44,346 nucleotides of DNA from a virus. Shown here one piece after another: positions 1-44,346 of the stretch (position 1 is its first letter; the number at the start of each line of letters is the position of its first letter). The notes beneath the pieces were generated by a model. It did not search any database. It was not told where the DNA came from and saw nothing but the letters and a program-made list of their open reading frames with translations. Both the position numbers and the translations under genes were made by a program. The stretch is taken from IMG/VR virus record IMGVR_UViG_3300042888_000541, positions 1 to 44,346 of that record. One strand, given 5' to 3'.

Positions 1-5
1 ATAAC

Positions 6-368
6 ATGGAACCAGTAGCAAATTTTGTATCAACGTTGTTCGCAACTAGAACACAAGCGCATATTTTCCACTTACAAACAGATTCGTTTGCTGCTCACAA
101 GGCATTAAACAAATATTACGATCAAATTGTAGATTTAGTAGATAGCTTTATTGAAGGCTACCAAGGTAGATATGGTATTATTACAAACTACACTTCTCCA
201 AGCACTTTCAAAGAAGATGGAGCAGCACTTACCTATTTTGAAGGAGTATCTGCATACATTGAACAGATTCGTAAAAGATTGCCAAGTGATAGCTACTTAC
301 AAAATAAAGTAGATGAGATTGTAGATCTAGTAGAGTCAACTAAATATAAACTTAAGTTTTTACGTTAA
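6..368 (+). CDS. Dps/ferritin-like small helical protein (DUF5856-like)
   Basis: A 120-residue, almost entirely helical protein. The segment AHIFHLQTDSFAAHKALNKY (residues 18-37) places H19, H22 and H31 in the spacing used by Dps/ferritin-like proteins, and acidic residues follow at D39, D43 and E50. It resembles the short DUF5856 proteins of T4-like phages. A role in metal binding or DNA protection is inference only. It begins 5 bases into the window, so the upstream context is missing, and it sits 5 bases before the next gene, probably in one operon with it. Alternative: a structural helical bundle with no metal site. Confidence 0.6.
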   Translation: MEPVANFVSTLFATRTQAHIFHLQTDSFAAHKALNKYYDQIVDLVDSFIEGYQGRYGIITNYTSPSTFKEDGAALTYFEGVSAYIEQIRKRLPSDSYLQNKVDEIVDLVESTKYKLKFLR

Positions 369-373
369 GATTT

Positions 374-1039
374 ATGGAAGAGGCAAAAGGAACTTGTTGT
401 CATGCATGTGGACATGTGCACGTAAAAGGCACAGCACATCCTAAACCTTATTTGACCGGCAAAAGAAGCTGTGAGAGACGATTAAAAGAAGAAGCTGATG
501 GAATACTCGAAACAGATGAGTATTGCCCTCAATGCTTAGCAGAATACATTACAGAGCATTACAATACACTTCAAGAAGCAGAATACCAAGGCCGCAAGGT
601 TAGATTAGGAAAACCTATGAGAGGGGATGTGAAGAAGTATAAGGTGTATGTTAAGAATAAAAAGGGAAATGTAGTTAAGGTAAACTTTGGTGATCCTAAC
701 CTCTCAATCAAAAGAGACAACCCAGTAAGAAAGAAAGCTTTTAGAGCAAGACATAAGTGTTCTCAACAAAAGGACAGAACTAGCCCAGCATACTGGAGTT
801 GCAGAATGTGGTCCACAAAACCAGTTAGCAAGATCCTAAGCTCTGAGCAAAAGATGTCAATGGGAACAACTCAACCAATAGATATAACACCATCTGTAAA
901 TAAAACAACAGGCGATGTGATGTCTCTATTACAAAATGCAAAGATATCTAATGGTATCAAAGTTTCACTATATAAAGCATATATGGATGGAAAGTTAAGT
1001 CCTCAACAAGCAATCGATAAGATCAATCAATCACTATAA
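374..1039 (+). CDS. Zinc-finger-like phage protein with RARHxC/YWSC module
   Basis: A 221-residue protein of unknown function. The N-terminus has C8-C9-x2-C12-G-H14 and a second C51-P-Q-C54 pair, which together look like a zinc-binding knuckle. Residues 86-146 form a basic module (KKYKVYVKNKKGNVVKVNFG, then PVRKKAFRARHKC and YWSCRMW) that I recognise as recurring in proteins of many T4-like and other aquatic phages without an established role. The C-terminus (about 185-221) is a helical tail ending in LSPQQAIDKINQSL. It lies between a Dps-like gene and the endolysin. The basic and cysteine-rich character suggests nucleic-acid binding; this is inference. Confidence 0.55.
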   Translation: MEEAKGTCCHACGHVHVKGTAHPKPYLTGKRSCERRLKEEADGILETDEYCPQCLAEYITEHYNTLQEAEYQGRKVRLGKPMRGDVKKYKVYVKNKKGNVVKVNFGDPNLSIKRDNPVRKKAFRARHKCSQQKDRTSPAYWSCRMWSTKPVSKILSSEQKMSMGTTQPIDITPSVNKTTGDVMSLLQNAKISNGIKVSLYKAYMDGKLSPQQAIDKINQSL

Positions 1040-1052
1040 ACCAACATTAACT

Positions 1053-1865
1053 ATGTTATTAAAAAACGGATCAAACGGAGAAGACGTTAAAAAACTTCAA
1101 GCAAAATTAGGATTAGCAGCAGATGGTGCATTTGGACCAGGTACTGAAGCTAAAGTAAAAGAGTGGCAAGCAGCTAATGGTTTAGCAGCAGATGGTATGG
1201 TAGGTGAAGGAACTTGGACTAAGATGTTCGGAGCAGCACCAGCAGCACCAGCAGCTTCTACAGGAGCTTTTAAATTAGATAAGTTAAAAGGACATATTCC
1301 TGATGCAGTAATTGCACAGATTCCTACTACAGCAGCTAAGTTTAATATTACAAATACATTAAGATTAGCACACTTCTTGGCACAATGTGGTCATGAATCA
1401 GGTGGCTTTAAAGCAGTATCTGAAAACGTGAACTATTCTGCAGATGGTCTTAAGAAGATCTTCCCTAAATATTTTCCTGGAAACTTAGCTGAGTCATATG
1501 CTCGTAATCCTGAAAAGATTGCTTCTAAAGTATATGCATCTCGTATGGGTAATGGAGATGAAGCTTCTAAGGAAGGCTTTAAATTCCGTGGACGTGGATA
1601 TATCCAATTAACAGGCAAGTCTAACTATACAGGATTTACTAAGTATATTGGTGAGGATTGTGTAGCTAACCCAGATTTAGTAGCAACCAAGTATCCATTA
1701 GCATCAGCAGCATTCTTTTTTGATTCAAATAAACTTTGGTCTATTTGTGATAAAGGAGCAGATGATGCAACAGTAACAGCAGTAACTAAAAGAGTAAATG
1801 GTGGTACAATTGGATTAGCTGATCGTATCAAACATTTTAAAGAATATTACCACTTATTATCATAA
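1053..1865 (+). CDS. Endolysin: PG_binding_1 domain plus GH19 chitinase-like lysozyme
   Basis: A 270-residue two-domain lytic enzyme that should cleave the peptidoglycan glycan backbone at the end of infection. Residues 1-60 form a peptidoglycan-binding type 1 repeat (GSNGEDVKKLQAKLG, with GAFGPGTEAKVKEWQ). An Ala/Pro linker follows (60-70), then a GH19-type catalytic domain with HFLAQCGHESGGF (catalytic Glu expected at E115), KFRGRGYIQLTGKSNY (about 177-192) and a terminal VNGGTIGLADR. No signal peptide is visible, so release would need a holin, which I could not identify in this window. The gene lies upstream of the spanin-like pair, forming a loose lysis region. Confidence 0.87.
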   Translation: MLLKNGSNGEDVKKLQAKLGLAADGAFGPGTEAKVKEWQAANGLAADGMVGEGTWTKMFGAAPAAPAASTGAFKLDKLKGHIPDAVIAQIPTTAAKFNITNTLRLAHFLAQCGHESGGFKAVSENVNYSADGLKKIFPKYFPGNLAESYARNPEKIASKVYASRMGNGDEASKEGFKFRGRGYIQLTGKSNYTGFTKYIGEDCVANPDLVATKYPLASAAFFFDSNKLWSICDKGADDATVTAVTKRVNGGTIGLADRIKHFKEYYHLLS

Positions 1866-1866
1866 T

Positions 1867-2337
1867 ATGAACAACAAGGAGTTTTTCAAAAGACTAATCT
1901 TAGCAGAAGTTGAAAAGATGGAACCAAAGGTTACTTCGTTCGAAGATAACCCAATTGCCTTCTTACTACAGAAGTATCCTACAATGGCTGAAACATTGGA
2001 GATGCTAATGACTCCTGCATATAAGGATTATGTAACAGGAATCTACATCGTAGCACCTAAACCAACAACATTTAAGATTGTATTACACAACGACCAAGCA
2101 TTTTACTTAACTTACTTAGGTAGGGCATATGAAGCAAAGGTTGCAGGTAAGAAGTTTTATTTACAGACTATTGGTGAGAAAGAAAGATGTATGACAGCAA
2201 TCACTAGATTACTTGAACTTGGAAATCCAATACAAACAAAAGGACCTGAAGAAGGTGAAACAGCAACGAAAGAACCAAAAGCATCAACTCCAGAACCAAC
2301 AGAAGCTGAAGTAGAAGCAGAGAAAACAGAATCGTAA
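1867..2337 (+). CDS. Hypothetical protein with acidic low-complexity tail
   Basis: A 156-residue protein with no recognised family. It starts one base after the endolysin stop, so it is probably translated with it. Residues 1-115 look globular with mixed helix and strand; residues 116-156 are a Glu/Pro/Thr-rich tail (EGETATKEPKASTPEPTEAE). The N-terminus, MNNKEFFKRLILAE, has the shape of a T4 internal-protein capsid-targeting peptide: a short amphipathic helix ending in LAE, which fits the (L/I)xE prohead protease site. That reading is speculative. No membrane segment was seen. Confidence 0.5.
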   Translation: MNNKEFFKRLILAEVEKMEPKVTSFEDNPIAFLLQKYPTMAETLEMLMTPAYKDYVTGIYIVAPKPTTFKIVLHNDQAFYLTYLGRAYEAKVAGKKFYLQTIGEKERCMTAITRLLELGNPIQTKGPEEGETATKEPKASTPEPTEAEVEAEKTES

Positions 2338-2340
2338 ACT

Positions 2341-2372
2341 GTTGCTAATTTAAAATAAAAGGCGTATAGTTA
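2341..2372 (+). promoter_or_regulatory. Host-type promoter candidate (TTG-N20-TAnnTTTA class)
   Basis: GTTGC at 2341-2345 is followed, with exactly 20 bases between TTG and TA, by TATAGTTA (2365-2372). The same spacing and similar boxes occur upstream of six or seven other genes in the window. It would drive the acidic putative capsid-targeted protein at 2413. The -7 box has one mismatch to TAnnTTTA. Confidence 0.5.
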
Positions 2373-2382
2373 GATAACGTCA

Positions 2383-2390
2383 TATTTATA
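2383..2390 (+). promoter_or_regulatory. TATTTATA octamer (late-promoter candidate)
   Basis: TATTTATA lies 22 bases before the start at 2413, in the same gap as a host-type promoter candidate. It belongs to a set of about twelve intergenic TATTTAT(A/T) octamers, mostly upstream of virion genes. Confidence 0.45.
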
Positions 2391-2412
2391 TAAAGACTAT
2401 ATAACATAGAGT

Positions 2413-2820
2413 ATGAAAAAAACATTAATTGCAGAAACAGCTAGAATTCAAAAGCTTGCTGGTTTAATTACCGAAGAAGAATATATCAATATCACAATGC
2501 CAGAGGCAGAGGAAGAGGAAGAAGTTGAGATGGATGATACTGAGGATAACATGAATGCACCAGAGGAAGATTCTGATGAAGAGTTATCAGCAGAAGAACC
2601 AACATCACTTCCTTCAGATGCAGAAGAAGAGTTTGATATTAAAGGTAGAGCTAACTTATCACAGTTACTTGCAAAGAAGGATCACTTAATATCTAAGTTA
2701 AAAGCAGGAGACATTTCGTTAGATCAATACAAAGTGCAGATTGGAAACGTTCCTGCACAAATCAAAAAGATCAGAGCCAAAGCAGACGCAATGTTAAATG
2801 TATCCGATGAAGAAGATTAG
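2413..2820 (+). CDS. Acidic protein with putative N-terminal capsid-targeting peptide
   Basis: A 135-residue protein. The N-terminus reads MKKTLIAETARIQKLAGLIT followed by EEEY. The IQKLAGLITE core matches the N-termini of the genes at 21808 and 22714 (MQKLAGIITE) and 11565 (FQELAGIQE). ITE (residues 19-21) and IAE (6-8) fit the (L/I)xE site of T4-type prohead proteases. Residues 30-75 are extremely Glu/Asp-rich; the C-terminal 60 residues form a helical hairpin. I infer an internal head protein that enters the prohead with the scaffold and is trimmed. It has both promoter-type elements upstream and overlaps the next gene by 14 bases. Confidence 0.6.
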   Translation: MKKTLIAETARIQKLAGLITEEEYINITMPEAEEEEEVEMDDTEDNMNAPEEDSDEELSAEEPTSLPSDAEEEFDIKGRANLSQLLAKKDHLISKLKAGDISLDQYKVQIGNVPAQIKKIRAKADAMLNVSDEED

Positions 2821-3145
2821 TGTAATAGCAGGACTACTTGTCCTAATATGCTTAGCTGGATTAGCTATATGGACTAGTAAGACCATGGTTAATCTAAAAG
2901 CAGTTGATAAGCAAATTGACTCTTTAAATACTAAAATAGAGGTATTGGAGGAGTTGAATGCAGTAGCTGAGCTTAAGATTGATAGTGTAGAGAATCTTAA
3001 TAAGGATTTAACAACACAAGTTAGTGTACGTGAAGCTAAAATTAAGAAGTTAAAAAAAGAACATGAAAAAACAGTTACAAATATTAATAACTTTAATACT
3101 ACTCAGCTCGACAGCTTTTTCACAAGCAGGTACGGAAACAGATAG
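2807..3145 (+). CDS. Spanin-like inner membrane protein (i-spanin candidate)
   Basis: A 112-residue protein counted from the ATG at 2807; an in-frame ATG at 2798 would add three residues but separates the charged start from the membrane segment. A single N-terminal membrane segment (ISVIAGLLVLICLAGLAIW) precedes a long heptad-like coiled coil (DKQIDSLNTKIEVLEELN and onward) and a C-terminus ending in LDSFFTSRYGNR. This is the architecture of an Rz-type i-spanin. The next gene starts inside it and runs in another frame with an 83-base overlap, as in Rz/Rz1 pairs. In spanins the function is outer-membrane disruption after peptidoglycan lysis; here it is inferred from architecture and from the endolysin upstream. 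Confidence 0.55.
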   Translation: MKKISVIAGLLVLICLAGLAIWTSKTMVNLKAVDKQIDSLNTKIEVLEELNAVAELKIDSVENLNKDLTTQVSVREAKIKKLKKEHEKTVTNINNFNTTQLDSFFTSRYGNR

Positions 3146-3476
3146 TAAACCATACTGCATGCCAACTAAAATGGCAAAAGCAATTGCTGTGGACTTATCA
3201 CACTATGATATTGTGAAGCAGCAATTAGTTTTATGCGATAGTATAGTTGCAGACTTAAAGCAAGTTATTACCAATAAAGATACTGTGGTTAGTCTTTTAA
3301 GACAAAAAGAAACAAACTATCAAGGCATTATTCAAACACAAAACGAAAAAGAAGCTATCTATAAAAAGACAGTCTCACAGTTACAATTCGAACTAACTAA
3401 GTCAAAGTTTACCAACAAATTAAAATCATTCGGATTAATAGGAATCGTTGTAGTGGCACTAACCTTGGCAATTTAA
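3063..3476 (+). CDS. Secreted/membrane protein overlapping the spanin-like gene
   Basis: A 137-residue protein with a clear signal peptide (MKKQLQILITLILLSSTAFS, cleavage likely after SQ) and a C-terminal membrane segment (FGLIGIVVVALTLAI). Between them lies a coiled-coil-prone region with two Cys residues. The start is inside the preceding gene in a different frame. The position suggests the partner of an Rz/Rz1-like pair, but there is no lipobox Cys at the signal cleavage site, so it is not a standard o-spanin. A signal at one end and a membrane segment at the other recalls unimolecular spanins. Other membrane roles remain possible. Confidence 0.5.
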   Translation: MKKQLQILITLILLSSTAFSQAGTETDSKPYCMPTKMAKAIAVDLSHYDIVKQQLVLCDSIVADLKQVITNKDTVVSLLRQKETNYQGIIQTQNEKEAIYKKTVSQLQFELTKSKFTNKLKSFGLIGIVVVALTLAI

Positions 3477-3482
3477 TACAAG

Positions 3483-5066
3483 ATGTCACAGCAAGCAACG
3501 ATAGCAGAAGCGGTCAAACAAGAGCTAATAAAGTGTAAGCAAGATCCTGTTTACTTCATGAAGAAGTATTACACGATTCAACATCCTACTAGAGGAAGAA
3601 TGCACTTTAACCTATATCCTTTCCAAGAGAAGGTTTTATACCTTTTTCAAAAGCATGATAATGCTATCATTAACAAATCAAGACAATTAGGAATATCAAC
3701 ACTATCATCAGCGTATGCATTATGGATGATGTTATTCAATTCAGATAAGAATATCTTAGTAATTGCTACAACTCAAGCAACAGCAAAGAACCTAGTAACA
3801 AAAGTTCGATTTGCATATGAGAACCTACCATCTTGGATGAGACTAAAGGCTTTAGAAGATAACAGACTTAGTTTAAGACTAGCAAACGGATCTCAAATAA
3901 AAGCAGTATCAGCAGCAACAGACTCAGCACGTTCAGAAGCAGTATCTTTACTGGTTATTGACGAGGCAGCTTTTATTGATAGAATTGAAGACATCTTTAC
4001 AGCAGCACAACAAACTCTTGCCACAGGTGGTAAGTGTATTGCTTTATCAACTCCTAATGGTGTTGGTAACTGGTTTCATAAGGAGTTTACAAAAGCACAA
4101 TTAGGGGAGAACAAGTTTATACCTATTAGCTTACCTTGGACAGTACATCCAGAAAGAGAAGAGAGTTGGAGAGAAGAGCAAACCAAGCAATTGGGTGTAA
4201 GAGCAGCTGCACAAGAGTGTGACTGTGATTTTTCAACTTCAGGTGAAACCGTAATCGAACCAGACACTTTAAAATATTTTGAAGAGTTAATAGTTGAACC
4301 TATTGAAAAAAGAGGCATTGATAAGAACTACTGGCTATGGGAATATCCTGACACAATGAAAACCTACATGGTTGTAGCGGACGTTGCTCGTGGAGATGGA
4401 AAAGACTTTTCAACTTTCCATGTTATTGACATAGAAGCAGCAAAGCAAGTAGCTGAATACAAAGGACAGCTTCCTACCAAAGACTTCTCTTATATGTTAA
4501 TTACAGTAGCGACTGAGTGGAATAATGCACTATTAGTTATTGAGAACAAAAACATAGGATGGGATGTAGTATCTACAATCCAAGAAAGAGGATATTTAAA
4601 CCTATATTATTCACCAAGATCTGAAATCATGGGAACAAATGTTGAGATGTACATCAACAAGTTTGAAAGAGGAGATGGAATGGTACCAGGATTCACAACA
4701 AGTCAAACCACAAGACCTCTAGTAATAGAGAAGATGAGATCCTTCATGGAAGATCATAGTGTTATAATACAATCTGAAAGGTTATTAGCAGAATTACGAG
4801 TATTTATATGGAGGAATGGAAAAGCACAAGCACTTAACGGGTATAATGATGACCTAGCAATGGCTTGGGCAATTGGACTTTTTCTAAGAGACACAGCTCT
4901 ACGATTTAGACAAACTGCATACAACTTAACATATGCAAGTTTAAATAGCTATTCTAGAGGGAGTCAAGGTTTCGACGTATATCAATCAAACGCAGCATAC
5001 ACACAAAATCCGTACTCGATGCCTTTAAACGATCGAGAACAGACGGACATAACATGGCTTTTATAA
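3483..5066 (+). CDS. terL: Terminase large subunit (gp17-like packaging ATPase/nuclease)
   Basis: A 527-residue DNA-packaging motor and headful nuclease. The ATPase domain has a deviant Walker A, KSRQLGISTLS (residues 65-75), as in many T4-like terminases, and a Walker B, LLVIDEAAF, with D160 and E161. The motif CIALSTPNG (about 185-193) is the coupling region. The RNase H-like nuclease domain begins at MVVADVARGDGKDFSTFHVI (D300), with VIENKN and NDDLAMAW supplying further acidic residues. The length is close to that of T4 gp17 (610). It starts 6 bases after the previous gene and is followed 9 bases later by the portal gene, the usual T4-like pairing. No small terminase subunit was recognised in the window. 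Confidence 0.95.
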   Translation: MSQQATIAEAVKQELIKCKQDPVYFMKKYYTIQHPTRGRMHFNLYPFQEKVLYLFQKHDNAIINKSRQLGISTLSSAYALWMMLFNSDKNILVIATTQATAKNLVTKVRFAYENLPSWMRLKALEDNRLSLRLANGSQIKAVSAATDSARSEAVSLLVIDEAAFIDRIEDIFTAAQQTLATGGKCIALSTPNGVGNWFHKEFTKAQLGENKFIPISLPWTVHPEREESWREEQTKQLGVRAAAQECDCDFSTSGETVIEPDTLKYFEELIVEPIEKRGIDKNYWLWEYPDTMKTYMVVADVARGDGKDFSTFHVIDIEAAKQVAEYKGQLPTKDFSYMLITVATEWNNALLVIENKNIGWDVVSTIQERGYLNLYYSPRSEIMGTNVEMYINKFERGDGMVPGFTTSQTTRPLVIEKMRSFMEDHSVIIQSERLLAELRVFIWRNGKAQALNGYNDDLAMAWAIGLFLRDTALRFRQTAYNLTYASLNSYSRGSQGFDVYQSNAAYTQNPYSMPLNDREQTDITWLL

Positions 5067-5075
5067 CATATTAAA

Positions 5076-7007
5076 ATGGCAGAACAAAAACCACAAGCTA
5101 ATTTATTCACAACGTTAAAGAGATTATTCTCTACTGACGTAATCATACGTAACGATGGTGGAGAATTAAAGACAATTGACACAGAAAGAATACAAGTAGA
5201 TGGTGTATTACAAACCAATGCTTTAGTTGACCGTTTTAATCGTGTCTACACGACTTCAACGTCGTATGGTGTAAACCTTAACCTTTCACAGAACTATCAA
5301 TCTGCACGTGTTCAAATCTATGCAGACTACGAAGCAATGGATACAGATCCAATTGTAGCTTCTGCTTTAGATATTATAGCTGATGAGTGTACTCTTAAGA
5401 ATGAACAAGGAGAAATCTTACAAATCCGTTCTGCAGATGAGAACATTCAAAAGATATTATACAACTTATTCTACGATGTATTAAACATTGAGTTTAACTT
5501 ATGGTTCTGGTGTCGTAATATGTGTAAGTATGGTGACTTCTATCTTAAGTTAGAGATTGCTGAGAAGTTTGGAGTTTATAATGTAATCCCTTTCTCAGCA
5601 TACAACGTTGTAAGATTAGAAGGAACAAATCCAAACAATCCATCAGAGGTTGTATTTAAGTACGATCCAACAGCTGCTTTAGGATCAACAACAGGATACT
5701 CAACAGCATATCGTAACTTAGATCAAGGAATTACCTTCTACAATTATGAGATGGCTCACTTTAGATTGATTGGTGATATTAATTACTTACCTTACGGTAG
5801 ATCTTATCTAGAGCCAGGTAGAAAGTTATTCAAGCAATATGTTTTAATGGAAGATGCGATGTTAATCCATCGTATAACACGTGCTCCAGAAAGAAGAGTA
5901 TTTTATGTAAACGTAGGAGCTATACCTCCAAATGAAGTTGAAAACTACATGCAAAGAATGATCAGCAAGATGAAAAAGACTCCTCTTGTAGATCCGCAAA
6001 CAGGTAACTATAATGTGAAGTACAATGTACAGAACATGTTAGAAGACTTCTTCATTCCAGTAAGAGGAAACGATCAATCAACTCGTATTGATACTGCAAA
6101 GGCATTAGAATATAACGGTATTGAGGATATCAACTACTTACTTAACAAACTATTTGCAGCATTAAAGATTCCTAAGGCATTCTTAGGATATGAAAAAGAC
6201 TTAACAGGTAAAGCAACTTTAGCAGCAGAGGATATTAGATTTGCTAGAACCATTGAAAGATTACAACGAATCATGCTTAGTGAGTTAACTAAGATTGCAA
6301 TCGTACATCTTTACTCTAACGGATACACAAACGAATCAATTGCTAACTTTGAATTAAACTTAACAACTCCTTCTATCATATACGATCAAGAACGTATTGC
6401 ACTAATGAAAGAGAAAGTAGACTTAGCTGCACAGATGATTGAAAACAGCTTACTTCCAACAGATTGGATCTATGATAAGATCTTCCACTTCTCTGAAGAT
6501 GAGTTTGATGAGTATCGTGATTTAATTGTAGAAGATAAGAAGAGAGCATTCAGATTCAAACAAATTGAAGAAGAGGGTAACGATCCAGCAGAATCAGGAC
6601 AAGCATTTGGTACACCACATCAAATCGCATCAATGTATGGTGGTAATGGTAATACTAACTTAGCAGGTACTGAAGTTCCTCAAGGATATAACGAGATTAA
6701 CCCTAACGAACCAGTTAAGTTACCAGGAAGACCACAAGAAAAGACTTCATTAATTAACACACAAGGAGATCCATTAGGACAAGATAGAACTGGATTATAT
6801 GCTATGAAAGCTAAGGCAACAAGTGGAGAAGATAGCTTAAAAGTGAAATATCAAGGTAATTCACCACTTGCATTAGAGTATAACAACACAAAAGCTGTAT
6901 ACTATAAGAACAAAGAGGTACTAGCTGAACTAGGTAAAAGGAAAGTAGACTTATACAAAGACTCGGATTTATTGAATGAAAATCAAATAAAACCTGATTT
7001 AGAGTAA
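5076..7007 (+). CDS. gp20: Portal vertex protein (gp20-like)
   Basis: A 643-residue portal subunit; twelve copies form the ring through which DNA is packaged and to which the neck binds. The central block MLIHRITRAPERRVFYVNVG (about residues 268-287), preceded by YLPYGRSYLEPGRKLFKQYV, is close to the T4 gp20 signature. IPKAFLGYEKDLTGKATLA and the following long helix match the stem region. The C-terminal 110 residues are polar and repetitive in character and probably variable. It lies directly downstream of terminase; the gap after it holds a TATTTATA octamer. Confidence 0.94.
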   Translation: MAEQKPQANLFTTLKRLFSTDVIIRNDGGELKTIDTERIQVDGVLQTNALVDRFNRVYTTSTSYGVNLNLSQNYQSARVQIYADYEAMDTDPIVASALDIIADECTLKNEQGEILQIRSADENIQKILYNLFYDVLNIEFNLWFWCRNMCKYGDFYLKLEIAEKFGVYNVIPFSAYNVVRLEGTNPNNPSEVVFKYDPTAALGSTTGYSTAYRNLDQGITFYNYEMAHFRLIGDINYLPYGRSYLEPGRKLFKQYVLMEDAMLIHRITRAPERRVFYVNVGAIPPNEVENYMQRMISKMKKTPLVDPQTGNYNVKYNVQNMLEDFFIPVRGNDQSTRIDTAKALEYNGIEDINYLLNKLFAALKIPKAFLGYEKDLTGKATLAAEDIRFARTIERLQRIMLSELTKIAIVHLYSNGYTNESIANFELNLTTPSIIYDQERIALMKEKVDLAAQMIENSLLPTDWIYDKIFHFSEDEFDEYRDLIVEDKKRAFRFKQIEEEGNDPAESGQAFGTPHQIASMYGGNGNTNLAGTEVPQGYNEINPNEPVKLPGRPQEKTSLINTQGDPLGQDRTGLYAMKAKATSGEDSLKVKYQGNSPLALEYNNTKAVYYKNKEVLAELGKRKVDLYKDSDLLNENQIKPDLE

Positions 7008-7014
7008 ACTTAAC

Positions 7015-7022
7015 TATTTATA
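7015..7022 (+). promoter_or_regulatory. TATTTATA octamer (late-promoter candidate)
   Basis: TATTTATA lies 16 bases before the ATG at 7039, in the short gap after the portal gene. It supports ATG 7039 rather than the in-frame TTG at 7033. Confidence 0.5.
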
Positions 7023-7038
7023 ATCAAGCATATTGAGT

Positions 7039-7890
7039 ATGATCAAACATTCAAAATTCAAGAATACAGGACTATTATTTGAACTGTTAGTAAGGCAAGC
7101 AACATCAGATTTGATGTCAAATAAAGTGCCTGAGGCAGTAAGAATATTCAAGAAGTATTTTACAAATACAGAACTTAGTAAGGAGTATAATCTATATACA
7201 TCTGTAATAAATGCACCTAAATTATCAGAAGGCAAAGCAGATATCCTAATATCTACAATTGTAGAGCAAGCATCTAGATTAGATAAAGAGAAGTTAAGCA
7301 AAGAGAAGTACAACTTGATTAGAGAGATTAAGAAGCACTACGATCTTGATAACTTTTTTAAAGCTAAGATTGAAGCATACAAGATTCATGCAGCTGTTTA
7401 TACATTGTTAGAATCACAGATAGCAAAGGAATTTACTAACACTCAACAGTTAATGTCTAACAAATTAACGCTGTTAGAGCACATAACAAAGGAAAATGTT
7501 GCAGAGAAGTCTAAGACTCCAACAGTAGCAGAAGAGTTTTTAAAGGAAGATAAGGAGATTAGATTGCTTGCATACAAGTTCTTAGTTGAAAAATTTAACG
7601 AAAAGTATGCTAATCTATCAGATGAGCAGAAAGAAATCTTAAAAGAATACATAAACAACATTTCAGATACAAAGCAGTTAAAGAATTTCTTGAATTCTAG
7701 ACTAGAAGCAGTTAAATTTGAACTTACAAACCTATCAAAGACGGTTGAAGATGATGTTGTTAAGATTAAGTTAGCAGAAGTTTTGACATTCATTAAGCCA
7801 ATCGGAGCAAGAGAGTCTGTTAAGGACGATGTTATTGTAGGTTTAATGCAATACTATCAACTAATCAACGAGCTTAAATCTATAAAGTAA
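7039..7890 (+). CDS. Conserved head-region protein, function unknown
   Basis: A 283-residue, strongly helical, lysine- and glutamate-rich protein. The N-terminal KHSKFKNTGLLFELLVRQAT is a motif I recognise from proteins located next to the portal in other T4-like aquatic phages; no role is established that I know of. I chose the ATG at 7039 over a TTG two codons upstream. The gene follows the portal, where T4 has its prohead core genes 67 and 68. Its stop overlaps the start of the next gene by one base (TAATG), so the two are translationally coupled. A prohead core or assembly role is inferred from position. Confidence 0.6.
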   Translation: MIKHSKFKNTGLLFELLVRQATSDLMSNKVPEAVRIFKKYFTNTELSKEYNLYTSVINAPKLSEGKADILISTIVEQASRLDKEKLSKEKYNLIREIKKHYDLDNFFKAKIEAYKIHAAVYTLLESQIAKEFTNTQQLMSNKLTLLEHITKENVAEKSKTPTVAEEFLKEDKEIRLLAYKFLVEKFNEKYANLSDEQKEILKEYINNISDTKQLKNFLNSRLEAVKFELTNLSKTVEDDVVKIKLAEVLTFIKPIGARESVKDDVIVGLMQYYQLINELKSIK

Positions 7891-8660
7891 TGTCAAAAGA
7901 GTTAAACATACAATCACTATATCAAGCATTGATTAAAGAAAACACAGTAAAAGATGTTTCTGAAGAGTCAAATGCTGGAGGAGCAGGACCTTTTATGCAG
8001 GCATTAGATATGCCAGTAGTAAGAAAAGAGTCTTCAAAGCAAGAATCAGGATTGATTGTTGTTGGAAAAACTCAATTAGACAATAATGCTATTGGAGATA
8101 TTGTAGAGAAGGAAGGATATTATGCAGAATGGGATCCAAGAGAAGGATACTGGTTCTTTCCAGAAGAAAAAGACTTATACGATGCATTAGAGAAAGATTT
8201 GGATATGCAGTTTGCAAAACGAGATATCAATGCTCGCTTTGAAGGAGTGTTTAATATGGGGGAAAGCTCTGTTAACGAAGATGCTCCAATACTAGCAGGT
8301 GGTAAGATTAAAGACAACTACGCAGTTAGTCATTTTGGATTTACTGATGCACCATCAATTCCTAACAGAAAGTCAAAAGCAATGGACTACAAGCAATTGT
8401 ATAACGAAGCTAAGAACTACAATCAATTTGCAAGAGAGGTGTCAACTAGACCTGACCAAGATAAAATGCATGAAGCAGTTAAGTCAATCCACAGAAAACT
8501 TGCAGAAGTTAACAAGATGTTAGAATATGCAAACCAGCTTAAGTCAAACTTAGCAGAAGGAGAAGACACATTACAATATAAAAAACGTACAAAAGAGTCA
8601 TTAGATAAACTAAAGTACAAGGTTGCTGAAACATATTCAAGAATCAAGACATTAGATTAA
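7890..8660 (+). CDS. Head-region protein, function unknown
   Basis: A 256-residue protein of no recognised family. The first about 75 residues are low-complexity and glycine/serine-rich. A compact segment around residues 75-115 (YYAEWDPREGYWFFPEEKDL) is aromatic and acidic. The C-terminal half, from about 165, is helical with coiled-coil character (HRKLAEVNKMLEYANQLKSN). The N-terminus (IQSLYQALIKENTV) contains an IKE tripeptide fitting the (L/I)xE prohead protease rule, so it may be processed in the head; this is speculative. It is coupled to its upstream neighbour and lies one base before a tiny basic gene. Confidence 0.5.
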   Translation: MSKELNIQSLYQALIKENTVKDVSEESNAGGAGPFMQALDMPVVRKESSKQESGLIVVGKTQLDNNAIGDIVEKEGYYAEWDPREGYWFFPEEKDLYDALEKDLDMQFAKRDINARFEGVFNMGESSVNEDAPILAGGKIKDNYAVSHFGFTDAPSIPNRKSKAMDYKQLYNEAKNYNQFAREVSTRPDQDKMHEAVKSIHRKLAEVNKMLEYANQLKSNLAEGEDTLQYKKRTKESLDKLKYKVAETYSRIKTLD

Positions 8661-8661
8661 A

Positions 8662-8799
8662 ATGGCAAAAGTTAAAGGAGCTAGTAAATCGGCAAGTTCG
8701 ATTAAGGTAAATTTTGGAAAAAGAAGAACTGGTAAAGCATCAAAGAGATCTAACAAGCACACAAGTAACGAATCAGAATACAGAGGTCAGGGACGATGA
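8662..8799 (+). CDS. Small basic conserved protein (45 aa) in the head cluster
   Basis: A 45-residue, very basic protein: MAKVKGASKSASSIKVNFGK, then a run rich in Arg, Lys and Ser, ending EYRGQGR. It begins 1 base after the previous stop, and its TGA overlaps the ATG of the next gene (ATGA), so it is clearly part of the coupled head operon. The KVNFGKRRTGKA...KHT...EYRGQGR pattern recalls tiny basic proteins next to the portal/protease genes of other T4-like phages. It may bind DNA or the acidic scaffold; that is inference. It is short enough to be missed by length-filtered gene callers. Confidence 0.7.
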   Translation: MAKVKGASKSASSIKVNFGKRRTGKASKRSNKHTSNESEYRGQGR

Positions 8800-9182
8800 A
8801 ACCAACATACACACCAGAAAAAATTGATGAGTTTGTAGCCAGCGCTAAAAAAGACGTAGAGGCTGCTAGAAGTATATTTATGCTAGCGTATGAAAAGATA
8901 CTTGATATCAATATAGGTGATGTAGTTAATTCAACTGAACAAGTAGATAACTTAATAGACAAAATTACTAAGAGTAAATTTTCAATCAACAAAAAAGCCA
9001 GTACTTACATGGGTGCTGTTAATATGGAAGAACTAGGAGAATATCCAGACAATGTAGCTGAGCTAGATAAATTAGCTAATGAGTTAGACGAGATTGGAGA
9101 TGATATGTCTAAGCTAGATACTGCACTAGAAGCTATATTATCAGCTGCTGAGGAATTAACAGGTCAATTTTATAACAAATAG
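8796..9182 (+). CDS. Helical acidic protein in head cluster, unknown
   Basis: A 128-residue, wholly helical acidic protein. The first half contains [20 protein letters not shown]; the second has heptad-like Leu/Asp repeats ([20 protein letters not shown]). There is no recognised family and no cysteines. It is translationally coupled to the 45-residue basic gene through an ATGA overlap. By position (portal to protease interval) it corresponds to the T4 core-protein region, so a prohead core component is the best guess. Confidence 0.5.
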
Positions 9183-9194
9183 AACATACTATAA

Positions 9195-9202
9195 TATTTA
9201 TA
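9195..9202 (+). promoter_or_regulatory. TATTTATA octamer abutting a start codon
   Basis: TATTTATA ends only 3 bases before the ATG at 9206. If it is a -10 element, the transcript would be leaderless or begin inside the gene. This is closer than the 15-22 bases seen at most other members. Confidence 0.42.
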
Positions 9203-9205
9203 TAC

Positions 9206-10921
9206 ATGAAAAGTATAAAACAGCAATACATTAGCCTGCAAGAAGGTAACATGACTCAAGCGAACTTCATGCGTAACTTACGTATGACTTTACCTAATTA
9301 CATTAGTAATGTAACTTCATACGACGACTCTGTTAAGATTTTAAAGAATAAGGGAATCTTAACTGAGGGTGAGATCAAAGCATTCATGAAAAAAGAATGT
9401 GTAGATTGTGGAGATGAATCTGAAATGGCTCATTCACAATTAAGATCGATTCAAAATAACGCAGGAGAGTTAACAGACTTAGTTGGAGATAATATGGACT
9501 TAGAAGCATGGGTTCAATCTAAGCTTACAAAAGCACAAGATTACATGCAAGCAGCTAAGGATGCATTATCTGCAAAACAAGCACAGAGTGGATTAACATA
9601 TGAAGCTGCTGGAAACGGAAAGACTGAAAGCGAGTACTATGTTGAGTTAGATGAGTTCTTATCTGAAGAAGGTATTTTTGGATATACAGATCGTATTCAT
9701 GATATTATGACAGGCCAAGATAGAAGATTTAATCCTAGTCAACTTCAAGCATATTTAGATGATCCAGACGGAGACGGCTTTGGAATCTTTGGATATAGTA
9801 AACCAATTAAAGACATCTACGAGGACTATCCAATATCTCCTAAGAAGAGAATGAATGAAAGTATATTAAAAGAAGTTAAAGAAGAAATTTCTCCATCAAT
9901 TGATAGAGTTAATCCATACATCTTAAAGAGAGCTGTAGAGTTTGAATTGAGTAAAATGGATGCTATTAGTGATGAGAACTACATAAAAGCTATCAACAAG
10001 GTAGTAAAGGCATTAACTAAAGATCCAAAAGCATACATCGACTTACAAACTACCAATGCAACGCAAATGGAGAAGGTTGATAAAAACTTAAGAATGAAAG
10101 CTGCTACAAAGGAAAACTACGTAGATACAGCTAATGGAATGAAAACTGTAGTTAAGAACGAAAAAGGAAACGTTAAAGATAACTTAGGTAATAAAGAAAA
10201 AGCAAAGAGCGATACTGCAGGTATTAAGTTAATGAAGTTAAAAGAGCATTTACTTAAAGAGCTTCACGGAATGGAAGAACCAACAGAAGCTAACATTGCT
10301 TCAGGATCTGAAGTTGAATATGAAGGTAGAGTAGGAGTAGTAACTGAAGTAGATGCTTCAACAGCATTAGTAGAGTTTCAAGATGGTACTTCAAAGTACG
10401 TACAAACAAATGTATTGAAGAAGTCAGAATCTAAATCAGTACCTCAAGAACCTGAAGTAGAGAAGACTGAAGTAAACAAGACTGGTGCAGATAAGTTAAA
10501 GGGACTTGTTAACAAGATGATGAAAGAGGCTGATAAATCGCTTCCACTTACATCAGATAGTTCATTTGGAAAAGCATATGACTTTATACGCAGAAGTGGT
10601 GAAGAGGGTGCTTCTTTATTAAGATCTAAGGAAATTAGTAATGCTGCTCAACTAAAAAAAGCCTTACAAAATAACACAATCACTATAGACAATATTGATG
10701 CTGTAGTTGTAAATTCGTTTGATCAAAAACTCTCAGACACAGACATATGGAAAAAGATTACTAAAGAACTTGAATCGTCGGATATGGTGAAAGAGGTTGG
10801 TGTAATAGAAAATCCAATAACAAAACAAGTCATTGATGTCCTTAAAACTCCTCAAGAAGCTACTGCAGCAGCTGCATCATTAAGAAAAAGAGGAATCGTC
10901 GTAAAACCGGGAGAAAGATAA
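9206..10921 (+). CDS. Large head-cluster protein upstream of the prohead protease, unknown
   Basis: A 571-residue multi-part protein. The N-terminus has [20 protein letters not shown] (residues 10-29), a phrase I recognise from structural proteins of related phages; LQE fits a prohead protease site. Residues about 150-215 ([20 protein letters not shown] and [18 protein letters not shown]) form an aromatic block. Near 365-400 a small beta domain ([28 protein letters not shown]) looks like a KOW/SH3-type barrel. The C-terminal about 120 residues are separate and mixed. It ends 3 bases before the protease gene. I infer a prohead core or internal protein, with low certainty. Confidence 0.5.
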
Positions 10922-10924
10922 TTC

Positions 10925-11560
10925 ATGGAAAAGAACGTATTAATAGAGCATATAACATTTACACCACGACCAGAGCAGTTAAACGAATCTAAGTTTAACC
11001 AAGATAAACCTCTAATCGTGTCAGGAAAGATACAAGCTGCAGACAAACCAAATGCAAATCTTCGTATCTATACCTATGATGCTTTGAATGCGCAAGTTCA
11101 AAAGTACATTGATGGACCAATCAACGAAAGAAGATCATACGGAGAGTTAGACCACCCAGAGTCTAGCATCATTAATTTAAAAAATGCAAGCCATATTATC
11201 ACAAGAATGTGGTGGGAAGGTAAAGATCTTTATGGAGAATTTGAAATTCTATCAACTCCATCAGGTAATATATTAAAAGAGCTATTTCACAAACGTTGTA
11301 CGGTAGGTGTTTCATCAAGAGCATTAGGATCAACAATGCCAATTGGAGAAGGAATCGTACAAGTAGGTGATGATTTAGATCTTATTTGTTGGGACTTTGT
11401 ATCAAATCCATCTACATATGGAGCGTATGTAAAGCCAGCAGGAGGATTAAATGAAGGATACAATGCAGGTACAACTAATCCATATACTAAATACGCAAGT
11501 GTAAACAGAATGATCTCTGATCTAATATGTTCACAGTCAGGTGTATGCTGTCTGAAGTAA
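10925..11560 (+). CDS. gp21: Prohead maturation protease (gp21-like)
   Basis: A 211-residue serine protease that matures the prohead by cutting scaffold, core and capsid proteins at (L/I)xE sites. The catalytic His lies in RRSYGELDHPESS (H77), and the Ser in CTVGVSSRALGS (S130 or S131). The order H, then S, then a C-terminal acidic loop matches the herpes/T4 assemblin fold. LNE at about residue 20 and LNEG near residue 175 are candidate autocleavage sites. The gene sits upstream of the core protein, scaffold and capsid genes as in T4 (21-22-23). Confidence 0.9.
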   Translation: MEKNVLIEHITFTPRPEQLNESKFNQDKPLIVSGKIQAADKPNANLRIYTYDALNAQVQKYIDGPINERRSYGELDHPESSIINLKNASHIITRMWWEGKDLYGEFEILSTPSGNILKELFHKRCTVGVSSRALGSTMPIGEGIVQVGDDLDLICWDFVSNPSTYGAYVKPAGGLNEGYNAGTTNPYTKYASVNRMISDLICSQSGVCCLK

Positions 11561-11564
11561 GAAG

Positions 11565-11873
11565 ATGAACGAACTAAAAAGATTTCAAGAACTAGCAGGA
11601 ATACAGGAAAGAGAATTCAATATAATTCCTGATGAAAATCCATTGGATGATGTTCCGGGAATCGTGATAGACATAGATGATGATAACAATATGTTCGTTC
11701 AAATGAGTGCTTTATATCATGACAGTACAAACGGTAAGATGGCACTTCTAAAGGATAATCCAGCACTACAAGAGCTTGTAATGAAGGCAATTCAACAAGA
11801 AACACAAAAAGCATTCAGAAAAGCAGTACATGGTATCCTAGGTATACCGTACGGTCTAAAAGAAACTAAATAA
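11565..11873 (+). CDS. Small prohead core protein with LAGI targeting motif
   Basis: A 102-residue protein between the protease and scaffold genes, the position of a prohead core protein. The N-terminus MNELKRFQELAGIQEREF carries the same [hydrophobic]Q-x-LAGI motif as the proteins at 2413, 21808 and 22714. IQE (13-15) is a fitting prohead protease site. The rest is acidic (VIDIDDDNNMF) with a C-terminal helix (ALQELVMKAIQQETQKAFRKAVHGI). Its location is the main reason to read the shared motif as a head-targeting signal. No closer family was recognised. Confidence 0.6.
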   Translation: MNELKRFQELAGIQEREFNIIPDENPLDDVPGIVIDIDDDNNMFVQMSALYHDSTNGKMALLKDNPALQELVMKAIQQETQKAFRKAVHGILGIPYGLKETK

Positions 11874-11889
11874 GATAGTTACATTTTTT

Positions 11890-11921
11890 TTTGTTAAAAA
11901 ATCCCCTTTTAGATAGCTTTT
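11890..11921 (+). promoter_or_regulatory. Host-type promoter candidate before the scaffold gene
   Basis: TTTG (11890-11893), then 20 bases, then TAGCTTTT (11914-11921). It lies in the 151-base leader region before the scaffold gene. A small hairpin, ATAGC-TTTT-GCTAT (11913-11926), overlaps the -7 box, and a TATTTATT octamer follows directly. Confidence 0.55.
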
Positions 11922-11923
11922 GC

Positions 11924-11931
11924 TATTTATT
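11924..11931 (+). promoter_or_regulatory. TATTTATT octamer (late-promoter candidate)
   Basis: TATTTATT lies 93 bases before the scaffold start, farther than at other genes. It would give the scaffold-capsid transcript a leader of roughly 85 bases. Confidence 0.4.
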
Positions 11932-12024
11932 AGATATACTATCCGAATATAGTATTGACAATAATCCAAAATCTATATTGCTTCACATTCTAATAAGCAA
12001 TCACAAGTCAAAAATTTTATTAAC

Positions 12025-13080
12025 ATGAGTACTAATCAAGAATTGTACAAACAAGCTATCCTTGATGCTAAAGCAGTTCGCGAGTCAGCGTTAGCTAATG
12101 CAAAGTCAGTTTTATCTGAAACTTTCGAGCCGAGGATTAAAGAGATGATGCGTTTAAAGCTATCAGAAGAGCTAGACGAAATGGAAGAAACTGAAGAGAC
12201 TTTAGATAACATCGTTGATACAGACATGGAAGAAGTAAAAAATTCAAACATGGAAGAATCTACATTAGATGATATCTTAGCTGAGCTTGATGCTATCGAA
12301 AACGAAGGCAAAGAGTCAACAGAAGAACCAGAAACGATGAACGAAGAAGCAGGGGAAGCTGAAGAAGAAACTGAAGAGGAAGAATCCTCAGAAGAAGAAG
12401 TTATGGGTGATGAAGGTGAAGAAGAAGAAGTGCAAGATGACACAGAAGTAGTAGACATTACTGTAGGCGAGTTTAAAGAGATCATTCGTGATTTATTTAA
12501 CACTTTACAAGGTGGTGGAGTAGGCATGGAAGACATGCAAGATACTGCTGATGCTGAAATGCAAGCTGGAGAAGACGATGAAATTTCTTTAGAAGAAATC
12601 ATAGCACAATTAGAAGGCGAGGACAATGCGGAAGAAGACGAAATGTTGAACCCAATTGAAGAAGCTAAAAAATCTATGAAGAAAGACGAAAAGAAAAAAG
12701 ACGAAGAGAAGAAAGAAAAAGAGGAAATGGCTAAAGAGCTTAAAGAAGCTATCAAGACAATCCAATCTTTGAAGTCGGAACTTAACGAGATTAACTTATT
12801 AAACGCTAAGTTACTTTACGTAAACAAACTTTTCAAATCTAAATCTTTAAACGAATCACAAAAAGTAAAAGTTCTTAATGCATTTGATAGAGCAACAACT
12901 GTAAAAGAAGCAGAGAACACTTACAAAACGTTAAATGAATCGTTATCATTAACTAAGAAGTCAACCATTAAAGAATCGGTTGGATTCGCATCTAAGCCAA
13001 TGGGTAATGCACCAGCAAAACCAATTGTAGAACACGATGCATCAGTTAGTAGATGGCAGCACTTAGCGGGTATTAAATAA
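12025..13080 (+). CDS. gp22: Prohead scaffold/core protein (gp22-like)
   Basis: A 351-residue, extremely Glu-rich protein with the hallmarks of a T4-type scaffold that fills the prohead and is later digested. Residues 45-230 are nearly continuous acidic segments, followed by a Lys/Glu charged helix and the conserved C-terminal block INLLNAKLLYVNKLFKSKSL (about 253-272) with NESQKVKVLNAFD. It ends in SRWQHLAGIK, which repeats the Q-x-LAGI motif found at the N-terminus of four other proteins here. It lies upstream of the major capsid gene with a 39-base gap. The Glu-rich coding causes a long serine-rich shadow frame on the opposite strand. Confidence 0.87.
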   Translation: MSTNQELYKQAILDAKAVRESALANAKSVLSETFEPRIKEMMRLKLSEELDEMEETEETLDNIVDTDMEEVKNSNMEESTLDDILAELDAIENEGKESTEEPETMNEEAGEAEEETEEEESSEEEVMGDEGEEEEVQDDTEVVDITVGEFKEIIRDLFNTLQGGGVGMEDMQDTADAEMQAGEDDEISLEEIIAQLEGEDNAEEDEMLNPIEEAKKSMKKDEKKKDEEKKEKEEMAKELKEAIKTIQSLKSELNEINLLNAKLLYVNKLFKSKSLNESQKVKVLNAFDRATTVKEAENTYKTLNESLSLTKKSTIKESVGFASKPMGNAPAKPIVEHDASVSRWQHLAGIK

Positions 13081-13119
13081 TTAAAAAAAGTTAAAAACAA
13101 TTTAAACCCACATTTAAAA

Positions 13120-14808
13120 ATGTCAAATTTAGTAAATTCATTATTAGAATCTGCTAACCCATACCAAAATCAGGCAGGTGTTAGTCAGAAATTAGCCGCA
13201 AAATGGGCTAAGTCAGGCCTCTTAGAAGGCTTGTCAGATTACAACCGTACAAACATGGCTGTAATGTTAGAAAACCAAGCTAAGCAATTAGTATTAGAGC
13301 AATCAAGTACAGGTGGTGGTTCAACTTCAGGTGCAACATTCACTCCAGGTACTGGTGAGCAATGGGCAGGTGTAGCTTTACCATTAGTACGTAAAGTATT
13401 TGGTCAAATCGCATCTAAAGAGTTTGTTTCGGTACAACCGATGAACTTGCCAGCAGGTTTAGTATTTTACTTGGACTTTCAATACGGTACAGACAAAAAC
13501 CCATTCGGTTTAGGTGCTGCAACTGGTTCATTGTTCGGTAATCAAACAATTGTAGGTGATAGTGGTTTCGGTAACGCTGCTGCTGGTGGTCTTTATGGCG
13601 CTGGTAAGTTTGCTTACTCAATCAACCAATTCTCATCTTCAGTATCATCTTCAGCAACAGGATTTGCTTCAGCATCTGCTACATTTGCAGACGTTAACTT
13701 TGATGCAAATTACTCAAGCTCAATCGTAACTAAGTCGATCACTAAGTTCACTTTACCTACAGCTTCTATTAGCTCTGACGTTGATTTGAACGGTGTTCGT
13801 GCATTCATCATTACTTCAGGTTCAACTGTTACTCCAGGAACTAACTTACAAGCATTTACAACTGTATCTTCAAGTGCAGCTGGTGTGTTCGTACAATTCC
13901 TTGTTAATGCAGCAGTAGCTTTAGGTGGTGTTTCAACTACTTACGTTGTTGAGTACAACAAGAAAACTGACTTCAACAAAATGGGTGACTTCCAAGATGC
14001 TCCTGCAACTGGATACTCAACTCCAAATGCTGAATCAGCAACACAAATCGTTATCCCTGAAATTAACGTACAAATGAGATCAGAGACTATTTCTGCTAAG
14101 ACACGTAAGTTGAAAGCACAATGGACTCCAGAATTTGCACAAGACTTAAACGCTTACCATTCATTAGATGCAGAAGCTGAATTAACAGGTATGTTATCTG
14201 AGTACATCTCTTTAGAGTTAGACTTAGAAATCTTAGACATGTTGATCCAAAATGCTCCTACTACTGAGTATTGGTCAGCGAAAGTTGGTAACCAAATCAA
14301 CTCTACTTCAACTGGATTTGATAGCAACACAGCTGGTGTATACTACACTCAGATGACTTGGTTCCAAACTTTAGGTATCAAATTACAAAAAGTTTCTAAC
14401 ATTATTCACCAACGTACTTTACGTGGCGGTGCTAACTTCATGGTAGTTTCTCCAACAGTAGCTACAATCTTGGAATCAATCCCAGGATTCGCAGCAGATA
14501 CTGATGGTGCAGCAGATACAATGAAATATGCATTTGGCGTACAAAAAGTAGGTCAATTGAATAGCCGTTACAAAGTATACAAGAATCCTTACATGATTGA
14601 GAACTTAATCTTGATGGGCTTCCGTGGTAACCAATTCTTAGAAACAGGTGCTGTTTATGCTCCATACGTTCCTTTAATCATGACTCCACTTATCTACGAT
14701 CCAGCTACCTTCACTCCAAGAAAAGGTATCATGACTAGATACGCTAAGAAAATGGTTAGACCTGAATACTATGGTAAAGTATTAGTAGCAGACTTAAACT
14801 TAGTTTAA
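13120..14808 (+). CDS. gp23: Major capsid protein (gp23-like)
   Basis: The 562-residue HK97-fold shell protein. VSVQPMNLPAGLVFYLDFQY (about 103-122), preceded by LPLVRKVFGQIASKEF, matches the T4 gp23 signature. The N-terminus resembles the gp23 delta domain (LAAKWAKSGLLEGLSD versus the LLNKW...LLEG of T4). Maturation probably removes about 60 residues; the best candidate site is LVLE before QSSTGGG (cut after E60), although the P3 residue is Val rather than Leu/Ile. Ser/Ala/Gly-rich segments at 165-215 may be a surface insertion. A strong terminator follows within 30 bases, fitting very high expression. Confidence 0.95.
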   Translation: MSNLVNSLLESANPYQNQAGVSQKLAAKWAKSGLLEGLSDYNRTNMAVMLENQAKQLVLEQSSTGGGSTSGATFTPGTGEQWAGVALPLVRKVFGQIASKEFVSVQPMNLPAGLVFYLDFQYGTDKNPFGLGAATGSLFGNQTIVGDSGFGNAAAGGLYGAGKFAYSINQFSSSVSSSATGFASASATFADVNFDANYSSSIVTKSITKFTLPTASISSDVDLNGVRAFIITSGSTVTPGTNLQAFTTVSSSAAGVFVQFLVNAAVALGGVSTTYVVEYNKKTDFNKMGDFQDAPATGYSTPNAESATQIVIPEINVQMRSETISAKTRKLKAQWTPEFAQDLNAYHSLDAEAELTGMLSEYISLELDLEILDMLIQNAPTTEYWSAKVGNQINSTSTGFDSNTAGVYYTQMTWFQTLGIKLQKVSNIIHQRTLRGGANFMVVSPTVATILESIPGFAADTDGAADTMKYAFGVQKVGQLNSRYKVYKNPYMIENLILMGFRGNQFLETGAVYAPYVPLIMTPLIYDPATFTPRKGIMTRYAKKMVRPEYYGKVLVADLNLV

Positions 14809-14833
14809 TCTAATCTAGAATTACAACAATAAG

Positions 14834-14858
14834 AAACCGGCCTCGTGCCGGTTTTTTT
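14834..14858 (+). terminator. Rho-independent terminator after the major capsid gene
   Basis: An 8-bp stem AAACCGGC/GCCGGTTT with loop CTCGT, running into T residues (14851-14858). It is the strongest hairpin seen in the window and separates the capsid unit from phoH. Confidence 0.93.
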
Positions 14859-14882
14859 ATTACCTTTAATTGGTATTAGAGC

Positions 14883-14890
14883 TATTTATT
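14883..14890 (+). promoter_or_regulatory. TATTTATT octamer (late-promoter candidate)
   Basis: TATTTATT lies 18 bases before the phoH start and just after the capsid terminator, so a new transcript is needed here. This is one of the best-placed members of the class. Confidence 0.6.
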
Positions 14891-14908
14891 TAAGTAAACA
14901 AATACAAT

Positions 14909-15601
14909 ATGAGTTCTAACAGTTACAGTGACGAGGTATTTAAAAAAAAGAGAGTACCAAAGAATCCAATTAAGTTTCACGTACCTCTAAATGAGGAACA
15001 AAAACTTGCAAAAGAAGTTATATTAGCGAATACTATAACTGTTTTAACAGGTCAAGCGGGAAGTGGTAAAACTTTATTAGCGTGTCAAGTTGCATTAGAT
15101 GCACTATTTACAGGTGAAGTAGAGAAGATTATCATAGCAAGACCAGTAATCACTTCAGGAGAGGAGTTAGGATTTCTACCAGGTGATATAAAACAAAAGC
15201 TAGATCCTTTCATGGCACCTATTTACGACAATATGAATAGGCTATATGATAAATCTAAGATAGAGAAATACATAGAAGAAGGAAGTATTGAGATTATTCC
15301 CTTTGCATTTATGAGAGGTAGAAACATGACAAGTGCTTTTATCATCATTGATGAGGCTCAGAACGTTACAGACAGACAAATGGAGTTAGTAATAACACGT
15401 TTATGTACTGGATCGAAGATGATTATTGTAGGAGATACTCAACAAACCGACTTAAGAGACAAGAAAATGTCTGGATTATACTTTTTGAACAAAGCAATTG
15501 CGGGTCATGTACCTGGCACAGCTATAGTACACTTAAAGACAAACCACAGACATCCAATTGTTGAACCAATAGTACAAGTATATAAAGAATTACATTCATA
15601 A
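14909..15601 (+). CDS. phoH: PhoH-like P-loop ATPase
   Basis: A 230-residue cytoplasmic ATPase of the PhoH family. Walker A is TGQAGSGKTLLA (residues 47-58) and Walker B is FIIIDEAQNVT (144-154). IIARPVITSGEELGFLPGDI and the sensor-like IVGDTQQTDLR also match PhoH. It is common in marine phages, but its role in infection is unsettled; RNA metabolism has been proposed for some homologues. Here it opens the neck and tail transcript between the capsid terminator and the neck genes. The first about 25 residues are a short basic extension. Confidence 0.92.
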   Translation: MSSNSYSDEVFKKKRVPKNPIKFHVPLNEEQKLAKEVILANTITVLTGQAGSGKTLLACQVALDALFTGEVEKIIIARPVITSGEELGFLPGDIKQKLDPFMAPIYDNMNRLYDKSKIEKYIEEGSIEIIPFAFMRGRNMTSAFIIIDEAQNVTDRQMELVITRLCTGSKMIIVGDTQQTDLRDKKMSGLYFLNKAIAGHVPGTAIVHLKTNHRHPIVEPIVQVYKELHS

Positions 15602-15615
15602 AACAACAAGGGTAA

Positions 15616-16782
15616 ATGGCTAATCCAATAATATATGACGGAACTCCGGGAGCAATCTCTGGAAGTACTCCATTCGGGTACTACGATAATGACCTACAGT
15701 TTCAGAATGATGGACCTAGAATAGCTAATTACTGTGCAAACAAGTTAGGATATCCAGTAATGGATGTCGAACTAGATGATGTAAACTTCTATCAATGCTT
15801 TGAAGATGCAGTTTCTATTTATGCTGAAGAGCTTTATCAGTCTAAGATCAAAGACAACTACTTAGCATTAGAAGGATCATCAACAGGATCTACTTTAAAC
15901 AACATTGTAGTATCTCCAAACTTACAAAACACAATCAATATTTCAGAAACCTATGGTGCACAAGCAGGTGTAGGTGGATTTGTTAACTGGCGTTCAGGAT
16001 CAATTGAACTAACAGCAAATGTACAAGTATACAATTTGAAAGATTGGGCATCAGGAAGTCAAGGAATGGCTGCAGGTGATAGAGTTGTTGTACAAAGAGT
16101 AATGTACCAAGCTACGCCAGCACAGAACCAATACTACGATCCATACATTGGAGGATCAATCAACTACCAAGGAGCATCAGAGAACTTTGGATGGGCAAGT
16201 TATTCTCCAGGATTAAACTACATGCTCTTTCCTGTATTTTGGGATATTGAAAGAATCCAAGAGATTGAAATGTCTAACTATGTTAGAAGAGCACATGCTA
16301 CATTTGAGATCATTGGAGATGATATAAGAATCATGCCAGTACCTGAATACTCAGGAGGACACTTATGGATATATTATGCATTTGCATCAGAGTTATCTAG
16401 TTTAACTGGTAACAGTCCTTATGGTACTAACAAAGGTTTAATAGCAAATCCAGCATTAGCTCCTTACGCTAATATAACATATACACAAATTAACCAACCA
16501 GGAAAGCAGTGGATAAAAGAATATACTGCAGCACTTTCTTCAGAGTTGCTAGGACTTGTAAGAGGTAAGTACTCTCAAGTACCAGTACCAGGAGCAGAGG
16601 TAGTTCTTAATTCAACAGACCTTATATCAAGAGGTCAAAGTATGCAAACAGCACTAAGAGAAAAGTTGAGACAAGATTTAGATGACATGACAAGAAGATC
16701 ACAGCTAGAAAGACAACAAGCTGAGAATGCATCTTTACATGATACTCTAAATAACATACCAATACCAATTTACATAGGATAA
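15616..16782 (+). CDS. gp13: Neck/head completion protein (gp13-like)
   Basis: A 388-residue protein placed, as in T4, at the head of the neck-gene run. The segment NKLGYPVMDVELDDVNFYQC with FEDAVSIYAEE (about 38-72), and the C-terminal WIKEYTAALSSELLGLVRGK followed by YSQVPVPG, are features I recognise from gp13-type proteins. In T4, gp13 with gp14 forms the neck that closes the filled head and accepts the tail. It is longer than T4 gp13 (309). The C-terminus is a charged helix. The next gene starts 1 base after its stop. Confidence 0.75.
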   Translation: MANPIIYDGTPGAISGSTPFGYYDNDLQFQNDGPRIANYCANKLGYPVMDVELDDVNFYQCFEDAVSIYAEELYQSKIKDNYLALEGSSTGSTLNNIVVSPNLQNTINISETYGAQAGVGGFVNWRSGSIELTANVQVYNLKDWASGSQGMAAGDRVVVQRVMYQATPAQNQYYDPYIGGSINYQGASENFGWASYSPGLNYMLFPVFWDIERIQEIEMSNYVRRAHATFEIIGDDIRIMPVPEYSGGHLWIYYAFASELSSLTGNSPYGTNKGLIANPALAPYANITYTQINQPGKQWIKEYTAALSSELLGLVRGKYSQVPVPGAEVVLNSTDLISRGQSMQTALREKLRQDLDDMTRRSQLERQQAENASLHDTLNNIPIPIYIG

Positions 16783-16783
16783 G

Positions 16784-17275
16784 ATGGCTTTATTTGGATC
16801 AAAGAGAGATGTATCAATATTCAGATCAATGTCGGAAGAGTTGATCAACGATATCATTACACAGCAGATAGGATACTATAAGGTAGTTTTATCAGAAACT
16901 CCACCCAATACTTATGGAGAAGCTATTACTAAGCAGTATGTTGGACCAGTACTAATTAACACATTAATAGAAAGAGGAGACTTTACTGTATCTAATGATA
17001 ACTTTGGACCTGATACTGCAAGGATTGTAACCTATAGATTCCTAAAAACTTCACTAGAAACTGCAAATGTATATCCTGAAGTAGGAGATGTTATAATGTA
17101 TAACGAATTATACTACGAAGTTGATAACGTTAATGAGAACCAACTTATATTAGGTAAAGATCCTGACTACTCTTACTCAACCGGGTTAGAGAACTTTGGA
17201 GGAAGTTACTCTCTTATATTACAAACTCACTTAACAACACCAGAACGATTAGGTATAGCTCAATTTAGAATTTAA
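16784..17275 (+). CDS. gp14: Neck protein (gp14-like candidate)
   Basis: A 163-residue protein between the gp13-like and gp15-like genes. It is beta-rich, with VGDVIMYNELYYEVDNVNEN (about 103-122), a barrel-like phrase similar to part of gp14 and of head-tail connector proteins. The identification rests on gene order and this segment; overall similarity to T4 gp14 (256 residues) is weak by eye. It is tightly packed with both neighbours (1 and 2 base gaps), so it is expressed with them. Confidence 0.6.
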   Translation: MALFGSKRDVSIFRSMSEELINDIITQQIGYYKVVLSETPPNTYGEAITKQYVGPVLINTLIERGDFTVSNDNFGPDTARIVTYRFLKTSLETANVYPEVGDVIMYNELYYEVDNVNENQLILGKDPDYSYSTGLENFGGSYSLILQTHLTTPERLGIAQFRI

Positions 17276-17277
17276 AC

Positions 17278-18141
17278 ATGCAACAAGTAAGACCTAAGAA
17301 CAGAAGAGAATTTATGAACAGCCTTGTTATACCAACAAGTCCGGCTGAGGGAAATCCCAACATAATTCCATCTGAACCTTTTAATCCAGGACAGCCTGAG
17401 TTTAACAGAGCACTTGAGGTCTCACTCAAAGATGATACAAGTAGAAACTTTAAGATAGGTATAACAGATGTTAACGAAGCAGTACAGTACTACTTTGAAA
17501 ACGTATTAAAGTTATCTGCAGTACAGAATAATAGCAAAGTAGCACTCCCAATCATATATGGATCACCTGAAAAATGGAAGTCAGTACAAGCTGATGGATT
17601 CTATAGAGATGGAGCATCTAAGATAATGCCACCTTTATTAATGTATAGGAGGACCTCTATTGAACAGAACAAGAATTTAGGTAACAAGATAGATGGTAAC
17701 AACGTTCATAACGTACAGCTCTTTAAAAAGGGTTTCTCACGTCGTAATATCTACGATAACTTTAACATACTAAGAGACCAAGTACCTCAAGATGAATATG
17801 TGATAAGTATAACACCCGATTACGTAACAGTTACTTACGAGTGTGTGATATGGACAAACTTTGTTGAACAGATGGATAGTATTATAGAAGCTGTTAATTA
17901 TGCATCGTATAGTTATTGGGGAGATCCAACTAGATTTCAATTCTTAACAAAGATAGATAGTTTTCAAGATAATCTAACATATAGTACAGGTGAAGATAGA
18001 GTTGTAAAAACATCATTTAACATGAGTATTAATGGATATCTAATCCCAGACTCAGTAAATGCTTACATCTCAAAACTATCGGAAAGAACTTATAACTTAT
18101 GTAAAATTCAATTTGATATTGAAGCAACACATAACGGGTAA
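17278..18141 (+). CDS. gp15: Tail sheath stabiliser/tail completion protein (gp15-like)
   Basis: A 287-residue protein. VALPIIYGSPEKWKSVQADG (about 89-108), PPLLMYRRTSIEQ and the later YECVIWTNFVEQMDSIIEAV follow the order of the T4 gp15 core, which caps the tail tube and sheath and binds the neck. The end, FNMSINGYLIPDSVN, matches the gp15 'NGWMYP' strand region. It follows the gp14-like gene after 2 bases. A gap with a TATTTATA octamer follows it. Confidence 0.82.
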   Translation: MQQVRPKNRREFMNSLVIPTSPAEGNPNIIPSEPFNPGQPEFNRALEVSLKDDTSRNFKIGITDVNEAVQYYFENVLKLSAVQNNSKVALPIIYGSPEKWKSVQADGFYRDGASKIMPPLLMYRRTSIEQNKNLGNKIDGNNVHNVQLFKKGFSRRNIYDNFNILRDQVPQDEYVISITPDYVTVTYECVIWTNFVEQMDSIIEAVNYASYSYWGDPTRFQFLTKIDSFQDNLTYSTGEDRVVKTSFNMSINGYLIPDSVNAYISKLSERTYNLCKIQFDIEATHNG

Positions 18142-18181
18142 GTTAGTATTATAAAAATACACTTTTAGCCAATAGATTAAC

Positions 18182-18189
18182 TATTTATA
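18182..18189 (+). promoter_or_regulatory. TATTTATA octamer (late-promoter candidate)
   Basis: TATTTATA lies 19 bases before the ATG at 18209. The gap is AT-rich and contains no other gene. Confidence 0.52.
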
Positions 18190-18208
18190 CATAACAAACA
18201 AATTACAC

Positions 18209-18457
18209 ATGAATCAGTTTTTGACAGCAGAAGAATTACAACAACTTAAGGATCTAAGAGAGAAAGCAGTAGCAACTGCATCAACTCTAGGAGAACTAAG
18301 CTACCAAAAGATCTTAATCGACTTAGAATTAGAGAAAGCAAAACAGCAAGTAATCGATATTAAGGATGAAGAAGCAAAGATTTTTAGTGAGGTAGGAGCA
18401 AAGTATGGTGATGTTACAGTGAACCTTGAAACAGGGGAAGTATCAACACGATTGTAA
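18209..18457 (+). CDS. Small coiled-coil protein upstream of tail sheath
   Basis: An 82-residue protein. Residues 5-62 are an amphipathic helix or helical hairpin (LTAEELQQLKDLREKAVATA, then ELEKAKQQVIDIKDEEAKIF), and the end is short and strand-like (KYGDVTVNLETGEVS). Comparable small coiled-coil proteins occur next to tail genes in Bacteroidota phages; the function is unknown. It has octamers both before and after it, so it may be its own transcript or the first gene of the sheath transcript. Confidence 0.6.
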   Translation: MNQFLTAEELQQLKDLREKAVATASTLGELSYQKILIDLELEKAKQQVIDIKDEEAKIFSEVGAKYGDVTVNLETGEVSTRL

Positions 18458-18482
18458 TAAGGTTTTTCACAGTACAACTAGA

Positions 18483-18490
18483 TATTTATT
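18483..18490 (+). promoter_or_regulatory. TATTTATT octamer (late-promoter candidate)
   Basis: TATTTATT lies 20 bases before the tail sheath ATG at 18511, the expected distance for a late promoter with a short A-rich leader. Confidence 0.6.
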
Positions 18491-18510
18491 ACAAGCAATA
18501 AATCAACAAA

Positions 18511-20757
18511 ATGGCAGAAGCATTATTATCACCAGGCGTTTTCGTACAAGAAAACGATGCATCACAAATAACACAAGGACCTTTACAAGCTGGAGCAGCT
18601 TTGTTAGGACCTACCGTAGTAGGACCAGTTAATATTCCTACAATTGTTAGATCATATTCAGATTATCAAGCAAAGTTTGGTAGTTTGTTTATTTCAGGAG
18701 GCGTTAACTACGAGTATTTAACGTCAATTGCTGCGGCAAACTACTTTGAACAAGGTGGTGAGTCGTTGATTGTAACAAGAGTAGCATCAGGATCTTATAC
18801 TCCTGCACAATCTACAACTATTCCAAACAATGTAATAGCATCAGCAGGTACTCCGGCAACAGCATCAGCATCAACAACTTCAGGTTGGATCACAGGATCA
18901 CTACCATCATATAACATATCAGCAACTGGTTCAAATATGATAGTAGAGTTTGCAATTGGAGACAACATCTACTTTATAAGTCCAGGTATCTACGATCTAG
19001 TAGACAATGCTGCAGACTTTATTTCTGTCAACGTAAACAATGGAACTGGAAGCTGGAACGTTGATCAGTGGGCTACTGCACTAGTAAAAGGAGTTAATAA
19101 CCCAACTGGTGATTTAAAAAACTATGTTACTGCATCATACACCACAGGATCATTATCGTTTACAGGATCTGCTTTATTAAGCAACCCAGCAAATGCTAAT
19201 GGATATAAAATATACGCTAATGGTTTTAGCAGTTGGCCAGTTACATCGTCTGCACTTCCTACAAAAGATAGATTAAGCACCGTAGCAATATTTGGTGGAG
19301 CATCAGCAAATGTTAACAACTCTACTTTTACATTAGAAACCCTTTCAGTAGGTGACATCATGAACAACTCTGCAAATGCTGCATCAGCATCTAACGGAGT
19401 ATTACCTTCAGGTTCTTCTTCAAACATTCGTTGGGAGATTACAGGAGCTGATACAGGATCAGGTGTTTTCACAGTATTGATTAGAAGAGGTGATGATTAT
19501 CAAAACTCAAAGACAATTTTAGAAACTTGGGCTAATGTATCATTAGATCCAAATCAAAGTAATTATATTGCATACGTAATTGGAGATCAAACACAAACAG
19601 TATTAACTGATGAGTTTGGTAATCCATACTTACAAACTACTGGAAGCTATGCAAACGCATCAAGATACGTAAGAGTTAAAGAAGTTATTTCACCAACACC
19701 AAACTACTTTACTCCACAAGGACAACCAGTAACATTATATAAATCTTACATCCCAACAAACGGAAGTGGATCTCTTAATGGAAGTTTCCAAAGTGCAGTA
19801 GGACCTATCCACGGTGTTTATGGAATTGCAGCTTTGAACATGTTTGAAAACATTAAGGTATCAGACTCAACAGCAGCAACTCCTTCAACAAACATTCAAG
19901 GTGTATTTGCAAGTGATTACGATACAGCTCTTGGATTATTGAAGAGTGGTGAAGATTACGACTTCAACATCGTATCAATGCCAGGTGTTACTTATCAAAA
20001 CGCAGCTGACCAAGTCAATACCTTACTATCAAACGTAAGTGAAAGAGGTGATGCGATTGCAGTAGTAGATATGGTAACATACGGTCAATCTTTAACAGAG
20101 GTTGGAAGCAACGCACAAAGCATTGATAACTCTTATGGAGCTACATACTGGCCATGGATTCAAGTAAGATCACGTGAGACAGGTAAATTAAACTTCGTAC
20201 CAGCTTCTACAATTGTACCAGCAGTATACGAATACTCAGACAAAGTTTCTGCAGAGTGGTTTGCACCAGCAGGTATGACTAGAGGTGGTTTACCAACAGT
20301 ATTACAACCAGAAAGAAAGTTAACAGTATCAGCTAGAAATACATTGTACGGATCTAAAGTAAATCCAATCGCAGTATTCCCAGGACAAGGTACAGTTATC
20401 TACGGACAAAAAACATTACAATCAAAACCATCTGCATTAGATAGAGTAAACGTAAGACGTTTGTTAATATCTTTGAAGAGATACATTAAGCAAATTGGTA
20501 ACACATTAGTATTCGAACAGAACACTGCAGTAACAAGAAACAAATTCTTGTCACAAGTTAATCCATACTTAGATTTTGTACAACAAAAGCAAGGCTTATA
20601 TGCATTCCGTGTAGTAATGGATGAGACAAACAATACACCAGATGTAATCGATAGAAATCAATTGATTGGTACTATCTACATCCAACCTACTAGAACAGCT
20701 GAATTTATTCAATTAGACTTTAACGTATTGCCAACAGGAGCTACTTTTGGTCAATAG
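18511..20757 (+). CDS. gp18: Tail sheath protein (gp18-like)
   Basis: The 748-residue contractile sheath subunit. The N-terminus ALLSPGVFVQENDAS (4-18), then GPVNIPTIVRSYSDYQAKFG, is the canonical sheath start that forms the handshake strand. The middle (about 110-420) is a Ser/Thr/Gly-rich surface insertion region. The C-terminal third (from about 545) has the conserved core: YWPWIQVRSRETGKLNFVPA, WFAPAGMTRGGLP and the final IYIQPTRTAEFIQLDFNVLP. Its presence fixes the virus as a myovirus. It is slightly longer than T4 gp18 (659). It has its own octamer upstream. Confidence 0.95.
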   Translation: MAEALLSPGVFVQENDASQITQGPLQAGAALLGPTVVGPVNIPTIVRSYSDYQAKFGSLFISGGVNYEYLTSIAAANYFEQGGESLIVTRVASGSYTPAQSTTIPNNVIASAGTPATASASTTSGWITGSLPSYNISATGSNMIVEFAIGDNIYFISPGIYDLVDNAADFISVNVNNGTGSWNVDQWATALVKGVNNPTGDLKNYVTASYTTGSLSFTGSALLSNPANANGYKIYANGFSSWPVTSSALPTKDRLSTVAIFGGASANVNNSTFTLETLSVGDIMNNSANAASASNGVLPSGSSSNIRWEITGADTGSGVFTVLIRRGDDYQNSKTILETWANVSLDPNQSNYIAYVIGDQTQTVLTDEFGNPYLQTTGSYANASRYVRVKEVISPTPNYFTPQGQPVTLYKSYIPTNGSGSLNGSFQSAVGPIHGVYGIAALNMFENIKVSDSTAATPSTNIQGVFASDYDTALGLLKSGEDYDFNIVSMPGVTYQNAADQVNTLLSNVSERGDAIAVVDMVTYGQSLTEVGSNAQSIDNSYGATYWPWIQVRSRETGKLNFVPASTIVPAVYEYSDKVSAEWFAPAGMTRGGLPTVLQPERKLTVSARNTLYGSKVNPIAVFPGQGTVIYGQKTLQSKPSALDRVNVRRLLISLKRYIKQIGNTLVFEQNTAVTRNKFLSQVNPYLDFVQQKQGLYAFRVVMDETNNTPDVIDRNQLIGTIYIQPTRTAEFIQLDFNVLPTGATFGQ

Positions 20758-20766
20758 TAACTAGAT

Positions 20767-21114
20767 ATGAATAACAATACAAAGATTAGATTACATTTAT
20801 CCAAAGCTCTACTAGAGTCTATAATGAAAGATATTATTTTAGAAGGTAAGGTTAGCCATGCGCAAAAGCTTACCTCTAAAATGAAAAAGCTTGGCGAGAA
20901 TAAAGCTATGAAAAAAGCTAAGGCTAAGATGGAAGAGACTATAGATGTAACTCCTGGAAAGACTTATAAGTATCGTGATGAAAACATTACATTTATTAAG
21001 TCTGGTAAAGATGGCAATGGTAAAGAGTTCTATGAGTTTGAGAATGAGGCTGGCAAGAAGATATTCTTCTTCCCTACTACAGACTTAGACATGTTGAAAC
21101 CTATTAATCAGTAA
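20767..21114 (+). CDS. Small basic protein between sheath and tube genes, unknown
   Basis: A 115-residue protein. Residues 1-60 are basic and helical (LTSKMKKLGENKAMKKAKAK); residues 62-115 form a small beta domain (GKTYKYRDENITFIKSGKDG, then EFENEAGKKIFFF). The N-terminus includes ALLE and IILEGK, both fitting the (L/I)xE protease rule, so it could be another processed internal protein; this is weak evidence. It begins 9 bases after the sheath stop and is probably co-transcribed with it. Confidence 0.5.
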   Translation: MNNNTKIRLHLSKALLESIMKDIILEGKVSHAQKLTSKMKKLGENKAMKKAKAKMEETIDVTPGKTYKYRDENITFIKSGKDGNGKEFYEFENEAGKKIFFFPTTDLDMLKPINQ

Positions 21115-21161
21115 ACACTAAAGTAGTTATACATTTAAGCAATAAAAAGCTAACATAAAGA

Positions 21162-21169
21162 TATTTATT
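21162..21169 (+). promoter_or_regulatory. TATTTATT octamer (late-promoter candidate)
   Basis: TATTTATT lies 16 bases before the tail tube ATG at 21186, in a 71-base gene-free gap. Confidence 0.57.
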
Positions 21170-21185
21170 TTAAAATAAAAAGAAC

Positions 21186-21671
21186 ATGCCAGTATTAGAC
21201 CCGAACGAGATAATGTTTACAGCTTTTGAACCAACCGTTCAAAACAGATTCATATTCAACATAGATGGAATCCCAGCTTACACTATTAAAAGTGCTACAG
21301 CACCAAACTTCTCACTAACTGAAATCAAGTTAGACCACATCAACGTTTACCGTAAGTTAAAAGGTAAGTTAGAGTGGGGAGATATGACTTTAAAGTTATA
21401 CAACCCAATCGCTCCTTCAGGACAACAAGCGGTAATGGAGTGGTTACGTTTATCACACGAGTCAGTAACAGGACGTGATGGATACTCAGATTTCTACAAG
21501 AAAGATGTTAGCTTATGGATCTTAGGTCCAGTAGGTGATGTTGTTTCAGAGTGGATTGTAAAAGGAGCTTTCATTAAGTCTTCAAACTTTGGATCATACG
21601 ATTTCGCAAATTCAGAGGCAGTTGAAATCGAGATGGTATTAGCGATGGATTTTTGTATCTTAAATTATTGA
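21186..21671 (+). CDS. gp19: Tail tube protein (gp19-like)
   Basis: The 161-residue inner tube subunit, the same size as T4 gp19 (163). PTVQNRFIFNIDGIPAYTIK, then WGDMTLKLYNPIAPSGQQAV and MEWLRLSHE, are the characteristic tube strands. The C-terminal half (KDVSLWILGPVGDVVSEWIV) completes the barrel. It is one of the late tail genes with its own octamer. Downstream, the tail operon is interrupted by the cargo-like cassette before resuming at 23608. Confidence 0.93.
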   Translation: MPVLDPNEIMFTAFEPTVQNRFIFNIDGIPAYTIKSATAPNFSLTEIKLDHINVYRKLKGKLEWGDMTLKLYNPIAPSGQQAVMEWLRLSHESVTGRDGYSDFYKKDVSLWILGPVGDVVSEWIVKGAFIKSSNFGSYDFANSEAVEIEMVLAMDFCILNY

Positions 21672-21742
21672 TACTGCGTACTGAATTACTACTTTTTAAA
21701 AGCACTCATCTGCTTATTAGAAAATAATTAAATTAAAAAAAA

Positions 21743-21774
21743 GTTGGCTTTTTAAAATTAAAGGTAGATCTTTA
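21743..21774 (+). promoter_or_regulatory. Host-type promoter candidate of the cargo cassette
   Basis: GTTGG (21743-21747), with 20 bases between TTG and the -7 box GATCTTTA (21767-21774). The 32-base stretch is strikingly similar to the one before queD (43218-43249): both start GTTGG, have a T run and an A-rich middle, and end ATCTTTAG. It lies 33 bases before the gene at 21808. Confidence 0.65.
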
Positions 21775-21807
21775 GGCCATTATAAAAAGCATATACAAAT
21801 ATAAAGC

Positions 21808-22680
21808 ATGAAAAAACTTAACGAACAAGCATTGCAAATGCAAAAATTAGCAGGTATTATCACTGAAAGTGAATATAATACTGAGATGGCTAAGATGGAT
21901 AACACTCCTAAAATGGAAGCTGAGGAAGAAGGAACTTCTGGTGGGGTAACTATAACATCTCAAGAGGAGTTAGATACCTATGTTGAGGAGAATGGCTTAG
22001 TTATTAATGGAAGCATAGAGAATAATTACGATCCAGAGTCTGGAGGGGAATTTTATGGTGAAAGTATTGAATTACCTGATAACTTAACTATAAAAGGAAA
22101 TTTATCAGGAGGAGATTTTGCTTTAGGTAACAACCTTACAATTGAAGGAGAGTGTTATTTTAATGTGGATAGTAGATATGTAGTAAATATGATTAAAATA
22201 CTTGATAAATCAAGTAATCACAATCTTATAACAGCAACGCACTTAGCTAAGAAGTTAGTTGTTAATACTCCCCAAGCAGATTTTGACTGGGGTAGTGCTG
22301 ATGAGCTAGTGTTACCAGACAACTTTATATGTGAAAGTGCATGGTGTATGTTATCTGCAGAAAAACCTTTTGAAAACGTAGAAAAAGCTACCATAGTAGT
22401 AAAAGGAGATCTTGATCTATTTGGCTCATTCGAAGGAGTAGATGATAATACATTTAGAGAATTTGCAAAGAGATTAAAAGTTACGGGTGATTGCCACCTT
22501 CTTTTTGGCTTCCCATCTTACTCAGAAGAGATGACAGATGAAGAAATAAGACAAATCTTCCCTAATGTTGAGGGAGAGATAGAAATTCGTACTAGAAAAG
22601 TACCAAACACAAAAGCACAACCAGACTCAGCAGCATCTATGAATGAAATGAATAAGATGAAGCGTAAGTCTAGAATGTAA
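21808..22680 (+). CDS. Putative capsid-targeted cargo protein with solenoid-like body
   Basis: A 290-residue protein. Residues 1-30 are nearly identical to the N-terminus of the next gene: MQKLAGIITESEYN (11-24), with ITE (18-20) as a candidate prohead protease site. The body (about 48-265) has repeated LPDNLTIKGNLSGG / LGNNLTIEGECYF / VVKGDLDLFGSFEG phrases suggesting a beta-solenoid or LRR-like sheet. The C-terminus is a Met/Lys/Asn linker, AASMNEMNKMKRKSRM. Function is unknown. I infer an internal head protein delivered with DNA. It has its own host-type promoter and shares a terminator with its paralogue. Alternative: a superinfection or host-modifying protein not in the virion. Confidence 0.6.
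   Translation: MKKLNEQALQMQKLAGIITESEYNTEMAKMDNTPKMEAEEEGTSGGVTITSQEELDTYVEENGLVINGSIENNYDPESGGEFYGESIELPDNLTIKGNLSGGDFALGNNLTIEGECYFNVDSRYVVNMIKILDKSSNHNLITATHLAKKLVVNTPQADFDWGSADELVLPDNFICESAWCMLSAEKPFENVEKATIVVKGDLDLFGSFEGVDDNTFREFAKRLKVTGDCHLLFGFPSYSEEMTDEEIRQIFPNVEGEIEIRTRKVPNTKAQPDSAASMNEMNKMKRKSRM
21828..21897 (+). repeat. 70-bp direct repeat, copy 1 (LAGIITE coding)
   Basis: This is identical to 22734-22803 except for one base (CTGAG versus CCGAG). It encodes residues 8-30 of the protein at 21808, covering the putative targeting peptide and cleavage site. The conservation is at DNA level, which suggests recent duplication or gene conversion of the tag only, since the downstream bodies are unrelated. 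Confidence 0.92.
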
Positions 22681-22713
22681 TACAACTAAATAAAACACAA
22701 ACAAACACATAAT

Positions 22714-23478
22714 ATGAAAAAATTAGACGCATCAGCATTGCAAATGCAAAAATTAGCAGGTATTATCACTGAAAGTGAATATAATACCGAGATGGCTAAG
22801 ATGAATAAAATGGAAGCTGAAGAAGGTTCAGGAGCAAATACCTACAAAGTAGTAGAGATTGGATCTAGAGGTGAAGAAGAGGGTGAAGAGATGGTGAAGA
22901 GTGACTTAAGTATCGAAGAATTCTGTAAAGAGCTATTAAAGAAAGAACAGGCAGAGATATTAGCAATGGCTGACAGTGCTGAAGAACGTGCAGAAACACT
23001 ACGTCACTTTAAAGAATTTTCAGGTGTTGGTGAATATGATGATAAATGGGAAGTAGCAGTTACTGAAGAAACAGGATACGATGTATACACAGAAGACCAA
23101 GCAGCATCTATGAATGAAATGAATAAGATGAACAAGATGGGACGTCATTCTAAAATGGAAGAAATGAATAAGATGAAGTCTGCTTCTAAAATGAAAGAAG
23201 CTGAAGAAGAGGGTGAAAATGTCTATAGAGTAGAAAAAATTGGATCTAGAGGTGCAGTAGAGGATGAAGATATAATTGATAGTGATTTAAACATTGAACA
23301 ATTCTGTAAACAATTACTAAAAGATAAGATGGAGGAAGAGTTATCACAAATCACTGATCCTAAGCAACGTGCAGAAATGCTAGCTGACTTTAAGGAATGG
23401 ATGAATGTTGGTGAGTATGGTGACCATTGGGAAGTAACTTACAGTGAAGAATCAGGATATAAAGTATATCAAATGTAA
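22714..23478 (+). CDS. Putative capsid-targeted cargo protein with tandem duplicated domain
   Basis: A 254-residue protein. The N-terminal 30 residues match the gene at 21808 (MQKLAGIITE, with ITE at 18-20). The rest is two copies of one domain of about 83 residues: copy 1 at 43-125 (YKVVEIGSRGEEEGEEMVKS) and copy 2 at 170-252 (YRVEKIGSRGAVEDEDIIDS), each ending GEY.D.WEV..(S/T)EE(T/S)GY.VY. They are joined by a Met/Asn/Lys-rich linker (AASMNEMNKMNKMG) that resembles the C-terminus of the upstream protein. No known fold was recognised. The gene ends 26 bases before a terminator. It is probably co-transcribed with the gene at 21808. Confidence 0.62.
   Translation: MKKLDASALQMQKLAGIITESEYNTEMAKMNKMEAEEGSGANTYKVVEIGSRGEEEGEEMVKSDLSIEEFCKELLKKEQAEILAMADSAEERAETLRHFKEFSGVGEYDDKWEVAVTEETGYDVYTEDQAASMNEMNKMNKMGRHSKMEEMNKMKSASKMKEAEEEGENVYRVEKIGSRGAVEDEDIIDSDLNIEQFCKQLLKDKMEEELSQITDPKQRAEMLADFKEWMNVGEYGDHWEVTYSEESGYKVYQM
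22734..22803 (+). repeat. 70-bp direct repeat, copy 2 (LAGIITE coding)
   Basis: The second copy of the repeat at 21828-21897, with one mismatch. It encodes residues 8-30 of the protein at 22714. Confidence 0.92.
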
Positions 23479-23504
23479 TACAATCACAAAAACACAATAT
23501 TAAG

Positions 23505-23537
23505 AACTCCTTTCTATAATTTAGAGAGGAGTTTTTT
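23505..23537 (+). terminator. Rho-independent terminator closing the cargo cassette
   Basis: An 11-bp stem AACTCCTTTCT/AGAGAGGAGTT (one G-U pair), a 7-base loop ATAATTT, and a T run to 23537. It lies 26 bases after the stop of the gene at 22714 and upstream of the gp26-like late gene. Confidence 0.9.
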
Positions 23538-23580
23538 ATTTTACTTGTAGATAACTAACACATAAAAGTCAAATCGTATA

Positions 23581-23588
23581 TATTTATT
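23581..23588 (+). promoter_or_regulatory. TATTTATT octamer (late-promoter candidate)
   Basis: TATTTATT lies 19 bases before the ATG at 23608 and just after the cassette terminator, so it is well placed to restart tail-gene transcription. Confidence 0.6.
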
Positions 23589-23607
23589 AACAAAAGTAAT
23601 AGAGATT

Positions 23608-24372
23608 ATGACAGACACAAGTAAGGCAGGCTTACCATCAGAAGCCGTAGAACTACCTTCAAAAGGGTTAGTATACCCAAAAGAAAATCCACTATCTTCC
23701 GGAGTTGTTGAAATGAAATACATGACAGCACGTGAAGAAGATATTTTAACAAACCAAAACTTCATTAAGCAAGGGGTTGTATTTGACAAGCTATTAAGAT
23801 CGCTTATCATAAGTCCAATCAACTACGATGACCTAACCTTAGGAGATAAAAACGCAATCTTAATTGCAGGAAGAATCTTAGGATATGGAAAGCAGTATGT
23901 AGTATCAGTAACCCACCCTCAAACAGGCGAGCCTGAGGAAGTTTCAATCGATCTAACAGCGATTAAGAACAAAGAGGTGGACTACTCCACTTTGGCTAAT
24001 ATTAACGAATTTACGTATCAATTACCTACCTCAAATAACGAAGTAACTTTTAAGATCTTAACTCATAAAGATGAGAGGATGATTGAAGAGGAGTTAAAAA
24101 GTTTGAAGAAACTTAACATGTATAACGATGTTACAGTGAGATTAAAGTATGCAATCATTGCTATTAACGGAGATCGTGATGCTAAAGCAGTACGTGATTT
24201 TGTAGATAACCACATGTTAGCAACAGATTCAAGAGCTTTTAGAAAGCACATGAGAGAGATTACACCAGACCTAAACTTAACGATTAATATCGAATTTAAG
24301 GATGGCTACATACAGGAGGGTGTAGATTTACCACTAGGTATTTCATTTTTTTACCCTTCCACAGGACTATAG
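23608..24372 (+). CDS. gp26: gp26-like baseplate hub/tail assembly protein (T4_baseplate family)
   Basis: A 254-residue protein. ELPSKGLVYPKENPLSSGVV (about 15-34), then KYMTAREEDILTNQNFIKQG and LLRSLIISPINYDDLTLGDK, are typical of the T4 gp26/T4_baseplate family. It lies between the tail tube and tape measure genes, the position where other tailed phages encode tail assembly chaperones. The zero-frame stop is at 24370-24372, but the +1 frame stays open and continues a conserved-looking sequence, so a longer fusion product is probable (see the extension). It has its own octamer upstream. Confidence 0.82.
   Translation: MTDTSKAGLPSEAVELPSKGLVYPKENPLSSGVVEMKYMTAREEDILTNQNFIKQGVVFDKLLRSLIISPINYDDLTLGDKNAILIAGRILGYGKQYVVSVTHPQTGEPEEVSIDLTAIKNKEVDYSTLANINEFTYQLPTSNNEVTFKILTHKDERMIEEELKSLKKLNMYNDVTVRLKYAIIAINGDRDAKAVRDFVDNHMLATDSRAFRKHMREITPDLNLTINIEFKDGYIQEGVDLPLGISFFYPSTGL
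24346..24352 (+). other. Candidate ribosomal frameshift site (T7 run)
   Basis: Seven consecutive T residues lie near the end of the gp26-like gene. The needed change is +1 (or -2); the -1 frame closes at 24401-24403. The target frame is open from 24338, so slippage must occur between 24338 and 24372. AGGAGGG at 24314-24320 lies 26 bases upstream, probably too far to be a classical stimulator. Confidence 0.5.
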
Positions 24373-24640
24373 AAGCCAACTATTCACTCAAATACATGAG
24401 ATAGTTTTTCATGGAAAGGGAGGATATGATTGGGAAACGGTCTATGATATGCCAATTTGGTTAAGAAAATTTACCTTTAACAAGATAAAAGAGTGGTATG
24501 ATAAGGAAAGACAAGATGTTGATGGGCAGACAACTGTAACAGCATCAACAGATATGAAGAAATTAAAGATTCCTTTACCACCTAAAATATCACAATCAAA
24601 TACAAAACCAACATATACGAGTAAAGTGTCTAAAAAATAG
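24350..24640 (+). CDS. Frameshift extension of the gp26-like protein (gp51-like candidate)
   Basis: A 96-codon frame that continues the gp26-like gene in the +1 frame. It encodes YRSQLFTQIHEIVFHGKGGY, then DWETVYDMPIWLRKFTFNKI, a phrase I recognise from small proteins encoded after gp26 in T4-like phages. No ATG, GTG, TTG or CTG start exists in this frame before the ATG at 24449, which lies inside the conserved-looking block, so initiation at 24449 would cut it in half. A fusion through the T run would give about 344 residues. The last about 45 residues are polar (TTVTASTDMKKLKIPLPPKI). Alternatives: a sequencing error in the homopolymer, or an unusual start codon. Confidence 0.6.
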   Translation, partial: FTLPQDYRSQLFTQIHEIVFHGKGGYDWETVYDMPIWLRKFTFNKIKEWYDKERQDVDGQTTVTASTDMKKLKIPLPPKISQSNTKPTYTSKVSKK

Positions 24641-24650
24641 GCACTTTCTC

Positions 24651-24658
24651 TATTTATT
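24651..24658 (+). promoter_or_regulatory. TATTTATT octamer abutting the tape measure start
   Basis: TATTTATT ends 3 bases before the tape measure ATG (24662), as at 9195. If it is a promoter, the mRNA would be leaderless. Confidence 0.45.
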
Positions 24659-24661
24659 AGC

Positions 24662-26839
24662 ATGGAATTAGGAAGAAGATATTTAAGTCCAGCAGGTGGA
24701 ACTTCAGGTGGAACACCTCCTTCAGGACCATCTCAAGGTGATGTTGATAACGCAGAGCATTTAGCTGAAGCGTTTACAAGATTACAGGATACTTTATTAT
24801 CTGTAGCTAGTATATTAAGGAATCAAATTAATACAGGATTACAAGATGCTGATGATATAACTCAGCAGCTTGGTAAAGATATTGCAAAAAGTCTCTACAA
24901 AAATCTATACAACTCAGCTGCAGCCATTAAAGATATGGCTACAGAGCAAGGAGATCTAACTAAAAAGATGTTAGATGCAGAAAAGATTGAGAATAAAAAA
25001 CTCGAAATACAAAGAAGTTTAATCAGTCTAGAGCAAGACTTCATCAGACTTAGGCTCCTTGATGCAGATTTAGCTGCAGCACAAGAAGAGCGCTACCTAG
25101 ACGCTGTTGCTGCATTAAACGAACAGTTACAGATAGCTAATAACCAACTAGAAGTAGCTAAAAAGTTTGAAGGTGTATTGGGAGTATCTGCCAAAATAAT
25201 GTCGGACATGTCTAAGATCCCAATTATAGGAAACTTAATAAACGCTAAGAAGGTCTTAAAAGACATGGAGACTGCTGCTACAGATGGAGCTAGTAAGTGG
25301 AAAGTTTTAGGAGTTGGAATAGTAAGTGTATTTAATAATATTGCAAGTGCATTAACATCTCCAATAGGATTACTAACTACAATGGTAGGAATCACAGTAA
25401 GCCTAGTTAAATTTGCCTTAGATTACGAAAAGAAGATATTTGATACTGCTAAAAGCTTAGGAACAACTGTATCTTATGCGGAAAGTTTAAGAGCTAAGTT
25501 CGTTCAAATAGCAAGTGCATCAACAAATTTCGGACTTACTTCAGGAGATCTTACAAAAACATACACAGAATTATCGGATGTATTTGGATTTTTAGCACCA
25601 ACTAGTGCTGAGTTTGTAGAAAATTTAACATTAATACAGAAGAGATTAGGAATTTCTGCACAAGAAGCTGCAGCATTAGCTACCCAAGCTGCCTTATCTA
25701 ACAAAACTATAGGTGAAACTTATGGTATAATCCAAGCAACAAGAGTAGCAGAGGGATCAAGAAACAAACTTGCACTATCTAACAAGCAAATATTAGATGG
25801 CATGGCTAAGGTTAGCAGTACAATACTAGTTAACTTTAAGGGAAGTGTTGAAGCATTAGCACAAGCAGTGGTAAGAGCTACTAAGTTAGGTACAACATTA
25901 GACACAATAAACGGACAAGCTACTAAGTTAATAGATTTTGAGTCGAGCATACAAGCAGAATTTGAAGCACAAGTACTAACAGGAAGAGAGCTTAACCTAA
26001 CAAGAGCAAGAGAACTTGCACTATTAGGTGATACTAGAGGATTAATGGAAGAGTTAAACAGACAAAATATTACTCTAAATACCTACCAAGGTATGAATTT
26101 AATCCAAAGAGAGGCTTTTGCTGCTGCATTAGGACTTTCAGCTGAGGAACTTAGTAAGCAACTTATCAATCAGGAGAGAGCAAATAGATTGGGAGCTGAG
26201 GAAGGACAATCTTTAGCACAAAGATACGAGCAGTTAGTTAAGATGGGTGTGGAGGGAGAGAAGATTTTATCAACTCTAAGTGCTCAAGAGCAAGCTGACT
26301 TAAGAAGAGCTTCAGTAGCAGATAGATTTAACAACACAATAGAGAGATTAAAAGAAAGTTTAGGTAAGGTAATTTTACCTTATGTAGTAACTTTTGTTGA
26401 TTACTTAACAGACTTGCTACAAAAGTCAGGTGGAATAGAGTCAGTGATGGCAAAGATTGGAAGAGTTGTTGGAACTATTACAAATGGATTAAAAGCATTA
26501 CCAACTATATTAGGAACCATCATAGGCTTAATGGCTACAATGGCAATCTACTCTACAATTGCTAGTGGAGGTATCAACTTAGCAGCTGCAGCAGCAGCAG
26601 TAGGAGTTGGTGCAGCAATAGGATTTGGAACAGCTAGTGGACTTGGTGGAAGTGGTGCAGGATCAATTGCGCCAATCAATGCAGCAGCAATGAAAGCAGC
26701 ACCACAACAAGCAGCACAACAACAAGCTTCAACTTCAACCTCTAACAATACTCAAGGCAATGTATTTATAGATGGACAAAAGATTGGTAAAGTGTTATGG
26801 GATAACGCAGACAAACAATCTAACATAAAAGGACGTTAA
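24662..26839 (+). CDS. Tail tape measure protein
   Basis: A 725-residue, mostly helical protein that sets tail length and is ejected ahead of DNA. An Ala/Gln-rich coiled coil at 90-185 is followed by a hydrophobic stretch at about 212-255 (SPIGLLTTMVGITVSLVKFA) and a second at about 610-660 (ILGTIIGLMATMAIYSTIAS), then a Gly/Ala/Gln-rich tail and a short C-terminal module (GNVFIDGQKIGKVLWDN). Size, helicity, membrane-like segments and position downstream of the tube and gp26-like genes support the call. No lytic domain was seen. At about 1.5 angstrom per residue it predicts a tail near 110 nm. Confidence 0.85.
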   Translation: MELGRRYLSPAGGTSGGTPPSGPSQGDVDNAEHLAEAFTRLQDTLLSVASILRNQINTGLQDADDITQQLGKDIAKSLYKNLYNSAAAIKDMATEQGDLTKKMLDAEKIENKKLEIQRSLISLEQDFIRLRLLDADLAAAQEERYLDAVAALNEQLQIANNQLEVAKKFEGVLGVSAKIMSDMSKIPIIGNLINAKKVLKDMETAATDGASKWKVLGVGIVSVFNNIASALTSPIGLLTTMVGITVSLVKFALDYEKKIFDTAKSLGTTVSYAESLRAKFVQIASASTNFGLTSGDLTKTYTELSDVFGFLAPTSAEFVENLTLIQKRLGISAQEAAALATQAALSNKTIGETYGIIQATRVAEGSRNKLALSNKQILDGMAKVSSTILVNFKGSVEALAQAVVRATKLGTTLDTINGQATKLIDFESSIQAEFEAQVLTGRELNLTRARELALLGDTRGLMEELNRQNITLNTYQGMNLIQREAFAAALGLSAEELSKQLINQERANRLGAEEGQSLAQRYEQLVKMGVEGEKILSTLSAQEQADLRRASVADRFNNTIERLKESLGKVILPYVVTFVDYLTDLLQKSGGIESVMAKIGRVVGTITNGLKALPTILGTIIGLMATMAIYSTIASGGINLAAAAAAVGVGAAIGFGTASGLGGSGAGSIAPINAAAMKAAPQQAAQQQASTSTSNNTQGNVFIDGQKIGKVLWDNADKQSNIKGR

Positions 26840-26841
26840 GA

Positions 26842-27261
26842 GTGGAGTTAATATTAAACCAAATTAGATACTCAGATTTTAGTAAGAAAGGTAAGACCAC
26901 TCTTACAGGAAAGTTTGATGCTACAAAAGGAGATATTGGAGATGTACAAGAGATAGATAGAACTCTTGGAAGAGAAGTTGCTAACAACTACTTAGACTCT
27001 TTAGGAGAGAAGAACACTACAGGTGGAGCAATACCAGTTGTACAAACTTCACTTGGAAGTAAGCCATTAACAAACTTACAACTAGCTGCAGGAATACCAA
27101 ATGACAGTACCTACCTTAACAGCCTACCAGAAGGAACTTCCTACACAGGAACTACCATACCAGTAGAAAGTAAAAAGAAAGTACAGACATTGAATCCTAT
27201 AGATGTTATAGCTGGAACCAATAAGTCAAATACGTACCTAGACAATCTAGGAAACTTGTAA
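26842..27261 (+). CDS. Tail/baseplate-region protein, unknown (GTG start)
   Basis: A 139-residue protein starting at GTG, 2 bases after the tape measure stop; no nearer ATG gives the full frame. It contains two short similar phrases ending in NNYLDSLGE / NTYLDNLGN (about 48-56 and 129-137) plus STYLNSLPE between them, so a YLxxL repeat recurs three times. No family was recognised. The following gene begins 7 bases later. It is probably a minor virion or assembly protein of the baseplate cluster. Confidence 0.5.
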   Translation: MELILNQIRYSDFSKKGKTTLTGKFDATKGDIGDVQEIDRTLGREVANNYLDSLGEKNTTGGAIPVVQTSLGSKPLTNLQLAAGIPNDSTYLNSLPEGTSYTGTTIPVESKKKVQTLNPIDVIAGTNKSNTYLDNLGNL

Positions 27262-27268
27262 CGAGCAG

Positions 27269-29035
27269 ATGGCACTAATAGACCTTAAAACAAATTTAAA
27301 AAGCTTAAAATACGGAGAAGCTAACATTGCCGGTGGTGGTGGAACTCCCTATGTACAAGCACCAATGCCAAACGAATCTAATAGCGATAGGTATGGTGGT
27401 ATAACAGATCCAAGATTTTTGCAACTATACAGAGCAGGTGCTCTAACAACAGACTTTCCTATTAGAGGTGGTCAGTTAATCACAACCGATGTAGGCTACT
27501 CAACACCAGCAGGTCAAATTGATAGATCTAGAATCGAGTCATTTCTGAAAAGTCCTAAAGGAAACATCTTCGTTCAGAAGCAATCTGCTCTACAGTTTGC
27601 AAATCCTAAACTACAAGTAGGTGGAGGTATTAACCTAACAGGAGATGAAACTTCAAGAGGTATAATCGAAAACACTAGGATATACAATGGAGGAAGAAAC
27701 ACACTTCTTCAAGTAGAATCTCAAGGCACTGGAGTTCACTTCAATAGACATGGAGCACAGCCAACAGAATCTCAAAGATTAACCTACTACTACACAGCAG
27801 CAGCAACCAATACACCAAACAAGAACAGACTTACTTTGTTAAGAGATACAAAGTTAATGTCAGGTACTCGCACAACATATGACTACTCATTAGATAGTAC
27901 TATATTAGGTACTAAGTATCTAGAACTATCACGATTAGGCATCTCTTCTAACAAGAGAACTTTATTCTCTTATGCAGGAGGTCCTGGTGCAAGCCAAGGA
28001 TATGGTATAGGCATAACTCAAATCAACAGAGTAGATGACACAACTCCAGATAAGAAGTTTGCAACAACATCATACACCTACGATCAGATAGCAAAAGCAA
28101 AAACAGGTGGAGTAAGACCACATGACTTTAGAGCAGATTTAGAAAGAGGTCAAGTAATGACATCTGATTATGACAAATTAGGAATTCAAACTAGATTAAA
28201 TACAGGTAATCCGGGTGCAACTTTTAGTAGAGTTGATTATAGAGTAACAAACTCTCAAGCACAAGACATTCTTAATACCTTAAATGTATTCTCTTTTGAT
28301 CCAACAACAAAAGCTCCTTGGGAAGAAAACCCAGCTACTAAGGACATGGTAAAGTTTGTGTTTGAATGCCTATCTAATGATAGTACAACACAAGCAACTG
28401 CTTTATTCTTTAGAGCTTTTCTTTCTACAATTACGGATACCAACCAAGCAGATCTTGGTAGCTTTAAGTACTTTGGTAGAGGTGAAACCTTTAGAACATA
28501 TAAAGGCTTTGACAGATCTATATCATTTGGATTTAAAGTAGCACCTCAAACAAGAGCAGAGTTAAAACCTTTGTATACTAAGTTAAATTACTTAATCTCT
28601 CAAGTATATCCTGACTACTCTTTGCAGAGTGGATTAATGAGAGGACCTGTTATACAACTTACGATAGGAGATTATTTATATAGAGTGCCAGGATATTTAG
28701 GAAACATAAGTATTACTATTGATGGTGCAACTACTCCATGGGAGATTGTATTAGATGATACTGAAACAGATGTACAACAACTACCACAAGTATTAGACAT
28801 ACAATGTACATTTTATCCAATCCATAGCTTCCTACCAAAGAGAAGTGTAGGAGTTGGTACACAATCACCTATCATAACAGCAGGTGGAGCTTTCTTAAAC
28901 ACTCCACAACCTACTACGATAGAGGCACCTACTCAACAAGCAGCTACACAAGCAACAATAACCCCATCACCTGCACCAATTGGCTTTACAGATTTTAATC
29001 AACGAGACACAACTGGTTCACCATTTGCAAACTAA
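27269..29035 (+). CDS. Baseplate/tail-tube-associated structural protein
   Basis: A 588-residue structural protein. The N-terminal third has FPIRGGQLITTDVGYSTPAG, then RIESFLKSPKGNIFVQKQSA and LQFANPKLQ, an arrangement I recognise from large structural proteins of Bacteroidota phages. The C-terminal domain (about 375-540), with FDRSISFGFKVAPQTRAELK, GPVIQLTIGDYLYRVPGYLG and QVLDIQCTFYPIHSFLPKR, resembles tube-like beta domains of tail-tube initiators. A gp48/gp54-like role is therefore possible but not shown. The last 50 residues are low-complexity Pro/Thr/Gln. Confidence 0.6.
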   Translation: MALIDLKTNLKSLKYGEANIAGGGGTPYVQAPMPNESNSDRYGGITDPRFLQLYRAGALTTDFPIRGGQLITTDVGYSTPAGQIDRSRIESFLKSPKGNIFVQKQSALQFANPKLQVGGGINLTGDETSRGIIENTRIYNGGRNTLLQVESQGTGVHFNRHGAQPTESQRLTYYYTAAATNTPNKNRLTLLRDTKLMSGTRTTYDYSLDSTILGTKYLELSRLGISSNKRTLFSYAGGPGASQGYGIGITQINRVDDTTPDKKFATTSYTYDQIAKAKTGGVRPHDFRADLERGQVMTSDYDKLGIQTRLNTGNPGATFSRVDYRVTNSQAQDILNTLNVFSFDPTTKAPWEENPATKDMVKFVFECLSNDSTTQATALFFRAFLSTITDTNQADLGSFKYFGRGETFRTYKGFDRSISFGFKVAPQTRAELKPLYTKLNYLISQVYPDYSLQSGLMRGPVIQLTIGDYLYRVPGYLGNISITIDGATTPWEIVLDDTETDVQQLPQVLDIQCTFYPIHSFLPKRSVGVGTQSPIITAGGAFLNTPQPTTIEAPTQQAATQATITPSPAPIGFTDFNQRDTTGSPFAN

Positions 29036-29043
29036 ATATACAC

Positions 29044-29349
29044 ATGGCAAATAGATATCAAAACATAAAAGTGGTTAAGTTAGATCGTACAAGTACACAA
29101 TACTATACCAATAACCTATACCCAGACATAGCTCCAAAAGATTCTGACAATTACATAATTGCAGTACTAGGAGATAGGTTTGATTTAATTGCTAATGACT
29201 TTTATCAAGATCCATCATTGTGGTGGATTATACCAGCAGCAAATAACTTACCAGGTGATTCTATCTTTGCAACTCCTGGTATGCAGTTAAGAATTCCATC
29301 GGACATACAGACTATATTAAATTCATATAATAGAGAGAATAATGGCTAG
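29044..29349 (+). CDS. gp53: Baseplate wedge protein (gp53-like)
   Basis: A 101-residue protein. GDRFDLIANDFYQDPSLWWI, then IPAANNLPGDSIFATPGMQL, is the LysM-like core of gp53-type wedge proteins, which join baseplate sectors in T4. It is shorter than T4 gp53 (196), holding the core only. Its stop overlaps the start of the giant hub gene by 8 bases, indicating translational coupling. Confidence 0.78.
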   Translation: MANRYQNIKVVKLDRTSTQYYTNNLYPDIAPKDSDNYIIAVLGDRFDLIANDFYQDPSLWWIIPAANNLPGDSIFATPGMQLRIPSDIQTILNSYNRENNG

Positions 29350-32300
29350 GTTATCGAATGTCATAGGAGCACCCTTTGAGAAGTATATCATAGATCAATT
29401 AAAAGTTAGAACTGAAAAGTCTACAACAGATAACCGATCAGCAGATGAGATCTTATACATCGCAAATTCAGCAGCTTGGATAAGACTTACATCATCTGTA
29501 TCAGTAGATTCAAGTGTGTATTCTACTTTAGGAGTTCCTTATACAGGAGTTGATGATCTAGCTAAGAATTGGATACTACAAGGAGGAACCTCTAAGATTG
29601 GCAATAACAATACATTAGAGCAAAGATTTGGATTAGGACCAGATGGTGCATATGGATTAGGTGGTATACAAAATCAAGGATACCGACCAATGCCAGGTAT
29701 CACATCAGTAAATGTTGAGACACAAGGTAAGTTAGGATCTTTAAGATATGCAACAGTCAGCTTTAAGGTTTGGAGTTTAGACCAACTTAATATAATGGAT
29801 GCATTATATTTTCGATTAGGATTTTCAATGCTACTTGAGTGGGGACATGTGAGCTATTTTAACAACAAAGGACAATATAACACAAGTGATATTTTACCAT
29901 TAGATGCTTTCCAAGCAAGTCTTAAGAAAGAAAAGATTCAAACAGATATAGCTAAGAAAAGAAAGGAATCTAGTGGAAATTACGATGCCATGTTTGGTAC
30001 GGTTACAAATTTTACCTATGACCTTAATCAAGAAGGAGGGTTTGATTGTACGGTACGATTAATTGGATTAGGATCTGTTATAGATTCGATTAGAATTAAT
30101 CAAACATATGTAATGCCAACAAAGCTTCAAGAAAAGTTATCACAAGCACAACTACAACTAGCTAGAAAGCAATACGAAGCAGATAAGCAAAAAGCCATCG
30201 ATGATGCAAGAGCTAAAACTAAAGCTGCTGAAGCTGAGTATAATAAGACATATCCAATAAAGACAGTTGGAGATATTTTGTCTAAAGCTTTTCCTTCAGT
30301 TGGTGGTGTAACAACCACTAATAGTACAATACGTTCACTCATACTAGGATACGGCGTTTACCCTTTAAATGAACCAGGACCCCTTACCAGTGCAGCAAGA
30401 GTTGATTTTGTATATAACAATTCATACTTCAAAACTCCAGTTACAGATGAAAAGAATATTACACTAACTACTCCTGTAATTCAATACATACAAGGAGTTA
30501 CTAAGGTAGATTTAGACTTAGAAGTTATAAACAAAGCAGCTTTACTAAACAGAGGTACATCAGCCAAGAAAAGTCCATATAAAACAGATATTGTAGACTT
30601 AGCATATACTAATTTGCTAAACTCATACGATACTATTGAAGGGTTTAAAGCTGACTTTGGAGCACGATTAGATGCAAAAGGAATAGAAAGGCTTAATAGT
30701 ATAGCATTTAAAAGCACAAGTCTAAAAGTTTCAGGCAGAGCAGAAACTGCAACTTATAGATTTGTATTACCACAAACAGGATTTAGTACATCAACAACAG
30801 CTAAAGATGTATTAGATGCGTTAGACATTACACTATCTAACAATGTAACTGTTGGATTTGTGTATTACTCTGATGGAGCAATTCGATCAAACAGAAGCTT
30901 CTACATGTCTCTACCAACTCAAGTAATCAACAACCAAAGTGTTATAATTAACTTTGAGACAAATAGTGTAGAGGCTTTTAAATCTGGGACAGAAAAGAAC
31001 AGACCAGAAATACAACCAATCCTACCAACTCCACCTCCTAGCCTAGGAAGTGGTGTAACCAATAATACAAAGCAGACAACAGGTACTGCTCAAACTACAA
31101 ACTCAAACACAACAAAGTCGTCTTTACAAGCAATGTTAGAAGCTGTAAAGTCTTTAACATTAGTGTCTTTATCAAAAGATATTGTAATAACATATCCTTT
31201 GTTTGAGTTAACAAACATAATGTTCAATAGTAGTGTACTAAATGGGTTTATAAGTAACGGAGGAGTTTTAAACGGAGCTAAGTATCCTCAAGCAATAAGA
31301 GGTTATAACACAAACCTACTTGCTGGCATTGCAGAGAACCAAGACATACCAGCAATAGATAGTACCTTATTTCATAGCTACCTAATTCGATACCAGACTA
31401 CAAACGTATCTGGAGTATCAGAACCACAAAGTGCTGTGTATATTAAGTTAGGTTACTTATTAGCCTTTATGAATAGCATGTGTCTACTATACGACACAGA
31501 GCAGGATGGAGCACAAAGCACACAAAGACCTTATGTGTATATAGATTTCAATCCTGAGACTAACTTTTGCCTAACAACAACTAAGCATTTATCTATTGAT
31601 CCTACTAAATGTATTATACCATTTCAAGGATCGGATGGAGATTACCAAGATATTTTCAAAGAGTCAGCAGCACAACCGCAAGACATCTTTACACCAAGTA
31701 CACAAGATACAATCTCAGCAAAGCTATCTAAGTTAAGTAAATTTCAAACAACTACTAGCAATACTGGTAAGACGATGAATATCTTATTGAATGTTGATTA
31801 CTTAAGAGACCTAGTTAGTAAGTTTGCAACTCAAGATGAAGAAGCAGGAGCAGTATACTTAAGACCTTTCTTAGACAACTTAGTTGCTGATATCAACAAA
31901 AGTTTAGGAAACTTTAATATGTTTAGAGTTGGGTACAATGATGATGCAAACACAGTTGTGATATATGATGACCAATACGTTCCTACATCTTTAAAAGAAC
32001 CTAATGGAATCAGTAACAAAGATGACATATCAGAGATTTCTATCTATGGTGTCAACAGCTTAACTAGAGGAGTTACTTTTAAGACAGACATATCAACTAA
32101 GATGTCTAATCAGATAGCAATCTCAGCGCAGTCTGTAGAGAATGCTAGTAGCTTATCAGTAGATGCAACTCCTTTTGCACATTTAAACAAAGGTTTTACT
32201 GATAGATACATTAAGAGAAAGGCAGAAGTATCAGTTAGTCCAAATCAAACAGTAAACCAAGCAGTAATAGATACTAAGAAGAATCTAGCAGAGTTGTTCA

Positions 32301-33187
32301 ATACACATGTTAGATCTATTTACGGAAACTTAAATATAAACTCAACGCAAATAGAAGGAGCAACAAACTTCTACATCCAAGCAATGAGTAAGATAAAAGC
32401 AAAGAACCCACTAACTCAAGCATCTGCATTCATACCAGTAAGTGCAACTATTACAATAGATGGTATTGGAGGAGTTTTAATGGGTAATGTGTTTAAGATT
32501 CCTGAAAACAGATTACCAATTTCATTAAAAGGTAACAAGATTGGATTTATTGTAGCTGGATTGAACCATATTCTAGAGGGTGGATATTGGACAACAGAAA
32601 TCAGAGGACAGATTATAAAGTTAAAGTTTGGTATCACATCAACTCCAAGCACACAGTCAACAACACAAACACAAGTAGTAGGTACAACAACAAGCAAAGC
32701 TTCTTACCCAGTATTAGGAGTAGCAACTTACATACCTGTTAGTATTACAGATTATGTTGCTAGAGTTAAAGCTACCTTACAAAGTAATGGACTTACAGAT
32801 AAAAACATACAGCACTCTATAGTAGCTATTGCAATCAACGAACAAAGAGTTGGTAATAACATAACAGGACCTAACTATAATAGGTATGGAGTTATGGCTG
32901 ATATTGGTAAATGGGGATCTGCTGGAACTAAGTACATTAAAGGAGCTGTAACAGCTACAGAAGGTGGAACAGGTAGTCAAAGATATTTTGCAGCATTTAA
33001 TTCAGAAGAGGATGGTATCCTATTTATGTATAACAAACTTGCAGAGAAAGGATTTCAAAAAGCCAACACAAGTGTAGTATTTGCTCAAACTTATGTTAGT
33101 AAGTGGTGGGGTAGTACAAATCCAACCCAACAAGAGCTACAACAAAAGGCAGATGGATACACAACAGCAAGTAAGTACTTAGTTTAA
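29342..33187 (+). CDS. Giant baseplate hub protein with C-terminal peptidoglycan hydrolase-like domain
   Basis: A 1281-residue protein. The N-terminal region (about 1-260) contains LRYATVSFKVWSLDQLNIMD and FRLGFSMLLEWGHVSYFNNK, typical of gp27-like hub proteins of this phage group. A charged coiled coil lies at about 260-300. The central part (300-1100) is mixed and largely unrecognised, with a Thr/Gln linker at 1100-1120. Residues about 1121-1281 resemble a glucosaminidase or FlgJ-like domain: IQHSIVAIAINEQRVGNN (candidate catalytic E1167), YNRYGVMADIGKWG and YFAAFNSEEDGILFMYNKL. By analogy with T4 gp5 it would puncture the cell wall on entry. The fusion of hub and enzyme in one chain is inferred from sequence. 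Confidence 0.72.
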   Translation: MARLSNVIGAPFEKYIIDQLKVRTEKSTTDNRSADEILYIANSAAWIRLTSSVSVDSSVYSTLGVPYTGVDDLAKNWILQGGTSKIGNNNTLEQRFGLGPDGAYGLGGIQNQGYRPMPGITSVNVETQGKLGSLRYATVSFKVWSLDQLNIMDALYFRLGFSMLLEWGHVSYFNNKGQYNTSDILPLDAFQASLKKEKIQTDIAKKRKESSGNYDAMFGTVTNFTYDLNQEGGFDCTVRLIGLGSVIDSIRINQTYVMPTKLQEKLSQAQLQLARKQYEADKQKAIDDARAKTKAAEAEYNKTYPIKTVGDILSKAFPSVGGVTTTNSTIRSLILGYGVYPLNEPGPLTSAARVDFVYNNSYFKTPVTDEKNITLTTPVIQYIQGVTKVDLDLEVINKAALLNRGTSAKKSPYKTDIVDLAYTNLLNSYDTIEGFKADFGARLDAKGIERLNSIAFKSTSLKVSGRAETATYRFVLPQTGFSTSTTAKDVLDALDITLSNNVTVGFVYYSDGAIRSNRSFYMSLPTQVINNQSVIINFETNSVEAFKSGTEKNRPEIQPILPTPPPSLGSGVTNNTKQTTGTAQTTNSNTTKSSLQAMLEAVKSLTLVSLSKDIVITYPLFELTNIMFNSSVLNGFISNGGVLNGAKYPQAIRGYNTNLLAGIAENQDIPAIDSTLFHSYLIRYQTTNVSGVSEPQSAVYIKLGYLLAFMNSMCLLYDTEQDGAQSTQRPYVYIDFNPETNFCLTTTKHLSIDPTKCIIPFQGSDGDYQDIFKESAAQPQDIFTPSTQDTISAKLSKLSKFQTTTSNTGKTMNILLNVDYLRDLVSKFATQDEEAGAVYLRPFLDNLVADINKSLGNFNMFRVGYNDDANTVVIYDDQYVPTSLKEPNGISNKDDISEISIYGVNSLTRGVTFKTDISTKMSNQIAISAQSVENASSLSVDATPFAHLNKGFTDRYIKRKAEVSVSPNQTVNQAVIDTKKNLAELFNTHVRSIYGNLNINSTQIEGATNFYIQAMSKIKAKNPLTQASAFIPVSATITIDGIGGVLMGNVFKIPENRLPISLKGNKIGFIVAGLNHILEGGYWTTEIRGQIIKLKFGITSTPSTQSTTQTQVVGTTTSKASYPVLGVATYIPVSITDYVARVKATLQSNGLTDKNIQHSIVAIAINEQRVGNNITGPNYNRYGVMADIGKWGSAGTKYIKGAVTATEGGTGSQRYFAAFNSEEDGILFMYNKLAEKGFQKANTSVVFAQTYVSKWWGSTNPTQQELQQKADGYTTASKYLV

Positions 33188-33197
33188 AGGTAACAAT

Positions 33198-33836
33198 ATG
33201 ATCAAATACTTTCCAATATCAAGAGTAATCTTAAATTTAAAGACAAACGGTAACGCTTACACGCTTAATGGAGAGTCCTATGTTGGAAGTTACTACTTAA
33301 CTTATGATGGAAAGGCATACACAGGATCAGATCCAGTACGAGGAAATAACCAACTACTACAACCTTACATAGCTAACGATCCAAACCAAGTACCAACACA
33401 AACTCCTAACTACAATAACATAAAGTCAAACTTTAGAGAAGCTAATGCAGCAGTAGTAAACAGACAAGTTCAAAAGTTAGAAAGTTTAATTCCTTACTAT
33501 CCAAATCCAACTGACACAGACTACTCAGCAGGATACTTCACAAGATACTTTGCAAAGAGATCAAACGATCCTGGATACATTGTTGAGATCTCATATGAAG
33601 ATTGGACTACAATAAAGAACGGCACTCAAGATGAAAGCATGGCAATCTATGAGATCACAGATGTGTTTTGGCAGTTAGTAGGACCTTTAAACGACAAAAG
33701 AGTGTCTCAATATGAGATAAAAGGTGGAGTATACGATACTAATAAGAGAACAACTGAGACAAAAGCTAAGAGTTTCAGAGGATTAGTAGAATATATTGGA
33801 GGCAATTACACAAAGTTTGCAAGAATTACACCATAA
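33198..33836 (+). CDS. Baseplate-region protein, unknown
   Basis: A 212-residue protein with no recognised T4 counterpart. The N-terminus is beta-rich (NAYTLNGESYVGSYYLTYDG, a short tail-fibre-like or jelly-roll phrase). The middle has GYFTRYFAKRSNDPGYIVEI, and the C-terminus VFWQLVGPLNDKRVSQYEIK. It lies 10 bases after the hub gene and ends the structural block; a replication promoter follows. A minor baseplate component is likely. Confidence 0.52.
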   Translation: MIKYFPISRVILNLKTNGNAYTLNGESYVGSYYLTYDGKAYTGSDPVRGNNQLLQPYIANDPNQVPTQTPNYNNIKSNFREANAAVVNRQVQKLESLIPYYPNPTDTDYSAGYFTRYFAKRSNDPGYIVEISYEDWTTIKNGTQDESMAIYEITDVFWQLVGPLNDKRVSQYEIKGGVYDTNKRTTETKAKSFRGLVEYIGGNYTKFARITP

Positions 33837-33838
33837 CT

Positions 33839-33870
33839 GTTGCCTTTTGTAGCAAGAAGTAGTATATTCT
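33839..33870 (+). promoter_or_regulatory. Host-type promoter candidate of the polymerase gene
   Basis: GTTGC (33839-33843), 20 bases between TTG and TATATTCT (33863-33870). It starts 2 bases after the previous stop and ends 21 bases before the polymerase ATG, marking the switch from virion to replication genes. Confidence 0.65.
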
Positions 33871-33891
33871 TCTAAAAGGTTATAAAAGGTT

Positions 33892-35187
33892 ATGTATTAT
33901 ATCGTCGAAACACAGGAGCAGTTACAAGAGTTACACACAACAGGTAGTTGTTTTGTACAGCTTATTGCTAAGTCTGAGTTCACCCATCCCAAGTTAACAT
34001 CACCATCTTTACTATATTACAACAATCTTGAGAAAGGATACATCATAGTGATAGATCATTCTGAAGGATTTAACCTATCTATGTCTCAAGTCCAGAGTTT
34101 CTTAGATACTCACGACAAGATTTACCTATTAGATAAGAAATATCACTCCTATTTTATAGAACCTACCAAATGTATTGATGTTAATTTTGCAATCTTAGAT
34201 CAAGAAGGATCTTTGAAAGACTCTACATGTGATACACCATTACACAGAGACTTTTATCATAAGTTTAAATACCACCAATCTATCAATGGCTTAATACCTA
34301 TTTCAAAGCATTATGAACGATTTGAATGTCTTTTTGGTCTAGTGAGCCCTTTTATAGGAAAAGAATCGAATCTAGCGTGGCAAAACGACTATATAGATAG
34401 CTACAAATGGATAGAGGAGCAGGGACTTACCATTAACACAACCTTATTTGATAAGCATTTCGAGCCAAATTGGGGACCATATTCGGTAATTGGCAACAAA
34501 GTTTACACTAAATACAACTTATATAACACAACTTCTAGGCCAACTAACGCATTTAATTCGATTAACTTCTTAGCATTAGCTAAAGAGAACAACTCTAGAA
34601 CAAGTTTTATACCACAATATGATGCTTTGGTGGAGTTTGACTTCGATGGATATCATATTAGACTGATAGCAAACCTATTAAACCTTACAATTCCAACGGA
34701 TGTATCTATTCATACTTACTTAGGAAAGCAATACTTTGATAAAGAAGAGTTAACTGATGAAGAGTACCAAGAATCAAAGAAGATTACCTTTGAACAAATG
34801 TATGGAGGAGTTAAGAGAGAGTACCAACACATAGAATTTTTCCAACAAATACAGCAGTTTATTCAAAAGTTAGAGAAAGAATACCAAGAAACTGGGTATA
34901 TTGTATTACCAAATGGTAAAAGGATTCAACAAAACAACTCAAATGCACAAAAGCTATTCAACTACTACATTCAGTGCTTAGAGACTGTTGTAAATGTTAA
35001 GAAGTTACAGGACCTTAAGAAAGTACTACACAACAAAAAGAGCAAACCAATCTTAATGGTATACGATTCGGTACTAATCGACTTCAGTAAAGAGGATGGT
35101 AAGGAAACATTACAAGAGATACGAACAACTTTAGAGCTAGGAAACTACCTTGTAAAGGTAAAATTTGGCAAAAACTACAATTTTTAA
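33892..35187 (+). CDS. Family A DNA polymerase, compact, with degenerate exonuclease
   Basis: A 431-residue replicative polymerase of the Pol I (A) type, not the B type of T4. Motif A is VEFDFDGYHIRLIANLL (D250; the usual Glu is His). The O-helix motif B is SKKITFEQMYGG (K296, F300, Y304 keep the K-x3-F-x3-YG pattern, but the upstream Arg is Tyr). Motif C is LMVYDSVLIDF (D392, with YDS instead of HDE). STTSRP-like TTSRPTNAFNSINFLALAKE corresponds to the TGRLSS...LQNIP region. The N-terminus (1-100) aligns with a 3'-5' exonuclease fold but lacks the D-x-E dyad (QLIAKSEFTHP), so proofreading is probably absent or supplied elsewhere. It has its own host-type promoter. Confidence 0.85.
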   Translation: MYYIVETQEQLQELHTTGSCFVQLIAKSEFTHPKLTSPSLLYYNNLEKGYIIVIDHSEGFNLSMSQVQSFLDTHDKIYLLDKKYHSYFIEPTKCIDVNFAILDQEGSLKDSTCDTPLHRDFYHKFKYHQSINGLIPISKHYERFECLFGLVSPFIGKESNLAWQNDYIDSYKWIEEQGLTINTTLFDKHFEPNWGPYSVIGNKVYTKYNLYNTTSRPTNAFNSINFLALAKENNSRTSFIPQYDALVEFDFDGYHIRLIANLLNLTIPTDVSIHTYLGKQYFDKEELTDEEYQESKKITFEQMYGGVKREYQHIEFFQQIQQFIQKLEKEYQETGYIVLPNGKRIQQNNSNAQKLFNYYIQCLETVVNVKKLQDLKKVLHNKKSKPILMVYDSVLIDFSKEDGKETLQEIRTTLELGNYLVKVKFGKNYNF

Positions 35188-35188
35188 T

Positions 35189-35635
35189 ATGAGCGAACTA
35201 TTTATAAAGAGCTTTTCAAAGCCCACTACACTTAGCCAAGAAGATTTAATGAACAAACTGTTCTGTACGTTTAGTCCAAAAGACAGACTAGATGAGACAC
35301 TAGAAGTTATAAAGTCAGAGTATTCTATCATGTACAATAAAATATTCGTACTAGAGTCAATAGATTCTCAGGAATACCTATGTACTTATAACATCAACGT
35401 TGTTGACGGTAGCACTCAGATAATTCCAAACACAATCCTCTTGCACAGAAAAAAAGAGACAAACACTCTTTATACTATCAATTCGTTGAATGCCTTAATC
35501 AAGCAACTTAACAACGGAGTACTAGATACAACCTATAAACTCGATTGGCCATCGTACCAAAACACAGTTTTATTAACTCAAGGAGATGAGTTAAGAAGGT
35601 TACCTACAAAAATATTTAAAATAGTAGCACTATAA
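35189..35635 (+). CDS. Polymerase-linked protein, unknown
   Basis: A 148-residue protein starting at ATG 35189, one base after the polymerase stop; an in-frame TTG at 35165 is a less likely start. It has mixed alpha/beta character, with YLCTYNINVVDGSTQIIPNT, HRKKETNTLYTINSLNALIK and DWPSYQNTVLLTQGDELRRL. I recognise similar proteins next to the polymerase in related phages but know no function. A replication accessory role is inferred from co-transcription. A promoter for the SSB gene begins right after its stop. Confidence 0.55.
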   Translation: MSELFIKSFSKPTTLSQEDLMNKLFCTFSPKDRLDETLEVIKSEYSIMYNKIFVLESIDSQEYLCTYNINVVDGSTQIIPNTILLHRKKETNTLYTINSLNALIKQLNNGVLDTTYKLDWPSYQNTVLLTQGDELRRLPTKIFKIVAL

Positions 35636-35667
35636 GTTGCAACTATCAAAAGTATTTTGTATATTAA
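35636..35667 (+). promoter_or_regulatory. Host-type promoter candidate of the SSB gene
   Basis: GTTGC (35636-35640), 20 bases between TTG and TATATTAA (35660-35667), 36 bases before the SSB start. A second possible -7 (TATTTTG, 35653) is at the wrong spacing. Confidence 0.62.
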
Positions 35668-35703
35668 ACAAAAGAATTAATTTACATTTTAAACAATTTA
35701 GTT

Positions 35704-36552
35704 ATGGCTATGGATTTATCCGCAATCAAATCAAGACTAGCTGCATTACAGTCGCAAAAGCAGCCTGGTCAGAAGAGAGACATGTCGTTGGTTTTATGGA
35801 AACCTACGGTAGGTAAGCACTCTATTCGCATCGTACCATCAATGTACGATAAGCAAGTACCATTTAAAGAAGTATTTATTCACTATGGAATCGGTAAGCG
35901 CACAATGATCGCTTTATCAAACTTCGGTGAGAAAGATCCTATTGTTCAGTTCGTTGAGCAGTTGAGAACCACACAATCAAAAGAGAATTGGTCATTAGCT
36001 AAGAAGCTAGAACCTAAAACTCGTATCTTTGCACCTGTTATTGTAAGAGGTGAAGAAGATAAAGGAGTTCGCTTATGGGAATTTGGTAAGCAAGTGTACA
36101 TGGAGTTGTTGAGCATTGCAGAAGATGAGGATGTAGGAGATTACACAGATCCAATTAACGGTCGTGATTTAACTATCGAAACTACAGATGCAGCAACCAA
36201 TGGTACTGGATTTAATCAATCTAAAGTTCGTGTTAGAACAAAAGTAACTCCTTTAACTGAAGATTCAAATCAATTAAAGTCTTGGTTAACACAACAACCA
36301 GAAGTATTTAGCTTATACAAGAAGTATGAGTATGAGGAAATGAAAGCAGCATTAGTTGAATTCATTAATCCAGAAGAGAGTATTGACGAAGTAGCACCAA
36401 GTGCAGCAGCAAGTGATCACATGGAGACAGGATTATACATCCCACCAACAGAAAGTGCACCAGCAGAGCAGAAGCCATCTTATGGTCTTAACACTTCAGC
36501 AGCAAAGACAAGTCAAGTAATTGACGACGAGTTTGACAAGTTATTTAACTAA
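35704..36552 (+). CDS. gp32: Single-stranded DNA-binding protein (gp32-like)
   Basis: A 282-residue protein. It has an N-terminal basic self-interaction region (IKSRLAALQSQKQPGQKRDM), a core with WKPTVGKHSIRIVPSMYDKQ and PFKEVFIHYGIGKRTMIALS, the later TRIFAPVIVRGEEDKGVRLW, and an acidic C-terminal tail ending DDEFDKLFN for protein contacts. This is the gp32 layout. It contains no cysteine, so the zinc site of T4 gp32 (one His, three Cys) is missing. It coats ssDNA for replication and recombination and sits next to uvsX, its usual partner. Confidence 0.9.
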   Translation: MAMDLSAIKSRLAALQSQKQPGQKRDMSLVLWKPTVGKHSIRIVPSMYDKQVPFKEVFIHYGIGKRTMIALSNFGEKDPIVQFVEQLRTTQSKENWSLAKKLEPKTRIFAPVIVRGEEDKGVRLWEFGKQVYMELLSIAEDEDVGDYTDPINGRDLTIETTDAATNGTGFNQSKVRVRTKVTPLTEDSNQLKSWLTQQPEVFSLYKKYEYEEMKAALVEFINPEESIDEVAPSAAASDHMETGLYIPPTESAPAEQKPSYGLNTSAAKTSQVIDDEFDKLFN

Positions 36553-36557
36553 TAGAT

Positions 36558-37637
36558 ATGGCAAAGAAAGAAGGGTCATTAAACGAATCGGTATCTAAGG
36601 CAATCAAGGGATCATTTAACCTTGATTCCTTTCTAAAAGGTAAAAACCTATCAACTACATCTATCAAGATGAAGAATCAAAAATGGATACCATTATCACA
36701 AGCCTTTCAAGACTGCCTATCTATTCCTGGTATTCCTATGGGACATATCACTCTACTAAGAGGTCATTCTGATACAGGTAAGACAACCGCATTACTTGAG
36801 GCAGCAGTAAGTTGCCAAAAGATGGGGATCTTACCTGTATTCATTATCACTGAGATGAAGTGGAGTTGGGAACATGCTATCCAAATGGGAGTACAGGTAG
36901 AGGAAGTAGTAGATAAAGAGACAGGAGAGCTAATTGACTACAATGGATTCTTTATTTATGTAGATAGAGAAAGATTGCAGTGTATTGAAGATGTAGCAGC
37001 TTTTATAGCAGACCTATTAGATGAGCAAAAGAAAGGTAACTTACCTTATGACTTATGCTTCTTCTGGGACTCTGTAGGATCAATTCCTTGTAGATTATCA
37101 ATTGAAAGTAACAAGAACAACAACGAGTGGAATGCAGGTGCAATGTCACAGCAGTTTGGTAACTTTATCAACCAAAAGATTGTACTATCACGAAAAGAAT
37201 CACAACAATATACCAATACATTAGTAGCTGTCAATAAGATCTGGGTTGCAAAACCGGAGAACATTATGGGACAACCTAGAATGGCAAACAAAGGTGGTAA
37301 CACAATGTACTTTGACTCATCTCTAGTAGTAACATTTGGCAATGTATCCAGCTCAGGTACCAATAAGATCAAAGCAACTAAGAACACAAAGGAAGTTGAG
37401 TTTGCTAAGAGAACTAAAATTGGAGTTGATAAGAATCACGTGAACGATGTAACATCTGTTGGTAAGATTATCATGACAGCACATGGATTTATTGACGATG
37501 ATAAGAAAGCAATTGACCTATATAAGAAAGATCATTCGCAAGATTGGTTAAAAACATTAGGCAGTACTGACTTTGACATTGTAGTAGAGACAGATGCAGA
37601 GGCAAAGGATTATTTTGATCCTGCAGAAACTGAGTAA
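36558..37637 (+). CDS. uvsX: UvsX/RecA-like recombinase
   Basis: The 359-residue strand-exchange ATPase of recombination-dependent replication. Walker A is LLRGHSDTGKTTALLEA (residues 67-83, K75); Walker B is LCFFWDSVGSIP (D171). KIWVAKPENIMGQPRMANKG matches the DNA-binding loop area. It is slightly shorter than T4 UvsX (391). It follows the SSB gene by 5 bases, so both share the promoter at 35636. No uvsY or uvsW was recognised in this window. Confidence 0.93.
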   Translation: MAKKEGSLNESVSKAIKGSFNLDSFLKGKNLSTTSIKMKNQKWIPLSQAFQDCLSIPGIPMGHITLLRGHSDTGKTTALLEAAVSCQKMGILPVFIITEMKWSWEHAIQMGVQVEEVVDKETGELIDYNGFFIYVDRERLQCIEDVAAFIADLLDEQKKGNLPYDLCFFWDSVGSIPCRLSIESNKNNNEWNAGAMSQQFGNFINQKIVLSRKESQQYTNTLVAVNKIWVAKPENIMGQPRMANKGGNTMYFDSSLVVTFGNVSSSGTNKIKATKNTKEVEFAKRTKIGVDKNHVNDVTSVGKIIMTAHGFIDDDKKAIDLYKKDHSQDWLKTLGSTDFDIVVETDAEAKDYFDPAETE

Positions 37638-37661
37638 TTCTAACATAAATTTATTTTTAAA

Positions 37662-37693
37662 GTTGCTAATTTGAGTATAAAGTAGTAATTTTA
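37662..37693 (+). promoter_or_regulatory. Host-type promoter candidate of the denV gene
   Basis: GTTGC (37662-37666), 20 bases between TTG and TAATTTTA (37686-37693). The -7 box fits TAnnTTTA fully. It lies 15 bases before the denV ATG. Confidence 0.66.
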
Positions 37694-37708
37694 CAAAAAA
37701 TAAAAGTT

Positions 37709-38134
37709 ATGACAAGAATAAACGCAGGTATACCACCACAAGAACTTACAAACAAGCACTTAATAGCTGAACATAGAGAGCTTAAAAGAATCCCAAACGT
37801 AGTATCTAAGGGAAGATATAATCTAAAGACCTCTCCTAAGGAATTTACTTTAGGTAAAGGACATGTATCTTTCTTCTATACTCGTTTGGGATATCTAAAG
37901 CAAAGGTATTTACAACTATATGAAGAATGTAGAGCACGAGGATTTAATGTGCAAAACTATGTAAGCTCTTGGGAAGGAGTGCCTGAAGAATTAATGGGAG
38001 ACTATACTCCAACTGAAAAAGCTATCGCAATCGTCAGTGAACGAATTAGAGATAGATTAGCAAACCCAATTGCAAAGCAAAAGAAAGATGAATCCAGACT
38101 TCACAAAATTATTAGCAAACGTACAATCGACTAA
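37709..38134 (+). CDS. denV: Pyrimidine-dimer DNA glycosylase/AP lyase (T4 endonuclease V)
   Basis: A 141-residue enzyme, nearly the size of T4 DenV (138), that starts repair of UV-induced cyclobutane pyrimidine dimers. MTRIN at the N-terminus provides the catalytic T2 amino group after Met removal; HLIAEHRELKRIP aligns with HLMAEYRELPRV of T4, placing catalytic Glu at E24. FTLGKGHVSFFYTRLGYLKQ and GDYTPTEKAIAI are further matches. It has its own promoter. The downstream exonuclease gene starts within it (47-base overlap from ATG 38088). Confidence 0.95.
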   Translation: MTRINAGIPPQELTNKHLIAEHRELKRIPNVVSKGRYNLKTSPKEFTLGKGHVSFFYTRLGYLKQRYLQLYEECRARGFNVQNYVSSWEGVPEELMGDYTPTEKAIAIVSERIRDRLANPIAKQKKDESRLHKIISKRTID

Positions 38135-39101
38135 ACAAGAGAGCTTACATAAGAACAGTAAGGTTCTAATTGTAGACTCACTCAACACATTCCTAAGAAG
38201 TTTTGTGATGATTCATCACCTCAATCCACAAGGTAATCACATAGGTGGTTTAACTGGATTTTTAAAGTCTATTGGACACGTAATTAAACTTGTAAAACCA
38301 ACAAGAGTTATTTTAGTGTTTGACGGACATGGTGGATCAACTAATAAGAGATACATATATCCTGAATATAAAGCTAATAGAAAGATCAACAAGATATCTA
38401 ACTGGGATGCGTTTGATGACCAAGAGCAGGAGTCAGAGTCTATCACTAACCAGATCTTAAGACTAGTAGCATATTTAAGATGCCTACCAGTAGATCTACT
38501 ATCAATAGATAAGATTGAAGCAGACGATGTTATTGGCTACTTAGCAAAGGAACTTAGTGATGATGTTGTGATAGTATCTACTGATCGAGATTACTTACAG
38601 CTAGTCTCAGATAAAGTAACAGTATACTCACCAATCAAGAAGAAGTTTTATACACCTAGAGCAGTTAAGGAAGAGTATGGTATTACACCACAAAACTTCT
38701 TAACACATAAAGTGGTAGTAGGTGACACATCAGATAATGTACCAGGAGTAAAAGGCATTCAATTAAAAACATTGCTTAAGTTATATCCTCAACTTCAAGA
38801 AGAGGAAAAATTTACAGTAGAGCAGTTAATATCAGAGTCGGAGGGAAGACCTAAAAAGTATACAGACATATACAACTACAGAAACCAACTACTAATTAAC
38901 AAACAGCTAATGGATTTAGATGAGGTAAACATTCCAGAACAAGACGTTATTGAAATAAAAGAAGTCCTTGCAAATCCATCCTATGTTTTTGAGATGGGTG
39001 CCTTCTTAAGATTATACAATGATGATATGTTAGGCAATAGTATACCCAATACTAATATGTGGGTTCATGATACTTTTAATTATTTAAAAGCATTTAAGTA
39101 G
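38088..39101 (+). CDS. rnh: 5'-3' exonuclease/RNase H (T4 Rnh, FEN-1 type)
   Basis: A 337-residue flap nuclease that removes Okazaki RNA primers. The acidic metal sites are all visible: VLIVDSLNTF (D30), LVFDGHGGSTNKR (D79), KIEADDVIGYLA (E144, D146, D147), IVSTDRDYLQLV (D166, D168) and VVGDTSDNVPGVKGIQ (D213, D216, helix-hairpin-helix). I chose ATG 38088; an in-frame TTG at 38070 would add six residues. It overlaps the end of denV in a different frame, so the two are coupled. Confidence 0.92.
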   Translation: MNPDFTKLLANVQSTKQESLHKNSKVLIVDSLNTFLRSFVMIHHLNPQGNHIGGLTGFLKSIGHVIKLVKPTRVILVFDGHGGSTNKRYIYPEYKANRKINKISNWDAFDDQEQESESITNQILRLVAYLRCLPVDLLSIDKIEADDVIGYLAKELSDDVVIVSTDRDYLQLVSDKVTVYSPIKKKFYTPRAVKEEYGITPQNFLTHKVVVGDTSDNVPGVKGIQLKTLLKLYPQLQEEEKFTVEQLISESEGRPKKYTDIYNYRNQLLINKQLMDLDEVNIPEQDVIEIKEVLANPSYVFEMGAFLRLYNDDMLGNSIPNTNMWVHDTFNYLKAFK

Positions 39102-39129
39102 GATATTCGATAAAAAAAGGTTACATTTA
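39099..39129 (+). promoter_or_regulatory. Weak host-type promoter candidate of the helicase gene
   Basis: The -7 box TACATTTA (39122-39129) fits TAnnTTTA. At the 20-base spacing the -33 box is TAG (39099-39101) instead of TTG. It lies 16 bases before the helicase ATG. Confidence 0.38.
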
Positions 39130-39145
39130 AGAAAAGGAAAAAGTT

Positions 39146-40528
39146 ATGGCAGTATTGAACCAGCTTAACAGCTACGGAGTATCATTTCAAATAAAAGTAT
39201 TATCGAGTCTGTTAAAGCACAAACAATTTTTACAAAACATTTACGATATATTAGAAGAAGATTATTTTGACAACCCAGCACATAAGTGGATTGTACAAGA
39301 GATCTTAAGATATTATTACAAATACCACACAACTCCAACATTAGATACTTTAATAGTAGAGGTTAAGAAGATTGATAACGATGTATTAAAAGTATCTGTT
39401 GTTGAGCAACTAAAAGAAGCTTACAAGACAGCTAATGAAGATAGAGAGTATGTGGAGCAGGAGTTTTCTAACTTCTGTAGAAACCAACAACTAAAGAAAG
39501 CATTACTAACATCTGTTGACTTATTACAATCAGGACAATACGATGACATTCGTTATATGATTGATTCTGCATTAAAAGCAGGACAAGATAAAAACATAGG
39601 TCATGAGTACGAGAAGGATTATGAGACAAGATATAGAGAAGAAGAAAGAGGAGCAGTACCAACTCGATGGAATAATATGAATAACATATTAATGGGTGGA
39701 TTAGGATCTGGAGACTTAGGTATTATCTTTGGTAATCCAGGAGGAGGAAAGTCTTGGATGTTAGTGAATATTGGAGCAGCAGCTATTGAAGCAGGATTTA
39801 ATGTTTGTCACTATACCTTAGAACTTTCTGAAGATTATGTAGGAAAGAGATATGATGCACTCTTGACAGGTATCAATGTTCAAGATCTAGCTAAGCATAA
39901 AACTGAAGTACAGGCAGCTTTGCAGAAAATAAAGGGAAAGTTAATCATTAAGGAATTTGCAATGGGGAAAGTGGGAGTATCAGGTATTGAATCTCACATT
40001 CAAAAATGTAAAGACTTAGGACATGCACCAGATGTTATCATTATTGACTATGTAGATCTCTTAAAGGCCAAGAGAGGATCTTCAGATAGAAAAGATGAGA
40101 TTGATGATGTATACACAGCAACTAAGGGATTAGCAAGGGAGTTAAAGATTCCAATTTGGACTGTATCTCAAGTAAATAGAATGGGAGCTAAGGATGATGT
40201 AATCGAAGGAGATAAAGCAGCAGGCTCTTATAACAAGATGATGATTGCAGATTTTGCAATATCTCTATCTAGAAAACGACAAGATAAAGTGAATGGCACT
40301 GGTAGAGTGCACATTATGAAGAATAGATACGGTGGTGATGGTATGACATACCCAGCCAAAGTAGACACAACAAACGGTTGTATTGAGATTAGCGACCAGG
40401 AATTAGATGAAGATGCTATGCAAATGGAAGGAGTAAACATGGGATCAAAACAAGGTTCTGCAGCTACATCCTTTACTAGAGAAGAACGATCAGATTTAGC
40501 AAAAAAGTTTTTCGAATTAGGTAAGTAA
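39146..40528 (+). CDS. gp41: DnaB-like replicative helicase (gp41-like)
   Basis: A 460-residue hexameric helicase. The N-terminal helical domain (1-160) is followed by a RecA-like motor: Walker A IIFGNPGGGKSWMLVNIG (GNPGGGKS at 196-203), CHYTLELSEDYVGKRYDALL (221-240), Walker B DVIIIDYVDLL (296-306), and the sensor WTVSQVNRMG. KNRYGGDG serves as the C-terminal motif. The length matches T4 gp41 (475). No primase (gp61) was recognised in the window. It follows the 5'-3' exonuclease gene in the replication block. Confidence 0.92.
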   Translation: MAVLNQLNSYGVSFQIKVLSSLLKHKQFLQNIYDILEEDYFDNPAHKWIVQEILRYYYKYHTTPTLDTLIVEVKKIDNDVLKVSVVEQLKEAYKTANEDREYVEQEFSNFCRNQQLKKALLTSVDLLQSGQYDDIRYMIDSALKAGQDKNIGHEYEKDYETRYREEERGAVPTRWNNMNNILMGGLGSGDLGIIFGNPGGGKSWMLVNIGAAAIEAGFNVCHYTLELSEDYVGKRYDALLTGINVQDLAKHKTEVQAALQKIKGKLIIKEFAMGKVGVSGIESHIQKCKDLGHAPDVIIIDYVDLLKAKRGSSDRKDEIDDVYTATKGLARELKIPIWTVSQVNRMGAKDDVIEGDKAAGSYNKMMIADFAISLSRKRQDKVNGTGRVHIMKNRYGGDGMTYPAKVDTTNGCIEISDQELDEDAMQMEGVNMGSKQGSAATSFTREERSDLAKKFFELGK

Positions 40529-40531
40529 AGA

Positions 40532-40539
40532 TATTTATT
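40532..40539 (+). promoter_or_regulatory. TATTTATT octamer (late-promoter candidate)
   Basis: TATTTATT begins 4 bases after the helicase stop and ends 20 bases before the ATG at 40560. It suggests that the two small genes downstream are late genes within the replication region. Confidence 0.52.
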
Positions 40540-40559
40540 ATAACAAATAAGGAAATAAC

Positions 40560-40751
40560 ATGAGTATTTTAAGCAATTTCAATAAAAAAGGGTCTATCTT
40601 AAACCCTAAAACTGGTACAAACAGTACAGAATCGTACACACAAACTACTTTTGTAGACCAAGCTGCTGCAAACAGCACAAGTACGAGTACTATGGCTAAG
40701 TTAAAATCAATGTTCACATCTAGCAAAAACAACAAGATTGCAGGGAACTAA
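40560..40751 (+). CDS. Small Ser/Thr/Asn-rich protein, unknown
   Basis: A 63-residue polar protein (SILSNFNKKGSILNPKTGTN, then a Ser/Thr-rich stretch and a lysine-rich end). There is no recognised family, no Cys and no membrane segment. Support comes from the well-placed octamer 20 bases upstream and the close spacing (8 bases) to the next gene. It may be a small virion protein. Confidence 0.45.
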   Translation: MSILSNFNKKGSILNPKTGTNSTESYTQTTFVDQAAANSTSTSTMAKLKSMFTSSKNNKIAGN

Positions 40752-40759
40752 TTAGGTTT

Positions 40760-41044
40760 ATGAGCAAACTACTGGAGCAATTCCAAGCAGCGAAGTCAAC
40801 ACAGTTTAAACAGGACAGGTTTAATAAGGATATCTCAACATATTCTGAGAGATACTTTCAAATACAAGTAACTGGTGGAACTTACTTCGAAACTGCTAAT
40901 CCAAATGCTATCAGTAGATCGACTCAAACTAAATTTGTACCAATAACAAGACAATCAATTGTAGCAGGTGCGATAACAACCAAACTCGTAGTGAGAAGTG
41001 GATACGGATTCGTACTCTACGGTATCGACAACTACGGACAATAG
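40760..41044 (+). CDS. Small protein, unknown
   Basis: A 94-residue protein. Residues 1-30 are helical and basic (LLEQFQAAKSTQFKQDRFNK), then mostly beta (YFQIQVTGGTYFETANPNAI and KLVVRSGYGFVLYGIDNYG). No family was recognised. It is likely co-transcribed with the gene at 40560, and lies before the nucleotide reductase gene with an 82-base gap. Confidence 0.5.
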   Translation: MSKLLEQFQAAKSTQFKQDRFNKDISTYSERYFQIQVTGGTYFETANPNAISRSTQTKFVPITRQSIVAGAITTKLVVRSGYGFVLYGIDNYGQ

Positions 41045-41072
41045 CACAAAAGAACACAATTAAATTTTTAAG

Positions 41073-41104
41073 GGAAGAGCCTTAGAGGGCAATTCCTATC
41101 TTTA
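41073..41104 (+). promoter_or_regulatory. Hairpin followed by -7-like box upstream of nrdJ
   Basis: GGAA (41073-41076) pairs with TTCC (41093-41096), and GCCT (41079-41082) with GGGC (41087-41090), around loop TAGA. The hairpin abuts TATCTTTA (41097-41104), which fits the -7 box seen at queD, but no TTG lies 20 bases upstream. It could be a weak terminator, a promoter with an unusual -33, or a leader element. No cobalamin riboswitch features were seen. Confidence 0.35.
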
Positions 41105-41126
41105 ACCAAATAAAAAAGTAGTAATA

Positions 41127-42980
41127 ATGGACATTTCACAAAGCATTTTAAGTGATTTAACGGTATACATGAAGTATGCCAAGTACAACCCAAGTTTAAA
41201 CAGAAGAGAGACTTGGACAGAGTTAGTGGATAGAAATAAAGGAATGCATTTGAAGAAGTTTCCGAATTTAGCGGAAGAGATTGAAAAAGCTTACGAGTTT
41301 GTCTATAGTAAAAAGATATTACCTTCAATGCGTTCTATGCAGTTTGCAGGTAAACCAGTAGAAATTAATAACACAAGAGTATTTAATTGCTCATATTTAC
41401 CAATTGATGACATTGCAGCATTCTCAGAGACAATCTTTTTATTGTTATCAGGATGTGGAGTAGGTTATTCAGTACAACAACACCACGTAGAAAAGTTACC
41501 TGAGGTACGTAAGCCTGTAAAAGGTAAACGTTTCTTAGTAGGTGATAGTATAGAAGGATGGGCAGATGCTGTAAAAGCATTAATGAAAGCCTATTTAAAA
41601 GGAGGAGCACTTCCTAAATTTGACTTTAGAGACATTCGTCCTAAAGGAGCTCAATTGATTACAATCGGAGGAAAAGCACCAGGACCTGAACCATTAAAGA
41701 TTGCCTTAACACATGTACAAGCTATCTTAGATAGAAAAAAAGATGGTGAAAAATTAACATCATTAGAATGTCACGACATTGTTTGTCATTTAGCTGATGC
41801 AGTATTATCAGGTGGTATTAGAAGAGCAGCTTTAATCGCATTGTTTAACTTAGATGATGAAGATATGTTAACTTGTAAGTTTGGAAGCTGGTGGGAACAA
41901 AACCCACAACGTGGAAGAGCAAACAACTCAGCAGTACTGATTAGATCTAAAATTGAAAAGGATGTATTCTTAGAGCTTTGGAAAAAGATCGAATTATCAA
42001 ACAGTGGTGAGCCAGGATTTCTTTTCTCAAACGATAAAGATGCAGGTACAAATCCATGTGCTGAGATTAACTTAAAGCCAAACCAATTTTGTAACTTATG
42101 TGAAGTGAATGCTTCAACTATTGAGTCTCAAGAAGACTTAAACGAGAGAGTTAAGATGGCAGCATTTATTGGTACATTACAAGCATCATATACAGACTTC
42201 CACTACTTAAGAGATATTTGGAAAAAGACAACTGAAAAAGAAGCTCTATTAGGAATTGGTATGACAGGTATTGCATCTGGAGAAGTATTAAAGTATAACT
42301 TAAAAGAAGCAGCTAAGATAGCAACAGAAGAGAATGTTCGTATGGCAGAAGTGTTAGGTATTAACAAAGCAGCCCGTGTTACATGTGTAAAACCATCAGG
42401 TACAACTTCACTAGTATTAGGAACCTCAAGTGGTATCCATGCATGGCATGATGAGTTTTACTTAAGAAGAGTTCGTATTGGAAAGAACGAATCATTATAT
42501 GCACACTTAGCAGTACACCATCCTGAGTTATTAGAGGATGACTTCTTTAAACCACAACAACAAGGTATCATTACAATTCCTCAACGTGCTCCACAAGGTG
42601 CTATTATAAGACCAACAGAAACAGCATTAGAGTTATTAGAACGTATCAAAAAGTTTAACAGAGAGTGGATTAAACCAGGACATAAAAAAGGTCCAAACAT
42701 GCACAATGTTTCTGCAACTGTAAACATCAAACAAGATGAATGGGAAACAGTAGGAAACTGGGTATGGGATAATAGAGAATTCTTTACAGCACTATCATTC
42801 CTTCCAGAGGATCTAGGAACGTATGTACAGGCACCATTTGAGACAATTGATGAAGATACCTTCAACGAAAGATTCAAGCACTTACACGCTTTAGATTTAG
42901 CGCAAGTAATAGAATTAGATGACTACACAACCCAAGCAGATCAAGCAGCTTGTGCAGGTGGAGCATGTGAGGTAGTATAA
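41127..42980 (+). CDS. nrdJ: Class II (adenosylcobalamin-dependent) ribonucleotide reductase
   Basis: A 617-residue enzyme making deoxyribonucleotides from ribonucleotides, probably the triphosphate-type monomeric form (RTPR of Lactobacillus leichmannii). It contains NTRVFNCSYLP (C88), LLLSGCGVGYSVQQHH, FDFRDIRPKGAQLITIGGKA, NPCAEINL (C311 thiyl and E313) with C322 as partner of C88, VKPSGTTSLVLGTSSGIHAW, and a C-terminal redox pair CAGGACEVV. It is about 120 residues shorter than RTPR, partly because the region between the GVGYSV and DIRP motifs is reduced, which is where RTPR carries its allosteric insertion. It needs host or external B12. Confidence 0.93.
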   Translation: MDISQSILSDLTVYMKYAKYNPSLNRRETWTELVDRNKGMHLKKFPNLAEEIEKAYEFVYSKKILPSMRSMQFAGKPVEINNTRVFNCSYLPIDDIAAFSETIFLLLSGCGVGYSVQQHHVEKLPEVRKPVKGKRFLVGDSIEGWADAVKALMKAYLKGGALPKFDFRDIRPKGAQLITIGGKAPGPEPLKIALTHVQAILDRKKDGEKLTSLECHDIVCHLADAVLSGGIRRAALIALFNLDDEDMLTCKFGSWWEQNPQRGRANNSAVLIRSKIEKDVFLELWKKIELSNSGEPGFLFSNDKDAGTNPCAEINLKPNQFCNLCEVNASTIESQEDLNERVKMAAFIGTLQASYTDFHYLRDIWKKTTEKEALLGIGMTGIASGEVLKYNLKEAAKIATEENVRMAEVLGINKAARVTCVKPSGTTSLVLGTSSGIHAWHDEFYLRRVRIGKNESLYAHLAVHHPELLEDDFFKPQQQGIITIPQRAPQGAIIRPTETALELLERIKKFNREWIKPGHKKGPNMHNVSATVNIKQDEWETVGNWVWDNREFFTALSFLPEDLGTYVQAPFETIDEDTFNERFKHLHALDLAQVIELDDYTTQADQAACAGGACEVV

Positions 42981-43003
42981 TTACCAACAAGATTATAGAA
43001 AGT

Positions 43004-43032
43004 GGGTACTAGAGCAGTCTGGTACCCCTTTT
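43004..43032 (+). terminator. Possible terminator after nrdJ
   Basis: GGGTAC (43004-43009) pairs with GTACCC (43022-43027) around a 12-base loop, then CTTTT. The 6-bp stem is perfect, but the T tract is short. It lies 24 bases after the nrdJ stop. Confidence 0.6.
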
Positions 43033-43039
43033 AATTTCA

Positions 43040-43216
43040 ATGGAAGAGAACATAGATTATTACAAACAAGGAGATAAGGTAGTATTTACTGCACTGTATC
43101 ACATTAAAAGAGGTTCATGCTGTGGATCAGGTTGTAAGAACTGTCCTTTTGATCCGACTGCAACTAAAGGTAATCGAGAATTAAAAGAAGAATTTCTCAA
43201 TAAAAAGCCAAAGTAA
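43040..43216 (+). CDS. Small cysteine-cluster protein (DUF5522-like)
   Basis: A 58-residue protein. TALYHIKRGSCCGSGCKNCP (residues 17-36), with C27, C28, C32 and C35, is the hallmark of DUF5522-type proteins common in Bacteroidota, which probably bind a metal. The function is unknown. It is well formed, starting with ATG and ending just before the queD promoter, and was probably acquired from a bacterial host. It is small and easily missed by length-filtered callers. Confidence 0.75.
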   Translation: MEENIDYYKQGDKVVFTALYHIKRGSCCGSGCKNCPFDPTATKGNRELKEEFLNKKPK

Positions 43217-43217
43217 A

Positions 43218-43249
43218 GTTGGTTTTTCGATTTAAAAAGTGTATCTTTA
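43218..43249 (+). promoter_or_regulatory. Host-type promoter candidate of queD
   Basis: GTTGG (43218-43222), 20 bases between TTG and TATCTTTA (43242-43249), a full fit to TAnnTTTA. It is closely similar to the cassette promoter at 21743. It lies 33 bases before the queD ATG, the same distance as in the cassette. Confidence 0.7.
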
Positions 43250-43282
43250 GTTATTAGGTAAAGCAAATAAACACAATATAAT

Positions 43283-43762
43283 ATGGCAAGATATATTTCA
43301 ACAAAAACGTTTGACAACTACTCAGTTGCGATCAGACAATGGAAAGCACAGCACTCACACTGTCAATTACTACATGGTTATGGAATCTACTTTAAAGTAT
43401 GGTTTGCATCTAATCAACCAGATTTAGATAAGCAATTAGATGAGATGAATTGGATTGTTGACTTTGGAGGTTTTAAAACTAAACCAGTAGGAAATGGATT
43501 GAAGGATTGGATGGATCATATGTGGGATCACACATTACTAGTTGAGAAAGATGATCCTTTTGCTGATGTATTTGAGCAATTAGGACAAATGGGATTAGCT
43601 AAAGTACATTTAATGGATAAGATGGGTTGTGAATCATTAGCCAAGTTAGTATCAGATAAGTTTAATGAAGTATTATCTAACACAGATGGTGCTAGATGTA
43701 AAGTAATTAAAGTAGAGTGTTTTGAACACGGAAAGAATTCATCAATCTTTGAAGCTGAGTAA
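43283..43762 (+). CDS. queD: QueD-like 6-carboxy/6-pyruvoyl-tetrahydropterin synthase
   Basis: A 159-residue enzyme of the pterin synthase fold, expected to make 6-carboxytetrahydropterin from dihydroneopterin triphosphate on the way to 7-deazaguanine bases. HSHCQLLHGYGIYFKVWF carries catalytic C27; DHTLLVEKDDP supplies the catalytic His (H83); ECFEHGKNSSIFE is the terminal Glu motif. The zinc site is unusual: the first His (FxAAH in E. coli) is Ile, and HGH is HGY (Y33), a form I recognise from phage QueD proteins. Other preQ0 genes (folE, queE, queC) are not in this window. Confidence 0.87.
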   Translation: MARYISTKTFDNYSVAIRQWKAQHSHCQLLHGYGIYFKVWFASNQPDLDKQLDEMNWIVDFGGFKTKPVGNGLKDWMDHMWDHTLLVEKDDPFADVFEQLGQMGLAKVHLMDKMGCESLAKLVSDKFNEVLSNTDGARCKVIKVECFEHGKNSSIFEAE

Positions 43763-43792
43763 TAGTATAATTAACAACATATAAATAAAGTT

Positions 43793-44017
43793 ATGACAAA
43801 CACAAGTAGCAATTTAGTAGACAGAGACGAATTACTCTCTTTATACGATTATCTAAAGAAGCCTGCAGGATCAGGATTAGGTAAACAAGTAGCAGCAGAA
43901 GCTAAAAGACAAAACATTGGTGTAAATGAAAGAGCGATAGAGACAAAGACCTACAAAGGTACTGTTTTATTGTATCCGTATTGGTTTTTGCACAATTACT
44001 TTAATCCAACTAACTAA
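43793..44017 (+). CDS. Small protein, unknown
   Basis: A 74-residue protein with a helical N-terminus (VDRDELLSLYDYLKKPAGSG) and an aromatic, strand-like C-terminus (TVLLYPYWFLHNYF). No known family. It lies 30 bases after queD and may share its promoter. A membrane association through the C-terminus is possible but short. Confidence 0.5.
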   Translation: MTNTSSNLVDRDELLSLYDYLKKPAGSGLGKQVAAEAKRQNIGVNERAIETKTYKGTVLLYPYWFLHNYFNPTN

Positions 44018-44044
44018 GATAGTATGTGGACAATGTCAACGACA

Positions 44045-44078
44045 TTTGGAGATAGTATTAAGGTAGTGTATATTTATA
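44045..44078 (+). promoter_or_regulatory. Combined host-type promoter and TATTTATA octamer
   Basis: TTTG (44045-44048), 20 bases, then TATATTTA (44069-44076), which fully fits TAnnTTTA and overlaps the octamer TATTTATA (44071-44078). It lies 15 bases before the last gene. It is the one place where both promoter types coincide exactly. Confidence 0.6.
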
Positions 44079-44093
44079 GATAGGCAGTATAAT

Positions 44094-44346
44094 ATGACTA
44101 TGAAAAAAGATACACTATCCTTACTAACTCTATTGCATGAAGTAATTGCTGAGGTAGGAGATTTGAAAAACATTCAACCATACCCACACAGTGATGATTC
44201 ATTTACCTTAGAGGATGGAAGTATAGTAAAAGTTGAGATGTATAAGCTAGCTAGTAGGGAAATCTTTCAAACATTAAAGATACCTAACATACTTAATACT
44301 CGAGAAGGAGATGTATACAATATTTCTTTTTCAGTGGAGGATGTAG
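44094..44346 (+). CDS. Protein cut by the window end, unknown
   Basis: An open frame of 84 codons that continues past the window. The start is MTMKKDTLSLLTLLHEVIAE, followed by VGDLKNIQPYPHSDDSFTLE and later VYNISFSVED. The N-terminal helix ending in IAE (18-20) again fits a capsid-targeting peptide with a prohead protease site. I recall similar VGDLKNIQPYP proteins in Bacteroidota phages, without a known function. Either ATG (44094 or 44100) could be used. Confidence 0.6.
   Translation, partial: MTMKKDTLSLLTLLHEVIAEVGDLKNIQPYPHSDDSFTLEDGSIVKVEMYKLASREIFQTLKIPNILNTREGDVYNISFSVEDV

Follow-up and report, generated by a model that had tools for sequence, protein, structure and literature searches.

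Head genes and tagged proteins of the window

The window analysed here, a 44,346-nucleotide stretch of viral DNA (IMG/VR record IMGVR_UViG_3300042888_000541, positions 1 to 44,346), carries genes for a prohead protease, a scaffold and a major capsid protein together with four genes whose products begin with a short peptide, referred to here as the LAGI tag. These N-terminal sequences had been pointed out in a sequence-only reading of the same DNA, and all four lie at the starts claimed there (2413, 11565, 21808 and 22714); each takes the form of a helix with the end Q-x-LAG[IL], followed by [IL]xE. The scaffold itself ends in a fifth copy, which that reading lacked: RWQHLAGIK, at residues 343-351. 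The features concerned are:

2413..2820, + strand: tagged protein of 135 aa, with the tag MKKTLIAETARIQKLAGLITE encoded by nt 2413-2475
9206..10921, + strand: head-region protein with a candidate N-terminal cleavage site at residue 13, between LQE and G
10925..11560, + strand: prohead core protein serine protease, Peptidase_S77, T4 gp21 family (PF03420, 3.5e-22; phrog_207, 2.7e-43)
11565..11873, + strand: tagged protein of 102 aa, its gene lying between those of protease and scaffold, with the tag MNELKRFQELAGIQE encoded by nt 11565-11609
12025..13080, + strand: assigned scaffold protein, gp22-like, 351 aa, with the tag motif as its C-terminus
13033..13077, + strand: scaffold C-terminal tail HDASVSRWQHLAGIK, following a predicted cut after E336, the last residue of PIVE
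13120..14808, + strand: major capsid protein, gp23-like (phrog_138, 3.1e-70)
21808..22680, + strand: tagged protein of 290 aa, with the tag MKKLNEQALQMQKLAGIITE encoded by nt 21808-21867
22714..23478, + strand: tagged protein of 254 aa, with the tag MKKLDASALQMQKLAGIITE encoded by nt 22714-22773

The gp21-like protease that had been proposed for this genome is confirmed by the profile match, and one tagged gene (11565) does lie between protease and scaffold. We predict that this S77 protease is the enzyme that removes the tag, and its gene was present in 18 of the 20 tagged contigs of relatives. The scaffold gave no profile match in Pfam or PHROGs and was assigned by its position between the S77 protease and the major capsid protein, its acidic composition and its homology among relatives. 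Alignment of 56 relatives revealed invariant LxE sites in the propeptide of the major capsid protein, at E10, E36, E51 and E60, consistent with the protease specificity; E60, at the end of VxE, is likely the maturation site, being equivalent in position to E65 of T4 gp23.

Four N-terminal matches to the tag in the window compare with 0.037 expected from the internal rate in relatives (P ~7e-8), and LAG[ILMV]-type motifs are scarce in the rest of the window. The tag glutamate falls at residue 15-21, giving a short N-terminal propeptide that ends in (L/I)xE. In the 2413 protein a cut is predicted after E21, which would leave a mature part of 114 aa (pI 4.1), and in the 11565 protein after E15, which would leave 87 aa (pI 4.8). 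Homologues of the 2413 body in the relatives L273 and L005 bear another N-terminal tag at the same spot (FDFYKFVTEN / FNYKQFLTEN), and a homologue of the 11565 protein (L026:6195-6512) has the tag MKTEVKHLQKLAGILKE. For the 21808 protein, with a predicted cut after E20, the AF2 model (mean pLDDT 69) consists of a helix at residues 2-14, a loop at 15-19 that holds the predicted cut site and a second helix at 20-31, followed by a body predicted to be beta-rich and with no known relative; structure searches with this model against PDB and BFVD returned no match at E<=0.001. The 22714 body is made of two repeats of one domain and was poorly modelled (pLDDT 60), and the tag is a helix plus loop in the models of both proteins.

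The first 90 nt of 21808 and 22714 are identical at 83 positions whereas the upstream DNA is dissimilar; the tag was therefore copied between these neighbours, in one direction or the other. The two tags are thus not independent inventions; the bodies of this pair fall into separate clusters.

Five weaker candidates had also been listed. Conservation favours the 9206 protein alone, as L[LQMN]EGK occurs at residues 11-15 in many relatives and has been lost in others. The remaining four were discarded: the N-termini of 1867 and 7890 are not conserved, and in the loci searched 20767 has just one, near-identical homologue and 44094 has none.

Distribution of the peptide in related phages

The phages that bear the tag are a T4-related family infecting Flavobacterium-like bacteria. 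In nine near-complete genomes of relatives plus the window (2022 proteins), the motif occurs per 1e5 sites at a rate of 55 at N-termini, 119 at C-ends and 3 in protein interiors. A search of protein starts in related phages, suggested beforehand as a check, therefore gives an enrichment over interiors of ~19-fold at N-termini, accompanied by ~40-fold at C-ends (Fisher 3e-18 and 1e-13, respectively). In an unbiased search for gapped 4-mers the LAGI motif ranked among the leading patterns of N-termini, where it was counted 20-27 times versus 0-1 in interior blocks, and motif counts were 43 in the forward direction versus 2-5 for reversed or scrambled controls. A scan of IMG/VR rendered 146 N-tagged proteins in 82 mutually unrelated body clusters, defined by BLAST only, which could overlook distant relationships between some bodies. 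Beyond this family the peptide is nearly absent: 257 Gb of cellular genomes held a single match, itself a phage head cluster; tblastn with the tag against 50,697 phage records found four immuto records, one weak match (E=3) in an uncultured jumbo phage and nothing else; and a literature search on the letters of the peptide found no match.

The tag occurs at the N-terminus, at the C-terminus and in mid-protein. Members of one body family carry it at the N-terminus in L199 but at the C-terminus in L017 and L036 (56-66% identity), and a mid-protein copy sits at a fusion joint; the part downstream of this joint exists in other phages as a protein of its own, with a tag. Chance resemblance, or an ancestral N-terminus shared by remotely homologous bodies, might draw on the limits of BLAST clustering; it is opposed by the enrichment at both ends, the control counts, the lone cellular match and the change of terminus within one body family. 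We consider its probability negligible and exclude it for the tagged set as a whole.

Tagged genes are found at scattered positions and their presence or absence differs between phages, with recurrent insertions between protease and scaffold (seven N-LAGI, two C-LAGI and one MIKL). Two more N-terminal tags, MIKLxDLLKE and FDLKKFLxENKLT, recur in these phages.

A glutamate lies at +9 from the M of the motif in 72 of the 82 clusters. Among 24 body clusters from loci not selected for LxE, 19 have the LxE glutamate at this fixed distance; it is missing at +9 in the other five, four of which have one elsewhere within 18 residues. The earlier proposal of a modular tag that loads diverse cargo is therefore upheld in part: its modularity, the adjacent protease site and the diversity of bodies are strongly supported by the protease profile match, the N-terminal enrichment, the 82 bodies and the 19 of 24 clusters with LxE at +9.

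The scaffold tail and a proposed loading route

The scaffold of the window ends in ...SVSRWQHLAGIK and that of Flavobacterium phage immuto in ...QVSRWQKLAGIIK. In immuto (2-6A, host Flavobacterium sp. LMO8) the scaffold is gp067, with its LAGIIK tail, and tagged proteins include gp083 and gp230, whose predicted mature N-termini after ITE are SQFNEE and SEMWDR. The tag peptide ends the scaffold in all 49 distinct tails from relatives, with R, A and G invariant, and in 42 of these 49 the glutamate of an [LIVM]xE lies 8 residues before the M/W of the tail. The core common to scaffold ends and tagged proteins is [RK]-[MWFL]-Q-x-L-A-G-[IL], almost always accompanied by a nearby (L/I/V)-x-E of the type that gp21-like prohead proteases cleave; whether tag and scaffold tail covary within genomes was judged by eye, with no clear signal. 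The tail motif is also found in RM378 and Mel-JY01, outgroups without N-terminal copies, and on this sequence comparison it is ancient. The identity of tag and scaffold end supports head targeting and offers a mechanism that the sequence-only reading did not contain.

It also bears on whether the N-terminal segment might be a mobile or recombination-prone leader, acting in translation or expression and spread by DNA copying, with no role in head assembly. The pair 21808/22714, alike at the tag and not upstream, speaks for such a leader. However, the L, A and G codons of the tag vary synonymously, and therefore the peptide is what is selected; in addition, C-terminal and mid-protein copies contradict a leader, as does the match to a scaffold end kept in outgroups without N-terminal copies. 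We deem this reading very improbable and reject it on the enrichment at both protein ends, the synonymous variation and the control motif counts.

We propose instead, with good though not full confidence, that the LAGI peptide serves as a portable tag for capsid loading, one that copies the docking peptide at the scaffold C-terminus and that the prohead protease takes off. As the prohead assembles, the scaffold tail would dock on a partner, most probably the inside of the capsid shell, though it may be the core or the portal; proteins with the tag would bind at sites of this kind too and so be enclosed in the prohead. Once active, the S77 protease would cleave behind the glutamate, which lies between motif and body; the mature protein would then be loose within the head and the peptide lost, and the scaffold would likewise be released from its tail. 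The freed proteins may then be core material that leaves, or may stay in the head and pass into the host along with the DNA.

As to the partner, the peptide could dock on the scaffold core rather than on the shell, a choice we regard as possible but the less probable. T4 capsid-targeting propeptides direct proteins to the core (PMC9026906), and since scaffold copies carry the peptide, self-association of tails is conceivable; against this, the C-terminal peptide of the herpesvirus scaffold binds the capsid protein (PMC10090080), and a peptide that ends the scaffold itself is easier to understand as a ligand for a non-scaffold partner.

The nature of the bodies bears on their fate. They are acidic (pI <6 in 65 of 80, median 4.5) whereas the T4 internal proteins are basic (pI 7.9-9.7), a contrast that does not point to DNA-bound, injected cargo like that of T4; some bodies may be prohead-core proteins. 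Pfam and PHROGs searches with 96 tagged proteins found almost nothing (five weak families each), and injection therefore draws no support from effector function. Large double-tagged proteins (805-926 aa) appeared by eye to contain a transmembrane segment and an OmpA-like stretch; Pfam at E<=5 gave no confirmation, and this assignment was dropped. It is accordingly conceivable, if doubtful, that tagged proteins are accessory scaffold parts of the prohead core, like T4 gp67 and gp68, which act in head building and are then released or destroyed by the protease: the scaffold and T4 gp67 are acidic too, and tagged genes, including 11565, often lie between protease and scaffold. Yet the many unrelated bodies, their scattered positions and their variable presence look like accessory genes rather than core machinery, and few LxE cuts would be needed to free a body intact.

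For the loading tag, a broader scenario, to which we give even chances, is that the shell-docking peptide of the scaffold became a general loading tag, usable at either end and at fusion joints, in parallel with the MIKLxDLLKE and FDLKKFLxENKLT head addresses, giving flavobacterial phages a large accessory set of packaged, probably injected proteins. If the tag is what we propose, a single readable peptide identifies over 80 anonymous families of phage proteins as predicted prohead or virion contents, with the scaffold tail as the likely source of the tag. The literature found on phage capsid-targeting signals, including those of T4, does not report their binding partner; since the tag here matches the end of the scaffold, the partner can be tested for in an existing isolate, phage immuto. 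The tag might also serve as a capsid-loading handle for Bacteroidota phages, at the N- or C-terminus.

Comparison with known systems

Propeptides and scaffold peptides of several viruses resemble parts of this system. In SPN3US and phiKZ-type phages, ejection proteins carry N-terminal propeptides removed by the prohead protease, and identical N-termini occur on the diverged gp53 and gp54 (PMC5694885); several of these propeptides exceed 100 residues, with no LAG motif reported and no known link to a scaffold tail. In phage P1 the N-terminal 30 residues of DarB are enough to load a reporter into the head, although no consensus among Dar proteins was found (PMC9024508); P1 apparently lacks a separate scaffold.

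The herpesvirus protease is homologous to gp21 (PMC9026906), and the C-terminal hydrophobic domain of the herpesvirus scaffold binds the major capsid protein and is freed by proteolysis (PMC10090080). This scaffold, cleaved by assemblin, shares with the phage tail a conserved hydrophobic peptide at the extreme C-terminus and a protease site just upstream, here a predicted one. Unlike the LAGI peptide, that of herpesviruses is not known to be copied onto cargo, and the LAGI peptide would most likely, like that of herpesviruses, dock on the shell.

A close likeness is to the capsid-targeting sequence of T4 internal proteins IPI-III, cut by gp21, which is also a short N-terminal propeptide on differing bodies with an (L/I)xE end; T4 and these phages share an S77 prohead protease and a gp23-type capsid, and the same logic of targeting plus release. 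In T4, a change equivalent to ITE-to-ITD permits loading and prevents cleavage. The LAGI tag differs in showing no similarity to MKTYQEFIAE, in its greater length, which includes a distinct LAG motif ahead of the predicted cut, in matching its own scaffold C-terminus, in its N-terminal, C-terminal and internal positions and in its acidic rather than basic bodies; the T4 internal protein sequences that we read have no LAG motif. A CTS-like 10-mer does exist in these phages, MIKLxDLLKE, which is separate from the LAGI tag. Judged from these comparisons, the LAGI tag most likely works like the T4 capsid-targeting sequence while being unrelated to it in sequence.

Occurrence of the tag at protein starts

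The window, a 44 kb fragment, comes from a T4-like myovirus recorded in IMG/VR. Its genes were called by a simple longest-ORF rule, and profile searches recognized the large terminase, portal, S77 prohead protease, gp23-type major capsid protein (MCP), tail sheath and tube. Among isolates, Flavobacterium phage immuto is nearest (MCP identity 55%); Mel-JY01, whose listed host is Microcystis, and Rhodothermus phage RM378 (MCP identity 35%) are farther relatives. Two small overlapping ORFs near the endolysin and terminase genes (2798-3476) are a possible spanin pair: the first of the two types has a transmembrane segment at its N-terminus, the other a signal-peptide-like start. Positions 6-368 match PHROG 858, a starvation-inducible transcriptional regulator (2.6e-27); we take the product to be perhaps a Dps-like protein.

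The proteins starting at 2413, 11565, 21808 and 22714 all begin as the sequence-only reading described, with a short peptide of core Q-x-LAG[IL] followed by [IL]xE (the LAGI tag). Four N-terminal matches to [QK]x[LI]AG[ILVM] occur in the window, against 0.04 expected at the rate of 3 per 1e5 sites that holds for the protein interiors of relatives. The tags of 21808 and 22714, identical at 83 of 90 nt with dissimilar DNA upstream, are recent DNA copies of one another, which reduces them to one origin but shows that the tag is transferable to another body. These neighbours (21808-23478), with their near-identical 90-nt start, each contain an AASMNEMNKM-type low-complexity segment, and the 22714 body has its own domain duplicated internally. 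In single-sequence AF2 models of both, the motif closes a helix and the predicted cut lies in a short loop ahead of the next helix.

Among 2022 proteins from the window and nine near-complete relative genomes (one isolate and eight IMG/VR records, these possibly incomplete), the enrichment at protein starts anticipated for related phages was found: per 1e5 sites, the motif occurs 55 times in the first 25 residues and 119 times at the C-end, against 3 in the interior (Fisher, 3e-18 and 1e-13, respectively). In each genome the scaffold is tagged, and the N-tagged proteins number one to four. Forward matches numbered 43 against 2-5 for reversed or scrambled controls, and the LAG motif ranked near the top of an untargeted search for N-terminally enriched gapped 4-residue patterns. 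A DNA pattern for MQKLAG[LIVFM]ITE retrieved at least 119 IMG/VR stretches; of the 124 instances among the matches listed, 98 were at an ORF start. Across 257 Gb of bacterial and archaeal genomes its single match was in a Flavobacteriaceae MAG, within a phage head cluster where a 61-aa tagged protein lies between protease and scaffold; 50,697 phage records gave no clear match to the tag outside four immuto records.

The same peptide at the scaffold C-terminus

The window scaffold itself ends in this peptide (...KPIVEHDASVSRWQHLAGIK), a copy overlooked in the sequence-only reading:

12025-13080 (+), scaffold gene, between the S77 protease and MCP genes

The immuto scaffold ends in ...QVSRWQKLAGIIK, and two hypothetical immuto proteins start with MKKQILSEQF[KR]RMQ[FK]LAGIITES. 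Practically all scaffolds of ~75 relatives gathered through capsid homology finish in the LAGI peptide; R, A and G are invariant in 49 distinct tails, 42 of which have [LIVM]xE 8 residues ahead of the M/W position. The LAG tail is old, as the scaffolds of RM378 (...LERIKRLAGL) and Mel-JY01 (...VERMKKLAGIVK) retain it; no N-tagged proteins were found in either phage, so scaffold use probably came before use as a tag on other proteins. The scaffold ends of T4 (...SVYAKVASRF) and cyanophage P-HM1 (...SYVQQLAKRL) are perhaps remote versions, by resemblance only.

Modularity and further tags

The 146 distinct N-tagged proteins among the matches listed form 82 body clusters (66 singletons), as defined by BLAST alone. 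Several codons are used at each of L, A and G, which shows selection at the peptide level. Nor is the tag tied to one terminus, as shown by bodies 56-66% identical that carry it C-terminally in relatives L017 and L036 and N-terminally in L199, and from proteins of 805 and 926 aa (genomes G010 and G006) with the motif at both ends. Members of this large family (805-926 aa) have an N-terminal LAG motif, and in two a C-terminal one too:

L255:16471-19251 (-)
L236:2104-4521 (+)
L170:4975-7608 (+)

By eye these contain a transmembrane segment and an OmpA-like stretch, a reading that no match in a Pfam search of the family confirmed. The tag also lies mid-protein, after LNES; in other phages the half downstream of it exists as a stand-alone tagged protein, an arrangement that would suit cleavage of a polyprotein at the tag. 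The protease-scaffold interval is a slot for tagged genes: seven N-LAGI, two C-LAGI and one MIKL insertion make up most of its insertions, short spurious ORFs aside.

MIKL denotes MIKLxDLLKE, a second peptide that recurs at the N-termini of diverse proteins (29 cases, where 0.4 would be expected), whose bodies have Pfam matches including Zeta_toxin/AAA_33, NT5C nucleotidase and an EC042_2821 REase-like domain. A third, approximately NFDLKKFLxENKLTxNSxLLKE, gave 11 matches against 1.1 expected, two spurious by eye; relatives of the 2413 body bear this type (FNYKQFLTEN...) where 2413 has the LAGI tag.

Carriers of the further N-terminal motifs in relatives
MIKLxDLLKE: L209:833-1345
MIKLxDLLKE: L226:15476-16300
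MIKLxDLLKE: L273:14408-18875
MIKLxDLLKE: L084:24569-24994
MIKLxDLLKE: L282:12276-14718; and others
Third peptide: L083 and L084 (immuto), record coordinates 1803, 103806, 117631, 118632
Third peptide: G007:86763
Third peptide: L273:8963-9625
Third peptide: L005:489-1250

Predicted protease sites, proposed mechanism and comparison with T4

T4 gp21 cleaves after (L/I)xE, taking off the capsid-targeting sequence (CTS) propeptides, and IPIII packaging needs only the first 10 residues (PMC9026906). The gp21-like protease claimed for this phage is present as the S77 gene; 18 of 20 tagged contigs encode one, and the remaining two may be fragments. The MCP N-terminal region of the group has invariant LxE sites, the last of which, VxE60, is at the position expected from T4 gp23 E65. 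A glutamate follows the motif M at +9 in 72 of 82 N-tag clusters, but many of these were found through a pattern that itself contains ITE; a fair count uses loci not fetched by it, and there 19 of 24 clusters have the glutamate. In scaffolds the glutamate lies on the opposite side of the motif, at -8. A cut at the predicted site would part the LAG peptide from the body in both.

The common peptide, its positions, the flanking LxE sites and the protease gene are direct observations. From them we infer that the scaffold tail would dock on a partner, that the same dock may serve tagged proteins, and that the protease would release both. On the herpesvirus parallel, in which the scaffold C-terminus binds capsid protein and is set free by proteolysis (PMC10090080) and the protease is homologous to gp21 (PMC9026906), the shell is the likeliest dock, with core and portal as alternatives. 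Of the modular capsid-loading tag proposed earlier, the modularity stands, given the 82 body clusters and the movement between bodies and termini. The freed proteins may then be injected. Tagged bodies are acidic (median pI 4.5 against 7.9-9.7 for T4 internal proteins), a charge that speaks against plain DNA-bound internal proteins of the T4 kind and is compatible with DNA mimics or core proteins.

A literature search found no description of the LAGI peptide. The T4 scaffold gp22 N-terminus (MLKEQLIAEA) resembles the CTS (MKTYQEFIAEA), hinting that the T4 tag may likewise mimic a scaffold end, there the N-terminus. MIKLxDLLKE shares the layout of the CTS (10 residues; hydrophobics at 4, 7 and 8; E at 10). 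The LAGI tag would work like the CTS, but it is unrelated to it in sequence, is carried by acidic rather than basic bodies, and is used at both termini.

What the first reader, a model, noticed from the sequence alone, without database searches (positions are those of the whole stretch)
21743..23537. Moron-like cargo cassette inside the tail operon
Between the tail tube and gp26-like genes lies a unit with its own host-type promoter (21743), two genes with near-identical targeting peptides and its own strong terminator (23505). Flanking late genes have separate TATTTATT octamers. This is the layout of a moron: an independently transcribed accessory unit. The bodies (solenoid-like; duplicated 83-residue domain) are unrecognised, so the injected or early-expressed functions are candidates for new anti-host or anti-defence activities.
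Basis: partly seen in the sequence, partly recalled or inferred. Interest (0 to 1): 0.83.

Follow-up and report, generated by a model that had tools for sequence, protein, structure and literature searches.

The report
Scaffold-mimic tagged phage cargo cassette
In a large T4-like phage related to a Flavobacterium phage, an optional two-gene insert between two tail genes makes two proteins that start with a short tag copied from the end of the phage's own head-scaffold protein, which probably gets them loaded into the head and injected into the next host; the same tag sits on more than 70 unrelated protein groups in relatives, so it may be used to predict what these phages inject.

Summary
The observation mostly holds. 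The tail-tube/gp26 junction is an optional cargo site: of 56 other distinct intervals, 19 are empty and 37 carry other cargo; this gene pair occurs only in this phage. The promoter at 21744 is credible: it matches (one mismatch) a motif found in front of relatives' cargo at this site and 26 times exactly in phage immuto, probably early-class. The terminator is strong but not the cassette's own: it matches the relatives' tail-tube terminator, whose copy after the tail tube has decayed here, so late transcripts probably read in too.

The main result is the targeting peptide. MQKLAGIITE copies the C-terminal tail of the phage's own scaffold (RWQHLAGIK). A model built only from scaffold tails finds, among 761 ORFs, the two scaffolds and exactly six N-terminal leaders before noise. 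Leaders end in an [IL]xE motif like T4 prohead-protease sites, occur on 74 unrelated body clusters, and often follow late boxes. Best reading: T4-internal-protein-like cargo, docked by scaffold mimicry, cut, packaged and injected. The bodies' functions are unknown; packaging, cleavage and promoter timing are inferred, not tested.

The parts
21186..21671 (+). gp19-like tail tube gene; left border of the variable site
   Evidence: phrog_4542 E 1.5e-24; Phage_T4_gp19 E 3.6e-4, below gathering score
21161..21169 (+). late-type box ATATTTATT upstream of gp19
   Evidence: motif enriched and strand-biased in the window
21690..21740 (+). decayed stem-loop after gp19, homologous to the intact gp19 terminator of HNH-carrying relatives; no T-tract
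   Evidence: alignments; -6.8 kcal/mol here against -14.4 in a sibling
21744..21775 (+). predicted early-class promoter TTG-N20-GATCTTTAG
   Evidence: one mismatch from TTG-N20-TAT[AC]TTTAG, 26 exact forward sites in immuto against 0.2 expected; the same geometry precedes cargo in siblings
21808..22680 (+). orfA: leader, beta-solenoid body, K/M-rich tail
21808..21867 (+). orfA leader MKKLNEQALQMQKLAGIITE; predicted prohead-protease cut after Glu20
   Evidence: found by a profile of scaffold tails, E 0.038 with noise at E 2 and above
22714..23478 (+). orfB: same leader, two copies of an orphan domain of about 85 residues separated by a K/M-rich linker that matches orfA's tail
22714..22773 (+). 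orfB leader MKKLDASALQMQKLAGIITE; predicted cut after Glu20
   Evidence: found by the scaffold-tail profile, E 0.035
22837..23088 (+). orfB domain copy 1
   Evidence: alignment A1
23215..23472 (+). orfB domain copy 2
   Evidence: alignment A1
23502..23536 (+). strong intrinsic terminator, homologous to the siblings' gp19 terminator
   Evidence: z -5.8; scan; alignment
23579..23588 (+). late-type box TATATTTATT of gp26, also present in empty sibling sites
23608..24372 (+). gp26-like baseplate hub gene; right border of the variable site
   Evidence: T4_baseplate E 1e-6, phrog_150 E 2.5e-11
12025..13080 (+). scaffold (gp22 position); its C-terminal tail VSRWQHLAGIK (13045-13077) is the model the leaders copy
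10925..11560 (+). prohead protease (gp21-like), predicted to cut the leaders
   Evidence: phrog_207 head maturation protease E 2.7e-43
11565..11873 (+). leader-bearing gene (MNELKRFQELAGIQE) between protease and scaffold
   Evidence: found by the scaffold-tail profile, E 0.014
2413..2820 (+). leader-bearing gene (MKKTLIAETARIQKLAGLITE) before the terminase, with a late-type box 30 nt upstream
   Evidence: same place in L097 and L099

Best explanation
The insert is an optional cargo cassette at a recombination-prone tail-gene junction, and its two products are head-packaged, injected proteins. Step 1 (inferred from sequence identity): the leader copies the docking motif at the end of the phage's own scaffold, so the precursors enter the assembling prohead in the place of, or beside, scaffold tails. 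Step 2 (inferred): the gp21-like protease cuts after the [IL]xE motif (IIT-E|S), freeing the body, as it is expected to cut the scaffold 11 residues before LAG. Step 3 (inferred by analogy with T4 internal proteins): the bodies stay with the packaged DNA and enter the next host with it. Expression: an early-class promoter at 21744 starts the pair; because the gp19 terminator has decayed here and an intact one lies after orfB, late gp19 transcripts probably also run through both genes, supplying precursor during head assembly. Shown by sequence comparison: optional site, leader identity with the scaffold tail, modularity, cut motif, promoter class, terminator displacement. Not shown: packaging, cleavage, injection, promoter activity and what the bodies do.
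For: A profile made only from scaffold C-termini, run on 761 ORFs of the window and immuto, returns the two scaffolds and then exactly six N-terminal leaders (E 5e-6 to 0.066) before noise at E 2 and above; profile-profile P 6.8e-6. The tail motif is present in nearly all of 79 loci selected only for the capsid gene and in Microcystis phage Mel-JY01, Rhodothermus phage RM378 and a metagenomic jumbo phage. The tail is preceded by [IV][IVLM]E in 54 of 60 distinct scaffolds against 1.5% in control stretches. The leader pattern occurs at 43 N-termini and 71 C-termini in 2,995 ORFs against 1 in shuffled proteins (some of these loci were fetched for the leader). In 80 capsid-selected loci 20 carry a leader gene, and 16 of 17 distinct leaders have E within three residues. 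135 leader proteins carry 74 body clusters, and 70 have a late box upstream against 2.7% of random stretches. T4 gp21 cuts after L/I-X-E and T4 internal proteins use N-terminal capsid-targeting propeptides (PMC9026906). Optional site. Promoter. Terminator.
Against: No virion proteomics, transcript or structure supports packaging, cutting or promoter activity. An early-class promoter fits poorly with head assembly: no leader gene examined outside this phage has one, and this pair has no late box of its own. The -7 box has one mismatch (GATC for TATC). The motif is short and the individual E-values of the window's leaders are weak (0.014-0.066), although the ranking is clean. In T4 itself the scaffold tail does not resemble the capsid-targeting sequence, so the mimicry is not a general T4 rule.
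Confidence: 0.62

Rival explanations
1. Early host-takeover cassette: the two proteins act in the infected cell soon after they are made from the early-class promoter, and the leader is a relic or has another role; no packaging.
For: Early-class promoter with no late box of its own; in siblings the same promoter position drives small membrane-protein genes with no leader.
Against: The leader is nearly identical in DNA between the two genes while the bodies differ, which is unlikely for a relic; it keeps the protease motif; the same leader elsewhere is often behind late boxes; gp19 read-through can supply late expression.
Confidence: 0.2
2. Head-assembly factors: the leader proteins are minor prohead core components (like T4 gp67/gp68) that help build the core and are then cut away, not delivered effectors.
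For: One leader gene lies between protease and scaffold (11565), where core genes lie; the leader equals the scaffold tail.
Against: The cassette is optional and confined to this phage; leaders occur on 74 unrelated body clusters, too varied for a conserved structural role.
Confidence: 0.13
3. The gene pair and shared leader are a chance or assembly artefact, or the ORFs are not expressed.
For: Orphan bodies with no family match; low-complexity K/M/E-rich linkers.
Against: Both genes are encoded with identical protein sequence in another contig (L003), and the first 122 residues of orfA in a second (L083); the leader ranks above all noise in a profile search.
Confidence: 0.03

Closest known systems
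T4 internal proteins IPI/IPII/IPIII and Alt with capsid-targeting sequence (CTS) and gp21 cleavage
   Same: Short N-terminal leader shared by unrelated bodies; ends in an [IL]xE gp21-type motif (T4 IPI's N-terminal segment contains ITE followed by A); a gp21-like protease is encoded; T4 members are packaged, injected and counter host defences (PMC9026906, PMC9391042).
   Different: The leader sequence is unrelated to the T4 CTS and copies the phage's own scaffold tail, which the T4 CTS does not do; it is found on at least 74 body clusters; this cassette has an early-class promoter.
PeSL elements (promoter early stem-loop) that shuffle genes in T4-type phages (Arbiol 2010; Comeau 2014, as cited in PMC4503421)
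   Same: Stem-loop terminator next to an early-class promoter at a variable junction inside conserved genes; different cargo in different relatives.
   Different: Another promoter motif and another phage lineage; in the window the upstream stem-loop has decayed and an intact copy sits downstream. The two primary papers were not available to read.
Morons
   Same: Extra genes between two genes that are adjacent in relatives, with a promoter of their own.
   Different: The terminator belongs to the site, there is no sign of lysogeny, and base composition is close to the rest (33% against 35% G+C).
Encapsulin cargo-loading peptides and P22 scaffold-fusion cargo (from general knowledge)
   Same: A short peptide loads cargo into an HK97-fold shell; in P22 engineering the scaffold's C-terminus does this.
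   Different: Natural, N-terminal, predicted to be removed by protease, and used by phage cargo rather than compartment enzymes.

Membership tests
T4-type capsid-targeted internal proteins | N-terminal leader shared between otherwise unrelated proteins of one phage | tested here: met
   orfA, orfB, 2413 and 11565
T4-type capsid-targeted internal proteins | leader ends in an L/I-X-E motif and the phage encodes a gp21-type protease | tested here: met
   LITE/IITE/LINE in 121 of 135 leaders; protease phrog_207 E 2.7e-43
T4-type capsid-targeted internal proteins | sequence similarity to the T4 CTS | tested here: not met
   no resemblance, by eye, to the ipI/ipII/ipIII N-termini; so filed as working like them, not as a member
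T4-type capsid-targeted internal proteins | present in the virion, cut, and injected | not testable with these tools
   needs virion proteomics
Moron | present in some relatives and absent at the same junction in others | tested here: met
   19 distinct empty and 37 otherwise loaded junctions
Moron | own promoter | tested here: met
   sequence level only: TTG-N20-GATCTTTAG
Moron | own terminator, insulating the unit | tested here: not met
   terminator homologous to the resident gp19 terminator; upstream copy decayed
Moron | expressed from a prophage | not tested
   window is a T4-like fragment; integration genes were not searched for
PeSL-shuffled module of T4-type phages | stem-loop plus early promoter at a junction with variable cargo | tested here: met
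   26 of 37 distinct loaded sibling junctions hold an early box within one mismatch, with the stem-loop before it in those read
PeSL-shuffled module of T4-type phages | recombination between PeSL copies | tested here: inconclusive

The most novel reading that the evidence does not exclude
In a whole lineage of T4-like phages of Bacteroidota and relatives, capsid loading works by molecular mimicry of the scaffold: any protein that acquires an N-terminal copy of the scaffold's C-terminal tail plus a protease site becomes head cargo. Leader-bearing genes therefore list the injected proteome, and this cassette adds an early promoter so that the same proteins are both injected and remade soon after entry.
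Probability: 0.4. Interest if true: 0.82.

Novelty: new variant of a known kind. Interest (0 to 1): 0.66.

Why it matters
T4 internal proteins are known counter-defence factors, but outside T4 there is little way to tell from sequence which phage proteins are injected. It also gives a concrete hypothesis for how cargo is recruited (competition or co-assembly with scaffold) that a cultured relative, immuto, can test directly.

Tried and rejected
Families for the two bodies: Pfam, PHROGs, NCBIfam, PADLOC and PDB sequences gave nothing or only sub-threshold matches. Wider searches found no homologue of the bodies in viral contigs other than the same phage, in genome contigs (orfA only), or with a profile of the two orfB domains. 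In the phage records orfA matched immuto gene 187 over residues 1-73 only and weakly (E 0.01), and orfB nothing.

Structure: orfA's fold search gave no Foldseek match at E 0.001 or better; the second-look list is a mix of generic beta-solenoids (GlmU, LpxD, pectate lyase), so no function is claimed. orfB's single-sequence model is poor (pLDDT 59.5) and was not searched.

E. coli-type sigma-70 promoter scanning is at chance here and was dropped. TTG-N18-21-TAnnTTTG is not enriched on the coding strand in the window or immuto; TTG-N20-TAT[AC]TTTAG is.

T4's own scaffold tail was checked as a precedent for the mimicry and does not match the T4 CTS. A literature search for the leader letters found nothing, and the two PeSL primary papers are not held.

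Full report
What the window is. The 44 kb window is a fragment of a T4-like myovirus whose nearest annotated relative is Flavobacterium phage immuto (160 kb; sheath 43.5% and capsid protein 55% identical). Gene order runs terminase, portal, prohead protease, scaffold, gp23-type capsid protein, PhoH, neck genes, sheath, tube, the cassette, gp26-like hub, then probable tape measure and baseplate genes (by position, size and comparison with immuto where no family matched).

The cassette is optional. I fetched 80 loci by the tube gene alone and measured the interval to the gp26-like gene. Of 69 closed intervals there are, after collapsing identical ones and leaving out the window's own, 19 empty and 37 loaded. 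Empty sites are about 100 bp and hold an intrinsic terminator followed by the late-type box of gp26. Loaded sites hold small membrane proteins of about 70-150 residues, HNH endonucleases (NUMOD3 motif), glycine-rich proteins of about 398 residues, or combinations. The window's gene pair was seen only in the window and in two contigs with identical protein sequence, one of them holding only the first part of orfA.

Promoter. TTG-N20-TAT[AC]TTTAG occurs 26 times exactly on the forward strand of immuto against 0.2 expected, mostly in a block of small genes at 60-76 kb. That is typical of early regions, but timing is inferred; the general Bacteroidota pattern TTG...TAnnTTTG is from my own knowledge. 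In the siblings, 26 of 37 distinct loaded intervals carry this box within one mismatch, and in those read it lies just before the membrane-protein gene. The window's site at 21744 has the right spacing and one mismatch in the -7 box.

Terminator. The hairpin at 23502-23536 is strong. Its sequence matches the gp19 terminator of HNH-carrying siblings, and the stretch right after the window's gp19 is a decayed homologue of the same element with a broken stem and no T-tract. So the terminator is the site's, not the cassette's, and gp19's late transcripts probably continue through orfA and orfB. The unit has its own start but shares its late supply.

The leader is a scaffold tail. The two proteins start MKKL...QMQKLAGIITE. 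The scaffold of this phage ends VSRWQHLAGIK and immuto's ends VSRWQKLAGIIK. In 79 loci chosen only by the capsid gene, nearly every scaffold ends in this motif (65 by a strict LAG pattern, the rest IAG, LAF or similar variants). More distant phages have it too: Mel-JY01 ends VVERMKKLAGIVK and RM378 ends LERIKRLAGL. A profile made from scaffold tails only, run against 761 ORFs on both strands of the window and immuto, ranks the two scaffolds first, then six proteins matched at their N-termini: immuto 187 and 42 and window 11565, 22714, 21808 and 2413; everything after that has E of 2 or more. Leader and tail profiles align with P 6.8e-6. In 2,995 ORFs the pattern occurs at 43 N-termini and 71 C-termini against 1 match in shuffled proteins; that set includes loci fetched for the leader, so the unbiased figure is the capsid-selected one: 20 of 80 loci have a leader gene.

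Cut site. T4 gp21 cuts after L/I-X-E (PMC9026906). Scaffold tails are preceded by [IV][IVLM]E in 54 of 60 cases against 1.5% in control stretches, with the Glu 11 residues before LAG in 47 (a looser [ILV]xE pattern is common in the scaffold generally, 63% of control stretches). Leaders continue LITE, IITE or LINE in 121 of 135 cases (partly by selection, but 16 of 17 capsid-selected leaders have E within three residues). The window encodes the protease. So the docking motif is separated from the body by a predicted cut: body-cut-motif in the scaffold, motif-cut-body in cargo.

Modularity. Among 135 distinct leader proteins, 133 bodies of 35 residues or more form 74 clusters at E 1e-4, and nine pairs of leader genes are adjacent. 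Within the window's pair, the leader DNA is almost identical from codon 8 to codon 30 and a K/M-rich stretch is shared, while the bodies differ. Leader genes elsewhere have a late-type box within 120 nt upstream in 70 of 135 cases against 2.7% of random stretches; only leader genes of the window's own phage have an early-class box. This is the oddity of the cassette.

How it most likely works. Precursors dock in the prohead by imitating the scaffold tail, the protease frees the bodies, and the bodies are packaged and injected, as T4 internal proteins are (PMC9026906, PMC9391042). T4 IPI blocks a restriction enzyme and IPIII is needed on a particular host, so counter-defence is a fair guess for these bodies, but nothing here tests it. 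Early expression in addition could replenish the protein after entry.

Limits. All steps of packaging, cutting and injection are inferred. The bodies have no known relatives; orfA is a generic beta-solenoid prediction and orfB's model is unusable. The primary PeSL papers could not be read.

Noticed in passing
L016, L006, L026, L043, L060: first 65 bases after gp19: In HNH-endonuclease carriers the late-type octamer (CTATTTATT) lies in the loop of the gp19 terminator hairpin, and the endonuclease start codon follows the T-tract directly, so the terminator seems to double as the promoter region.
   Followed up: partly
gp19-gp26 interval of about 25 distinct sibling loci, e.g. L005, L044, L058: Small (about 70-150 aa) membrane proteins without Pfam match sit behind the early-class promoter inside the late tail operon; superinfection-exclusion-like roles are worth testing.
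   Followed up: partly
window 2413-2820 and L097, L099: A leader-bearing gene lies just before the terminase in several relatives, with unrelated bodies; a second likely cargo site.
   Followed up: partly
L098 3279-3998 and 4044-5375 (minus strand): Leader motifs occur inside longer ORFs (RMQKLAGIITESEYKEKK, RMQKLAGVISE), perhaps internal starts or polyprotein-like cargo.
   Followed up: no
L125, L127, L128, L129, L131, L139, L144, about 3-4 kb upstream of the capsid gene: A large head-operon protein (about 310-620 aa) starts with the leader variant E(V/I/L)ERLKLIAGLINE or similar; it may be the core protein from which cargo leaders spread.
   Followed up: no
window 43219 and 43283-43762: The only exact early-class promoter match in the window precedes a QueD-like 6-pyruvoyl-tetrahydropterin synthase gene (phrog_2389, E 1.1e-33).
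   Followed up: no
L316 (LR756508.1) and L315 (RM378): Scaffold-tail motif variants (SRMQKLADIS, LERIKRLAGL) extend to a jumbo phage and a Rhodothermus phage; whether they also have leader cargo was not checked.
   Followed up: no
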